The notes beneath the pieces were generated by a model, which ran no database searches, was not told where the DNA came from, and saw only the letters and a list, made by a program, of their open reading frames with translations. Shown here piece after piece: positions 1-64,000 of a stretch of 64,000 nucleotides of DNA. The number at the start of each line of letters is the position of its first letter. The stretch's first letter is position 1. Position numbers and translations under genes: made by a program. This DNA comes from Microthyrium microscopicum (Eukaryota > Ascomycota > Dothideomycetes > Microthyriales > Microthyriaceae), in NCBI GenBank assembly GCA_010405405.1, contig MU004231.1, positions 1,233,736 through 1,297,735 on the forward strand, given 5' to 3'.

Positions 1-1461
1 CTCGACGCTGGCGAATAGTAGCATGTGATGCGCGAGGAGACGCATACATTTGATAATATCTTGAATGATGAGGAAGGACGATATTGGCACGTCAAAAGCT
101 GGGCTATGTTCGTAATATTGCGCCAGGCCTTGTAGATTGGCGAGGACAACGCTGCAGCGATCTAGCGCAGGGAGCAGATTTTCTTGTAGCAGTTCGATGA
201 TTTTGGTGTGGCCTTGTGTGATGGCTTGATCCCAGCGCTTGTGGCCACGTTCAGCAAGCTCGTCTTTTAGCCATTCGTTCATAGTTTCTGAGCAGTAGCC
301 TGTGGCAGCTAGTTGGTAGAGGCTCTCGCTGAGGCTGGGCTCGTTTTTTTCGGCGAGAGATTCGCTGATGTTGGCTTGGAAGCGGGAGGGGAGGTCGTGA
401 GATGTTTTCCAGTGGTGGTAGATGGCGAGGATGGATTCGCCGACGTATTTGACTAGAGTGTCTAGTTGTGCTGTTTTGTAATCAATGAAGCTAATGTTTT
501 TGCCTGCCTTTCTGAGGAATCGTAGCGATATGGGAACCAAGGCCAGAACTGGATTCTTCGTTCCCTGCTGTATCTTCGATAACACCACATGGCAGTGAGC
601 TAGAGGATGTGAGTAGTGCTTGATATACTCAATCTTGTCGTCAACAGCAAGACCAGGCAGTGCGATACTGCCAATGCTCAACGAGTCGTAAACGATCAAC
701 TGCACAACACCGCTAGCATTGGACAGCAAGAACGTATTCAAAGCATTGAGCTCCCTCGACGAGCCTCTATGCAACGCAGCATCAAGCAACGTCTGCGACG
801 CAAACAACTCCGCCAACGACAACTGCCCATTCTTGTACGCCGAAGAAGGGAGCACCGCAAGCGTAGGCAGTTTAGGCATCAACTCAGTCGCATCAAACGT
901 CGCCAACTGATCTGGCAATTCCGCCGGCAAATCCAGCTTCTCCAAATCCGGTTCACGATCCAAAAAATCATCAGCCGAAACAGCCTGCTTCTTGGAATAC
1001 GAACCCAGCGACTCGCCATTCGTCTTCGTCCGCGCTCTCGCAGCCTCAACATCAAGCAAACTCATCCCCCAGCCCAAACACATCGCCGCATTCGATCCAG
1101 TAAACTGGCGAAAATTCTGCAATGCATTGCCCGTCTCTGCTGAAACCACATCGACTTCGCCATCGCTCCACGAGACCGCAATGTATTGACCCAATGAACC
1201 ATCAGCAAATCTCCATATCACTCAGAGTACGCGCTTACCATTATATTTCCAGCACAAAGAAGTGACTTTAGTATCCTTCTTCTTGCGTTGAACGCTGAAA
1301 GCGCGCTGCCCGCTAAGGCGGAACACCTCGACGCGTTCGTCGCGGGTGACGGTCGCGATCAGATCCATTGTGGGGCAGCATCGCAGCAGATTGGGCTGGA
1401 CTTCCTGTCCCAGTATCTTGCTCACTATGAGCGATCGGTTTTCCGTCTTCTCATCCGCCAT
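1..1461 (-). CDS. APC4: Anaphase-promoting complex subunit 4 (APC4), 5' part; runs off the left edge
   Basis: APC4 is a scaffold subunit of the nuclear APC/C ubiquitin ligase, which drives metaphase exit. The start chosen is the Met at 1461 (MADEKTENRSL); an in-frame Met at 1584 would add a tail unlike the family. The first 55 or so residues carry the APC4 WD40 signature (LLRCCPTMDLIATVTRDERV, then a TSLCWKYNG strand). The frame resumes with GQYIAVSWSDGEVDVVSAET and stays open to base 1, giving about 470 residues, so the C-terminal half lies outside the window. One intron starts at 1238 (GTAAGC on the minus strand). Its 3' end is unusual: the end that best preserves the WD40 strand (1191) reads GG instead of AG, while a canonical AG at 1155 would remove twelve conserved residues. 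Family assignment is by remembered similarity. Confidence 0.8.
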
Positions 1462-2468
1462 TTTGAGGAAAGGCACAGGAGTTGGTGTAAGATGTTGCCA
1501 TGGGTGTTGTTTGTTGCGGAAGAATGGGAGTACAGCCAGCTCCAAGGAGCAAAGTAGAGTAGTAGTAAGTTGGATATCGTCCAAATTCTTTATTACGCAC
1601 GAAGCAGCCTTTATTTTTTCAGGTCATGTTTAGGCCTCCATTACTTCACTCGATTCAGGCAATTAGAAATGAAAGCTCTTCGACCTGGGCGGCCGCAATT
1701 TTGGAATGTCAACCATCTGCGGATAATCGCACTCATTCACATCACAAGGAAACCAACAACTTTAATAATAGATTCTTTTCTCAAGCGAGTGACTCGGCAT
1801 CAGCTTCTTCAGCCGTCGCCATGTTTTCATTCCTGTTGTACAAACTACAATTGGGCGAATTTTTTCAAGCCCATTTAATACAATATTCGCCAATCTCCGT
1901 CCCGCCTTCCAATATTCTTATGCCGTTACACAATATCTATAGTATGTACAAAAGTCCCGGGGTTCCAAAAGGGGCACCTGTTCCCGTCACAGTGCCAAAA
2001 ACCGAATAGAACCATCCTCCATCATTGTCCTACAAAGGATGTTGGGGAGGTTCTGGTCTAAACGGTGTCGAGAAAAATAAAGGTGCAGCCTCCATGGAGG
2101 CGCGGATTATTGCTGTCAACGAGCAATAGTTGCCGAAGTGAAGAGGAGTAAAAGGTGTAAAAAACATTACGGTTTAAGCGGCGGCTATAAGCACGCCGAA
2201 TAAGTATGCCGTTGGTGTGGGTATAATACGTGCCCATAAAAAGAATGTAGGGTTGAAGTGAAAAGAAGCATGTAATGAGTGTGGTAGACCTGCCACAGAC
2301 CTCCGGGAGGGTGAGAAGTTAAAGTCATGTCGTGTCTAGTCGAGTCTAATTGAATCCTTGGGCCCGGAGACAGGTGTTGTCACCTTGTTGGGCCAAGTCA
2401 AGATGAACGCCGTGAAATGCTATGTATGTGGAAGGGAAAGACCATCAAGCTGTCGTTGTGCAAGCCGA
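1462..2468. other. Intergenic region between APC4 start and the SKG6-like stop
   Basis: It must hold the APC4 promoter and the 3' UTR of the minus-strand gene to its right. Small open frames occur on the plus strand (for example 1570-2009), but none has recognisable domains or coding-like composition. No RNA gene or repeat was seen. Confidence 0.6.
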
Positions 2469-5327
2469 TCAATTTGGTGCTCTCAGATCCCAGGTTGGTT
2501 TTAACCCAGCCATGATATCTGTTTTGGTGCCAACCAGTTGCTTTGGAACTCGACTTATGCGGTATGCGCCGGCACGAATGTATTGTTGATTAGATACTCC
2601 ACTTCGGCCACTGCGGATACTACCCGCATCGCTGCCAGTGTCAGTGTTACGTAATCTAGACGGCGGTGCAAAGTCCAAGTTGTTGAATGATCTTGAGTTT
2701 CGAAGCTTGTGACTAAAAACGTATTAGTAATCGTCGTAGTATATCTTTGAGACTGTGAAACACTTACGGGCTGGGCATCGCAGAGAGATCATCAAACGAT
2801 GAATTCAAGGGCACAAAGGCTCGCACGCCAGGGGAGTACGGTCGTTGCATGCCCATCGGGCTGTCTGGTCGTCTACCATTCTGTCGCTCTCGGTAAGACA
2901 CAGGAGGCGCAAAGTCTGCAGCACCGAAAATCGCATCATCATTCTTAAGCATACTAGGAGTAGGAAGTGATGTCAGCGGTTGTGGAGGTGGCATGGGACG
3001 TCTATTTTGTGGCCGACCACGACTAGTAGCATTACTCATCGCAGACGGTGCACGACTGTTGCCCATAGAAGCTGGTCCACGAGGAGGCGGCATAAAGGAG
3101 CCTGCGTTGCTGGTAGCCCGACTTCGTCCCCGTGGTCCACCACCACCGCCCTGGAAACGTGGAGGAGCCCGAGGTGGAGGGGTCATTGCTCGGCGAGTAA
3201 CAGGTTCTGCGTATGGGGCAGCAGGAGGAGCGATGACGAATCCATTTTGGTGCGCATCATAAACAGTGCCTCCATGAAGGTATTCCGAGGTATAGTCTTC
3301 GTAGTACGCCGCAGCTGAGGATGGCAGAGGAGCTTGAGATGTCGAAGGCTTGCTGTCATCGAAGTATTCCTTGTAGAATGATCGAATTCTATTCGCGCGC
3401 TCTTCAGGATTCTCGTTTGGATCATCCGGTGGCAACGGCCGCATCAGCATTGACATGCGATTATCAGCAGGCATTTCATACTCCACCGGAATATTCAGCA
3501 TTTGTGATTCATCCTCATCGACCACTGGCATGGCGGCAGCCAGTGATTGACCTCTGGGAGGAAGATTGGCAGGAATACTAGGAACAGGAGGCAAAGTCAT
3601 ATCCGAGTCCCGCGGTGTGCGAAGGATATCTGTAAGATTGCTACCATCACTCATGTAGCTCGGCACATAATTGTGAAGAGATGCCTCGAACGACTTGTGT
3701 CTTGGTAGGACTGGGGCCTCTATTTCAACATCTGGTACTCGATGCTCCACGGAAGGATGGGGAAGTCCGTTTCCAGTTGAGGTCTGATGTTGAGGGAAGT
3801 CCGTAGGATGCTCATAGTAGTCGGCGGCAGGGTCGTGATGTAGTTGTTGCTGATGTGGTTCCTGCTGATATGGTTCCTGCTGATATGGTTCCTGCTGATA
3901 TGGCTCGTGATGATACGGCTCATGCTGATATGGCTCCTGTTGCGGGTACGACTGCGGGTAGCCTTGGGACTGGTAGTCTTGATGATATTGTTGGTCGAGA
4001 CCCTGATTAGCTGAATGATAATTCATATCGGGAGATTGATAGTGTTCATCAACATGAGCGAAGTCCATGGTAGTCGCGGTGAAATCTTTCGAAGATGGAA
4101 CAGGTGGTAGAGGACTTTCATCAGATATCGAGCTGATCGGGGTGTTGAGGCTGTTGCTGCGGGTATCAAGTACGGAAGATCCAGCAGAGTGATGCACTGA
4201 GCTTGGTTCCGAGCTGGGTGCCTGTTCTGCCACATTCTGACCCTGAGTAGAGAAAAAGGACGATAGGTAGTTGTTGCTCTTGCGAATATTTGCGGCATTC
4301 TTTTCGAAATAGGAGTCCCGGGACGTATCGGCGGTAGGGACTGCTAATCCGGAGGAGTTTTTTGGTTCCTTGACGATTGCTGGCTCTGGCTTGGTCAATG
4401 GCTTTTCAGGAGCAGGAAACGGCATTCTCTCGCTAGTCTTCCGAGCCATGAAAGCGTTTGGTGCAGAATCTTCTCTGGAGGCTACTGATTCACCGCGAGG
4501 TGGAATTGACATGGCTGGTGATTGAGCGTTCGAAACAAGGTTGGCACGCTGGTCAAAGCGACCTGAATTGCTGGAGGACTCGGTTCCAGTGCGATTGAGG
4601 TCAAATCGACGCGAGTTGGCACTGGTATCGGTTCCTGTTCGATTGAGAGTAGGGCGATGACCAGTTGGAGTGCCAGCTCTGGAATTGTTGCGACTGTCCA
4701 CTAGTTTGACAATTTTGTATTGATTATCGTCAAGTAGCGAGTCCGTGGATTGCTTCGAATGAGAATCTCCGGTGTTTAAGAAGTATGGGTGACTGGCAGG
4801 ATCCAAGGATAAGCCTCGCATATGTTTTCGGTCATTGAAGCCGTCTGTTGTGCCCATTTCTGGTCCATTGCCTTTTTTGCCTTTTTTGCCTCGTTTACTA
4901 TTATAGTCTAGATCCATGCCAAAATCCATTGACTTGTATTTTTCAGCATCCACCTTGTCTTCCGCGTCAAGCTGTTTACGGTAGCGTCGATGGAGGAAGA
5001 TGAAGACAATAATTGCAACGAGTGGTACACTAGTCAAGTCAGTAATGATATCGCGTCCAAACTGATGTTTACATACGTTACTCCCAATGCTATTGGCAAC
5101 GCAGATGACGACACGTTTGCGCCCTTTTCACAGGTATTAGTGTCTTGGTTGTGCGTGCATGCAGTGGTTGCGGAGGAATCCGAGGATGAAGGACTTCGCT
5201 TGGAAAGGGACATGGTCGGCATTTTGAAAGCGTCACGGCTAGCCAGCTGCGACAGGCGGGTGAGTCCATAGGGAGCGTAATGAGCCGGCGAGTCTGGCTG
5301 TCGCCCTTGTATGTGGGACAGGTCCAT
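2469..5327 (-). CDS. SKG6/TOS2-family single-pass membrane protein (cell polarity), 918 aa
   Basis: Three exons fit cleanly: 5327-5077, 5029-2768 and 2712-2469, with introns of 47 and 55 nt; the second has a TACTAA-type branch site. The protein has a short Ser/Thr-rich outer N-terminus and one membrane segment formed across the first splice (PIALGVTVPLVAIIVFIFLH). A basic juxtamembrane stretch follows (HRRYRKQLDAEDK) and then KYKSMDFGMD. This block is the hallmark of the SKG6 transmembrane domain family, whose yeast members Skg6 and Tos2 localise to growth sites with Zds1/Cdc24 partners. The remaining ~750 residues look disordered: Ser/Pro-rich, a Tyr/Gln/Glu/Pro/His repeat encoded near 3840-3945, several PPPR stretches and a Gly/Arg-rich patch. 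A role in polarised growth is inferred from the family only. Confidence 0.72.
3835..3950 (-). repeat. Short in-frame tandem repeat encoding YQQEP/YHHEP units
   Basis: Near-identical 15-nt units (TATCAGCAGGAACCA-like on the coding strand) are repeated about seven times, giving Pro-Tyr-Gln-Gln-Glu modules in the disordered tail of the SKG6-like protein. All units stay in frame, so copy number can change without breaking the gene. Confidence 0.75.
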
Positions 5328-8300
5328 TGTTGTGGTTGAAAGATTGTCGTCACCAATACATTAAGTATTATCAAGCTCGGTACCAGTACTCTAGGGCTCT
5401 CAATAGGAAACGCGCGACTTTTGTATGTTTGGCACGGGTCACGATGTTTGGTTTGTTGGAGACTGGCTTGGCGTATGACCAAATTTTGGATTGAAGCAGA
5501 AAGGTAGTAGTAGAGAGAGGAATGCAGGTAGGAGTTTTGTGCGACGTTTGGCGAGTAAAAGAGCGACTGTGGTCAGGATGTAAGGGTGCAGCAAACGAGG
5601 GTCAAAAGGGTTTGTAAAAGAGGGCAAAAGAGTGAGTTGAAAGATACAAAAGGGAGAGTAGGACGAAAAATGAGAGTTAAAGGAACGAGAGACAGTTAGG
5701 CATTTGAAGACAAAACAGGAACAGAGGAGGTGGTGAGAATGAGTAGAGAGAGGGATGGGAGAGAGAATTGAAGATGCTGGCTGGGTTGGACAAGGAAAGG
5801 AGTAACTGGCAAGACCGACTGGCTTGACTGGCTGACAGGCTGGACTGGGAAGGGGCGATGGGGTACTTGGGGGGTTGCACTTGCCCAGTGGCTCTAACGG
5901 CGGCAGGAGCGATGGACTTGGTTGACTTGGTTGACTTGCAGGGCAGATTGAGGCAGGCACGAGTGCACGACAGTCAGGCACGGCAGGAGTTGATGGAAGC
6001 TTGGCAGGCACGACCAAAAAGGAAGGCGCGAAAGAAGCCGTGATTGGCCGTCTGTTGGATTACAGCGACAAGAGGCTGAAGTAAGAGGCTCACAATGTCC
6101 ACTCTTGCCTAGTTTTGGGCTGATCCCTGACACTAATTTGACAACACTCCGTCGATGCTCAATTCTCACTGCTCAGCGCTCACGCTGCTCGACACGCGTG
6201 CTGTGCGGGTGCTCATTGTTTTAACATGGCCATGTGGTGTTGCTTTTGAATCGCCTGTTCTCGCCTGCGAACTCATCTCTCAATAATCTTACCCGCGCTT
6301 CTCTGCAGTCATCCGGAATCCGGAGCAGTCTTCCCCTTGACCATCAGTGGAGCTTTCAAGCACCTGGGCTGGGCCATGCCAGACAAAACATGCCAAAGTC
6401 GATGATTTGCCCTTTACCATATTCTTGATCTCAAGAAATGCAAGGCTTGGTCACGATGCCCTCCCGCAAGTAGAACACGCATCCTACTACTGCCCACCCC
6501 TTTGACAATATCCACGAAGTCAAGTCATGAGAGAGAATGCCTGATCAGCAACCATACCGCCGGACTTCGCGCCTAACTTTGAAAGCTCCAGACAAAATTA
6601 GCAAACCACGCCAATTAAACACGCTCCCAATACAGCTTAGCGGCACATGCAGGTACGCCACGTGAAATGTAGCATTCCTAGCCCCCAGAGCTCTAGAGCC
6701 CTCTCTCATCGCCTAAGCTTTCCAAACCAACTCCCAACAAACAGCTCCAAACGTCACCAAACGCATGCATCCCTTGATGTGTGTTCCCTGCTGCCAAACA
6801 AATTTGATCCGCTTCAGCGAGTCAAAACGCTTCCCGCTGATGCATGTAAACTTCTCCAGAGCGCATCCCAACTGACAGCCTTGAAACAATTCACCACGTG
6901 TGATGCAAAGCTTTGGACCATCAAATTGCCGCGACAGAAAAACACTGCAGTATACATTCCCATTTCTTGATATATGTGCGTCATAAAGCCATCGAAACCA
7001 ATGGCAAAGAAAGGAACAATAACGGACAATTGATATAGCGCTGTCGTTCGCCCTGTGCACTCGGAAATTGGCTTGAAGCAAATTATCTATGGTTCGGTGA
7101 ATCCCATAGCATCCTGGACCGGCTGCCCTGACGAGGGCTATAATATCAATACTGACTTGATATCCTTGCACTTTTTCTGCATCTTGAGCCTCTTTCAATG
7201 AACCACTAACTATCAATCAGGTAATTGGATCGACTTCTTGGGAAGCTACGTCGTATCTGCCCCTGCAGTGCTCTCGTGAGTGGACCAGACTGGTTCTGAT
7301 AAATTCTCTTATCATACACCTCTTTGGGACGTTGACATGGTGACAGGTCGGGTATTACTGCAAGGAAATATAGTGGTCTGTACAAGGCAGACTCTTTTCG
7401 ATTGCTGTGGTCACGGAATTGTATATTGGGCCAGAGAATAGGCGGCATAGTTACTATCGGGATTCAATCTAATATGCATCTCCTATCCAACATAGTGGAA
7501 GCTTACCTTGAATGATATCCTATTGTTGCGAAATCGGTGTGAGAATAAGCTTAGAGTATCTTGTCCCGGTCACTATATATGTTTAAGCTCAGAGGCAGTG
7601 CGATAGTATTCAGAGGGCCCGATATTGGTAATAAAGTACATGTTGCTATAGTGAGGAAACTACTCCGATGTAGTAGCGCTACTTGTTTCTAGTAGTTTAT
7701 ATTGCTAGACTCTTGGTCTACTATCTTTTATCTTCCGTTGCCAACTGATCGGAAGGATAAAACCACACTCGCGCATGGAGGTTAGCCCAAAGAATATCAG
7801 CTAAGTTTCCCCATCAATTGATGCACTCAAAGTACCAGCTTCTCAATCGTTCTTCAGCATGTTATTTTATATAGGGATAAAAGCAGTCAGTGCTGAGTCG
7901 TCTTCTAATGTAAATATCGACGTTGCAACAACCCCCGGTTTAATCGTTTTCGACCATCAAAAGTCTAAGAGAAGTTGCAATTGAGGAAACCAGCACTCGA
8001 TGATTATGCAACTCACTTCCACTCTGCTATCCAACATGAGATACAACTATCCAGCTCTTCAAAAAGTGCATAAACTCACGCGTCGTGTAGTGACGAAGCA
8101 GTTTCTATGTCTGATGCAGCTTGAAGACTTCTACACGTCCAAAGTCTCATTGCAATGTTTGCACATATTGACGAGATTGGACTCGGTAATAGCATAGGTA
8201 CTCGAAGAAATTGAAGATGAAGTCGGAAGTGCTTCGGCGTGGCGTTTGACATGAAACCCACCACAATTGCACTTGAAACTCATTCATACTTGGCAGGATC

Positions 8301-8578
8301 TTTATCAAATTTGAATGTAAACTCAAACCTCCTTCTCTTTTTTCAAATTCTAAGCGCTAGTTAGCCTAGAAAGTCATGTTGTTCACTACTTTTCTTGACA
8401 CGTTACTGTATAAACGCATATACAGTAGCAACTATCGTACGTTCTCACTTACTCTATATGATGATATGTAAGTTTATAAGCTCATGTGCACAATCAGGTG
8501 AAACTGATGTATGATTTCATTTTGGAGGAGGGTTCCTCCATTCAGTATGCGTATCATGTATGTTTGTGGAAGATGAGC
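5328..8578. other. Long intergenic region upstream of the SKG6-like gene
   Basis: The part next to the SKG6-like start (about 5340-6000) is strongly pyrimidine-rich on the minus strand, as in long fungal 5' leaders. The rest (6.1-8.5 kb) has no frame with recognisable domains; short frames such as 6713-7216 lack any family feature. A 12-bp perfect palindrome (AGTAGCGCTACT) lies near 7670. No tRNA or mobile element was recognised. Confidence 0.5.
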
Positions 8579-9824
8579 TTAAGCATTAAAGTCGACGACC
8601 ATACGACCTGCAACTTGCCCCTTTCGCAGTTTGTCAACAGCCTCTGCCATCCTATCAATTGGATAAACCTCACAAATCTGCTTCAGTAGTCCTCTTTGAG
8701 CGTATTTCAACGCTCTATCTGTATCCTCCATTGTTCCCACCAGCGTACCTTCGATCCTCCTCCCCTTGACTATACACCAATTAGGGTCAACAGTCATTTG
8801 TCCTGTTCCAACAGGTGGCAATCCAATACACATAACCACAGCTCCAACGCGGTCGCCAGTCAGTTTAGTCGCATTGGCATACGCTGACGGCGCAGTGACG
8901 AACACCCCATGAGCGCCAATTCCATCAGCGATTTTCTTAACTTCTTCAGCAACATCATCAATTTCTTTGAAATCAATGAACGCTTCCGCTCCCATCTCAA
9001 GCGACAGCTTCTTCTTGGAATCACCAGTATCGATCACAATTGGCCGAAAGCCCATAGCCTTAGCCAACTGAACTCCCTGGATACCCACGCCTCCACCTCC
9101 ACCCGGGAACACAGCCCAATTATGCGGGCGCAGCTTCGACTCCGTCAACGAGCGCAACATCGTTGACGCACTGCACATAATCGGCGCCGCAACCTCATCA
9201 GGCACACCCTCTGGAATCGGCGAGGTATAGCGTGCAGGTGAAACCACGTATTGCTGGTATGTGCCTACTCCAATCAGCCACACTCTCTCTAACCAAATCT
9301 CCCCATATTACATACCTGTAACCATAAGACCAGTATGAATAGCATTCGGGCAATGATTCTCCTTGCCCTGCCAACAAACTTCACAGGAACGACAAACATC
9401 CATCAACGGCTTAATGCCCGCGCGATCACCGACTTTGAAATTTTTGACATTGGCGCCTGTTTTGACGACAACGCCAGCGCCCTCGTGGCCGGGTGAGCGG
9501 ACGCCAAAGTAGGAGATTGGCGGCGCGCTGAGGTCGTTTAGCATGTAGTGCACGTCCGAGTAACATATGCCGGTGACGTTGAGTTTAAGGAGAACGTCAT
9601 CGGGACCTGTGTGGTACCTGTCAGCAAAGAACGTGGTACAAGGACGGATGTGATCGATGCACGTTATTAGGAGGTCAACGATGTGGTTGCCATGTGGGGT
9701 GGCAGTTGGTGTTCTTACCTGGTTCTGGGACTGGAACCATTTCTACTTTGAGTTCGAAGTCTGGACCTTCATTGTATATTACGCCGGCCTTGCATTCTTT
9801 GGGGATGTCAAAATGTTGTGCCAT
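8579..9824 (-). CDS. Zinc-dependent alcohol dehydrogenase, ADH1 type (361 aa)
   Basis: A cytosolic medium-chain alcohol dehydrogenase interconverting alcohols and aldehydes with NAD(H). The exons are 9824-9719, 9606-9316 and 9267-8579, and they splice in frame to 361 codons. Catalytic zinc ligands are visible as Cys50 (GICYSDVH), His76 (GHEGAG) and Cys164 (PIMCSAS). The structural zinc site is complete (Cys107, 110, 113, 121). The nucleotide fold is at about 188-194 (GGGGGVG), with an Asp in VIDTG that favours NAD over NADP. Length matches the yeast ADH family (~350). The common HTD after the first Cys is YSD here, so substrate range may differ. At intron 1 a nearer AG (just before GTACCACACAG) is out of frame, so splicing must use the second AG. 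It borders the GlcNAc cluster; no link to that pathway is shown. Confidence 0.9.
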
Positions 9825-10419
9825 CTTGATATGCGAAAGATGTCAAATTTCTCTGATATACAATTCGTAAACACGGCTCAACGATGGAAATGTCGTGCGC
9901 TTTTCGTTGTAGAAGAGTGGTTGTTAAGAAGTCGGGGTAAAGCTTGACACAACCCGAGGTCAGCGTTGATACATACTTCGCCATTACTGCAAGTCAGACC
10001 AGGCAACCTATCTTATGTACGTACCCACAAAAGAACTACCCTCATCAGGGAGTAGAGACAATATGATTTGCTTCACAGAAGCTACCCCGCATGAAGATAT
10101 GCGACTATCCGCGGATCTGGGGCAGCCAATTGGGGATTTAGTATACCGTACCAGGAGCCTGGCTGCGTCTATAGCCTGCCTTAACGTGCGTAAGCTTCTT
10201 GAATCTTTCACATGGAGTACTTGAAAGTGGTATGGAATGAACTAAGATGCTCCCTTAAGCATCGTATTAAATTAGGATCTAAAAGCTAGCGATAGCCAAT
10301 GTCGTACAGTCTAAAACGCAACCAGTATTTGTTTATGTATCATATATCGCTGAACAATTTCGATAACCAGAGTGCCTCCTTTTTGTAGTAGATTGTTTTG
10401 AACATGAATGCTTACTCTT
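9825..10419. other. Intergenic region between the ADH start and the dac1 stop
   Basis: About 600 bp that hold the ADH promoter and the dac1 3' region. Two overlapping short frames on opposite strands (10008-10224) have no family features. Nothing else was seen. Confidence 0.5.
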
Positions 10420-11883
10420 TCAATCCGCCTTGAAGACCATTTCACCAAACTTCCAGACCTGTTCGATCTTGAGGCTCTTCCATCCTTCAGCATCTTCACT
10501 GTCGTCCAAAACCACCAGATCTGCATCTGCTCCTGGTTCCAGAACACCTTTGACCCCATCAATGCCGAGCATACGCGCTGGCGTACGGGAAGCCGCAGTG
10601 AGTGACTCTGCGATGCTTGCACCAGTCCAGTTGCGGAAGTTGTTGATGCACTCGATCATCGTGCTCGCACTTCCTGCAATCTTGCCATCTGAGTCAACAA
10701 GGTGCAGTACCTGACCCTTCTTCTCGATGCGATCGCCATTGGTCCAGTCATACACGCCATCGGGCAAGCCGGCAGCAAACATAGCATCGGTGACCAGAAT
10801 ACAGCCTTCACGATGCGCGTGCCAGGCCAGGTTGATACAGGTTGCATGTAGATGAATGCCATCGGCAATCAAACCGAAGAATGGCTTATTGCTACTAGGT
10901 ACGCCGAGCAATCCAAAGATACCTGGGTTGCGATGATGCAAAGGCTCCATGGCGTTGAACAAGTGCGTGATTGTTGATGCGCCGGCCGACAATGCCGATA
11001 TAGCATGCTCGTATGTGGTAGTAGAATGGCCAATGGAAGCGATGATGCCGCGCGCGTCCAAGTCTGCAATGGCATCGATCGCACCGGGTAGTTCGGGTGC
11101 AATGGTGACTAGTCTCACCGTGCTGTTGCTTCCGCCTTGAAGGTTGTCCGCGCCGTAGCATTCGGCAAGTGACGCGAAACCATCTTCAGGCTTGACAAGC
11201 ACGCTCTTCGGATGGATGCCGTTACGACAAGGATTGATGAACGGGCCTTCGCAATGGGCTCCGAGGATTTCAGCACCTTGAGATGCACTTCGGATGGAGC
11301 TGGAAGGCTTGAGGAATGGCAAGACCTAGACCCATTGGTATCAGCTTATGTGTGATGTATCATGGAAGGTGATTGCCAACCTTTTTATAGAGCGTCGTTT
11401 TTTGGCTCGTGATTGTTGGTAGGAAGCTTGTGACTCCAAACTGAACAAGACCTTTTCGGATCTTGTTGACACCTTTTGCGTAGTCGCTCAAGTTGTCGCA
11501 TTCATTCGAAAAGTCGAAACCAAAGCCGCCATTGACCTGAGTCTCGACGAAGCCAGGAGCAAGAATCTTCCCTCCTAGATCGATGACTTTGCTGGGTCCT
11601 AGCTTTTGGCTGTAAAAAACATCTTGACCATGTAGGACTCTGCCCGTCTCAGGGCTAATCCATAGGTCTGCCTTGACCAGACTATCTCCTCTCAAAAGTC
11701 GACAGTTGGTGAATTTGATAACTGTATCGCGGACATTAATTTCATCTGCAGTAAAGTGGACCATGATTTGCTCGTGGACAAGAGCAACCACGAGCTCGCC
11801 ACAGCAGTGCCATGAATACAAGTACTGAGCTACTTACGTTTGCTAGACGTCACTGACGCAGCTTCCGGTATCCTGGGATCCAT
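10420..11883 (-). CDS. dac1: N-acetylglucosamine-6-phosphate deacetylase (438 aa)
   Basis: It removes acetate from GlcNAc-6-P to give GlcN-6-P, the second intracellular step of GlcNAc use. Three exons (11883-11838, 11745-11381, 11325-10420) give 438 residues. The start at 11883 (MDPRIPEAASV) uses a strong donor AAAC/GTAAGTA; a downstream in-frame Met at 11764 would fall inside the first intron. NagA landmarks appear in order: PGFVETQVNGGFGFDF (79-94), metal ligand Glu163 in HCEGPFINP, His237 in IGHSTTTYEH, His258 in THLFNAM, and catalytic Asp317 in VTDAM. These fit a complete amidohydrolase-fold enzyme of normal length. It is divergent with the GH3-GNAT gene across 653 bp, and with the kinase, deaminase and transporter it completes the pathway. 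Confidence 0.95.
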
Positions 11884-12536
11884 TACACGTGGTGATAGTG
11901 AAGTAGTCAACTGGCGCTACTACTTGGGGTGGTGAAGAAAAACAGGGTGACCGTTGCATCATGGCCAGTCCGCGGATCATACTAGCAGATAACTGCACTT
12001 GATATCTAGAAAACTTACTCTACATTAGGCAATACTACATGTTGAAGGCCAAGATAAAGAGGCCGCTAAAAAGTTTGCTTGATGATGATAAGTTTTGGCC
12101 TGCCCTCTACAAGCTTCAGCCATGGTTGGGGGCGGGGAGAGACGAGGATGCCCAAGCGCTAACTGACGCCCCTGACTCAACGCCAATCAGTCAAGCCAAA
12201 GTCCGATGATAACCACCTTAAAGCTCCAATTCAGGCTTTTTCCAGGGGCCATGTAGTCGCTTACTTTATCTAGAATCCCATTCGAAAGTACCACGCCAGT
12301 CAGTCAGCAATCAATCCAACGGATCAGCCAGTGTAACCTCAGGAGCTTGTACGATCGCCACCGTTGAGATTAGGTGTGAGGGCGTACAATGTGACTTAAC
12401 CTTGCTGTCATGCTGCTTCAGTATCATTTGGGCCCGTTGACACCCTGCGTTGAGACGCTGTAACGGCTTGCATCGGAGTTCATTTGCTCTACACTGCTAT
12501 AGCTGGCCGCATTGCGGTTGATTCTCGGCCGTCACC
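11884..12536. promoter_or_regulatory. Shared divergent promoter region of dac1 and the GH3-GNAT gene
   Basis: These 653 bp separate two divergently transcribed GlcNAc-cluster genes, so both promoters must lie here. A CCAAT box is present at 12183-12187 (GCCAATCAG). By eye I found no clear CACAAA-type Ndt80 site, so regulation by the neighbouring Ndt80-like factor is inference from cluster membership. Confidence 0.6.
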
Positions 12537-15500
12537 ATGGCCGTTACTGAGTTGGACGGGGTGTGGAACGATCTGGATCGGTAAGTGAACCCTCTCCTTG
12601 CTTGCCGAATCGGGCCTTGCTAATGTCGGTTTTAGGACGCTTGTATGTCGCCGTTGGCGTGTTTCTGGAGGCCCTCACTAATTCTATAGGGCCAACTGTT
12701 TATGATGGGCTTTGATGGTACTACAGTAACACCTCAAATACGTGAATTGATACAAAGCCATCATATCGGATCTATTTTGTTGACCGCCAAGAATTTACAA
12801 AGTAACTCTCCCAGGTTGCTTTGATATCTTCATCATGCTTATAAGCTTTAGGTGCGGAACATACAACCTCTTTGATATATGAACTACAGAAAACCGCATA
12901 TGATTCAGGACATCCAGTTCCCTTACTTATTGGACTCGATCAAGAGAATGGAGGAGTTAATAGCTTGTTCGACGAGATTTATATCCGTCAATATCCCAGC
13001 GCAATGGGCATCGCCGCAACTAGATCTAAAGAGCTAGCATTTGACGTTGCGAAAGCAACAGGAGAAGAGATATCAGTAAGCACTCCATGGAAAGCTATCA
13101 TCTCTGCCGGTATCTTTGATGTTCTACTGAAATGGTGCTATCACAAAGTATCGCGGAGCACTTTGGTGGATATCAAACCTGCCAGGCCTTGTATTGGCTA
13201 CAGTAACATCTTCTATATTGAATTAAGCTGACCGACAAATCAGGCATGTGGAATCAATCTGGTGATGGGGCCATGTCTGGATGTGCTCACAAATGCGCGA
13301 AATCAACCATTAGGCGTAAGAACAACTGGAGATGGTAGGTTGAGTTTTGGACCAAAAGGAATAGAAGGCTAATCAAAACAGATCCCCAGCAAGTATCAGA
13401 TTTCGGTATTGCCTCTATGCAAGGCTACAAAGCTGCAGGATTATCAACAATGGGAAAGCATTTTCCATCTTACGGTAATCTAGAGTTTCTCGGATCAGCA
13501 TTAGATGTTCCTATCATTACAGAATCCCTGGAACAACTGCAACTAAGTGCTTTGGTACCATTTCGAAATGCAATCAACCTCGGTCTAGATGCCATGATGG
13601 TAGGTGGATGTGCCATGTCGTCAAAGGGTTTAGAAGTGATGCATGCCTGCCTATCAGACCAGGTTGTAGACGGTCTCTTACGCAAAGATCTACACTTTGA
13701 TGGTGTAGTAATATCCGAGTGTCTAGAGATGGAAGCGTTGAGCCACAACATTGGTGTTGGTGGAGGCACTGTCATGGCTGTAAACGCTGGATGTGATCTG
13801 ATATTGTTATGTCGGTCATTCAACGTGCAACAAGACGCTATTAGCGGACTCAAGTCAGGCATTCACAGCGCCATGATAACAATGCCTCGAATACAAAACT
13901 CACTAAGACGAGTACTGCAAATGAAAACAAAATGCACAACCTGGGAGAAGGCTCTCAATCCGCCAGGTTTACCCCTTCTTGGAACTTTACAACCAGCTCA
14001 CACAGCTTTATCCACCAAAGCTTACAACAACTCAATCACTATCGTTCGTGATCGAAACAACTACCTACCCCTGACCAATATCCTAGAGTCAGATGAAGAA
14101 CTATTACTACTTACGCCGCTGGTCAAACCGCTGGCAGCCTCTGCAGCAGCACGAGCTGTTATCGAGTCACTCGCGGTTGGATCACCAGAGCCAGCCGTAT
14201 GGGAACGAAGTGCTTCTGTCATGAGCGGTGAAAGAGTCTTTAGAGAGTTAGGTCGGTCTCTTGCTCGAAGAAGAAATGGAAGAGTACTACATACCTCATA
14301 CACAGCAAATGGACTCCGGCCACAACACGAGCAGCTAATCATAAGAGCTAGCGCAGTGATTGTGGTGACAGCGGATGCTAATCGGAATCTATATCAAACT
14401 GCTTTTGCAAAGCACGTTTCCCTGATGATGTCGCATGGCGAAGAGAAAGAAAAACCATTGATAGTCGTGGCTGTTTCATCGCCCTATGATCTGCTCGACG
14501 CCACCAAAATAGGGACATATGTGGTTACATACGATTTCACAGTACGTCCGTAGACACTATATGCGAAATTGCAAACTTACACCATCTAGGAAACTGCCAT
14601 GACAAGTCTCGTCAGAGTACTGTATGGAGACATCATCCCGTCCGGCTGTCTACCAGGCACCATCAGTCAGAGTCAACGGCTCGGGCCTGCACGCCAGCAC
14701 TGGCTAGTCGAGACCTTCAATGAAGACCGAGACTCCCACGCTCTCGACGCACTGATCAAAACCCTCATCGATGATACGCCCCAAGCCCAACGCATCGAGC
14801 TGTCCGGCGCCACCTCAACCTCACTCATCCTGCATCATCCCGACATTCTCGAGTCGCACTTTGTCGTGCGCAATAGCAGCACGCATGCGCTTTTTGGCTT
14901 CTGCGCTACTTACTTTTTCAAAAAGACCGGCACGGGCGTCATCGGCGCCCTCTTTGTCGACCCGGCCCGCCGCAAACTCTCCATTGGCCGCAGTCTGCAT
15001 AACCGCGCCATCAGCACGTTGCTGCAACGTGAGGGCTCCAAGCGCTTCCAGCTCGGTTCTAGACTGCCCTCTGTGTACTTGGGCATTCCCACAGACCACA
15101 GCATCGAACGCAAGAGACTGCGCTCGTGGTTCGCAAACATGGGCTGGAACACAGCGCTCGCGCGACCCCTCTGCAGCATGATTGCGCGCAACCTGGGCGA
15201 CTGGTCACCGCCCGAAGGCATGGCAGCCTCACTACAGAGCGCAGGCGCAGCCTTCGACCTAGTCTACGGCTGGGAGTTTGCGGGCCCAGTGCTAGACCAC
15301 ATAAAGTCGAGCAACCGACAAGGACTGGCAGAAGTGTATCAGTTGGCGCTCAAGGACAGTGGAGCATGCGGCATCATTCGAGCCAAGCGGCCAGAAGACG
15401 GTGCATTGCTGGGCACGGTAGTTCTGTATAATCAGCATTCTCAGCTGGCAGAGTATATCCCTGCGATCAAGGATCTCACTGAACTAGCAGGAGGTATAAG

Positions 15501-15799
15501 CTCGCCGGTCATAGCCCCTGGAGTTGGGGAATATTCGACTTTACTGCAAGGCTTGATTCTATTGGGTATGCGGCAAATTAAGCAGCAAGGCTGCACGGCG
15601 TGTGTATTGGACTATGTAAGTACATCCTCGTCAGAAGATGCTTGACTCGACATGCTACGGATATTATAGCTAACTTCACGTCTAGATGGATGGCGATGGA
15701 GGATTTGATGGTCTGTCCGCGATGGGTTTTTCGGTCCTGCACAAGTTTGATGAGGTCAGTTGCGATGCTACGACTTTCACTATGCAGCCTCCGAATTAA
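12537..15799 (+). CDS. nag3: Fungal Nag3-type fusion: GH3 (NagZ-like) domain plus GNAT acetyltransferase (925 aa)
   Basis: Eight exons fit: 12537-12580, 12636-12642 (7 nt), 12690-12801, 12852-13075, 13244-13334, 13382-14541, 14590-15615 and 15686-15799. They total 926 codons including the stop. Residues ~10-330 are a GH3 fold of the NagZ type (LGQLFMMGFDGT, PLLIGLDQENGGVN, MGKHFPSYGN, DAMMVGGCAMSS, GVVISECLEMEAL). A GH3 C-terminal-like part follows (~380-540). Residues ~600-900 carry a GNAT region with FVDPARRKLSIGRSLHNRAI, the acetyl-CoA pyrophosphate loop, and a less clear second GNAT-like half. GH3-GNAT proteins of this kind sit in GlcNAc clusters of other filamentous fungi (Nag3 of Trichoderma). 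The NagZ nucleophile block SDDL reads SECL and the Asp-Ser-His dyad loop is not seen, so ordinary hydrolase activity is uncertain. The chain has no signal peptide, so it acts inside the cell. Confidence 0.9.
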
Positions 15800-18700
15800 A
15801 TGAGTGGCAATTTGGTTAAGAGAGTTTCCTGGATAATGCTGCAGGAAGATGTTTCATGGCGTTCGATTTTATGTGTGGCTACTGCTACGTTGTGCTTTTC
15901 TTCGTTAATAGCGTGTTGATATTGGTCAATTGTTCATTGGGCGTTTATGCGGGCCGTGGGAAGTGCCTATTGCAGCGATAATATCTAGAGTAAGGCTGAG
16001 ATCTGCTCAAATCCAATAATTCTTGACATCCAACTGAATGCCAACGTAAAATACACTCCCATCAAGTGCGATATTTACCACTGCGCTTTATAAAGCTCAT
16101 ACTCTCTAAATCCCTCGGCATTCCACAAATATATCTACGTACTCTATGTGAAGTGAAGTAAGTAGTCGATAACAGAGCGTAGCGGATGGGAGTCAATGAG
16201 GCTGACAGAAGCGCGCCAGTTGACATCTTCTGTGCTTCCATCATCATCTTCTCTAACCGACAATAACCGCTCCCAATCTTGCTCCACGAGTATATCTGAC
16301 ATGTGAAATACATATCCGATGGAGGCGCACAACTTGAATTACCGAGCCGTCTTTTCTCCTAGCAGTGATATACGAAGAAACGCATAATTGCTTCTATCGT
16401 TCGCTCGAGCGCCAAAGATGTGCGCAACCAGGTTCAACAGCCTCTGTACCACGCAGCCTTAAACTTCCCGACCATCTTCAGCATCTTGATAGAATGGCCA
16501 AGTCCGAGCACCAATGACCATCCCTTAATCCATCGGCGCATCACTTTAGCGTCTAAGAGACATCAGCAAACCAAGGCGATCCCATGGCCTGCTACAGTAT
16601 TCAGTTCGCGCTCATAAACCACAGCCCATGCCATAGTCCGCGCAATAACCATCAGTCGCACAGGAATATGCGCAACCAACCACCATCCAAAGAATCGCAA
16701 AAGTTAACATAATAGTTTTCTCCACTGCCCATCACCTGTCCGCAATCCCGGTTCTGTCAAAGTGAGCAACTCAAAAGACCACACATGGATGTCCTGTCCT
16801 TCACCAGGCGCAACCAACCAAACACATGCGCCATGTATGCAAACTTCCCTTCCCTTCCCCGGAACAGAAGTTCAGAACAGCAAGTAGAACATGCCGTTGC
16901 AACGATTTGACTGGATAGAAATGTGGCTTGCATACTCGCAGCCGCTAGAGCTGTTGGGTGCGTGCTTCCATGCCGTCCGGCGTTCTTCTAGAAAGACGCT
17001 AGAAGCTCTTTCTGGAAGCATGTCCGAAGCAAACCGTTGACGCCACTGCAGTCATCGGCCGCTGCATGTCCGTTTGAGCCAATCATTGGAAATCTTGCGA
17101 TGCAGCCCCTTACTGGTAGGCCCCAATCCATGTTCGTGCTTGCTTGCGCCACCACGGGGTGTCCGGCGGCGACGGCGACTGGGGTCTTGGATGGACGGGG
17201 ATTGGCTGGGTGGTGCATGGTGAGATTGAAATGAGATTCAGAATAGGTAGAGATGGAGAATATTCCTGGGGAGAGGAGAGTCCGTGTAAGCTGGTTTGCT
17301 TGATTGTGGGTTCTTGCGCGCGTGGTTGTGTGTGACGCGAGAGGGATCGTTCTGGTTGGCGAGATTGAGAATGAAATGCCGAAATGCAGGCTAAACGTGT
17401 AAACCAATGGTAGGTCGTGGGGAAGATTGAGATGCGTTTGGATGGAAATTTATGAGAAAGATTGGCTCTGTAGCTACATTTCGGATCCAAGATCAAGCGG
17501 ATCAGGTCCCGCGTTGGCGTGTATGCATGCCAGTTGTACTCACCTTCCAATCGTAGATAACCGTTTCACGATGCTGCAGTTGTTAATCTATCTGGTACAT
17601 ATTCCGCCCCGGCTGCCCAGTTCCGCAGCCTGGAGACAGTGGTGTAGATTTTGACAACTGGCAGGTTGATTGTGATGATGTGGTAAAAGATTCATGTCAT
17701 GGCTTGGGAACAAGGGTGTCGGTTGGTCAGTGTGGAAAAGCCATAAGGGTCCTGACAAGTTTGACAAGTGTGGAGGTGACAAACATGGCGTTGAATAAAT
17801 GAACTTTATTTTAGGTATTGTTGTCAGTGCGGATGATTAGTATTTCAGCCGCCACTTCTGATGACCTGCTAAAAGGTCCTATCACTTGAGGTTCGAGGAG
17901 GGAGACTCGAGAGAAATGCCAGTGTGATCTAAATTTAGAACCCACCTGGTGTTTTTGGCGATATGGCTGCTTTTGACCGAGCAGTGGCTTTTTATTCGAT
18001 TCATAACGTTGAAAATAGAAACAAATTGTATGGAAGATAGGAGCGTCTGGTCAGCCTAATAATCAACTTTGATGTTATGGCAGAGAGTGCTCCGGTGTAC
18101 CACTCATCGGATAAAGCACCAGAGATCTTCGTACCTTCCACCCCACGCTCACACGACAGATGCCATGGGCCATGGCTACCATGTTGTGAGATGATATGGC
18201 TCGATCAAGAGAAGCAACAGGACATCTGTTCAGTGTCAGCCTTGCCGCACCATCTGACGTACCTGACCATAATGGGTCAGTTTACAACCACGTTTTGCCT
18301 CAGTTCCTTTTTTTGGTTGGCTTAGTGATGTATGAACTTGCAGCCAGAAGGCAAAATATGTATCAAAGGCCAACGACTTGAGGCCAATGAATAGTTTTTG
18401 GACCTGACACGATGAAAGGATTCGGGAAATCCTTGCCCATGAGGCCAATAGAGAGCACAGCCATGACGATGAGGCTCAGGAACATTTTGGCACGACGAGA
18501 ATATTGATATTAGACTTCCGCATTGGGCAATGCGGATAGAATCCTGGCTAGTAAGCAGATAACAGGCAAGGCCCGCTATATGATCCACATATCCGACCTA
18601 ATAACCGGTCTAGCAGGTGTATGGTACAAGGCCCTAGCAGTAAACTTTGAACGAAACAAGAAGATCCCGAGGGATATCCGGAAAATCAGAGTATGGTTCT

Positions 18701-20331
18701 TTGATTTGAGAGTTCAGCATGATGTTGAAGTGCATGGCAAATAAGTGTGTTTCGGGATGTTATAGATGGCTGATTATCAGCATCAAATGACATGTCTTTG
18801 TGCTATAAGCTGCAGACCAAATATGAGCACTCTCTGACCTTACGCCACATTTAATGCTGGTCAAATGCTTGCGACGGCTTTCTACCCCGGGTGAGATCAA
18901 TGTTGAAGAAGGGTAAACACAAGCAGACACCGCCCTTGATGGAGGGATTCACCAATCAGCGAGCTTAGAGTGGTTGAAGCGGAGGTGAGGATGGGCAGCT
19001 GGGAGCGTGAAACAGCAGGATGAACAGTCCACGGTCTTGTGAAGGATGAATAGCTATGCTCCTACCTAGTAGGTAGAGTGAGTGACGGTCAAGGCAGGCA
19101 AAAGGACAGGGAGGAGGGCGTACGGACCCTCTTTCTTCAGGCTTTGGTGCGTGAGGACCGTGCAGTGATAGGATACAAGTATCATGTATGTCAAGTAATG
19201 ATTTTCAGATTGCATATCTGAGCCAGATTTGTGGACAAGACTTGACCGAGTGAAGTGGATGTCTCGATGATTCGAAGAAAAAGGAAAGCAAAGGGCCTCT
19301 GCTTGTTACATGGGGCCTTCTACAGCCGTTAGAGCGTTAGAGCTCGTAGAGTGGCCAAGCGATGCAAGGCTAGGACTGGATCAGGCAGGGCGGTAGAAGA
19401 CGCTGTACAGGTTCTAGCGTTCTGTTGAGTGCATCCTTCTTGGTCTAGTTTGGCCAGCATGGAGCCAGCATGCATCAGGGATCCTGGACGGGCCGCCTCG
19501 AGGGTTGGCAGTTAGTAGTTGATGGTGGTAGTTTAGTGGCAGTTTTTGGTGGAAAAGTACGAAGTACGGGCAGAGGTTCAGTGTATGGTGTTGGGGTGGA
19601 ATTGGGGATGAAGAAGGAGGAGGAATGGGGATTGGAGTTGTGGGAAGACTTCCTAGAAGAGACAAGGAACAAAAGCACAAGCATCAAGAGGCGTACTCCG
19701 AAGCCTTTTGACCTTTTGGCCTTCATACTCTAATACTAATGATTTGGTAGCAGTATGTAAATACAAACTGAATATGTATCGGGTGGCCTGCTCAATGCTT
19801 CCTTCTTAATCTTTTCTACCTTGACTTATTATCATTGTTGATCCACCTGCCTTGCCTTTACTCCTGCAAGTTTCCCGCCAAACCACCGGCGCTGCCTCCG
19901 AGATCCCATCTCCAACCATTTTTACTCGTCTGCACCGTTATCGATACTGTACTCGACGCCGTTGCTTGCGCCATCTATTATTACTGCGCTACCACTGTAC
20001 AGTACATCTGGTGGCTGATTTTCGACCCTACAGTACAGTACTGTGTTGTACTTCCCCAGTACAAAAGTACTTAACTGTCTCTCAAGGGCCTGCTCGGTGC
20101 TCACTCTTTCGCCCGTGACGCCGCAGTATCCACGCTTTATTGCTCCTCCTTCCCACATCTTGGGATCTTACCTTGCCTCCTACATCCACTACCATCTTCT
20201 CCCTCTAAACTACTTCTCGCCTCCACTTTCTTTTCTTCCTCTCCCTCTCCTTCCACTCACCCGCTACTTTACACAGTCGCCATTTCGTGGATCTGCATGT
20301 CGATATTCTTGCCGCGCTTCACCTGCCCGTC
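15800..20331. other. 4.5-kb intergenic region upstream of the Ndt80-like gene
   Basis: No frame with recognisable domains was found on either strand. The part from about 19.8 kb to the start codon looks like a long pyrimidine-rich leader with several upstream ATGs, and probably belongs to the ron1 transcript. The stretch 16-19.7 kb shows short frames with low-complexity translations only. Long upstream regions are common for fungal regulators, so this may be regulatory DNA, or it may hide a non-coding transcript. Confidence 0.5.
19997..20070. promoter_or_regulatory. Cluster of seven GTAC cores in the ron1 leader
   Basis: Seven GTAC tetranucleotides occur within 74 bp, including GTACAGTAC and CAGTACAGTACTG, some arranged as overlapping palindromes. 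GTAC is the core of known fungal copper-response sites and of SBP-type sites. No factor can be assigned from sequence alone. Confidence 0.4.
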
Positions 20332-22057
20332 ATGGACGGTTACGATAGTATTGCGCTGCATCCCTACTCGATGCCAGGACCGGTAGCCCCTCCTCCATCA
20401 GATATGCTCGCAATGTCAAATATGCCAACCGGAGCCATGCTACCATACGACACTCTGGATCAGCACTCCAATTACGACGTAGAAACCTATGCTGGGTAAG
20501 CTACTGCACAGGGCATTATCTTCCGAAACGAAACAGTTATTAACATCGAGTAGGAGCGAAGACGCAAGCCAGTACGGTGCACCCCTCGGTCTCCAACCAC
20601 CAACATCCGCCGGTCTAAAGCGCTATTCCGGAGGCTACGATGATGCTTTCTCGGACGTCCTCAGTACCTTTGATCCAACTATGCAGGGCGAGCCAAGCCA
20701 ACTCGAGAGCTCCTCAATCGACCGAGATCATAAACTCCTCTCCTTCTCCACTCCTTCCCTATCGCATCCTATTCTAGATTACACTTTCCGCCCCACATCA
20801 ATATCACTCTCCGCGCAGTTACATGGAATGTTCTTCCTCGCCGAATCCGCATTTCCGAACCCATCCGAATCGGCCACGCAGACTGAGCTCACCTGCTACA
20901 GGCGCAACCTGTTCCAAGTTACTGGAAGTTTGGCAATACCAAGAGCAATGCGCTACGTGATGAATGATCAAGGAGAGCAAATTCCCATTGTCTCGCAGGA
21001 GCTCACAATATCTGCAACGGAAACTGTTGAGGGGCATGCCGTCAAGATAATTTGTGTGCCTTGGAAAACCCCAGCAACGAGCGTCCCATCATCAGAGGAC
21101 AAGACTGAAAAGGAACCTATGTCAATGCCAATAGATCTTTCCGCTGGACAAGAAGTCGACCCCGATTATGCAACTATCCCAATAGCCTGGAAACGTCTGC
21201 AATTTCGGATAGCTACCGCAAACAATGGGAGGAGAAAAGAACTACAGCAGCATTTTGTAGTTCGGCTAAAAGTCATGGCTACCTTGGCCAATGGTAACTG
21301 TGTAAATATATGCGAGATTCGCTCTGGAGCCATCATTGTGCGAGGGCGGAGTCCCCGGAATTTCCAATCAAGAAAAGATATGCCCATCAGTGGAAGCGGC
21401 TCATTTGGACGCAGGCGAGAGCAAGTAAATCGAACCTCTACAGGCGATTCAAATGTTCCTCAGCCCAAGACAGAGCGTGCTACGCCAAACAACCTCGAAA
21501 TTCCTCAGATGCCATTTACATTTGAATCAGGTCTTTCGCCCGACTTGGTATTTGACTGGAAGATGCCTATGAACACAACCGGCGCAATGACTGCATTACC
21601 GTCTGCATTCGCTGTACAAAATACTGGAGCGGCACCATACGCACAATCAACTCCTGATCTCAAGCATACACCACATACACCACGCGTACCAGCGCGACAG
21701 CCAATCAATCTCTCCCTGGTCGAGGATGACTCCCGTGCCGGCACTACGACTTTTATCACAACCTCTCAGCCTCACCGAATGACAAACTCTGCATCGCCTG
21801 TTGCAAATCCTGCCAAACGGGCCCGAATTCATCGTTCGCAACCACGAACACCATCATTCTCATTAGGCCCTCTTACTACTAGTGATGAGTCTGCGGATAC
21901 TCTTTACGAGTACTTCCCGCTTGGTCTTGATGACTGGATGCCTCCCGTTGATGCTGTCTACAGACCCCACGTAGTACATCACACTAATCTGCCCGCGGAT
22001 CCGAAGGCCATCAAGAACAAAAGCAAGCGCTATTTTTCCGAGGTTCATTCCGTTTGA
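20332..22057 (+). CDS. ron1: Ndt80/PhoG-like transcription factor, RON1 type (555 aa)
   Basis: Nuclear regulator with an Ndt80 (p53-like Ig fold) DNA-binding domain. Two exons, 20332-20495 and 20554-22057, with a 58-nt intron, give 555 residues. The domain spans roughly residues 130-330. It shows LTCYRRNLFQVTG (167-179), the IPIAWKRLQFR strand, GRRKELQQHFVVRLKV, and the basic loop GRSPRNFQSRKD (319-330). The N-terminus is Pro/Met-rich, and the C-terminus is Ser/Thr/Pro-rich with a basic patch NPAKRARIHRSQPR that could serve as a nuclear signal. In Trichoderma the Ndt80-like factor RON1 sits in the GlcNAc cluster and controls it; the same location here, between nag3 and the kinase, supports that role. 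It converges on the kinase gene. Confidence 0.9.
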
Positions 22058-23496
22058 TGGCTGGGCAAAACCGCTTGGTTGATTCAGCAGTCTACCAGGT
22101 GTGGGCGGACCGACTAGCCTCGTAAGGCTTAGCAGTTGAATATTGCAGCAACAGGATTCGCGCAATTATCAAGATCCGGACCTGACCGACCCCATGAAAC
22201 GGATGCCTACGACCTCTGGTCTGGAGGGTCCCAGCAAGCTTCGTGTCCACTGAGCAGTCTCTCCGAGGTATTCGGGATGACTGCGATCGGATCCGCACGC
22301 ATCACCAGGGGATGAATAGTCGCACACCTCCCTGCTCCTTCCTAAAACGGAAGCGCATCAAAAAATCTAGACTTTGCCCTCGAGGAACCCGATTTGGATG
22401 AGGCAGCTTGGTGCTTATGCTTGGTGTACGTCTGATTATGACGACGGTTGAGTACAACGACCATGCTCAACAACTCACGATACTCTGCAATTCATTATCA
22501 TACGCCCCCACGATGCCTCGCTGGCGTCGACGAAGCTATTTTAGCTTGTCTATTTTCATTTGCATACCATGGCGTTTCTGGGGTTACCCGCATCTACGAA
22601 TTGGATCCGGAATCCATCGATACCAAGGGTTATTCTTGAGCCATCAAACTTTTTTGCAGCGACACGGCATGGGATTTTGGTCAAGCCTGCTTAGGCTCCT
22701 GGTCAGAAAGCTTTACACGCCACGTTTTTATGACCTCTATATCTGTTTCCGCTTGTTAATTCTGAACTACTCGTTCTATTCCCCCAAACTTTCCCAGAGA
22801 TTTGATAGTAGTAGCTTACTTCCCGATATGATTAAGGGAAGCTGTAATGATAATCGAACGCATTGAATAGCAGCTGATGTCTTTGTACATGAATTACCAC
22901 AAAAACTCTCTCCACATTCTTGCTATGGTTCTTACTGGGTGTATCCTTGGTGCTTTTAATCTATTCTGCGCTTACCTTGTGTCGTACCCCTGATTAGTCT
23001 GACCTCCCAAGACGCATGTTCCTGACCAGTGTGGAGGATCTGATGGCGTTGTGAATCCTGCTGTATGTGCTTACACTTGGCCTAAGCCAGCGCTGACTAT
23101 CTTCAGCCTCGTCTGGACTAGGTATTACCTGCGACTCTGCAGTGTGATGGTGTTGAAGTGGCTAGGTATGCTCACTATCATTGAGATCACTACCAACAAT
23201 CCAGTAGACGACGTTTCCGCCCTGAGTCCAGGAACGCAGGATTCAAAAACTCGTCACTGGGCAATCCTTTGAAACATCGGTGACAGCCGCAACGAGCAGT
23301 AATTCAGCTCTATTTTTGGCTATATCTCAAAAAAATGCATCTGGAGTATCGTTCGTCAAATCATATCTAATGCCAAAATGCGGAAATCCACCATTCCCTT
23401 CCAGTTTCTTTGCCAGACAATGACAAAGCCCTTCCTTATCATAGCACACACACACACGCCATAAAAAATGTTGAAAAACACCAAGTCTGAAGAAAC
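22058..23496. other. Convergent intergenic region between ron1 and hxk3
   Basis: About 1.4 kb between two convergent stop codons. The longest frame (22408-22866, plus) has no family features. A short (AC)n run lies near 23447-23460. A real gene here is possible but not supported. Confidence 0.5.
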
Positions 23497-25322
23497 TCAT
23501 CCTTCTATTCCCTCTAAACATCCCACCGCCACTGCGGCACCATATATCGCACTCTCGACTGCAATCTCCAGCTCCACCGTCTGCGAGCCATGCATCAACG
23601 CGTCCAGCGTCCTTTGTGTCCGCGCGCGAAAGTCGGGATAGCGCTCGATTACGCTGCCGTTGCAGCCGATTGCCACTCTCTCTTTCACATCTGCATCCTT
23701 TGCTGGCACTTTGTCCTCTGAGCTGTTGCGGAGCTGGCACATGGCATGGATGCCTGCCGCTAGTAGACTTGCTGCTCGTCGCGTGATAAGCTGGACTACT
23801 CGCTGTACCAATTGCCTCTCTTCCGATGTCATTATACACGGGAAGGCGTCTGATAGCGCAGTGCTGTCCGCATCAACGTCAATGGCTGCGAGCACACCTG
23901 CGTCCAGCACATATGCCTCCTCCAGTCCTCTTGGTACATCCCCACCGAAAAGCCCCGCCTCTTTCACGGCGTCTAGCAGTACGAGGCGTACCAATTCGCC
24001 GATATACCGTCCACTGATCCTATATTCAAAGGGCTGAAAATCAGGCATCGGATGTGCGACGTTCAGCGCTGCGTCCCAGCGCGTAGCTGGCAACAGGTCA
24101 TTGCCAAACATGCTAAACTCGCTATTCACAAGCACATGTTTCGCCTGCTGCATCCAGACAGCCGGTCGAGAAGCGAATTTGGACGGTGAGAGCGCTGAGA
24201 CGGGTAAGATGATGGACATGTTTGTGCCAGTGCCGAGAATGAGGCCGAAGCGAGTGGTGGGATTTGTGTAAGCGCAGGACAGGAGGGTAGCGGAACCGTC
24301 GTTTATTATTGCGTCCATTCGGACTGGTAGAGACTGAAAGCAATTGTCAATAAATCGTTGGAAAGGGTAATGGAGATGGGGTGGAAAGAGGGAGTGTTTA
24401 CTTTTCGTGAGCAGGCGCGCATTATTAGTTCGGTGAGATCTGTGCCTGCGACGCCGTGGGTGGCGCTGAAGCCTTTGCCCATTGCTAGTAGGCGGCCTGT
24501 TCGTATTGATGTTTCTCTGGAGGGGACGTTAGAGACGGGTTTATCGAAGATTTCGTTTGTTGGAACATACTCTAGGGGAAAGGACCATGCTACTCCCATG
24601 GCATATATTCCGTCTCCATGCGCTTCCCGCACCTCTGGCTGATTGACGACCGTCTCTATTCCTTCAGCCATCCAGTCGAAAAAGTCATGTCCTTTGAGTG
24701 CTCGTACGCGAGAGTCGATTTTGAATGTAGTCATCTTGACTATGCGCATTTTGCTACCCTCTTCCGCCATAGAGCTGCCGCTCAAGTTGACGAGAGCAAC
24801 ACGAAAGTTTGTGCCTCCTACATCTAGCGCCAGGTAACTCCCAGATTCCATGCCTGTGGGTAATGTGTGATTGTACGAGGGAAGCATGCACATATTGCTC
24901 GAGGCTAACTTTTCCCGAAATTGCGCTTGTAGACCCTCCGATAGTTCTAATAATTGCTTTGTTTCCAGCTGTGACTCGAATGCCTCGGTGACATTTTGTA
25001 AGAACGATTGTAGGCCTGTTTTCGTGGATATGCCATTTTCCAGTTTGTCTTCTGTAGAATATCGAGGGGATGACGTTTGACTTGAATCTAGTGTGGATAT
25101 GTGTTTCGACTTGGGCGAGCTAAAGGGCGACATGGCGATGAGAGATTGGTGGAAGCGGCGGAGGAGTGCGGGGAGCATGTCTTTGCATTTGGTGCAAGTC
25201 GTAGAGAGTGAGTTTATGATGGACAGAATGTGGTCCCAGATATGCAGCATTGGCATTGGGAAATGTGATGTACCGAGTAGGGCGTTGCGAGCGGATAGTG
25301 TGTGTATGACTGGGAGGTTCAA
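23497..25322 (-). CDS. hxk3: Hexokinase-family GlcNAc kinase (HXK3 type), about 585 aa
   Basis: Sugar kinase of the hexokinase fold; in this cluster its expected substrate is GlcNAc, giving GlcNAc-6-P. Exons 25322-24402 and 24333-23497 join across a 68-nt intron as ACSRK/SLPVRMDAIINDG. Landmarks on the 585-residue chain: MLPSYNHTLPTGMESG (~146-161), phosphate loop LALDVGGTNFRV (164-175), AWSFPLEY, catalytic Asp319 in IINDG, where glucose hexokinases have NDTVG, and adenosine motif LILGTGTNMS (338-347). The change at NDTVG and the cluster position favour a GlcNAc kinase rather than a housekeeping glucokinase. The N-terminus is ~100 residues longer than usual and poorly conserved, so the true start may be a later Met such as residue 23, 25 or 64. 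Transcribed toward ron1. Confidence 0.88.
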
Positions 25323-27405
25323 TGGTGGTATAATTCGACGTCCTTGGGTCTTGGTTCTTTAACACCGTAAAATTGGATTCGTGATCAACGGGATGTTACC
25401 GGGACCAGTGAGCAAAGGAGTCTAGAAGTTTCAAGGGTTTGGTGGTGGGACAGTTGGAGGGTGTTGGCAGTACGAGTGCTATGGGAATGTAGGCCGAATT
25501 TTGAGGGCGTGAACGATTATGTAGTATGAGACTATGAGTGTAGCGGACAGCGGTTTGGGCAGAGAGAACAATGCCTGAGGCACATCAGCAGAAGAAGAGA
25601 TACATGTAGTAGGCGAATTAGGGAGATGATCAGCCTGGGCATACATTCGAGAAGCAAAGACTGAAAAGTGCAACCTGCTAGAGGCACAGAATCAACACCA
25701 GGAACGGTACCTTACCGCGTAAGGTGGTAGTTGCAGCGGGCAGTAGTGGGTAAGAGAAGGGAATCGGCCAGAACCAAGGACAGACCGACCAGAGCAATGA
25801 AGCATGGCAGCGACTCGCGAAACTGGGTGAACTCTAGAGTGTCATGGTTCCAGCGAGTAGTGCATATTACATTGTTGGTCAAAGCCCAATGAGGCTCTTG
25901 AATGGGTGGTGGAGGGTTGTTTACGAATAAAGGCAGCTTGTTGCTGGACCATGTAACCAGCACCAGGTATTGAAGATGAGAGATCAAGAGTTGCCTGGAC
26001 TAGAGTAGAGTAGGTAGTAGAGTGGTCACTTTGTCAGACCCACAGTCCACTGCGAGATCGCCCTATTATTATTATTCAAAGCTTTATACACGGGGGGCTA
26101 CCATGACATCTTGCGATATATTATCCAATAAACGCACCCGAAGTGGCTCAAGTTATGCTTGGCTTGACCCCAGAGCCCCTGAATAAGAGAGCTGCTGGGC
26201 CCCATTACATCTCCAAAGTCCTGTCTGCCCCATAATTCCTCCTACACTCCACACTCCTACAAACAAAGCCAATCCTACACATCCTATTAAACCCTGAAAA
26301 GTAAGATAGCATACTGTATCTAAGACTCAAGCTTATCCCAGCCCATTGAGGCCATCCAGGTCCATCACAGCCATCTTCCCCAATCGTCATAGCCGCCACA
26401 ATCCCCAACATCTACAACCTCAGTTTGGAAACTCTATAACCTTTCCCAGCTCATCTTGACTATCAAAGTTCTAGCCTTGAATTCCTCACCTTTCTCTAAT
26501 CAACTTGCTGTCGCCTCCAATCTCATTGCCAATCCATCAATATCCCACCCTAGAAACACAACGCTGACTGGCCTTGCCGTGTCTTGCTTAGCTTGGGGTT
26601 GCAATCCAACGTTGCACGTCACTTAATATCTACGATAGTACCGAATAGACTCGTGTGGCGATCACTTATCCCCCCCACTACTACACGCTGAGTCTACAAG
26701 GTAAGCCAAACGCTTAGTGAGCGGGATGGCCCGTCCAAGGCTTTGACAAGACAAGCTCTAAAACATTCGCGTGATAGCTAAGCTCGTTATGCCCGAAATG
26801 TGTATCTAAAGTCTACGTTGGTGTGCATAGCTTTCGAAATAAGATTAAACATCACATTTGCACTACCTCAGAGTGCTACCTGGAACGGACTCGTGGTGTC
26901 GTGTGTACTCGTATGCTTCTGCTTTCTCGGTGTTGTTGTCGTTGCAAGGTGAACCAGCAGGGTGGTATTCGAGCTGCGCCGTATTTCACTCCGAGATTGC
27001 ATGTTACTGTACCACGTCGTTGGTAAGAAGTAGCTATGATGAAGCGGGGAAAGGGAGCTTCTTCGGAAAAAGCAAGTTTGAAACAATATCACTGCCGTGG
27101 AATGCGGATGTGCTCGCCAGCTTTCAGGTGCTGAGATGATGGCATCAATTACAGATCAGATTGGCATATCAACCGTCAGGCAAAATGACTGGCGCCACTT
27201 CCATCTACTGCGCTGTAATTCACACTGTAATCGAATGTGATGGCAGCCAGCGGAGTGAAAGTAATCGCCCTTCATTTCGTCCAGCCCATTTTGGCCTACA
27301 AGGAGAAGAATTTAGGAATATTACTGGTCACAAGACCTATCATTAACGTCGCAACTGCTAAAAACTAGGAAATGCGTCCCACTATTAACATCAATTTTAA
27401 ACCCC
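25323..27405. other. Intergenic region upstream of hxk3
   Basis: About 2.1 kb that hold the hxk3 promoter and the 3' region of the transporter. No frame with recognisable domains. A (TTA)n run lies near 26063-26077. A 20-bp stretch at 27230-27249 matches the element in the transporter introns (listed separately). Confidence 0.5.
27230..27249 (+). repeat. Stray copy of the intron element, opposite orientation
   Basis: ATCGAATGTGATGGCAGCCA on the plus strand differs at two positions from a block in the 227-nt intron of the transporter (minus strand). It lies in 3' flanking DNA, not in an intron I can define. Confidence 0.45.
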
Positions 27406-29362
27406 TTATGCTTTCTCCGTGGTGGTGGCATCCTCCAACGTCGCGCCCTTTGAAACTGTAGGCGCATGGGCTATATGAGTAGGGGCAACATCCGCAACCG
27501 TCTCATCCGAAAATTGTAAATCATCCGTCAATGGCACGGAGTCCTTGATTTTGAACCAGATCAATGGGAGGGCGAGCACTAATCCACCAGCTAGGAGACC
27601 CCAACATGTACCGAGGAAGCTCATGAATGAGATTGCGTAGATGCCGTCTAGAGAGAATGAAATTGCAGAACCTGAGACGGGTTAGTAAATGCCATATTGT
27701 CACACCGGCGAGCTCCATGTGCTACGTTATCTATCGAGTGATTTAATTCCCATTGCATTCGATGAGCGGTCAAACGATTGCCGCCATCCTTGGGAAATAG
27801 AGCATTCGATAATAAACGCAGCATATGGGAGCCATCGAGGCTAATGGGAGTATGCCAGTTGATAAGAGTCTTACCTGCTGATTGCATTCCCTTGTAAAAA
27901 CCTGCAAAATTGGCCAGTTTTCGTCCATTGTTTGACAATGAGCCCATATACCAATACACGCAAGTCTGGAAAGCTGCATCGTAAAATCCATAAAACATGT
28001 AGAGGAACATGGGTCCAACATAGCCACTGTCAGACCAATCGGTGAAGGCATAGGTCTTGGAGCTGGTCTCTGCGCGCGTGTATGTGCGCTGATACGCATA
28101 TCCACCACCCCATATTGCAAAAGTGAGAACCATAAGGACTATCCAGGCAACGCGGGCGCGTACTGAACGACGCACTCCTGGAATTTATTAGTATAAAGTC
28201 ACGTTCAAGCCTTGTGAACGCGGTTTGATGTCTTCCAATGGGACCAAAATTATGAAACAGGTCATGGATGCCATCGCATTCGATGTCACCCATAGCACTC
28301 GATCCGGAACGCATCGTATGGTAGCCATCGAGTGCGATGGGAGCCATCAAGTTTTTGGAGGAATGCGCAGAGGCTATGAAATGGGTCTAACAGGGGATTC
28401 TTACCTTGGTAATCCAACGCGAATCCAAAAATATAGGCTCCAACTATTTGCATCATCCAGTATAAGACGTTATTGAGTGCCTTGGTGCGCGTCGTGAACT
28501 TGGCACCATTGAAACCATTGAATTGATATGTGTAAAAGAAGTTGGAGGCGAAGAACATGGGGAACATAAATAGAATGTATGGATCGGTGCGGAATGTTTG
28601 GAAAAGTCCAGTGATTTCCGTCTTCCAGGTGGGATTCTTCATAAGAATAACTCTGCTCCCATCGCTTCGGATAACGCTATGAGCATCCACAAGAAGCCAA
28701 GCCATGGCAGCTCCGATGAGAGTCAAAATGAGGAATCCGATATATGTTCCATCGCTGACAGTTGAATTTGTCCTGACATGGATATTTTGGCCTAGAGGAA
28801 TCAAAGCGCCAATGACTGCTCCGAGATTGAAGACCATCCAAAAGAAACTGATGTATCGACCCTTTGATTTCTCCGGAGGATAACTCATCATAATTGCGCC
28901 TTGTGCGGTCCAAAGTAGACCAGCGCAAAGACCCAAGAAAAATCCAGCAAAGATTGTAAAGCCCTTGTTCGCATTGTGAGAATAACTGAGGAAACTGGCG
29001 ACGTATATAGAGTATCCGAGACCACCGAATGAGAGCGCAAACTTGACTCCGAGTACGTTGGCGATACTTCCGGCAAAGAAACCGACGACCGCAAAGGTAG
29101 AGTAGAGAGCAACATTGGCATCATCAGCTGCGGTCTTGTCGACTTGTCCACCGCCTCCTATGCCGCCCAAAGCATTGAACATGCCTGGGCACATGAAGCA
29201 GACTAAAGAGACAATGACCAGCTGGATTTGCGGAGAAGCATAATGTGGGATCGTAAAGGGTCCAATGCGCCTGACGCGGTATTTCCAGCCCGTGGGCCAG
29301 TCAGCGGGAGCTTCGTTCGTAGATGATGGGCCTGATACGGCCTTCTCTGGCATTTCGGCCAT
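27406..29362 (-). CDS. ngt1: UNC-93/Ngt1-like major facilitator transporter (508 aa), probable GlcNAc permease
   Basis: Plasma-membrane carrier. Exons 29362-28405, 28177-27875 and 27671-27406 splice in frame to 508 codons plus stop. Start at 29362 (MAEMPEKAVSG); an in-frame Met at 29446 lies in what looks like leader. About 11-12 hydrophobic segments are visible, from IQLVIVSLVCFMCPGMFNAL to LLAGGLVLALPLIWF. The early motif MCPGMFNALGGIGGGG and the loop YPPEKSKGRYISFFW are typical of the UNC-93-like (DUF895) branch of the MFS, to which I believe Candida Ngt1 is related. GlcNAc as substrate is inferred from cluster position. Both introns (227 and 203 nt) are far longer than others in the window and share repeat blocks. 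Downstream of its start lies 0.8 kb of promoter and then the AT-rich island. Confidence 0.82.
27672..27874 (-). repeat. Introner-like intron 2 of the transporter gene (203 nt)
   Basis: Canonical GTAAG...CAG intron. It contains GATGGCTCCCAT and CATCGAATGCAATGG, both of which also occur in intron 1 of the same gene (identical, and one mismatch). The blocks are self-complementary around CCATTG/CATCG cores, so they could fold. Shared sequence between separate introns is the mark of introner-like elements. Confidence 0.55.
28178..28404 (-). repeat. Introner-like intron 1 of the transporter gene (227 nt)
   Basis: Canonical GTAAG...CAG intron with a TACTAAT branch site near its 3' end. It holds GATGGCTCCCATCG, CATCGAATGCGATGGC and the hairpin core CCATCG-N4-CGATGG more than once. 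The first two blocks recur in intron 2 of the gene, and one recurs at 27230. Confidence 0.55.
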
Positions 29363-30163
29363 GGTGCTGTCGAGGGGAGCGGGTGGGAGAAGGGTATAGA
29401 CTGGCGACGCGATGAGGACTCGAGCTAGATGACGGAGCACTTGCAATCAATAAGATAGGAGGAATTGACCAAGTGCTTGAGGAGATGCCAGACAGGGATG
29501 CAAGTGATAGTAATCAATGAAGTAAGGGATGAGGCGAATGAGAAGGGTAATAATTTAGATTAGGCCTGGAAGAGCTGATTTGGGGTCACACAACTTGGCG
29601 CCAGCAGTTCACGATGATGGACACAGAACATTGAAGGCGGGCAACCGGGTAAATAAAGAAAATGAGAGGAGGCTTACTCTGTGACAAGCCGCGAAGGCGC
29701 AAGCACAAGTGTACGGAGTACTACTCCCTAGATTCCTGAACAGACTGGAGTAGGAGGAGGTAGGTGTAACATTGATGCAGAAGGACGAGTGGGGCACGCG
29801 ATATCCTTGCTGTTGGCTGATGTACGGTATGGCTCTCTTGCATCCTACTCTAGTCTAGTCTCTACCGAACCCTTTTTCTCCAGTTCTGACTTCCCTCTCT
29901 TCTCCAAAAGACCTCTGTTACTCCACCACTCGGTACTGGTACCAGTTGGCCAGTCCGTCGAACCACCAGCGGACAGTGGAGGCCTCACAGCTCCTGCCTT
30001 TACCCTTACAGGAAATCGGGGTGCCGATCTCTCCTCTACCTTATCGCTGTCGCATCCAATTGTATTGCGCATATGAAATGCAACCCTGGATTTCGGGGGA
30101 CCATTTTGGATTACTCTGGAGGGACTTTATTTTTGGACCGTATACATACATTGGAAGGTTGAT
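29363..30163. promoter_or_regulatory. Promoter side of the transporter gene, left flank of the island
   Basis: About 800 bp of normal-composition DNA upstream of the transporter start. If the island is younger than the cluster, this DNA once continued directly into the sequence now at 61.6-63.1 kb, giving a divergent ngt1/dam1 promoter. No specific site was recognised. Confidence 0.45.
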
Positions 30164-30408
30164 GCTGATAGCTAGATTACTAACCCATGGTCCTTAGCAC
30201 TACACGGACCTAATGGCGCGGACTACATCTAAAGGCACGAAAACAGGCAAGATCTTAACTTACTTCAATTATTAAGACATACGTTATATAGCTAAATTAA
30301 GTACGTCTTCTATATCTAATTTATATCCTCTTATCTTCTAAATTCTACGACGTATATTTAAATATATAGTAAAAATGCTAGCTTATTTAGAGGTTTATAT
30401 ATAAATAA
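30164..30408 (+). repeat. Left copy of a 245-bp direct repeat bounding the AT-rich island
   Basis: Aligns without gaps to 61381-61625 (constant offset of 31,217 bp). The outer ~95 bp are of normal composition; the inner part is AT-rich. In the first 100 bp all differences from the right copy are C-to-T or G-to-A in the right copy; in the last 100 bp the direction is mostly reversed. Its origin is not settled: LTR of an outer element or a duplicated host segment. Confidence 0.85.
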
Positions 30409-33400
30409 ATTAGGGGCTAAACTATAGACCTCCTAAACCTTATGTAATTAAGTAATATAATTAGATAATAAATAATAAGCTTTAATAATAAATAAGTAAT
30501 CTAAAAGACAATAAATTAATATAGAATAAATATTAGTTATAGACTAATAGAAAGTAAATCTAAATAATTTAGTATGCTTATAGTAGCTAATATAAAATAA
30601 TAAATAGCTATAAGTATTATTAAACTATTAGGCATACTTAAAGTATTAAATTTAAATTAATAGATAGTAATTATCTATAAAGAATATAGTGACTATTAAA
30701 ATATAATAAGAAAGTAAAAAGTAACTAAGTTAACTAGATATTAGCATCTCTATTACTATTAGTTTAACTATATATTTTTAAAATAGTTCTTACTATATAA
30801 AATAATAGTTTCTATATACTATAAAGATATATAGCTATATACTAGTTATTTATAGTAAGTAGTATAATTTTTAATATTATAGTTAACTTTCTAGCTAGAA
30901 CAAAGTTATTATTAAACTTATAAATAATACTATAATTAGATTACTAGTAAGTAAGATTTTTAAATTTATATAAGTTTAACTACTAAGCTATTATTTTATA
31001 ATTTAGGCCTACTATTATAATTTCCTTATTAGGAATATCTTATAAATAAGACTTCTTTAGGTTAGATTATTTACTAGCCTATACTTCTACTCTATAACTA
31101 CTAAACTAAGATTAGGGAGCCTTAAGAACTTCTTCTTCTCTTAATCTTTATTACCTCTATCTATTATACTTTTATACGTATTACTCTACGCTTATTAATT
31201 TAATTTAATACTATACTACTTTATCTTTTAAAGTTAGCCCTAAGAAACTTCTTACTTCTTATTATTATTATAGCTAGCTTATTATTCTAAGTAGTATAGA
31301 AATAAATAAAGAGAAAGAGTTATTTAGCCTAAATTAAAGTTATTAACTATAGTTTAAGAACTATTAATAAGATTTATTACCTCTCTAACCTAGTACTCTT
31401 ATTTAAGAGAGAGTATTATTAGCTCTATTAGACGTTAATCTCTTAGTAACTACGTCTAGAAGGCTTTTATAAATTCTATTATTATTACTAATAGAAATCT
31501 AAGGCCCTTATATATCTATTTTATTAGATATATTTAAGTTTCTATTTTTTAGTATTATAGTAATTAAGGCTACTTACCTTCTTAGAACTTTTTATAAATA
31601 ATACTAATAGTATACTTTATACTACCCTAAGTAGAATTTTAGCTTACTAGTTAAAGTTAAAGTACTAGCGTCTTTTAAAAGATCTTCTTTAGTTTCTTTT
31701 TCTAAGAAGAGGAAATAATTACTTATATTATCTATTTTAGATAGTAAATTTAATAAACGATTCTTTATTACTTTTTCTATTATAAGAGATTAAGATAGTA
31801 CCTATATTATAAGCTAGTATAGTAATCTAGATTCTTTAATCTATTTATTTACTAAATCTACCCTAATTAATAAATTTAATAGCTTCTATAACTAAAATAT
31901 TTAGGCTTATGCTAGTAGTTATTATTAATTAGCTAAAATCTTACTTTATAGTAATAGTTTTAATTAAAGTTCTAATAAAGAGATTAAAGACTTAGAAGAT
32001 AAAGTTACTAAAGGCCTTATAGTTACTAATCTTACCTTATCTATTTAGGAATAGAACTAAGTATATAATATTACTTAAGGCTATATATATAATAACTTTA
32101 TATAAATCTTAACTATTAAGATAGATAGATAAAATTAAACGCTAATCTTTAATACTTTAAAGAAGGCTAAGACTATAGTTAAAGAAGCTATACCTATTAA
32201 TAATTATATTAATAAGTTTTATAATCTCTCTTATATTATTAAGAAGTTATATAATTAAAATATTTATTCTAATATAGTTTATAATTATAAGAAAATAACT
32301 ATAGTTAATTATTACTCTAACTAGGTAAAGTACTATAATATTACTTTTAAGAGAACTATAGAGTTTATTACTTATATCTTTAATAAGGCTTACTTACTTA
32401 AAAAAGTTAAGGCTAAAAACTAATTATATACTAACTTATAGATCTAAGATTTAGCTAACTTATTAAGATAAGTAGTAATAATACTAACTCTAGCTTTATA
32501 ACTATAGCTAAGACAAAATTATTCTTAGAATAATTAGAATACCTAAACGAATAATTCTTAGCCTTTATATAATTAAAATAGCTAGCTTAACTAGATAAGA
32601 GGCTAGTAAGAATATATATAACTTTAGTAATAATATTAACTAATCTATTCTTAATAAGGACTTAAAAGCTACTCTATATAGCTAGCTAATAATAGATAAT
32701 AGTACTAGGAAGATCTAAATCCTCTAATATTAGCTTTATCTATATTATAGAAAGTTAACTAGCTAAAACCTTTTAGTAATACTTATAACTATTTAGATGA
32801 TTAAAACTAATTAGGTTATTATAATTCTTATAGTACTAGTAAACGCTAACTATTAACTTACTTTAGTTATAGCGTACTAGATATAAAAAGAAGCAACTAT
32901 TTAACTTACTATTAAGAAGGATAACTTAATAACTAATAATAATAACCTCCTCTAAACTATTCTACTTCTATAAATCCTTTAGTAATAGTAGTAATATAAG
33001 TATTATAGTAAGAAGTAAATAAGGTTATTAGAGATTATTATTTTAGCGTTTAGAAACCTAAGATTAAGAATAGATTTTATAATACTAATAATAAAGATTA
33101 GAAAGAGCTTACTTAGTATAAGTATATTAATAATATAGATACTTTTAGTCTAGGCTAGAGTAAGGATAAAGCTAATAAGTTAACCCTCTAGCTAGAAGGT
33201 ATAAAATTTAAAAATATTATTTTAGCTAATATAGTTAAATATACTTAATACAATATTAATAATAATAAAAATAAAAATCTATACCCTTATAAAACCTAGG
33301 CCTAACTAGACGATTAAAACCTAGATATAGATAATAATTCTAAGTTCCTTAAAGGTACTAAAATTCTAAAATTTTAACTCCTTAAAAGAATAGAGAAGAA

Positions 33401-36356
33401 AGGCTCTATAGATATTACTAAGATCTTACTTAGGCGTCTTATTAGCTTAGAAGATAGTATTATAGTAGAAAATATTATAAATTACTCTCCTTACCTTACC
33501 TAATAGCTAGGTATAGTATTATAGTAAGATAAAGTAATCTCTCTTATAACTTAGTCTTATAAAAACAAGATCTAATAAGAAAATAAAGCTTAAATAAAAG
33601 AGTAAATAGTAGTATATAATACCTAGCCTAAGAAAGTAATTCCTACTACTAAGGAGTATATTTAAAGCTTAATTTTTCTATAAGCAACCCTAGCTAATAC
33701 TAATTATTACGTATTAATAATAAAGAAAGATTAAATAGATACTTTAAATATAGTATATAAAGTAAACTTTATAAATACTAATAAGTAATTAATAAAGGCT
33801 ATTACTAAGAATACTTTATATAATTATTTAGTCCTAGATACTAACGTATTAGAATATATTTTCTATACTTAGATATACGTTACTATACTAGTTAGAAAAG
33901 AATATATTTTATATAAAGTTTTTTTAAATAAAGGCTTAACTATAAACCTTATTAATATCTATATAGCTAAGAAGATAAGTTTTAAGAAGTAAGAATTTAA
34001 GCTAATATATATTATTTTTATTAATAGCTCTTAATCTATTCTAAATATAGAAGTAGAGGTTATTCTTAATATTAGTAATATTATTTATAATATTTAATAC
34101 TATCTTATCCTAGAAATAGTTTACTATAATATTCTTTTAGGTTTTTATTAGTCTAAAAGTATAAATATACTAAAGTAGAGTAAGTATAGGCTTTCTATAG
34201 TAGTTAATAAAAAGAATTATTAAGTTATCCTAAATTCCTATTATTATAATAAAATAAAGAAAAAAGAGCCTAAAATATAGATTACCTTAGAAGATTTACT
34301 TTTCTAAATAAATAAACTTATCTTTCTAATTTATAAATTAGTAAAGAAAGTCTTTCTATAATTTCTATTAATAGTTTAATAGATTAGCTTAGCCTTAGAT
34401 ACTAAATATTACACTTACTTAATAGATAATAAGAAATTAATAAGAGTTAGAAATAAAGTTTATTAATAAGTCCTAATCTAAAACTTAGGCAAAGAGGACT
34501 ATAAAGCTATAAAGATACTATTAATTAGCGCTTTAGAGTTAACTTAAGATATACTAATAAAAGTTATTTAATAGCCTTTAAAAGTACTTTACTAGTAGAT
34601 ACCTTAAAAACTATTAGTATGCCTAAATATATAAAGCCTTATATATATACTTTATTTATAAAATATACTTTTATTATAAGTATAATATATAGTATAATTA
34701 TAAAGTATATAAATATTAGTAGTCTTAAATCTAAAGAAGAGAAAGAAATTAAGTAAAAGACTAGTTTTAAAGATTATATTAACTTTAATAATATTAACTA
34801 TAAGGAAATATATAATTATAAGTCTTATCTAGAAGTAATATATTAAGAATATTTAATAAATTTATATAACTACTACTTATACTTATTCCTTTTCTCTATA
34901 ATAACTTAAGCTTACTACCCTAATAATTTAGTAACGTAAAGAATTCTTAGTTATTTAGTATAAATTTCCTTAGACTTTTTACTTAGCTAAGAAGCCTAAT
35001 TATAATAATATTTATTATCTATACGTTTAAGTATACTAAATAGAATAAGCCTAGTTAAGAAAATATATTTAAATATAAGTAAGTTATTATCTAAAAAGAA
35101 GTCTTTAGTATAGCTTAAAGCATACCTAAATAAATAGGAAGAAAGAAAGTTATAGCGTATAGAGTAATAGAAAAAGTTATTTATAATATATTTAACTATA
35201 GAGCTTCTAAAAAGCTTAAATATTAACTAACTAATAATTATCCTTTATAATTAAGATAAATAACTAATAAAGAAAAGCTATATATAGTTAGTTACTAAAG
35301 AACCTCTTTATAAAGTAGAATTTAGTAACATTAATTTTAGGCCTAAGAGTACTCTTATCTCTTTAAATATAGCTAAAAAAAATATACTTATAAAGGAGTT
35401 AAATAAAAACTTATTATAAAATCCTTATTAAGACCTTATATATATATTAGAAGATTAGCTCTATATTAACTTACTAAAGGCGTTATCTATAAGTTTAAAT
35501 ATATTTAATTCTTTATAAGATTTAGTATATTAAGAACTCTTTATATTAAGACTAAGTAATACGTAGCATCTATTTATTAGATAAGTATTTTTATATAGAT
35601 ATTACTTAGAACTTATTATTAATAATTTAAATATACTCTCTCTATTACTTAAAGAATTAGGAAAAGAAGAGATAAAGAATTAATTATAAATTTTAATCTT
35701 TTCTTTAGTAGAGGAAGAGTTAAATATATAAAATAAGTAAATCTCTACTATTATTAGTTTAAACGTACTATTTTTAAGAGCTAAAGAAAAATCTACTTAG
35801 TAAAAGGATCTTATTACTTAAGCTTCTTTACTTAATCTTACTATAAATTTAGTAGAGTAATTAAAAATATTATAAAACTATAAAAGTAGTATTTCTATTA
35901 TAGATTATAGAAATAATTTAAGCCTATTAAATTAGTAAAATCTAATAGACGCTATTATACTAATAACGTTAGAATTAATTAATAACCTTAATATAAAATA
36001 TTTTATATTTAAGGCTACCTAAACTATATAACTTAGCTTAAAGAACTTATAAAGGAAAGAATAGTTCCTTCTTAAAGAACTTAAAAAACTAGTATAGGAC
36101 TATATATAAGTAATAAGTATATATTATCTAAAATATTAAGAAGGTATAAAGATTTTAAGATCTTTAATAATTAAGGCTCCTTAAAACTTATTATTATAAT
36201 ATAATTTAGGTAGAGAAAAGAATACTAATCTTAAAAGCTAGACTATACTTATTTCTTTAATAATAACCTAAATCTTATAAGATTTTTTATAGGATTTTAG
36301 GAAATAGGTAAGTTTTAAATTTAGACTAAATACTAATCTTAAAGATAGAATAATAC
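30409..36356 (+). mobile_element. Old RIP-degraded Ty3/gypsy-like element, left part
   Basis: Heavily degraded DNA. A retroviral-protease-like stretch is faintly visible on the plus strand near 33.9-34.1 kb. The sequence is interrupted at 36357-36361 by the young gypsy element and resumes at 44023. The exact left end is not clear; the 245-bp repeat at 30164 is one candidate. The element is broken in very many places and is best treated as a fossil. Confidence 0.5.
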
Positions 36357-36361
36357 TAGTA
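36357..36361 (+). repeat. Target-site duplication TAGTA, left
   Basis: TAGTA directly before the left LTR is matched by TAGTA at 44023-44027 directly after the right LTR. Five bp is the usual size for Ty3/gypsy integrases. Confidence 0.9.
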
Positions 36362-36583
36362 TGTGAGGAATCCTCACAGGTTTGGTGTTTTGGTGTTGGA
36401 TCCAGAGATCTGATCCTGCAGATAAGATCTCTTTATCCCGTTTGGGGTTAGTGTGTCCGAGGATCCCCCGGGCCCTATATCTTCGCATCCGTAGCTCCAT
36501 CTCCAGATCTCCTCTCTCCGTACGTAGATCCTACAATATTAGCTACATTCTGCTCGCCTGATCGTGCCCGATAGCTCCTCACA
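36362..36583 (+). repeat. Left LTR of the young gypsy element (222 bp)
   Basis: Starts with TG and ends with CA. The first 17 bases form a perfect inverted repeat (TGTGAGGA-A-TCCTCACA) and the LTR ends CTCCTCACA, so the two ends are inverted copies. It appears identical to 43801-44022. Confidence 0.95.
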
Positions 36584-36978
36584 TAATCTACGTACCTCTA
36601 CACCAAAAAACAACTCTGCGCGTTTATCGCGCATCGCCAAATTGCCGCCAGCCGAAGTCGTGCTCGAATCCGCTGAACGACAACAACATATCGGCAGTAC
36701 TGCCCTTGGTTGGGATTAGCGCTGTTTAGACCCTTGTAGAAGGTACTAGCAAAGCTGCGAACACCCAATCAAACGAACGCCTTTTTAGCGTCGTTTGCTA
36801 AAACAAAGAGCACGAAGCGGTCAAAGCGTTTACCCCACCGTGTTCTTCCACCAACGATCTGTGGAGGCGTTTCTGCATCCTCTCCACTTACCATCCACTT
36901 ACACACACCCTGTCCCTTGTCTAAAAATATCCGTCATTCCATCATCTCGGTTCCGACAACGACAGAAACAACATTACC

Positions 36979-39189
36979 ATGGATTCCCAGAACGACCAGC
37001 GCGTTGATCGCAGCACGCTGCCTCGTCCTCTCTATCTCGAACGCAAGCGCTCACGATCTCGTTCACCAGAGCGCTCCCTACCTCCCCGCGACTCACACGG
37101 ACGCTTTTTGAAGGCTGCGTCAGTCGCATCGGATACGGAAGCCAATCAGATATCGACCTTGCAGTCGACCCTTCAACATGAACCACTCGATATCCAAGAT
37201 TCTGTTGAACTCCCTCCGATACCCGAAAAGGACGAAGGACTCTCTGATGACGAAGACGCCGAATTCCTGCGTCAGAGCGCCATAGATATCCATGAAGTGG
37301 AAAAAGCTTCTGGAGCAGCACTTGTCGCGGCGTCGATAAAAGAGCCAGGATTGAAGGAAGAGGTGTCGACCTCTAGTGCTGCCCAGATTGCTGGCCCTTC
37401 CGTGACGAAGGCGATCAAAGGAAAAGAACGTGCAGTGGAAGCGTTGGATGATGGTGAAGCACGTCTTCCAAAAGATGTGCGACTCTGGTTGGATTCGCTA
37501 CTTAGTCGACCCAACCCTCCGAACGTCCCTCCAGGATTCCTTTCCCATTTGCCTGTTGCACCTGCAGACCTAAACCACCAGGTTGCTCTGTTGGCAGCAG
37601 ACAAGCCTTTGTTTATACAGGCCTTGCACGGAATTGGACCGAAACAGGGAAAACAAGTGTTAGCAATTCGCCGAGACGAAGTGGACCCGTCGAACCCAGT
37701 ATGGGATCAATACCTCACCATTGAAGGGGGGGATTTCCTATACCGTCACATCAAATCTGGCCACCCTGAAGATTTCTTTAAACGACTTCATACCGCGCTA
37801 GCAATATCACAGACTATGGCTCTTCGCTATCAGTCTTCAAGATTGGCACAGGACACCATTGCAAAGAACCTCCTGGAATCAAACTTTGACATGACTCGTC
37901 TCGAGAAGTCGTTTGAAACCTTGCAGGAAAAAGCCATGGATCAGCAACGTTCAATGGAGGACGTTCAAGCCCACATCGACCAACTACAACGTAACCATGC
38001 CGTCGAATTGAATGCGGCACGCCAGTCAGAACAACAGGCTATCGCAAAGCTGGAGACTAAACGAGCTACCAACCTTCAATACCGAGAATTGGTTGGCTCG
38101 CTGCGCACCAAGGTTACTGAACTGGAAGGACAGCTGCGAGCGGCATTGGTCATGGCACCACCACCCCACATTGATCATGAAGATTTGGAAGACGATGCTA
38201 TTCTGGGTCGTCGTGCATCAAACTCTACACGTCCAGCGGTGTTAGGTGATGTCCAACCCGCGGGAATGCGACATCTGACCCCATTGTCAACCACTGCGAG
38301 CGCAGCAGGTGGTCGCCCTCGTTTCAAGGAACCTGGCGACTTTACCGGAATTGATACAACCAAGTACAAGATGTGGAAGGAGAAGATGCTTGACGTCCTG
38401 CTTGACGACGAGGCATATTTGCACGTCCCAACAGAGAAGAAAAAGATCGAATTCATCCGCCAACGCCTCACTGGCACTGCCTACAACCTCGCCGTTATTC
38501 GAGGAGGTAGAGAATCGAAGAACCCGTACAAGCACATGAACGAGATGTGGGCTGATCTAGATAGCCACTTCCGTTCCGAAAACGGTTTCGAAGACGCCAA
38601 AGCTTGGTTGAAATCACCTGAGGCGAAAATGAAGGATTCTGAGACTCTTCAAGGGTTTCTGGGACGATTCGAAGCCAACTCTGCAGATGCAGAACTCAAC
38701 GAACGTGAGAAGATTGTCGAACTCAAAGATCTGATCCCGAAGAAGTTCACAAACCCCTTGGTGGCTCACGATATCAAAGACTTCGCTACCTTCTGCACCC
38801 AACTCTATAACGTCGGTCGTCACATTAACTACAAACCGAACACCGACGCAAATTCGAATAATAGTAACCCGCGTCAGAATAACTCACGTCGGGGAAACAA
38901 TCAATCTTCCAATCAAGGGAGCAACACCGACGCCAAAAACAATAACATTTCTCGACCCCCGGATGTATTTCAAGCACTGAAGGCCGAGAAACGTTGTATT
39001 CGTTGTGGTGAAAAAGGACATCGTGCCAATGCCAAGAACCCACCTTGTGAGGGTCAAGAGCCGTTGTCCGATCAGAAGATCAAAGCCAAAGTTGCTCAAC
39101 TGGCCGCAGTATTTGCGCGCGTGCGTCAAGGTCAACAGCCCTCTGTCGAGGAAGCTCAAGACGAAGATGACCGCCGTTCGTTAAACTAG
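36979..39189 (+). CDS. gag of the young gypsy element (736 aa)
   Basis: Structural polyprotein of the element. The N-terminal third is charged and Ser/Pro-rich. A predicted coiled-coil/alpha-helical stretch follows around residues 290-390 (Glu/Gln/Lys-rich), then the capsid-like region (about 450-640, with FKEPGDFTGIDTTKYKMWKE and RLTGTAYNLA). After an Asn-rich linker comes a CCHC-type zinc knuckle near residues 675-690 (CIRCGEKGHR) that would bind RNA. Gag and pol lie in different frames, as is usual for this family. Confidence 0.85.
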   Translation: MDSQNDQRVDRSTLPRPLYLERKRSRSRSPERSLPPRDSHGRFLKAASVASDTEANQISTLQSTLQHEPLDIQDSVELPPIPEKDEGLSDDEDAEFLRQSAIDIHEVEKASGAALVAASIKEPGLKEEVSTSSAAQIAGPSVTKAIKGKERAVEALDDGEARLPKDVRLWLDSLLSRPNPPNVPPGFLSHLPVAPADLNHQVALLAADKPLFIQALHGIGPKQGKQVLAIRRDEVDPSNPVWDQYLTIEGGDFLYRHIKSGHPEDFFKRLHTALAISQTMALRYQSSRLAQDTIAKNLLESNFDMTRLEKSFETLQEKAMDQQRSMEDVQAHIDQLQRNHAVELNAARQSEQQAIAKLETKRATNLQYRELVGSLRTKVTELEGQLRAALVMAPPPHIDHEDLEDDAILGRRASNSTRPAVLGDVQPAGMRHLTPLSTTASAAGGRPRFKEPGDFTGIDTTKYKMWKEKMLDVLLDDEAYLHVPTEKKKIEFIRQRLTGTAYNLAVIRGGRESKNPYKHMNEMWADLDSHFRSENGFEDAKAWLKSPEAKMKDSETLQGFLGRFEANSADAELNEREKIVELKDLIPKKFTNPLVAHDIKDFATFCTQLYNVGRHINYKPNTDANSNNSNPRQNNSRRGNNQSSNQGSNTDAKNNNISRPPDVFQALKAEKRCIRCGEKGHRANAKNPPCEGQEPLSDQKIKAKVAQLAAVFARVRQGQQPSVEEAQDEDDRRSLN

Positions 39190-39524
39190 ATGCTCCTTCG
39201 CTGAGCCGCGAGGAGGAGCTGAATGAGAACGAAGCGCAAAACAAACGAAAGAAACGTCGGGATGACCAACCGGACGCACAACCGCCTGATGTTGAAACTG
39301 ATGAGCAAAAAGCCGAGAAGACCTTTCGCGAGAATGAGGAGGTCATCGTTGGATATCTGCATCATCACATCAAGCGCCTTGAATACGAAGAAGCAGTCCG
39401 TAAGGGACGCGTTACACCAGTACACTCTCAAGCCATCCGCATATCACTGGCTTCCGTCACACCTGCGGCATGGCCAAAGGATATCAAAAAGAAAGACCCT
39501 GTTGTTGGATCCCAATGGACCACA

Positions 39525-42500
39525 GTGGGGCAAGTTTATGTCCCACGTAGTGAAGCGTATTCCAATGCAGGTGTCCTGATCGACACAGGCAGTGGCGCTA
39601 TGGGTATTGTTAACCCCCGCTACTTGCGACAACACGGTATACCGACATTTGACCTCACTCGACCTCGAATCATTGAGCTCGCTGATGGCAAGTCTGTTTC
39701 CACGGTCGATAAGGCCGCCCTTATCAATGTCCGCATTGGCTGCCACGTCGAACAACTCAGTTGTTTCGTCATGGAAGTTGCCTCGCACGACCTAATATTA
39801 GGAGCGCCTTGGATAGACCAACACGAAGTCGATCTCCACGGGGGATCAAGAACCTTAACCTTTGGCAGCATGCGATGCATTGCCAATTGTATTACATCAC
39901 GTCGCCCAATATCTGTGGATCCAAAAGGACGTACGATCAACCTTCCCCTCCCTGACGACATGGACATTGCATTCGTGTCAGCCGTGGCATTTGAGAAGCT
40001 TTCAAAGCGCAAAGACGCTGTTGTCGACGCCTTTTGGCCAGAAGATTTTGAGAAAATGAAAGATGATGGAACAATGGACAAGGACGATGACGACGGAGAA
40101 GCGATAAACCTCTCCGCTCACGCTATCTCCGAAGAGGATTATATCAAATGGCAGGATAAGCAGGACAGCCCGCACATGTCACGAGAAGAAATACTGAAGC
40201 TCATTCCGGAGGAATTCCGACGACACTTCGAGGTTTTCAACCCAAAACGAGCTGATACTCTCGCACCACATCGAGGCAAATTCGATCATGCCATTGACCT
40301 TATCCCAGACGCAAAAATACCAAAACGTCGTCCTATCTCAATGTCCCCAAAGCAGGCATTGGTAGTAAAGCAGTACACAGAGCAATTATTAGCACGCGGG
40401 TTCGCGGGGCCTTCTAAGTCTCAATATGCTGCACCAATGCTTTGCGTTAGCAAGCCAGGCGGGGGTATTAGAGTTTGCATCGATTATCGCGGACTCAATG
40501 AAATCACCGTCAAGAACAGCAATGTTCCTCCTCTTATCAACGAAACACTTACGCGTTTGATGCGCGCAAAGTTCTACTCCAAATTTGACGTCATCGCAGC
40601 GTTTGAACGGATTCGGATCAAACCTGGAGACGAGCATAAAACGGCCTTCCTTACTCGATACGGCCTCTTCGAATTTAACGTCCTCCCCTTCGGTCTTACA
40701 GGGGGACCGGGAACGTTCCAATCTTACGTCAACCACGCGTTGATGCAATTCCTCGACGACTTCGTCACTGTCTACCTCGACGACATCTTGGTCTTCAGTG
40801 AGACGTTAGAGGAACATAACGCACATGTCCATCTTGTCTTAGATGCATTGGAACGTGCAGGTTTATTCCTAGACATCAAGAAGTCTGAATTCTGCGTCCA
40901 GGAAGTCAAATACCTCGGTCTGATCATCACCACTGAGGGCATCAAAATGGATCCCGCTAAAGTTCAGGCGGTACTAGAATGGGAACGACCAGCGTGCTTG
41001 AAAGACGTTCAGGCGTTCCTTGGATTCGCAAATTTCTACCGTCGCTTCATATTTGGCTATTCAGCCATAGCGGCGCCGTTAACCAATCTCACAAGAAAGG
41101 ACGCTATCGCAGTCTTCCCGTGGGATCTGGAGGGGCCTGAAGAGAGAGCGTTCGAAGCTCTCAAGGAAGCCTTCACTTCCGCCCCTATCCTTATCCACTT
41201 CGACTACAACAAGGAAACTTGGGTAGAAACAGATGCATCGGATTGGGCATATGCAGCAGTGCTATCACAAAAGGACGCCAACGGAGATCTCAAACCCGTC
41301 GCGTTCCTGTCCAAAAAGATGACACCTGCAGAATGCAATTACGACATCTACGACAAGGAGCTGTTAGCTATTGTCCGAGCTTTTGAAGAATGGGAACCTG
41401 AACTCTTCGGCACAGAAGACGTCATCAAGGTCTTCTCAGATCATCAAAACCTCCAGACATTTATGAAAACAAAGAAGCTCACTCGCCGTCAAATGCGATG
41501 GGCTGAATTCTTGTCACAATTCCACTTCCTTATCGAATATCGCCCAGGAACAGCTAACGGTAAAGCTGACGCCCTCACGAGACGTTCCCAAGATCTTCCT
41601 CAAAGCGATAATGATCCACGGATCACCCAGCAGTATCGACCACTTTTATTCCCCCACCAGTTCAGTACGAAAAAAGCGGTCGAACTCGCTACAATTCTCA
41701 TCAACCCCATCACCTTATCCCTTTTACAAGTAGCTGCAATTGCGGCGGACGAGTTGGATGCCACCGCAACAGGGGAATTACATTCAGAACCTGTTGCGGG
41801 GAGCCTTCGGAATGAGGCTCCGGCCGGTTTGGATGATTCTCCACCGGTTAACGAGGAATCCCTGGACTTCGCCCCAGAACAGTTCTTGAAAGAGGTGATA
41901 AAAGCGAGCAAGGTTGACGAGCTGTTGATTGCAATTCAGCTGGCTAAAGCACAAAAAGACCACTTCCTGCCTTTCAACATCCCCGACCGAGAGCACATCG
42001 AGTTGACGGACTGTGAAGCTATGCCAGATGGCACTGTGCTCTACCAGCAAAAGCTCTTCATCCCTACCACCCATTTACGCCGCAAAGCTATGAAGCAGGC
42101 TCATCAACATAAGGTAATGGGACATGGAGGAGTTGCAACAACATACCACCATTTACAGCAAGATTACTGGTGGCCACGCATGTCGGAGTCAGTAAAGACT
42201 TTCGTCAAGGGCTGTCGCTGTGTCTTTGCCAAACCCGTGCGTCAAAAGAAGCAAGGTTTATTGAGATCCTTCCCACTACCAGATCGTGCTTGGTCGGATA
42301 TTTCTATCGACTTCGCTGTCTCCTTGCCAAGATGCACACACCAAGGGATCGTCTACCGCCACATTATGGTTATAGTCGATCGCCTCACACGGTCCCGGAG
42401 ATTTATTGCCCTCCCCGACCTATCAGTCGAAACGATGGTCATCGCGTTTATCGACCACGTCTGGAAGCTTTACGGTTGGCCAGATTCCATCCTGTCAGAC

Positions 42501-43502
42501 AGAGGAACCCAGTTCACGTCAGCATTTTGGGGCCGCCTTTGCGAGCGCATCGGTGTTGCTCTAAGGTTGAGCACGGCTTGGCATCCTGAGACGGATGGAA
42601 TCACAGAAATATCAATTGCTGCACTTAAACAGTACCTGCGCTCGTTCGTCAACTGGGACCAAGACAATTGGGCCTCGTTGTTACCCTTTGCTGAGTTCGC
42701 GGTTAATTCTGCAGTAAGCGCCACCACAGGCTTCGCACCGTTTGAGGCCCAGAACGGCTTTCTACCAAAATCAGGATTGGAATCAGCTCATCGTCTACCA
42801 CCCAAGGCTTCGTACAAATCCGCAGCAGCTCGCAAGGAAGTTGCCTCAGCGGACCACATCTGGGACGGTAGAGAGAAGTTACACCAATTCTTGAAGGAAC
42901 AATTAGTGTGGGCGCAGTCACAGCAAAAGCTCCACGCTGACAAGCACCGGCGTCCAGCGCCTGATCTTTATCCAGGAGATTGGGTTCGTCTCGACGTTCG
43001 TAACTACAACACAACACGCCCTTCAAAAACGCTTGACAACAAGAGCGCAGGACCGTTCAAAGTCCTCCGCAAGATCGATGGTGTTACTTACAAATTGGAT
43101 CTGCCCGAGTCGATGAAAATGCATCCAGTATTTCACGCTTGGTTGTTACACCCTATCGACGACGAGGCTGAGCTTCTCAAAGAAGTTAACCCTCCGCCAG
43201 CTGTTGTCGGCGAAGTTGAAGGCGAAGAAGAAGAATGGCTTGTGGACGCCATCACCAACAGCAAATGGGAAGGCCGCGGCAAAGGCAAGGTCCTCAAATA
43301 TAGGATCAAATGGAATGGTTATCACGATGAGAGTTGGCAACCATGGCAGAACGTGCTCAACGCGCCTGATGCCATCTTGGAGTTTCATCGTCTACATCCT
43401 GATAAACCAGGTCCACATCCCTCGTGGAAGCCGCCAAAGCCTGACCAGGAAGAAGATCACGATATCGACGGTTTGCCCGCGGATTGGGATCTCACAGCAT
43501 AA
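39525..43502 (+). CDS. pol of the young gypsy element (protease-RT-RNase H-integrase-chromodomain)
   Basis: Long frame of 1,325 residues. In order: aspartic protease near the start (VLIDTGSG), reverse transcriptase (LDDILVFS near residue 420), RNase H (about 560-690, with DYNKETWVETDASDWA and a SDHQNLQTF block), a linker, integrase (zinc-binding segment near 855-900 and catalytic core about 920-1090), and a chromodomain at about 1230-1290 (YRIKWNGYHDESWQPWQNV). Chromodomains of this type are thought to steer integration to heterochromatin, which fits the location in an AT-rich island. Confidence 0.92.
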   Translation: MGQVYVPRSEAYSNAGVLIDTGSGAMGIVNPRYLRQHGIPTFDLTRPRIIELADGKSVSTVDKAALINVRIGCHVEQLSCFVMEVASHDLILGAPWIDQHEVDLHGGSRTLTFGSMRCIANCITSRRPISVDPKGRTINLPLPDDMDIAFVSAVAFEKLSKRKDAVVDAFWPEDFEKMKDDGTMDKDDDDGEAINLSAHAISEEDYIKWQDKQDSPHMSREEILKLIPEEFRRHFEVFNPKRADTLAPHRGKFDHAIDLIPDAKIPKRRPISMSPKQALVVKQYTEQLLARGFAGPSKSQYAAPMLCVSKPGGGIRVCIDYRGLNEITVKNSNVPPLINETLTRLMRAKFYSKFDVIAAFERIRIKPGDEHKTAFLTRYGLFEFNVLPFGLTGGPGTFQSYVNHALMQFLDDFVTVYLDDILVFSETLEEHNAHVHLVLDALERAGLFLDIKKSEFCVQEVKYLGLIITTEGIKMDPAKVQAVLEWERPACLKDVQAFLGFANFYRRFIFGYSAIAAPLTNLTRKDAIAVFPWDLEGPEERAFEALKEAFTSAPILIHFDYNKETWVETDASDWAYAAVLSQKDANGDLKPVAFLSKKMTPAECNYDIYDKELLAIVRAFEEWEPELFGTEDVIKVFSDHQNLQTFMKTKKLTRRQMRWAEFLSQFHFLIEYRPGTANGKADALTRRSQDLPQSDNDPRITQQYRPLLFPHQFSTKKAVELATILINPITLSLLQVAAIAADELDATATGELHSEPVAGSLRNEAPAGLDDSPPVNEESLDFAPEQFLKEVIKASKVDELLIAIQLAKAQKDHFLPFNIPDREHIELTDCEAMPDGTVLYQQKLFIPTTHLRRKAMKQAHQHKVMGHGGVATTYHHLQQDYWWPRMSESVKTFVKGCRCVFAKPVRQKKQGLLRSFPLPDRAWSDISIDFAVSLPRCTHQGIVYRHIMVIVDRLTRSRRFIALPDLSVETMVIAFIDHVWKLYGWPDSILSDRGTQFTSAFWGRLCERIGVALRLSTAWHPETDGITEISIAALKQYLRSFVNWDQDNWASLLPFAEFAVNSAVSATTGFAPFEAQNGFLPKSGLESAHRLPPKASYKSAAARKEVASADHIWDGREKLHQFLKEQLVWAQSQQKLHADKHRRPAPDLYPGDWVRLDVRNYNTTRPSKTLDNKSAGPFKVLRKIDGVTYKLDLPESMKMHPVFHAWLLHPIDDEAELLKEVNPPPAVVGEVEGEEEEWLVDAITNSKWEGRGKGKVLKYRIKWNGYHDESWQPWQNVLNAPDAILEFHRLHPDKPGPHPSWKPPKPDQEEDHDIDGLPADWDLTA

Positions 43503-43706
43503 AAGCGCTTTGTTTTTACAGTTTTATACCCCTTGTTTTCGGTTTGTTTTTGATAACGCCACCGTTGAGACTATTGGACACTGTGGACCATCTCGAATGG
43601 ACATCCTTACCTTCATCAATGGGTTTCGACAGTCGCCAGGGTTAGTGGATGACGTGTTACATGTCTCTCGGTGGTGATGCACATGAAGGAGTTTTAGCAT
43701 TCGCAT

Positions 43707-43770
43707 GGACCGGACCGGACCGGACTGGACTGGCCTGGCCTGGCCTGGAATGGAACGGATTGGAACAGCC
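43707..43770 (+). repeat. Pentanucleotide repeat (GGACC/GGACT/GGCCT)n before the polypurine tract
   Basis: About a dozen degenerate 5-bp units between the end of pol and the right LTR. A RIP-degraded equivalent (GACTA)n sits at the same place in the element at 52.5-60.4 kb. Confidence 0.75.
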
Positions 43771-43800
43771 CAGGAGGTCTGTTTTGGAAGGGGGGAGTTA

Positions 43801-44022
43801 TGTGAGGAATCCTCACAGGTTTGGTGTTTTGGTGTTGGATCCAGAGATCTGATCCTGCAGATAAGATCTCTTTATCCCGTTTGGGGTTAGTGTGTCCGAG
43901 GATCCCCCGGGCCCTATATCTTCGCATCCGTAGCTCCATCTCCAGATCTCCTCTCTCCGTACGTAGATCCTACAATATTAGCTACATTCTGCTCGCCTGA
44001 TCGTGCCCGATAGCTCCTCACA
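43801..44022 (+). repeat. Right LTR of the young gypsy element (222 bp)
   Basis: Appears identical to 36362-36583; preceded by a purine-rich tract and followed by the TAGTA target duplication. Confidence 0.95.
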
Positions 44023-47000
44023 TAGTATAAAGATTAACTTAAGTAGTATTAAAAGGAAATAAATTCTAGAAAGCTACTTCTATATATTTAAACCTATTTA
44101 ATTTATATATTTCTTAATAGTATTAAAATAAATTAGCCCTAGAATATAAGAACTTATTACTTATACTAACTTATATTATTATTATAGACCTTAATAAAAT
44201 ACTTAAAGAAAGAAAGAACTATAAGAAGGAAATTAGGAGTCTAACTATACTTATTAGTTTAAATATAGCTTTAGAAATAAATTCTACCTAAGACTTAGAA
44301 AATTTATATATAACTAACTTTATACTAGATAGGACTTACTTTTAGAAAGAAGGAAAGCCTAGCTAGAAAAAAGCTTTTTTTATTTATAAATTAATTTACG
44401 TACTAGAAAAGATAAATCCTTAAGATCTTATTATAATAAAGTAGATTCTACTATACTAACTACTTAATAAATTTCTAATAAAACCTTTACTAAATAAATA
44501 TTAATTAATAGTTAATATAATTAAATTATAAAGAGTAAGAGCATTACTAGTAGATATAGTAGTAGACTCTATAGCTAGGAATATAATAAAAATAGAACTA
44601 AAATAGTAAATTAAATAGCTAAAACCTCTATATCTTAGTAATATACTATAAGGAACTTAGAAATATTACCTTAATAAAATAATTAGTAGAGAAAAGTCTA
44701 GATCTATTAGTATAATAGTAAAAAATAAAACTATAACTTTAAAAGAGATTTTATATTAAGAAAAAGAAAAGTAACTTAATTTATTAAAAAAGTGCTATTA
44801 ATATAAGAAGCTTTATCTACTTTATAAACTTCTATTAAGAGTTAATAAAGTAAAACTTATTCTTTCTACTAGTCTAGTACTAGTATATATATATAATAAG
44901 ACGTATAGATAAGTAATACTAAGATTTCTTACTAATTACTAACTTAAGGATTCTTAGTACCTAATATTAAGTATACTTAAAAATATAATTATAGCCTAAA
45001 TCTCTACCTAAATTAAGGTAAGCCTAAGCTTTATTAGTAATATACTAATAACTAGTACATAGTAAAAGAAGCTTTATTACGTACTATATACTTAAAAAAA
45101 TCTCTTTACTAAATTATTAAAGTATATCTAGATAATAAATCTTATTATATATTATATCTTAACTTACTTAGAAGTTATACTAAAAGTAGTACTACTTAAA
45201 ATTCTAATAGAGAAAGATAAAGCCTACTAGATAGTAGTTATTTTAAAGCTACTAAAGGTAATAGTTATAATATACTATATTTTAAATTAGGCTATAAAAG
45301 AATAATTAGTATCTAAAAAAGGATATAAGTATAAGTCTATATAGTCTATAAATAAATAGACTTACGATTTTTAACTAATTAATATAGCAATTATTAAAAG
45401 CTACTATTTAATAAGGTAAAGTAAGCTTATTCTTAATAAGCTTTATAAGCCTAACTATAAAATATTTTTTAAGATAGATATAGCTAATAAATACTAGTTA
45501 GTAGGTATCTATATAAATAATATTTATAAAACGGCTTTTAATATAATATATAGTTAAATAGCTTAGACTTATATAGAATAAGGGCTAATAAATACTTATA
45601 AGACTTATTAAAAGTTAAAAGATTTTATATTTAGTCCTATACTAGCTCCTAACCTAGAACCCTTATTTTTAAACTATTATAATAAAGCTATAGTAGTTAA
45701 CTTTATAGACGACGATATAAGAAGTACGAAAGATATAAATATAATAATTAAGTTTTTATATAAATATTACTTTTCTTACATAGCTTAGGCAAAGCTTATA
45801 TTTAACCTAAATAAATATTCTTTTACCTACCCTTTAATCTACGTCCTAAGTATATAAATAGGTTAGGAAAGAATTAAACTAGATAATATTAAAATTAAAG
45901 TAATTATAAAATATCCTATATCTATAAACTAAGAGTAAGTTAAGTAATTTAATTATATACTACTATTTTTATAAGATAGAATTCTTAGATAATTAAAATT
46001 AACTTAGATTTTTAAAAGAGCTACTATAGTAATTAGAAAAAGAGTCTAAGACTTAGTTATATAAAAATATTAAATATAAAAGGAAGTTAGATTCTTTAAA
46101 TAGAAAGTAGAGTAATAAAAAGTATTCTAAAGAGTAAAAGACATAATTACTATAAAGACTAAGAAAGATAGGAATCTAAATCTATAATACTACCTTAGTA
46201 TTAATATATCTAAGATAAAATATAGTAAATATTTATTCTAGCTTCTTAACTACTCTTTAAGAATTATAAGAAATAAAGTTTCTATTAAAGAATACTCTTT
46301 AATCCTATTCTATTTAGTATAATTCTTAAATACTAAAAAAAACTATAAAACTATAGAGAGAAAGATACTAGCCTTATTAAAAATAGTAGAATATTTAAGT
46401 TAGCTCTTTATTAGTACCTAATTTTTAGTAATAACTTATACTAACTACTTTACTATTATTTAAATTATTTAAGGAAATATAATTAGTATAGCCTAAACTA
46501 TTTCTTAGAAGTAATAACTACTTAAGTATAATCTAAAAATTATATATATTCCTAGAAAGAATATTACTATTATAAATAGATTATTTTAAGTTAGTAGTAA
46601 TCTAGCCCTATATAATACTAAAATATATAAAGCTCTTAAAGTTAATATAGTTGCTAATAAATTTAAAACTCCTTCTAAATATTTATATCCTTAAGAACTA
46701 GAAAGTAAGGATCTTTAGAAGAAAATAAATAAAGATTTTAAGTCTTAGAATAACTAGCTAATAAATTCCTAGTATAAGAAAAAGGTTTTCTTTCTTTTAA
46801 CTAGATAAATATAATAAACTTTAGGAATAAGTAAAAATATACTTAAATAAATCTAATAAAAGCTAGTATATTAAGTAAAGTATTTTTAACTTATCTAGGA
46901 ATCTAAGCCTTACTTAGCTTATTATAAAAGAAATAGAGAGCTAGCTTATTACGTTTTTAATAATTAGCTCTATATAGTACTTAAAAGAACTTATAATATA

Positions 47001-48200
47001 TATAAATATTAGGTAGTAGATAGAACTCTCTAATCTATTATTAGAAGATATTACTAGCCTTTATAAATTTAGAATATTTAGTAATATACTTAAGAATATC
47101 TTACTTATTAACTATCTAGACTTAAGTAGTATATTAAGAATTTAACCTTAATTTTATAGCTATAACCTTAGAACTATATTTCTTTTAATCTACTAGGTCT
47201 AATCTTCCTAATATTAAAAAAAGAAAATAAATACGTTATAGTTTTTTAAGACTATACTATATAATTCTCTACTAATAAAGCTATGCTAGAATATAAAGAT
47301 ATTTATATCTAAAAAGTATTCTATAAGAAAGTTCTTTTATAAGCTAGATATCTACTAACTACTTTCTTAGATAATAGTATCTAATTCTAGGATAGAAAGT
47401 TTATAAATAAGCTTAAGCTTAATATAGTAAAGATATTCTTTAGTTTACTATATTATCCTTCTTCTATTAGTTTTATTAAAAAGCTAGTCTATATAGTTAA
47501 GGTAAAGATAGTTAAATATATTCTTAATTATCTTAAATAGCTAAAATACTAGTATAAAATAATAGACTAGTAGTTTAAAATACTAGCAAGTAAACTATTA
47601 AAAGTAAAGGAATATATACTTAAAATACTATTATATAGATTTTAATCTTAAAGAATATAGAACTTTATAGTTAATAAGGAACTTAGATAATTAGTAATAG
47701 ATTTAGATTTATAAAAAGAAGTTACTCTATTAAAGCTTAATACTATAGCTTAAGTAAATTAGATAATAAGGCTAGCCTAGCTAAATAAAATTAGGAAGTA
47801 CGCTATAAAAAATTATTCTACTAAAATAATATAATACCTTAGTAAAAACCTTTTAGTAAATAATAATAATATAGAGCTAAGAAATCTAGTACTTATAAAA
47901 GAAGTCTACCTAAATAAATAAAGGAGCTAAGCCTTTTAGCTATAATAGGTTAGGCCCTATATAGTAGAGTCTCTTAATAATAATAGCTAGATAGTTATAA
48001 TAAAAGGAATCTTTTTAGGTTAAATTTATAAGGATATATAATAATATCTAGATAATCTAAAGATCTATCTAAAAAAGGGGGAATCTCCTTAGATTCTAGG
48101 AAATCTAGAAGAATAGATAAAGAGATTATAAAGTAATATATCTATTTAGTAGAATATATTAAAATAAGAGTAGCTACTAGAGTTTAAAGAGCTTAAAGAT
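44023..48200 (+). mobile_element. Old RIP-degraded Ty3/gypsy-like element, right part
   Basis: Continues the degraded sequence cut by the young insertion. Reverse-transcriptase-like traces are recognisable near 45.4-45.75 kb (the KTAFN and FIDDDI blocks), RNase-H-like traces near 46.2-46.5 kb and integrase-like traces near 47.1-47.6 kb, all on the plus strand and in Ty3/gypsy order. It is broken throughout by transition mutations, so only the family can be given. The right end is not defined. Confidence 0.55.
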
Positions 48201-50340
48201 AAAGAAGTTCCTAAATAAAGATAGGAGTAGCTATAGAGATCTAAATAATCTAGCTTAAATAATAAGGAGGATAATAACCTAGAATATTAGTATTATTATA
48301 AGTTAGATTTAAATAGAGTAAATAAAAAAGTTTATAAAATAGGATTAGTATTTCTATATAATAAGCTATTAGATATATTTAGCTCCTAAGGCGTAGGCTA
48401 AGTAGAAATTATAATAAGTAAGTTACTAGTAAAGGTAGCTAACTAGTAAAATATATATCTATTATTAAACTATTACTTTTATTCTATAGAAAAACCTAAA
48501 TTATATAATAACTAGACTAGAAAACTAGTTAAAAGAAAATCCTAGCTTAGTAAATTATCTATACTTATTTATTTAATAATAGGATTAATAGGCTATTTTC
48601 TACTTTAATAGATTATTAAGAAACTTCTAAACTATAAAGAGTTAAACTACTACTATTAGTTTAAATATACTATAATAAATACTAAAATATAATACCTTTC
48701 TTTTATAATATATAATTTAGAATATTACTTTCTAGATAGATAGCTAAGATAATACTAAATATTATATAAAGGAGTATCTATTTTATAATGCTACTCTTTA
48801 TAGAAATATAAAAATGCTATATATATATTTATTATAAGTTTAAATATATTTTAATATATACTAAAATAGGATAAATCCTAAGTACTTAGAAAATATAATA
48901 AATTATGCCTATCTATTTAATAATAGAGCTATGAAGTACCTAATAAAGATAGAACCTAGGTATAAAATAATGTAAATATTTTATAAAGACTTATAAGGGA
49001 GGTAGAAGATTAATAAATTTTTTATAATATAACTTAGGATAAGGTATTCTTCTATAAGACTAGATATACCTAAAATAACTAGGGGTACTACTATTAGTTT
49101 AATAATACTTTAGCAAAGAAGATTATATTTCTATAGTAGAGGAAGATATTCTAAATATAATATTTTAGGAGGTATATAAATAATCCTATACTCTTATTAG
49201 TTTAAATATAGTACCTTTATATTATAAATATTAATGAATTTATAATTAGTTAGGATGCTATTTAATATCTATAGTTTAGCTAAACATAGTAGTAAAGATT
49301 CTTAAGAAGAGTTATAGTAATATATTTTCTTAAGAAAAGCTATATAGCTAATTTAAGCACTATTATACCTTTAAATACACTATTTTTAACTAAGCAAAAT
49401 ATATATAGGATCCTATAGAACTTAGAGAATAAAGTTAACTCTCTATACTATCTTAAAGACTTAATAATAATTTTTATTATCTATAGAATAGCTTAGCTAT
49501 AAAATCCTAATACTCTATACCCCTATTCATTTAATAATAGCTTTTCCTTTAAAGTTATATAATAAGAATTTAGATATACTAAATTAAGGAAGCTAAATTT
49601 TAATAATATACTTATAAAAGAATATAATTAATACTAGTAAGTAAATAAAAGTCTAACCTAATAATATAAACCTTTAGGAATTTAATAACTTAGAAGCTAG
49701 CTTTAGATCTCTTACTATAAGAGATAAAGTTACTACTTCTATATATTTAAACGTAATTAGAAGCTTCTAATTTTAAAAGCTATAATTATCTCTTAAAAAG
49801 GCTAGTAAAGAGTTAATAAAATATTTAGCTTTAAAGATTTAAGAATTTAAGCGTAACCTTCTTAAGTAAGTACTAATATTTAATTAAGGAAGAAATAAAT
49901 TATTTATTTATTAACATATATCCTACTTCTCTAAATTAGATTACTCTATTTTCTTTATACTATACTTTATAATAGGATATTCTAAGATTATAAAAATAGA
50001 TACTATATAAAGATATATTAATAGATTTTAGTATTACTATTAAAAATAGTAGATCTAGTAGATACTACTAAGTAATAATAACTTACGCTAAAAACTAACG
50101 TAGTACTTTAGCTAGAGAATCTCTTAAGAGACTTCCTAAAGAGCTTATTTATTAAACTAAGTATAAATAATAAATAATTATAAAATAATTACTATAATTC
50201 TATATATAAAACGCAAAAGGTAGCTAACTTAACTTATTTATATTTAGTATAATATATATAGACTAAAAAGTATTTCCTAATAACTAACTCTTACCTAAAT
50301 CTAATTAGAGAATATAGAAGGGAGTATTAATTAGTAAAAG
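48201..50340. other. AT-rich island segment without an assignable element
   Basis: About 2.1 kb of AT-rich DNA. It has more surviving CpA/TpG than the parts to its left, which suggests different timing or strength of RIP. A short motif around TATTAGTTTAAATATA recurs here (48655, 49092, 49196). No coding domains were recognised. Confidence 0.4.
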
Positions 50341-52490
50341 AAATAGATACAAATAATTAAGCTTAGTAAGAGAAGGAACTAAATATTCTAAAATATAACT
50401 AGCTAGATTATAATAAGTAGATAGCAAAACTTAATAATAAGTAGAAGCTAAAGAAAGTAGTAGACTATTTTAAGAAAAAAATCTAGTAAAGACTAGCTAT
50501 TCTTAGAATAATAGATAAAAAAAAATAGAATACTTAAGATCTAGTAAATAAATTAAATAAAATATAAGAACGCCTTAACCTACGTCTAAGAGTTCTTATC
50601 TAATATAGAATATTTACGTTTTTAGTCTACTAAGATTAAGTATAAAAGTATATAGTTATATACAACTTAGATTCTACTAAACTCTAAGAATAAAAATATA
50701 TAGATTAAGCTAATATTAAAACTATTTTTAATTAGTAATAAACTAATATATATAAGTTCTTATATATCTTAAATAATATAAGAAAAGCTACTTATTATAC
50801 TTAGCTCTATATAGAGGATATAATTTCTTCTAATTACTAACTTAAGATACTTAATACTTAGTATAGTTTACTATTATACTAGTAGGTTAATATAAAAAAT
50901 AACTTAGAGTTTAAAGATAATAATAACTTCTTCTAATAGATAGAATACGTTTTATAGATATAAGTACATAAGAAGGATAAGGAAGAGTTAAATATTTTAA
51001 TACTTTAAGATAAAGTAGTAAATTTAAGAAGAATTAAATAATCCTAATTATATTAAGATATAGCTAATTCCTATACAACTATTATAGAATCTTTTATTAC
51101 TATAGGTAAGTAAAAAGTTTAAGTTTAGGTAAATAGATTACTAGTTAAACTAGTAGCTAAATAAGTTTAATTTAACTTAATAGCTACTAGTAAAGAAGAT
51201 AAGGTTATTCCTAGGCTAGAAACTACTACTATATTCTAAAATCTACTAATTAAGATTAATAATCTAATATTACTATCCTTTATATAACCTTTTTTATAGA
51301 AAAAGATAGAAAGTAAAGCTTCCCTATTATATTAAAGAGTAGAGTAAATTAATAGAAATCTAATCTCTCTAGACTTATCTAATATAGAAGTAGAACTAGG
51401 TTTATTACTAAACTTCTTAATAAAAGATATATATATTACTATATAGGCCCTTAAAGATACCTAAATATAATAAGAATAACTAAAAAATAAGCTAAAGAAA
51501 AAGATAAAACTAAAAATAGTACGTAGCCTAAATTAGGATAAAGATAAGTACTATATACTAAAAAAATAGCTATAGAATTATATAGATAGTAAAATTCTAT
51601 AAATATAGCTTTATAAACCTAATCTAGAAATTAAATATCTTAAAATAGACTTAGGAATTTTACTAGTAGTAGAATATTCCTTATAACTAAAGCCTTCCTT
51701 AGAAATTATAGCTACTATTAAAATAATTATATAATACTATATATTAAAAAAGGGTAAAAGTAAGATAAGTCTTTAGAAGCTAGATATCTTTATTAAGTAT
51801 CTAACCTAGGTAAAAACCTAAGTTTAACTTTAATATAACTATAAGATAGTAAAAGATTAATTAGTTTATAAGAATTAGGGATACTACTATTTTTTATAAT
51901 AAGGTTAAATTATAATTAATAAGCTCTTTTAAGTATACGTAAGATGCTTAGAGCTAATTAGACTATTACTAAAATTCTATAAAGTCTATATAAATAATAG
52001 AGTAACTTAAGAACTTATATATAAGAAAAAGAATCTAAATTTTATTAGTAAATTGCTAGTACTACTAAATAATACTAGGTACTTTATTTAGTATAGAAAG
52101 ATTATAAAGCTATTCTATAACGCTAAGGATAAATTTATAGCTACTCTTCTAAGATAAGTAGTCTAGAATATATTTACTTGCCTTAAACTAGAAGGCTTTA
52201 ACCTTATTAACGTTACGTATAATAATCTACTTTAGTATTAGTAGAATATAATATTTATTATTAAAAATAAGAAAGTTACGTACTAGGACTTAAGACTAGA
52301 CTATCTTAGAGATACTTAGAAATAGCTAATAGGTATAGCTAATAAGGTAGCTATAACTAAGTTTAATTAAAACTTAATACTAAAATAAGTCTAAAAGTAG
52401 ATAGTAGAATATAATAAGTAAGTTTAATAGTACATTAAGGCCTTACTATAAAAAAATAATACTATTTGACGATAACGTAATAAACTTACA
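50341..52490 (+). other. Unidentified RIP-degraded reading frame
   Basis: On the plus strand one frame stays coding-like for over 2 kb: interruptions are almost all of the type RIP produces, and the translation is rich in Leu, Arg/Lys, Tyr and Ile without low-complexity drift. I see no reverse transcriptase, integrase or other known domain. The element at 52496-60377 sits at its right end, and similar coding-like sequence continues beyond it (60383-61150). It could be an extra gene of the outer element or a different transposon. Confidence 0.4.
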
Positions 52491-52495
52491 GACTA
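52491..52495 (+). repeat. Target-site duplication GACTA, left
   Basis: GACTA directly before the left LTR is repeated at 60378-60382 after the right LTR. Confidence 0.85.
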
Positions 52496-52713
52496 TGTAA
52501 TAATTCCTTATAGTACTATATTGAGAGAGATCTTAGTATTATAAGATTACGCGCTAGACCTAGAGAGTATTAGCGCGTCTAAGGTTCTACTAAGTGGACT
52601 TACTTTCCTTATAGATTCGCAATAGTTCTAGATCTTCTTCCTCTCTCTCTTATACGTAGATTCTTAAATACTAGCTAATTATCTACTTACTCTAAGTCCT
52701 ATTGCTTATTATA
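52496..52713 (+). repeat. Left LTR of the degraded gypsy element (218 bp)
   Basis: Aligns without gaps to 60160-60377; begins TGTAATAATTCCTTATA, an AT-shifted form of the inverted-repeat start seen in the young element's LTR. Confidence 0.85.
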
Positions 52714-55700
52714 TAATCTATATACTACAAAATCGTTACGTGCTTATACTACGTATTAAAAAGCTTTAAATCGTTTAGCGTAAGCAATATCTTATTACTC
52801 TTTATATAGGCAATATCTTATTATACTTTATGTATAGAACCCTGAAATTTTAAGCCCTACTTTAAAATCTAATAATACTAAAACTAATTAGCGCGTTAGG
52901 ATTCCCTAATACTAATTATCCTAATTAGTATTAGACTAATAAAAGGTCTAAGCTTTAATTGCCTCTTAATTACTTACGTATAGAAATACTAAATTTATCT
53001 TCCTTACTATAATCTCTCTAAATACTACCTTTAAACTAAAATTATTCTTAACTCTAAATCCCTTTTATAGCGTTTATTAATTAAAGACTCTAATAGCTAG
53101 TAAGAATCTATTATTATTATAAATAACTAAGTTCCTTTACTACTATAAAGTAGATATAGAGTAGATAGCTATCTATACTAATCTTTTTTACCCTAGTATA
53201 AGGCTAACTAGCTTAATTATTATTAATTTTTATCTTCTTTATATTACCTATTAATTTTAGGTTATCTTCTTACTATACTAAATATTAGCTAGTTAGATAC
53301 TTAGAATATAGTATAGATTTTATAATTTATAAAGAAGCTACTTATACGTAACTAAGAACTATAGAAATTATTAGTAAACTTTAATAAAGATAATAATAAT
53401 TAGCTACTTAGGTTATTATAAAAAGAGAGTAAGGAGAAAGCCCTAATTCGTAATAATAAAAGAGTAAGACCTTTAAAATAGTATATTAAAGACATTACTT
53501 ATAAAGGAGATAAGGAATTTAGAAGTAAAAAGGAAGGTAATATTACTAAAATCTATAGAATCTTTAAAGATAATACTAGCTTATTATAAGAAATTATTAA
53601 ATAGTTAGCAGTTATATAAAAGAATCTAGAATTAGTAGATATTTCTCTAATATTTAAGAGCTACTATATAGTTACTATAAATTTAAACTATATTATTAAT
53701 CTCCTAGTAGACTATAAGCTATTATAATTCTAAGCTATAGCGCGCTAAGTATTACCTAGTTAGAAAGACTAGAAGTTAAAGCTTACCCTACTAATAGTAT
53801 AAAAGACCCTAAAAGACTTAGAACTACTATACTATAATTACTTTATTATCTAATCTAGCTAAGGCCTTACCTATACTCTAAAAGGTAACCTAGACCTTAA
53901 TAAATTTATTATAATATTATTTAACTACTACTTAAAGATATAGGCTATGTCTTACTTCTATAATATAGAATAAGATATAAACGTCATCTAAGCTAAGTAA
54001 TTAAATAAAGAGAAAGCCTATAGCGCCTAGCTAGAGGAAGACGCTAAATAAAACTAGAATTTAGTAGATAATCTTATAAAAGTAAATAAAGATTATTAAG
54101 TAGAGATCTTATAGCTAAATACTAGACTTTAAGATAGTAATATTTTTCTTAATAAGAGAGTTGCTACTTATAAAACTATAAATAACCTCTAGTATAATAA
54201 TACCCTCCTAAAAGATATAGTTACGTCTTAATTTTCTAAATTAGATTAGTTCTAAACTATACTTTAGTAGAAAGTTAACAAAGTTATAGTACTTTAAGTA
54301 TAAGTTAAAGCCTTCTAAAAGTCTAAAGCACTTAAGAAGATAAATAACCCTTACGCTAATCTTAATAAGAATACTAATAATAACTTACTACGCTCTACAT
54401 TAGTTAGTCCTAATTTAAACTTAAATTATTAGTCTCTATATAGAAGTTCTATACCTTGCTAATTTACCTCTAATTTCTTAATATACGCTATAAGTAAAGG
54501 TTTTAAAGAATAAAGAGAAAAGCTTACTAAGTTTAATAAAAAGAATAAAGATAAGTACTATACTTAGAAAGCTAAAGTGCTTAATTATCTTAATAAGAAT
54601 ACCCTTATATATAATATAGAGTTATTTAAAATTTGTCTAATTTAGGAATAGATAGATAAATAGGCCTTTACTACTATTAAGGAGCAAAGTAAATAAGATT
54701 TTTATAATCTATATCTTTACTTAAAAGAGGTATAGGTAGACCTAGACTATAAATACACTACTAAGGATAGTTTTATAAAGGTTAAAACCTAGCTTAAAAT
54801 ATTAAAAGCTTAAATAAAGATATTAGAAAAGGTAGAAGAATACCTTACTTACTTCTCTTCTAATTCCTATAAAGTAAGATTATTTAACGAAGAGAAGATT
54901 ATTAAATTACGCAACTTATTACTAAAGCGTTTTACTAATTATCTACTATTTATTAAACTAGACTCTTACTTTAAATTTATTAATAACCTTTATAAAGTAT
55001 TCTATTAAATAAAATATTAACTTTCTATAGAAACTAATAATAATAGCTACTCTAACTCTAATAGCTTTTATAGAGGCTATAGAGGTAGAAGGCGTAAAAA
55101 CTATAATAGTAGTAGTAGCACCTATAATAATATTACTAATAATAATAGCAAAATTATACGTTTATAGGAAGTCTTTTATACCCTACGAAAGAATAACTAT
55201 TATATCTAATATAAAGAATAAGGATATAGCTATTAGAAAGTAAATACTCTATATATAGATAAAAATTCTTTTTCTAATACTAAGATTTATGCTAAAGTTA
55301 CTTATATAGCTACTATCTTTACTATAGTATTTATATAACTTAATTTTAATCTTTTACGTACTAATAATAACTTAGAAAACTAAAGGCTCTTCTATATAGA
55401 TACGTAAAGAAGCTAAATAAGTAAGAAGTATATAACTATTAAAAGAAGAAGAAATATTAAGTATATATATCTAATTTAGAAGATAAGCTAAAGACTATTT
55501 TTATTATTAATAAAATATTAAGATATTAAGCTTATATATTTAACCCTAACTTAGATAATAAGGAAGAGAATAAAGATATACTAAATTATAACTTTAACTT
55601 TAACCTAGAGCTAAATCTAGAGCCTATAAAGAAGACTTAGTCTAAATAATTAACTATAAAAGAATAAACATTTAATAAAGAACTTATTTTTACTAAAGAA

Positions 55701-58700
55701 TAAATCTAGAGTATAGTCTAAGATATAATTAAATACTTATAAAAATTAGTAAAGCTAGAGTTTATAGTAATCTAAATCTCTTTAGTATCTATTACTAATA
55801 GTTTTTATCTAAGAAGTATTTCTAAGATACTTATAGTTAATAATTAGTAGACTACTAAAGGTATAGCTTATTTATTAAAAGTAGAATATTACGTCTAAAC
55901 TAATATATTAATTAATATAAGAAGTAGAGTAATAGGTATTATATACCTAAATTTTATTTATTAATATAGTATTTCTATAATAAATCTATCTACTCTTTAA
56001 GTAATATAACTTACTAATAGCAAAGTAGTTATTAAGGTAGATAAAGCTACTATAATAAATATACGTCTTAGTAAGTATATTAAGTAAATCTACTACTTTA
56101 TTATAAATATTACTAATTATAATATTATCCTTAAAAATTTATAGGTAAACCTCTATAAAGTTACCTTTAAAGGAGATAAGAAGGAAATCTACTTTAACTC
56201 TACTTATTACTTAGTAAATTATCTACTCTATAGTTACTTAATATTAGTAGATTATAAAGGCTATTTTTATAACCTTACTAATTCTCTACTAAATAAGAAA
56301 AACGTTACTATAATTAATATAGTAGCTTTTATAAAAATGCTAGAATAAAGATAAGAATTTAGTAAAGTATAGCTAGAAAATTTAGATAAAGATAAAGATA
56401 AAGCACTACTAGATTCTTTTATATTAAAAACGCTAAAAGAGAATATTATAATTAATCTTTCTAAGATATTTCTAGAAGACTATAAAAAGTAGTATAAGAA
56501 GTATAATTAGCCTCTATTAAGTTAGGAAGAAATCTTAAAGAAACTACTAAAGGAATTCTATTACTATATTAATATCTTTAACCTAAAGCTAAGTAATAAT
56601 TTAGTACTATACTATAGTAAATAGGACTACTCTATTAATATTATCCTTAATACTACTATTCCTAAGTAAAGATATAATATCCTCTTATATTAAGAATTAC
56701 TAGTTATTAAGTAGTATATTAATTAAATACTTAGCTATAATTAAGTTTAAGCTAGTAAATTCTACTTTGCTATCCTAATATTATATATATATAAACCTAG
56801 AGGTAGTATCTACATCTATATTAATTATTAAAGCTTAAATAAAATTACCTAGAAGAACTATAACGTTCTTCTATAACTACTAGAAACCTTAGCTAGAATA
56901 TATTATATAAAATTCTTCTTAAAATTTAACATTATTATAGTCTTTACTTATATCTAAATTAAACTAGAAAATAAATATAAAACTATATTCCTTACTTATT
57001 ATAGTCTCTATAAATTTAAGGTTATATTATTTAGCCTTATTAAAGCTCTAAGTATCTTTTAAGTATACTTAAATTACGTCCTTATAAAATACTTTAATAA
57101 CTTTATTATAGGCTATATAGATAACCTCTTAGTTTTTAGTAAGAGCTAAGATTAGCATACTATATATATCTACCTTATCCTAGAAGCTATAGGTAAAGTA
57201 GGCCTCTATCTTAATATTAATAAGTATAACTTCTTTACTAAATAAATTAAATACCTTAGCCTTATTATTACTACTACTAGTATTAAAATAGATCTAGATA
57301 AAGTTAAAAACGTTACTAAATAGGCTTAACCTTTATTAATTAAAGACGTATAGGCGTTTCTAAGCTTTACTAATTTCTATTACTATTTTATTTATAGTTA
57401 CTCCTAAATTACTACCTCTCTTACTATCTTTACTAAAAAAGATATAATAGTAATCTTTTTATAGAATCTAGATAGACCTAAGGACTACATATTTAAAAAG
57501 CTAAAAAAGGACTTTACTACTATACTTATTCTTTATTACTTTAATTATATAAAGGAAATATAGTTAGAGATAGATGCCTTTAATTAGATATATACTATAG
57601 TACTTTCTTAGAAAGATAAAGAAGGTAAATTATAGCTTATTATATTCCTATTAAAGAAGATAACTCTTACTAAATATAACTATAATATTTATAATAAAGA
57701 GTTATTAGTAATTATCTACGCCTTTAAAGAATAGAAACTAAAGCTATTCTTTATAATAGATATAGTTAAGGTATTCTTAAACTACTAGAACTTATAAACT
57801 TTTATAATAACTAAAAAGCTATTTTACTAATAGATAAGATAAGCTAAATTCCTATCCTAATTCTACTTCTAAGTTTAGTATTACCCTAGTCTATTTAATA
57901 GCAAAGCTAATATACTTACTTACTAATTATAAGATCTACCTTAGGATAATAATAACCTATAAGTCTCTTAATAAGTCTAACTACTATTATTCTCTTACTA
58001 ATTTAATATTCTTTACGCTATTAAGTTAGCCTTACTATTAGTTAAACTAATAATACTATTAATTATATACTTAGTTACTCTTACTTAGAATAAGTTAGAT
58101 ATTTTAACCTTTATAAAGGAGTTAATAAATCCTATAAAGGGGCTAGCTAATAATAAAAGACTACCTAGAAAAGAGTTAATAAAACTCCTAGGAAATAATA
58201 AATTCCTAAATTTTAATAATAATTAGTTTATATAGGATATAGTTTAAGAGTTTACTAGTAATAAAACTATAGAAGCTATCTAATAAGCTAAAGTAAACTA
58301 CTAAACGTATCTACTCTTTAATATACCTAAGTAGGAAAGTATTAAGCTAGATAACTACGTAGTTACTATAAATAATATAATTCTATATTATAACTATATC
58401 TTTATTCTTTATAATAAATTACGTTATTAAGCCCTATTCTTTACTTATAGCTATAAAGTTATAAGTTATAAAAGAGTAGCTATAACCTATTATTATTTAT
58501 AAGAAACCTATTAGTAGCCTAAAATATTATAAGATATAAAGATATATATAAAAGATTATAAATACGTCTTTACTAAATTAGTATAATAAAAAAAGTAAAA
58601 ATTCTTAAGAAGCTTCCTCTTACTAGAATGCACTTAGTTAGATATTTCTATTAACTTTACTATTTTATTACTATATTATTACTACTAAGGAATAATCTAT

Positions 58701-60044
58701 TACTACGTTATAGTTATTATAGATCATTATATAAGAATACGTTATTTTATCTTACTATTAGACCTTTCTATAGAATCTATAGTTTTAGTATTTATTAACT
58801 ATATCTAGAAATTAGTAAGTTAGTCTAAAAGTATTCTTTTAGATTATAGTAGCTAATTTACTTTAGCCTTTTAGAAACATTTATATAAACGCGTTAGTAC
58901 TATTCTTTACCTTAGTATAGCTTTTTACTTAGAAATAGATAGTATTATAGAAATCTCTATTATAGCCTTAAAGTAGTATTTATAAGCCTTTATTAATTAG
59001 GATTAAGATAACTAGGTTACTTTATTATTATTTACAGAATTTATAGTTAACTTAATAGTAAACGTAATTATAAGAATTATGCCTTTCTAGGTATAAAATA
59101 GCTTTAACTCTTAATTAGGCCTTAAAGCTAATTATTCTATTCCTTACTTATTCTACGCCTTTACTACTACTAATAAGGAAAAAGCTAATATAGATATTAT
59201 ATAGTAAGGCTATACTAATATATATAAATACCTTATAAAGTAACTTACTTAAGCTTAGGTATAATAAGCTAAGTATACTAACTATTATTACTAAGCTATA
59301 TTAGATTTATAGCTAGGTAATTAAGTAAGATTAGATACCTATAATTACTCTACTTCTTATTCTTTAAAAATACTTAATAATAAAAGCTCTAAACCTTTTT
59401 ATATTATTAAAAAGATTAATGCTATTATATATAAGCTAGATCTACCCTCCTTAATAAAAATATATAATATCTTCTATACTTAGATCCTCTACTATATTAT
59501 TAATAACGCTAAATTCTTAAAACATTTAAATTCTTTTTTTACAATTATAGATAAAACTAAAGAAACTACAAAATAGTAGGTAGATATAATTATTAATAGC
59601 TATTATAAGCCTTAGATTAAGAAGAAGACGTTATAGTATATAATTAAATTTATAAGCTATAATATAGTAAAATAGTATAATTAGCATAATGCTAAAAACG
59701 CTCTAAATCTAATTATAGAATTCTATGCTTATTATCTTAATAAACTAGGCTTTTACTCTTCTTAGATCTTACTATAGCTAGAGTTAACTAAAGATAATAA
59801 CGTTATATATAACTTTAATAGTATCTTTACTAACTAGTACTAAAAAGTTTACTTTCTTTATATTACTAATATCCTTATTTAGTATAGATATACTAGCCCT
59901 TAGACTACTAAGACTTAAGAATTAGAGTATTCTAGAGATATCTTAAGGTTTATTAATACCTCTTAATAGTTACTTTAGTAGGCTAGAGGTTAAGATACTC
60001 TAAATATCTAATTATTAGCATTATATTATAGAAGGAATTTATTA

Positions 60045-60110
60045 GACTAGACTAGATTAGACTAGACTAGATTAGACTAGACTAGAATAGACTAGAATAG
60101 ACTAGAAGAG
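60045..60110 (+). repeat. (GACTA/GATTA)n pentanucleotide repeat in the degraded gypsy element
   Basis: About a dozen 5-bp units just before the polypurine tract. The pattern is what RIP would make of the (GGACT)-type repeat found at the same position in the young element. Confidence 0.7.
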
Positions 60111-60159
60111 TAATAATAAGCTAAGATAGCTTAGAGAGCTATTCTAAAAGGAGGAGTTA

Positions 60160-60377
60160 TGTAATAATTCTTTATAATACTATATTAAGAGAGATCTTAG
60201 TATTATAAGATTACGTACTAGACCTAGAGAGTATTAGTATATCTAAGGTTCTACTAAGTAGACTTACTTTCCTTATAGATCTATAGTAGTTCTAGATCTT
60301 TTTCCTCTCTCTCTTATACGTAGATTCTTAAATACTAGCTAATTATCTACTTACTCTAAGTCCTATCGCTCGTTACA
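60160..60377 (+). repeat. Right LTR of the degraded gypsy element (218 bp)
   Basis: Preceded by a purine-rich tract and followed by GACTA. It ends CTCGTTACA, so the terminal TGTAA/TTACA bases are inverted. Confidence 0.85.
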
Positions 60378-60382
60378 GACTA

Positions 60383-61150
60383 TACGATAAAGCACTTAGA
60401 TTATCTGCTACTAAACTACTTCCTTAACGACCTACTAGTTTAACCTACTTTACTTATAGATAAATATAAAAACGAACAGTAGTGCGATAGCGATTATCTA
60501 CTATAGCTATAAGATTATATAAATATTAACTCTAATAGTAACTAGATAGATAATAATAAGAAGGATAGTAACTACAATAATTAATTTAAATTCTATACTA
60601 ATAAACTACCTAAAGAAATTAAGTACTATAGTAAACTATTAAATAGTACGCCTTAGTTAATAATAGTACCCTAAGAGAATAATATTATACTTAAGAAAGT
60701 ACTAATTAAAATATCTACTTTAATTAACTACTTTATTATAGAGAAAGTTATAATAAATAATTAATATAGGGATTATAATAATCTTAAGGAATATAAATAC
60801 CTTAATAATTTAGAGGCTAGATAACTACTTAATAAAGTTAGGTAGCAAAATTTATCTATATAATAGGTCTATAATAGTATAATCTAATAAAAGAATGTAT
60901 AGCTTTATAGTCTTTAGTTTATATATTATCTAATATAGTAAAAATATAATTAGATAAGCTTCTTATCTTTAGAGCTAATAATATTTTCTAATACTATATT
61001 ACTAACTATTTATAGCTTATTATAGCCTTTGCCTATTTTATAATAAAATAAAGTTAAGAACCTAAATATAGATACTTATTACTTAATACTATATTTAATA
61101 TATATAAAGATATATAAGATTCTTTATAAAAAGGAATAGCCTAAAAAAGA
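60383..61150 (+). other. Unidentified RIP-degraded reading frame, right of the gypsy insertion
   Basis: AT-rich but with more CpA left than in most of the island. One plus-strand frame looks coding-like (for example LTDYTIKHLDYLLLNYFLND at its left end), again with interruptions of the RIP type. No family recognised. Its position suggests it belongs with the degraded frame left of 52490. Confidence 0.4.
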
Positions 61151-61380
61151 ATATAACTTATTATTAACTATCTAACTTAAATAGAAATTATTTCTAGATA
61201 ATATACTAGAAAATAGTAAAGAAGAGAATAAAGATACTAAAGAAGAGGATAAGGAAACTAAAGATAGTAAGTCTACTAAGACTAATAAAAAGGAAATTAA
61301 GTAATAAGAAATTTATTAATAAAAGGTTTATTTATATATAAGATTAAGATTATATCTTAACCTTTATTATTTATAGAATA

Positions 61381-61625
61381 GTTAATAGCTAAATTACTAA
61401 CCTATAGTCCTTAGTACTATATAGACCTAATAGCGTAGACTATATCTAAAAGTATAGAAATAGGTAAGATCTTAACTTACTTTAATTATTAAGATATACG
61501 TTATATAGCTAAATTAAGTACGTCTTCTATATTTGATTCATATCTTCTTGTCCTCTAAATTCCACGACGTACATTTAAACGCACGGTGGAAGCGCTAGCC
61601 TATTTGGAGGTTCACACATAAACAA
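61381..61625 (+). repeat. Right copy of the 245-bp direct repeat bounding the island
   Basis: Gap-free match to 30164-30408. The inner ~150 bp are AT-shifted and the outer ~95 bp are of normal composition, a mirror image of the left copy, so the mutated zone ends inside both copies. Confidence 0.85.
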
Positions 61626-63086
61626 CGCGACCAAAGGTCCGGCGAATAATACACATGCCAGTGCTTCTTTTCTCCACTTCCATACTTCAATATCAAATGA
61701 TCCACCTCCTACGCTAAAGTTAAATGGACAGAGGCTAGAGTGCTAGCAGCCGTACCCTTGGGACAGTGGTCATACATCTGACAGTCGATATTGCCAGCGT
61801 AAAGCTACATAAGAAACCGGCTGCCTCTGAGCTTCAACCTGAGCGCCTTAAGCTTTCAACTCAGAAATTTGAATCAAGAACTTTCTAATGGCTAAAAAGC
61901 AATGGCTGGAGTTGAACGCCACAATCGCGTAGTCCCCGCTATTTTTAAGAGCCGCATACCTCAACGGGCTATAATTAGTTTAGTTACTGGAGAAAGAGAA
62001 GAAGCCTTCTCTTGAGCAATAGTAGGCATTGTGAGAGGAATGTTGATAGGTCAAGTTTTCGCTTTGGATAACTTACTTCAGGTTTGATACTTCCTCATGG
62101 ACTGGTTACAAGCACACAAGCATGACTGATTGATCGTGAAATGCAAGCGGGCAAACGAATCAATGGGCTTCAAGCCGACTGCGACCCTGGCGCTAGGAAC
62201 ACAACCTCGCGATGCAACCATCTTTCGCTCGCCAAGCCTTTTCCAACTTCAACTTCAACTTCACCACTCCCGTCACTAGCACTATCAGGTCTCTGCAAAC
62301 TAACCCAAAGATACGACTGGTATCAAATCTGTAGCTACCTGACTGGTATCTTCTTATCCTGCTAGCATTTAATGCCACGGTAACTAGGTACATACACCCT
62401 CTAGAGTCTAGCTCTTGATGATACTGCACAATCGGGCAGTTGACTACCACAACCTTGCCATCAGAATAGCGGATATCGTCGGAAGAAAGATATCACAATC
62501 CACTGCTACACATCCCAGCAACACATCTATCATGATCAGAGAAACATAGCGATCACTTCGTCACTTTGCATCTCCAACGAGGGTCAATACCCCTCCAGTG
62601 GAAATCTCGTGGAGATCCCAGAAGCTTGTTCGGGCCTGTCAAGCGCGAATGTTTAGCAAGTCCACCCATGATACGACCTTCTCGTAGCATGTGTGTTCAA
62701 AGCTACCCCATGTGCAACTCTCAGCCTTGTCCCAGTATCAATGTAGGCATAAAAAACTTTCTTCCACTATAGCTTCTGTAACACCGAGTCATCACCACTT
62801 TTCTTGCCTGTGCTAGTATCGATGAGTCTGATTTGCCTCTTGTGACGACCGATTGGAGACCTTGCTAGGACTTTGTCAAACGCTCGCTAGGTCATTCCAT
62901 GGCAAGTTACTGCCTACCGCTTGGGGAGGGAGCTTGTTGGATGGTATATATCGAGTGGTGTCATCAATAGTAGACAAGATATGGAGACAAGAAACCTAAA
63001 CTTCTACATTGCTCGATAACCCCTGAGCCAAGATAGAATTTACAACACCATCATCAAACTTACACCCTTCCTATATCCCAAGCAAA
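61626..63086. promoter_or_regulatory. Upstream region of dam1, right flank of the island
   Basis: Normal-composition DNA with no recognisable coding domains; small frames (62141-62365, 62566-62772) look spurious. It must hold the dam1 promoter and, before the island arrived, probably formed one divergent promoter with 29363-30163. Confidence 0.5.
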
Positions 63087-64000
63087 ATGTATGCTACCCT
63101 CTCCTCCCTATAGCCAACCAGCTAACCACAACCAGGCGTCTCGTCGTACGTGATAACCAAGCCACCGCATCTGAATATGTAGCCGAATACATCATCCGTA
63201 AGTTCCTCCCAGCAACACCATTCCCACCACAACCTTTCTCCTAAAAACATCCAGAGCGCATCAACGCCTTCGCCCCAACCGCCACCCGCCCTTTTGTTCT
63301 CGGCCTTCCCACCGGCTCCTCCCCCCAACAAGTCTACGCCATCCTCGTCGCCGCCTTCCGCGAAAAGCGCATCAGCTTCAAACATGTAATCACCTTCAAC
63401 ATGGACGAGTACGTCGGACTACCTTCAGCCCACCCACAGTCCTACCACACTTTCATGTACAACCACCTCTTCAGCCACATTGACATCGACCCTTCCAACG
63501 TGCACATACTCGACGGCAACGCACCAGATCTAGAGAGTGAGTGCGCAGCCTACGAAGCAGCGATTCGCAAGGCTGGCGGAATCGAGCTGTTTCTAGGCGG
63601 CATTGGGCCAGATGGACATGTGGCGTTCAACGAGCCTGGGAGTTCGTTGAATAGTCGCACACGCGTCAAGACACTGGCGTATGATACGATTCTGGCGAAT
63701 AGTCGGTTCTTTGGAGATGATTTGGGGAAAGTGCCGCGGATGGCATTGACGGTTGGTGTTGCGACGGTTTTAGCGGTAAGTTTCGCACATTACTGCAGAT
63801 CTGTCAAAACCTTTTAGGCTAATTGGTGCATTTAGGCCAAGGAGGTTGTCATCATCATCACTGGCGCCCACAAAGCTCTTGCGCTGCAAAAATGCATCGA
63901 GGGCCCGGTCAACCACATGTGGACGCTGAGTAGCTTGCAAATGCACCAACATGCGCTCATTGTGGTCGATGAGGATGCTACGCTCGAGCTGCAGGTTAAG
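63087..64000 (+). CDS. dam1: Glucosamine-6-phosphate deaminase (NagB family), runs off the right edge
   Basis: It converts GlcN-6-P to fructose-6-P and ammonium, the last step of GlcNAc catabolism. Exons 63087-63088, 63136-63197, 63255-63775 and 63836-64000+ splice in frame. The first intron (47 nt, GTATGC...CTAAC...CAG) splits the start codon as AT/G, giving [20 protein letters not shown], which matches the MKLII start of animal GNPDA. The sequence keeps the family motifs: [13 protein letters not shown], the general-base Asp in FNMDEYVGL, and the active-site loop [28 protein letters not shown] and [10 protein letters not shown] follow near the right edge. About 250 residues are present; the family is ~270-360 long, so little is missing. 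It belongs with dac1, hxk3 and ngt1 but is cut off from them by the 31-kb island. Confidence 0.95.

What the first reader, a model, noticed from the sequence alone, without database searches (positions are those of the whole stretch)
10420..64000. GlcNAc catabolic cluster split by a 31-kb transposon island
Deacetylase, GH3-GNAT, Ndt80-like regulator, GlcNAc kinase and transporter are contiguous (10.4-29.4 kb), but the deaminase of the same pathway lies beyond a 31-kb RIP island at 63.1 kb. Cluster composition matches the RON1-controlled cluster known in Trichoderma. The island sits between ngt1 (-) and dam1 (+), probably in what was their shared divergent promoter. This raises the question whether dam1 is still co-regulated and whether heterochromatin affects both genes.
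Basis: partly seen in the sequence, partly recalled or inferred. Interest (0 to 1): 0.75.

Follow-up and report, generated by a model that had tools for sequence, protein, structure and literature searches.

The report
Retrotransposon nest splits sugar gene cluster
In the leaf-dwelling fungus Microthyrium microscopicum, one large retrotransposon landed between two neighbouring genes for eating N-acetylglucosamine, two more nested inside it, and the genome's defence mutated two of the three, so one pathway gene now lies 34 kb from its cluster; the event is clear and young, but probably changes little.

Summary
Confirmed, and sharper than proposed. The window is from Microthyrium microscopicum (Dothideomycetes). 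dac1, ngs1 (GH3-GNAT), ron1, hxk3 and ngt1 lie at 10.4-29.4 kb; dam1 starts at 63,087 and is the only deaminase found. The island (30,166-61,624) is ONE ~15.9-kb LTR element with ~241-bp terminal repeats and a 4-bp target duplication (ATGC/ACGC, one transition), opened by two nested LTR retrotransposons with perfect 5-bp duplications: one RIPed (52,496-60,377), one intact and un-RIPed (36,362-44,022). Four other genomic copies run straight through both nested sites. So one insertion split a ~2.26-kb divergent ngt1-dam1 interval. In relatives the two genes share a contig in 11 of 14 species named in both tables, with consecutive locus tags in Neodothiora. Founder copies differ by ~10% transitions but 0.1-0.2% transversions: young, and damaged by RIP. 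Here RIP stops ~100 bp inside each LTR and does not leak; 0.8 and 1.46 kb of native upstream DNA survive. Published split or unlinked members of this regulon stay inducible, so dam1 most likely stays co-regulated. Expression and chromatin are untested.

The parts
10420..11833 (-). dac1, GlcNAc-6-phosphate deacetylase (two frames; start about 11,764, inferred)
   Evidence: Pfam Amidohydro_1 48.8 bits; translations
12845..15645 (+). ngs1 (= nag3), GH3-GNAT sensor/acetyltransferase; true start not modelled; GH3 part reads GKHFPSYG
   Evidence: Pfam GH3 106.3 bits and Acetyltransf_1 26.8 bits; translation
20329..22057 (+). ron1, Ndt80-like regulator (start inferred)
   Evidence: Pfam NDT80_PhoG 134.6 bits; ORF list
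23500..25133 (-). hxk3, GlcNAc kinase
   Evidence: Pfam hexokinase 1 and 2; placement of P0241
27409..29362 (-). ngt1, GlcNAc transporter (MFS), start codon at 29,362
   Evidence: 100% identical protein P0001 of M. microscopicum; exon placement
29363..30165 (.). native DNA upstream of ngt1, 803 bp, not RIPed (CpA 1.01, TpG 1.09 o/e)
30162..30165 (.). left 4-bp target duplication ATGC of the founder element
30166..61624 (+). founder LTR element (15,906 bp without nested inserts), RIPed
   Evidence: terminal direct repeats; collinear with four other copies
30166..30406 (+). 5' LTR of founder; outer ~100 bp un-RIPed
36362..44022 (+). nested intact Ty3/gypsy chromovirus-like element, 222-bp identical LTRs, TSD TAGTA (36,357-36,361 and 44,023-44,027)
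36925..39189 (+). first open frame of the intact element (754 aa, gag position, no Pfam match)
39171..43502 (+). pol frame of the intact element (1443 aa: protease, RT, RNase H, integrase, chromodomain matches)
46290..46460 (+). weak RT-RNase H trace in the founder element (position mapped from the C1 copy, approximate)
   Evidence: E 5.8e-5, below Pfam cut-off
52496..60377 (+). nested RIPed Ty3/gypsy element, TSD GACTA (52,491-52,495 and 60,378-60,382)
61383..61624 (+). 3' LTR of founder; outer ~100 bp un-RIPed
61625..61628 (.). right 4-bp target duplication ACGC of the founder element
61625..63086 (.). native DNA upstream of dam1, 1,462 bp with the duplication, not RIPed (CpA 1.12, TpG 1.16 o/e)
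63087..64000 (+). dam1, glucosamine-6-phosphate deaminase, 362 aa, continues past the window end to about 64,336; start codon split by an intron in my model

Best explanation
An ancestral GlcNAc catabolic cluster with ngt1 and dam1 as divergent neighbours about 2.26 kb apart was split by one insertion of a ~15.9-kb LTR element, 803 bp upstream of ngt1 and about 1.46 kb upstream of dam1. A second LTR element inserted into it. Repeat-induced point mutation turned both into ~20% GC DNA. Later a third, chromodomain Ty3/gypsy element inserted into the AT-rich island and has escaped RIP so far. The nesting is shown by sequence; the place of the third element in the order is inferred from its lack of RIP. 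The working state is inferred: RON1 recruits the acetyltransferase NGS1 separately to what remains of each promoter, so ngt1 and dam1 stay GlcNAc-inducible although an H3K9me3-type domain probably sits between them. The confidence given is for the insertion history; the regulatory part is nearer 0.8.
For: Terminal direct repeats at both island ends, 241 nt, spacing 31,217. Four other full copies (two on C3, one each on C1 and C11) collinear with 30,166-36,362 / 44,023-52,503 / 60,373-61,627; 15,967, 15,976 and 15,761 bp in three against 15,906 here; C11 lacks about 0.2 kb and the fourth copy has a further insert of about 7.1 kb. 4 of 4 other copies align without a gap through both nested sites. 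TSDs: TAGTA and GACTA perfect, ATGC/ACGC with one transition. Founder LTR pair: 43 transitions, 1 transversion, 1 gap position. Window and three other founder copies: 9.4-10.0% transitions, 0.10-0.19% transversions. Intact element: LTRs 0 of 222 differences; no stop in its pol, while the 33 other matched stretches in the genome carry 14 to 118. Single dam1. Regulon works when unlinked: 25 further RON1- or NGS1-dependent amino-sugar genes outside the cluster in T. reesei (passages); three genes non-clustered yet induced in A. fumigatus (passages); cluster split by an inversion in A. nidulans.
Against: The founder's target duplication is imperfect (3 of 4 bases). Orientation and spacing of ngt1-dam1 in relatives were not seen. 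Three of the 14 species named in both tables show different contigs (Hortaea, Aureobasidium pullulans, Friedmanniomyces endolithicus; different strains or assemblies possible), and Lepidopterella has dam1 and hxk3 on different contigs. No RON1 motif could be shown: CACAAA-type sites are not enriched and no k-mer is clearly shared by the promoters. No expression or chromatin data.
Confidence: 0.87

Rival explanations
1. The island does change regulation: heterochromatin on 24 kb of RIPed DNA spreads into, or insulates, the ngt1 and dam1 promoters, so dam1 is silenced, variegated or uncoupled from the cluster. (This concerns the regulatory part only.)
For: In another Dothideomycete, Leptosphaeria maculans, TE-rich regions carry H3K9me3 and genes fully inside such domains are less expressed (passages). 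dam1 lies in a ~7.7-kb enclave, with another AT-rich block starting at about 69.3 kb.
Against: RIP itself ends ~100 bp inside the window's LTRs and the flanks have normal dinucleotides. 0.8 and 1.46 kb of native DNA remain. dam1 is intact and matches solved deaminases at E down to 1e-106, but the insertion is too young for decay to be expected.
Confidence: 0.15
2. dam1 was brought beside ngt1 by recombination between two copies of the founder element at different loci; the two genes were not ancestral neighbours.
For: The flanking 4-mers are not identical (ATGC/ACGC); other copies exist on other contigs.
Against: 3 of 4 bases match (chance about 13 in 256 by simple counting); one of the five other insertions also differs by one transition; ngt1 and dam1 share contigs in 11 of 14 species and have consecutive tags in Neodothiora.
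Confidence: 0.05
3. The island is a regional centromere or other chromosome landmark, not a chance insertion.
For: AT-rich, RIPed, 31 kb; such centromeres are known in some fungi (recalled).
Against: 8 of 59 readable 500-base samples along C2 (a 60th read N) have GC below 0.35, so AT-rich blocks are common on this contig; founder and nested families occur on other contigs too; the structure is explained by three insertions.
Confidence: 0.03
4. The island grew from several independent insertions side by side, with no founder.
For: Three elements are present.
Against: Two elements lie inside the third, each with its own perfect target duplication, and 4 of 4 other founder copies are continuous there.
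Confidence: 0.01

Closest known systems
RON1-controlled GlcNAc catabolic cluster (Trichoderma reesei; Kappel et al., PMC4950302: abstract, section 5, part 1 of 2 of section 10, and passages seen)
   Same: Same six genes: hxk3, dac1, dam1, ngt1, ron1, nag3/ngs1.
   Different: dam1 is 34 kb away behind a retrotransposon nest. The text seen describes a split by inversion in A. nidulans and single unrelated genes inside clusters in some species, not a transposon split. Figure 2A itself could not be seen.
AT-rich transposon islands of Dothideomycetes (Leptosphaeria maculans; PMC8159818, passages seen)
   Same: AT-rich, TE-rich blocks beside genes.
   Different: Here one island can be resolved to a single founder insertion and two nestings, and it sits inside a primary-metabolism cluster. 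H3K9me3 is not measured here.
RIP of full-length LTR elements but not solo LTRs (crapaud in Podospora; PMC10787394, passages seen)
   Same: Full copies RIPed.
   Different: Here the outermost part of the LTRs of full copies is spared: outer 50 bp at 9 of 10 edges, out to about 100 bp at 6 of 10. I did not see this described in the passages read.
NGS1 GlcNAc sensor (PMC5063960 and PMC12176254, passages seen)
   Same: GH3 plus GNAT architecture; a K-H pair in the GH3 part, as in the GlcNAc-binding K175-H176 of the C. tropicalis protein.
   Different: Function not tested here; residue equivalence not aligned.

Membership tests
RON1-type GlcNAc catabolic cluster | hxk3, dac1, dam1, ngt1, ron1 and nag3/ngs1 genes present | tested here: met
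   six of six by Pfam; ngt1, dam1 and hxk3 also by homologues
RON1-type GlcNAc catabolic cluster | genes closely linked | tested here: inconclusive
   five within 19 kb; dam1 34 kb from ngt1 across the island
RON1-type GlcNAc catabolic cluster | RON1/NGS1-dependent GlcNAc induction | not testable with these tools
   needs expression data; motif scans uninformative
RIP-mutated DNA | loss of CpA/TpG with gain of TpA, C-to-T type changes between copies | tested here: met
   CpA 0.09, TpG 0.08, TpA 1.42 o/e; 98-99% of base differences between founder copies are transitions
RIP-mutated DNA | RIP machinery (RID-type methyltransferase) in the genome | tested here: inconclusive
   six PF00145 matches at about four loci, all over cut-off; RID not separated from DIM-2 or others
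LTR retrotransposon (founder element) | direct LTRs with TG...CA ends and short target duplication | tested here: met
   LTR start TGATAG, end ...CA; six insertions (five full, one solo): 4 perfect 4-bp duplications, 2 with one transition (read)
LTR retrotransposon (founder element) | reverse transcriptase, RNase H, integrase | tested here: inconclusive
   only weak RT_RNaseH matches in one of six forward-frame pieces of the C1 copy, best 23.6 bits against a cut-off of 24.8; reverse-strand frames not searched
Ty3/gypsy chromovirus (intact nested element) | RT, RNase H, integrase and chromodomain in one pol | tested here: met
   RVT_1, RT_RNaseH, Integrase_H2C2 over cut-off; rve 30.6 vs 32.6 and Chromo 24.6 vs 25.1 just under
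Regional centromere | unique AT-rich block per chromosome | tested here: not met
   AT-rich samples recur along C2

The most novel reading that the evidence does not exclude
The split cluster is a natural insulated-heterochromatin experiment: a domain carrying H3K9me3 is trapped between two promoters that NGS1 must acetylate at H3K9, and the un-RIPed LTR edges plus native upstream DNA act as boundaries, so that GlcNAc itself sets how far heterochromatin reaches and dam1 expression has become conditional or variegated.
Probability: 0.1. Interest if true: 0.65.

Novelty: new member of a known kind. Interest (0 to 1): 0.42.

Why it matters
Fungal clusters are thought to hold together for co-regulation. 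Here a primary-metabolism cluster was cut by one recent, fully resolved insertion, with native promoter DNA left on both sides, so the value of adjacency can be tested directly. The pathway's own sensor is (in Candida) a histone acetyltransferase acting on H3K9, the residue that heterochromatin methylates. The founder's copies also show where RIP starts and stops inside a repeat.

Tried and rejected
Ndt80-type CACAAA sites: none in the ngt1 or dam1 upstream DNA (0 seen; 0.89 and 1.62 expected for NCRCAAA); 2 sites in five promoter regions in all, both upstream of ron1. The Candida Rep1 motif is A-rich and differs from CACAAA (passages), so the scan is a weak test.

Shared k-mers among five cluster promoters: counts within the range of 200 simulated sets (18 seven-mers in four or more regions against a mean of 10 and a maximum of 19); ngt1 and dam1 share fewer than the simulated mean at all three lengths.

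Second deaminase: rejected; the other PF01182 match is a 265-aa frame that reads as 6-phosphogluconolactonase.

Coding content of the founder: six forward-frame pieces of its least AT-rich fetched copy gave only a weak RNase H trace; pol of the intact element found nothing convincing in it (best E 0.096).

Print: 'N-acetylglucosamine + catabolic gene cluster + transposable element + fungi + deaminase' gave 0 papers; a search for RIP sparing repeat edges gave 0 papers (at least 4 of 5 terms). Listings on RIP, AT-rich DNA and clusters were seen, not read through. PMC3248453 was searched for element lengths without a useful passage; PMC11969663 and PMC12543289 for edges and leakage: passages seen, edge sparing not found in them. 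All are narrow looks at an open-access library.

Centromere, patchwork island and recombination readings: see rivals.
Full report
WHAT WAS CLAIMED. A GlcNAc catabolic cluster at 10.4-29.4 kb, with its deaminase stranded at 63.1 kb beyond a 31-kb RIP island, the island lying in a former shared divergent promoter.

WHERE IT IS. The window is C2:1,233,736-1,297,735 of a 36.9-Mb, 20-contig genome. The ngt1 frame matches, at 100%, a protein named Microthyrium microscopicum on a contig of 4,495,203 bases, the length of C2. It is a Dothideomycete (recalled), not a Trichoderma.

THE GENES. Database proteins place ngt1 at 29,362-27,409 and hxk3 at 25,133-23,500. I model dam1 as 362 aa with a start codon split by an intron; it matches solved glucosamine-6-phosphate deaminases over its first ~260 residues at E down to 1e-106. 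The genome has only one other PF01182 match, a 265-aa frame that reads as 6-phosphogluconolactonase (my reading). The GH3-GNAT gene keeps a K-H pair like the one that the Candida paper names as GlcNAc-binding (not aligned).

THE ISLAND IS ONE INSERTION. GC falls from about 0.50 to 0.20 between 30.3 and 61.5 kb, with normal GC at 36.4-44.0 kb. CpA and TpG are at 0.09 and 0.08 of expectation. A repeat search found a 241-nt direct repeat at the two ends of the island, 31,217 bases apart, and two further LTR-like pairs inside. Searching the genome with the two ends gave 11 and 12 matches; they pair into five full copies, the window's among them, plus one solo LTR on C10 and one fragment on C3. The four other copies were fetched. 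They are collinear with the window in three blocks, 30,166-36,362, 44,023-52,503 and 60,373-61,627, and lack both nested elements; the C11 copy also lacks about 0.2 kb and the copy near the start of C3 has a further insert of about 7.1 kb. With one copy of each target duplication kept, 4 of 4 copies align in one block through both sites (one of the eight alignments stops 3 bases short of the end). The founder is 15,906 bp here and 15,967, 15,976 and 15,761 bp in three others.

TARGET DUPLICATIONS. Nested intact element: TAGTA. Nested RIPed element: GACTA. Founder family: GCGT, ACGT, GGGT and GCGT perfect; TCGC/CCGC and, in the window, ATGC/ACGC with one transition each (read from the ends printed).

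ORDER AND AGE. Founder first, then the RIPed nested element, then (by its lack of RIP) the intact one. Between the founder's LTRs there are 43 transitions, 1 transversion at the end base and 1 gap. Among the window and three other copies, transitions are 9.4-10.0% and transversions 0.10-0.19%. So the copies were nearly identical when RIP struck and little time has passed since. The intact element has 0 of 222 LTR differences with the ends set exactly (with ends 5 bases too long, showed 2). Its pol is the only one of 34 matched stretches without stops; the other 33 have 14 to 118, nearly all TAG or TAA. I convert none of this to years.

HOW FAR RIP REACHES. Counting CpA/TpG in bins of 50 bases inward from the ten edges of the five copies, the outermost 50 bases keep five or more at 9 of 10 edges; the next 50 keep three or more at 6 of 10 (both edges of the window's copy, of the C1 copy and of one C3 copy); further in, 0 to 3 remain. 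The one exception is the 5' edge of the copy near the start of C3, whose flank is itself AT-rich and RIPed. In the window the outer part of each LTR is preserved and the inner part mutated. The 803 bp upstream of ngt1 and 1,462 bp upstream of dam1 have normal CpA and TpG.

ANCESTRAL STATE. No fungal genomes with gene order were open to these tools, so I used contig lengths and locus tags in the homologue tables (best 120 rows each). Leaving out Microthyrium, 14 species are visibly named in both the ngt1 and dam1 tables. In 11 the two proteins sit on a contig of the same length (Patellaria, Aulographum, Lophium, Lineolata, Baudoinia, Pseudovirgaria, Teratosphaeria nubilosa, Meristemomyces frigidus at 67,129 bases, Macrophomina, Neodothiora, Aaosphaeria). 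In 3 they do not (Hortaea werneckii, Aureobasidium pullulans, Friedmanniomyces endolithicus as named), where rows may come from different strains. Two further dam1 rows whose organism name was cut off share the contig length of the Coniosporium and Friedmanniomyces ngt1 rows. In Neodothiora populina the tags are consecutive (AAFC00_006051 ngt1, AAFC00_006050 dam1). hxk3 and ngt1 have consecutive tags in four Alternaria. Against: Lepidopterella has dam1 and hxk3 on different contigs, and Tothia fuscella's dam1 was not in the listed rows. Orientation and spacing in relatives were not seen.

LIKELY FUNCTION. In C. albicans the RON1 orthologue recruits Ngs1, on which GlcNAc-induced promoter H3K9 and H3K14 acetylation depends. 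In T. reesei both regulators are needed for GlcNAc genes, including 25 amino-sugar genes outside the cluster. A. nidulans has the cluster split by an inversion, and A. fumigatus A1163 has three non-clustered, induced genes. So adjacency is not required and dam1 is most likely still induced. The chance that the island alters expression is real but unsupported. In L. maculans TE-rich regions carry H3K9me3; here that is inference. No binding motif could be shown.

SURROUNDINGS. AT-rich blocks are common on C2: 8 of 59 readable 500-base samples are below 0.35 GC (57 of the 60 places on a 75-kb grid that leaves out this island and one more point, 3 added by hand; one sample read N). dam1 sits in a ~7.7-kb enclave; another AT-rich block begins at about 69.3 kb and has ended by the 80.3-kb sample.

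VERDICT. It is a well-documented instance of a known process in an informative place, not a new kind of system.

Noticed in passing
36362-44022: The only member of its gypsy family found without RIP damage: pol has no stop codon, while 33 other matched stretches in the genome carry 14 to 118 stops (best candidates only). Its two frames overlap by 19 bases in the -1 frame.
   Followed up: partly
30166-61624 and copies on C1, C3 (two), C11: A ~16-kb LTR family with only ~241-bp LTRs and 4-bp target duplications, five of six containing CG (one of the five in only one flank); coding content obscured by RIP.
   Followed up: partly
30166-30270 and 61520-61624: RIP spares the outermost 50 bp of full-length founder copies at 9 of 10 edges and about 100 bp at 6 of 10, a possible read-out of how much homology RIP needs at a repeat end.
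   Followed up: partly
63087-63136: dam1 start codon appears split by an intron (AT|G). The database model P0121 starts upstream instead; 30 of 119 listed homologues also carry extra residues before the conserved RLIIR motif, 75 start with M directly before it, 13 lack the exact motif and 1 starts at it, so N-termini may often be mis-annotated.
   Followed up: partly
61625-69300 (past window end, L003): dam1 lies in a ~7.7-kb gene enclave between two AT-rich blocks, with frames that look like an aldo-keto reductase and a CCHC zinc-finger protein (my reading).
   Followed up: partly
15650-20300: 4.7 kb between ngs1 and ron1 with no gene that I could assign; possibly a long ron1 leader or an unrecognised gene.
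   Followed up: no
16988-17565: Two overlapping unassigned frames on the minus strand; the 16,988-17,449 frame has no Pfam match, the other was not tested.
   Followed up: no
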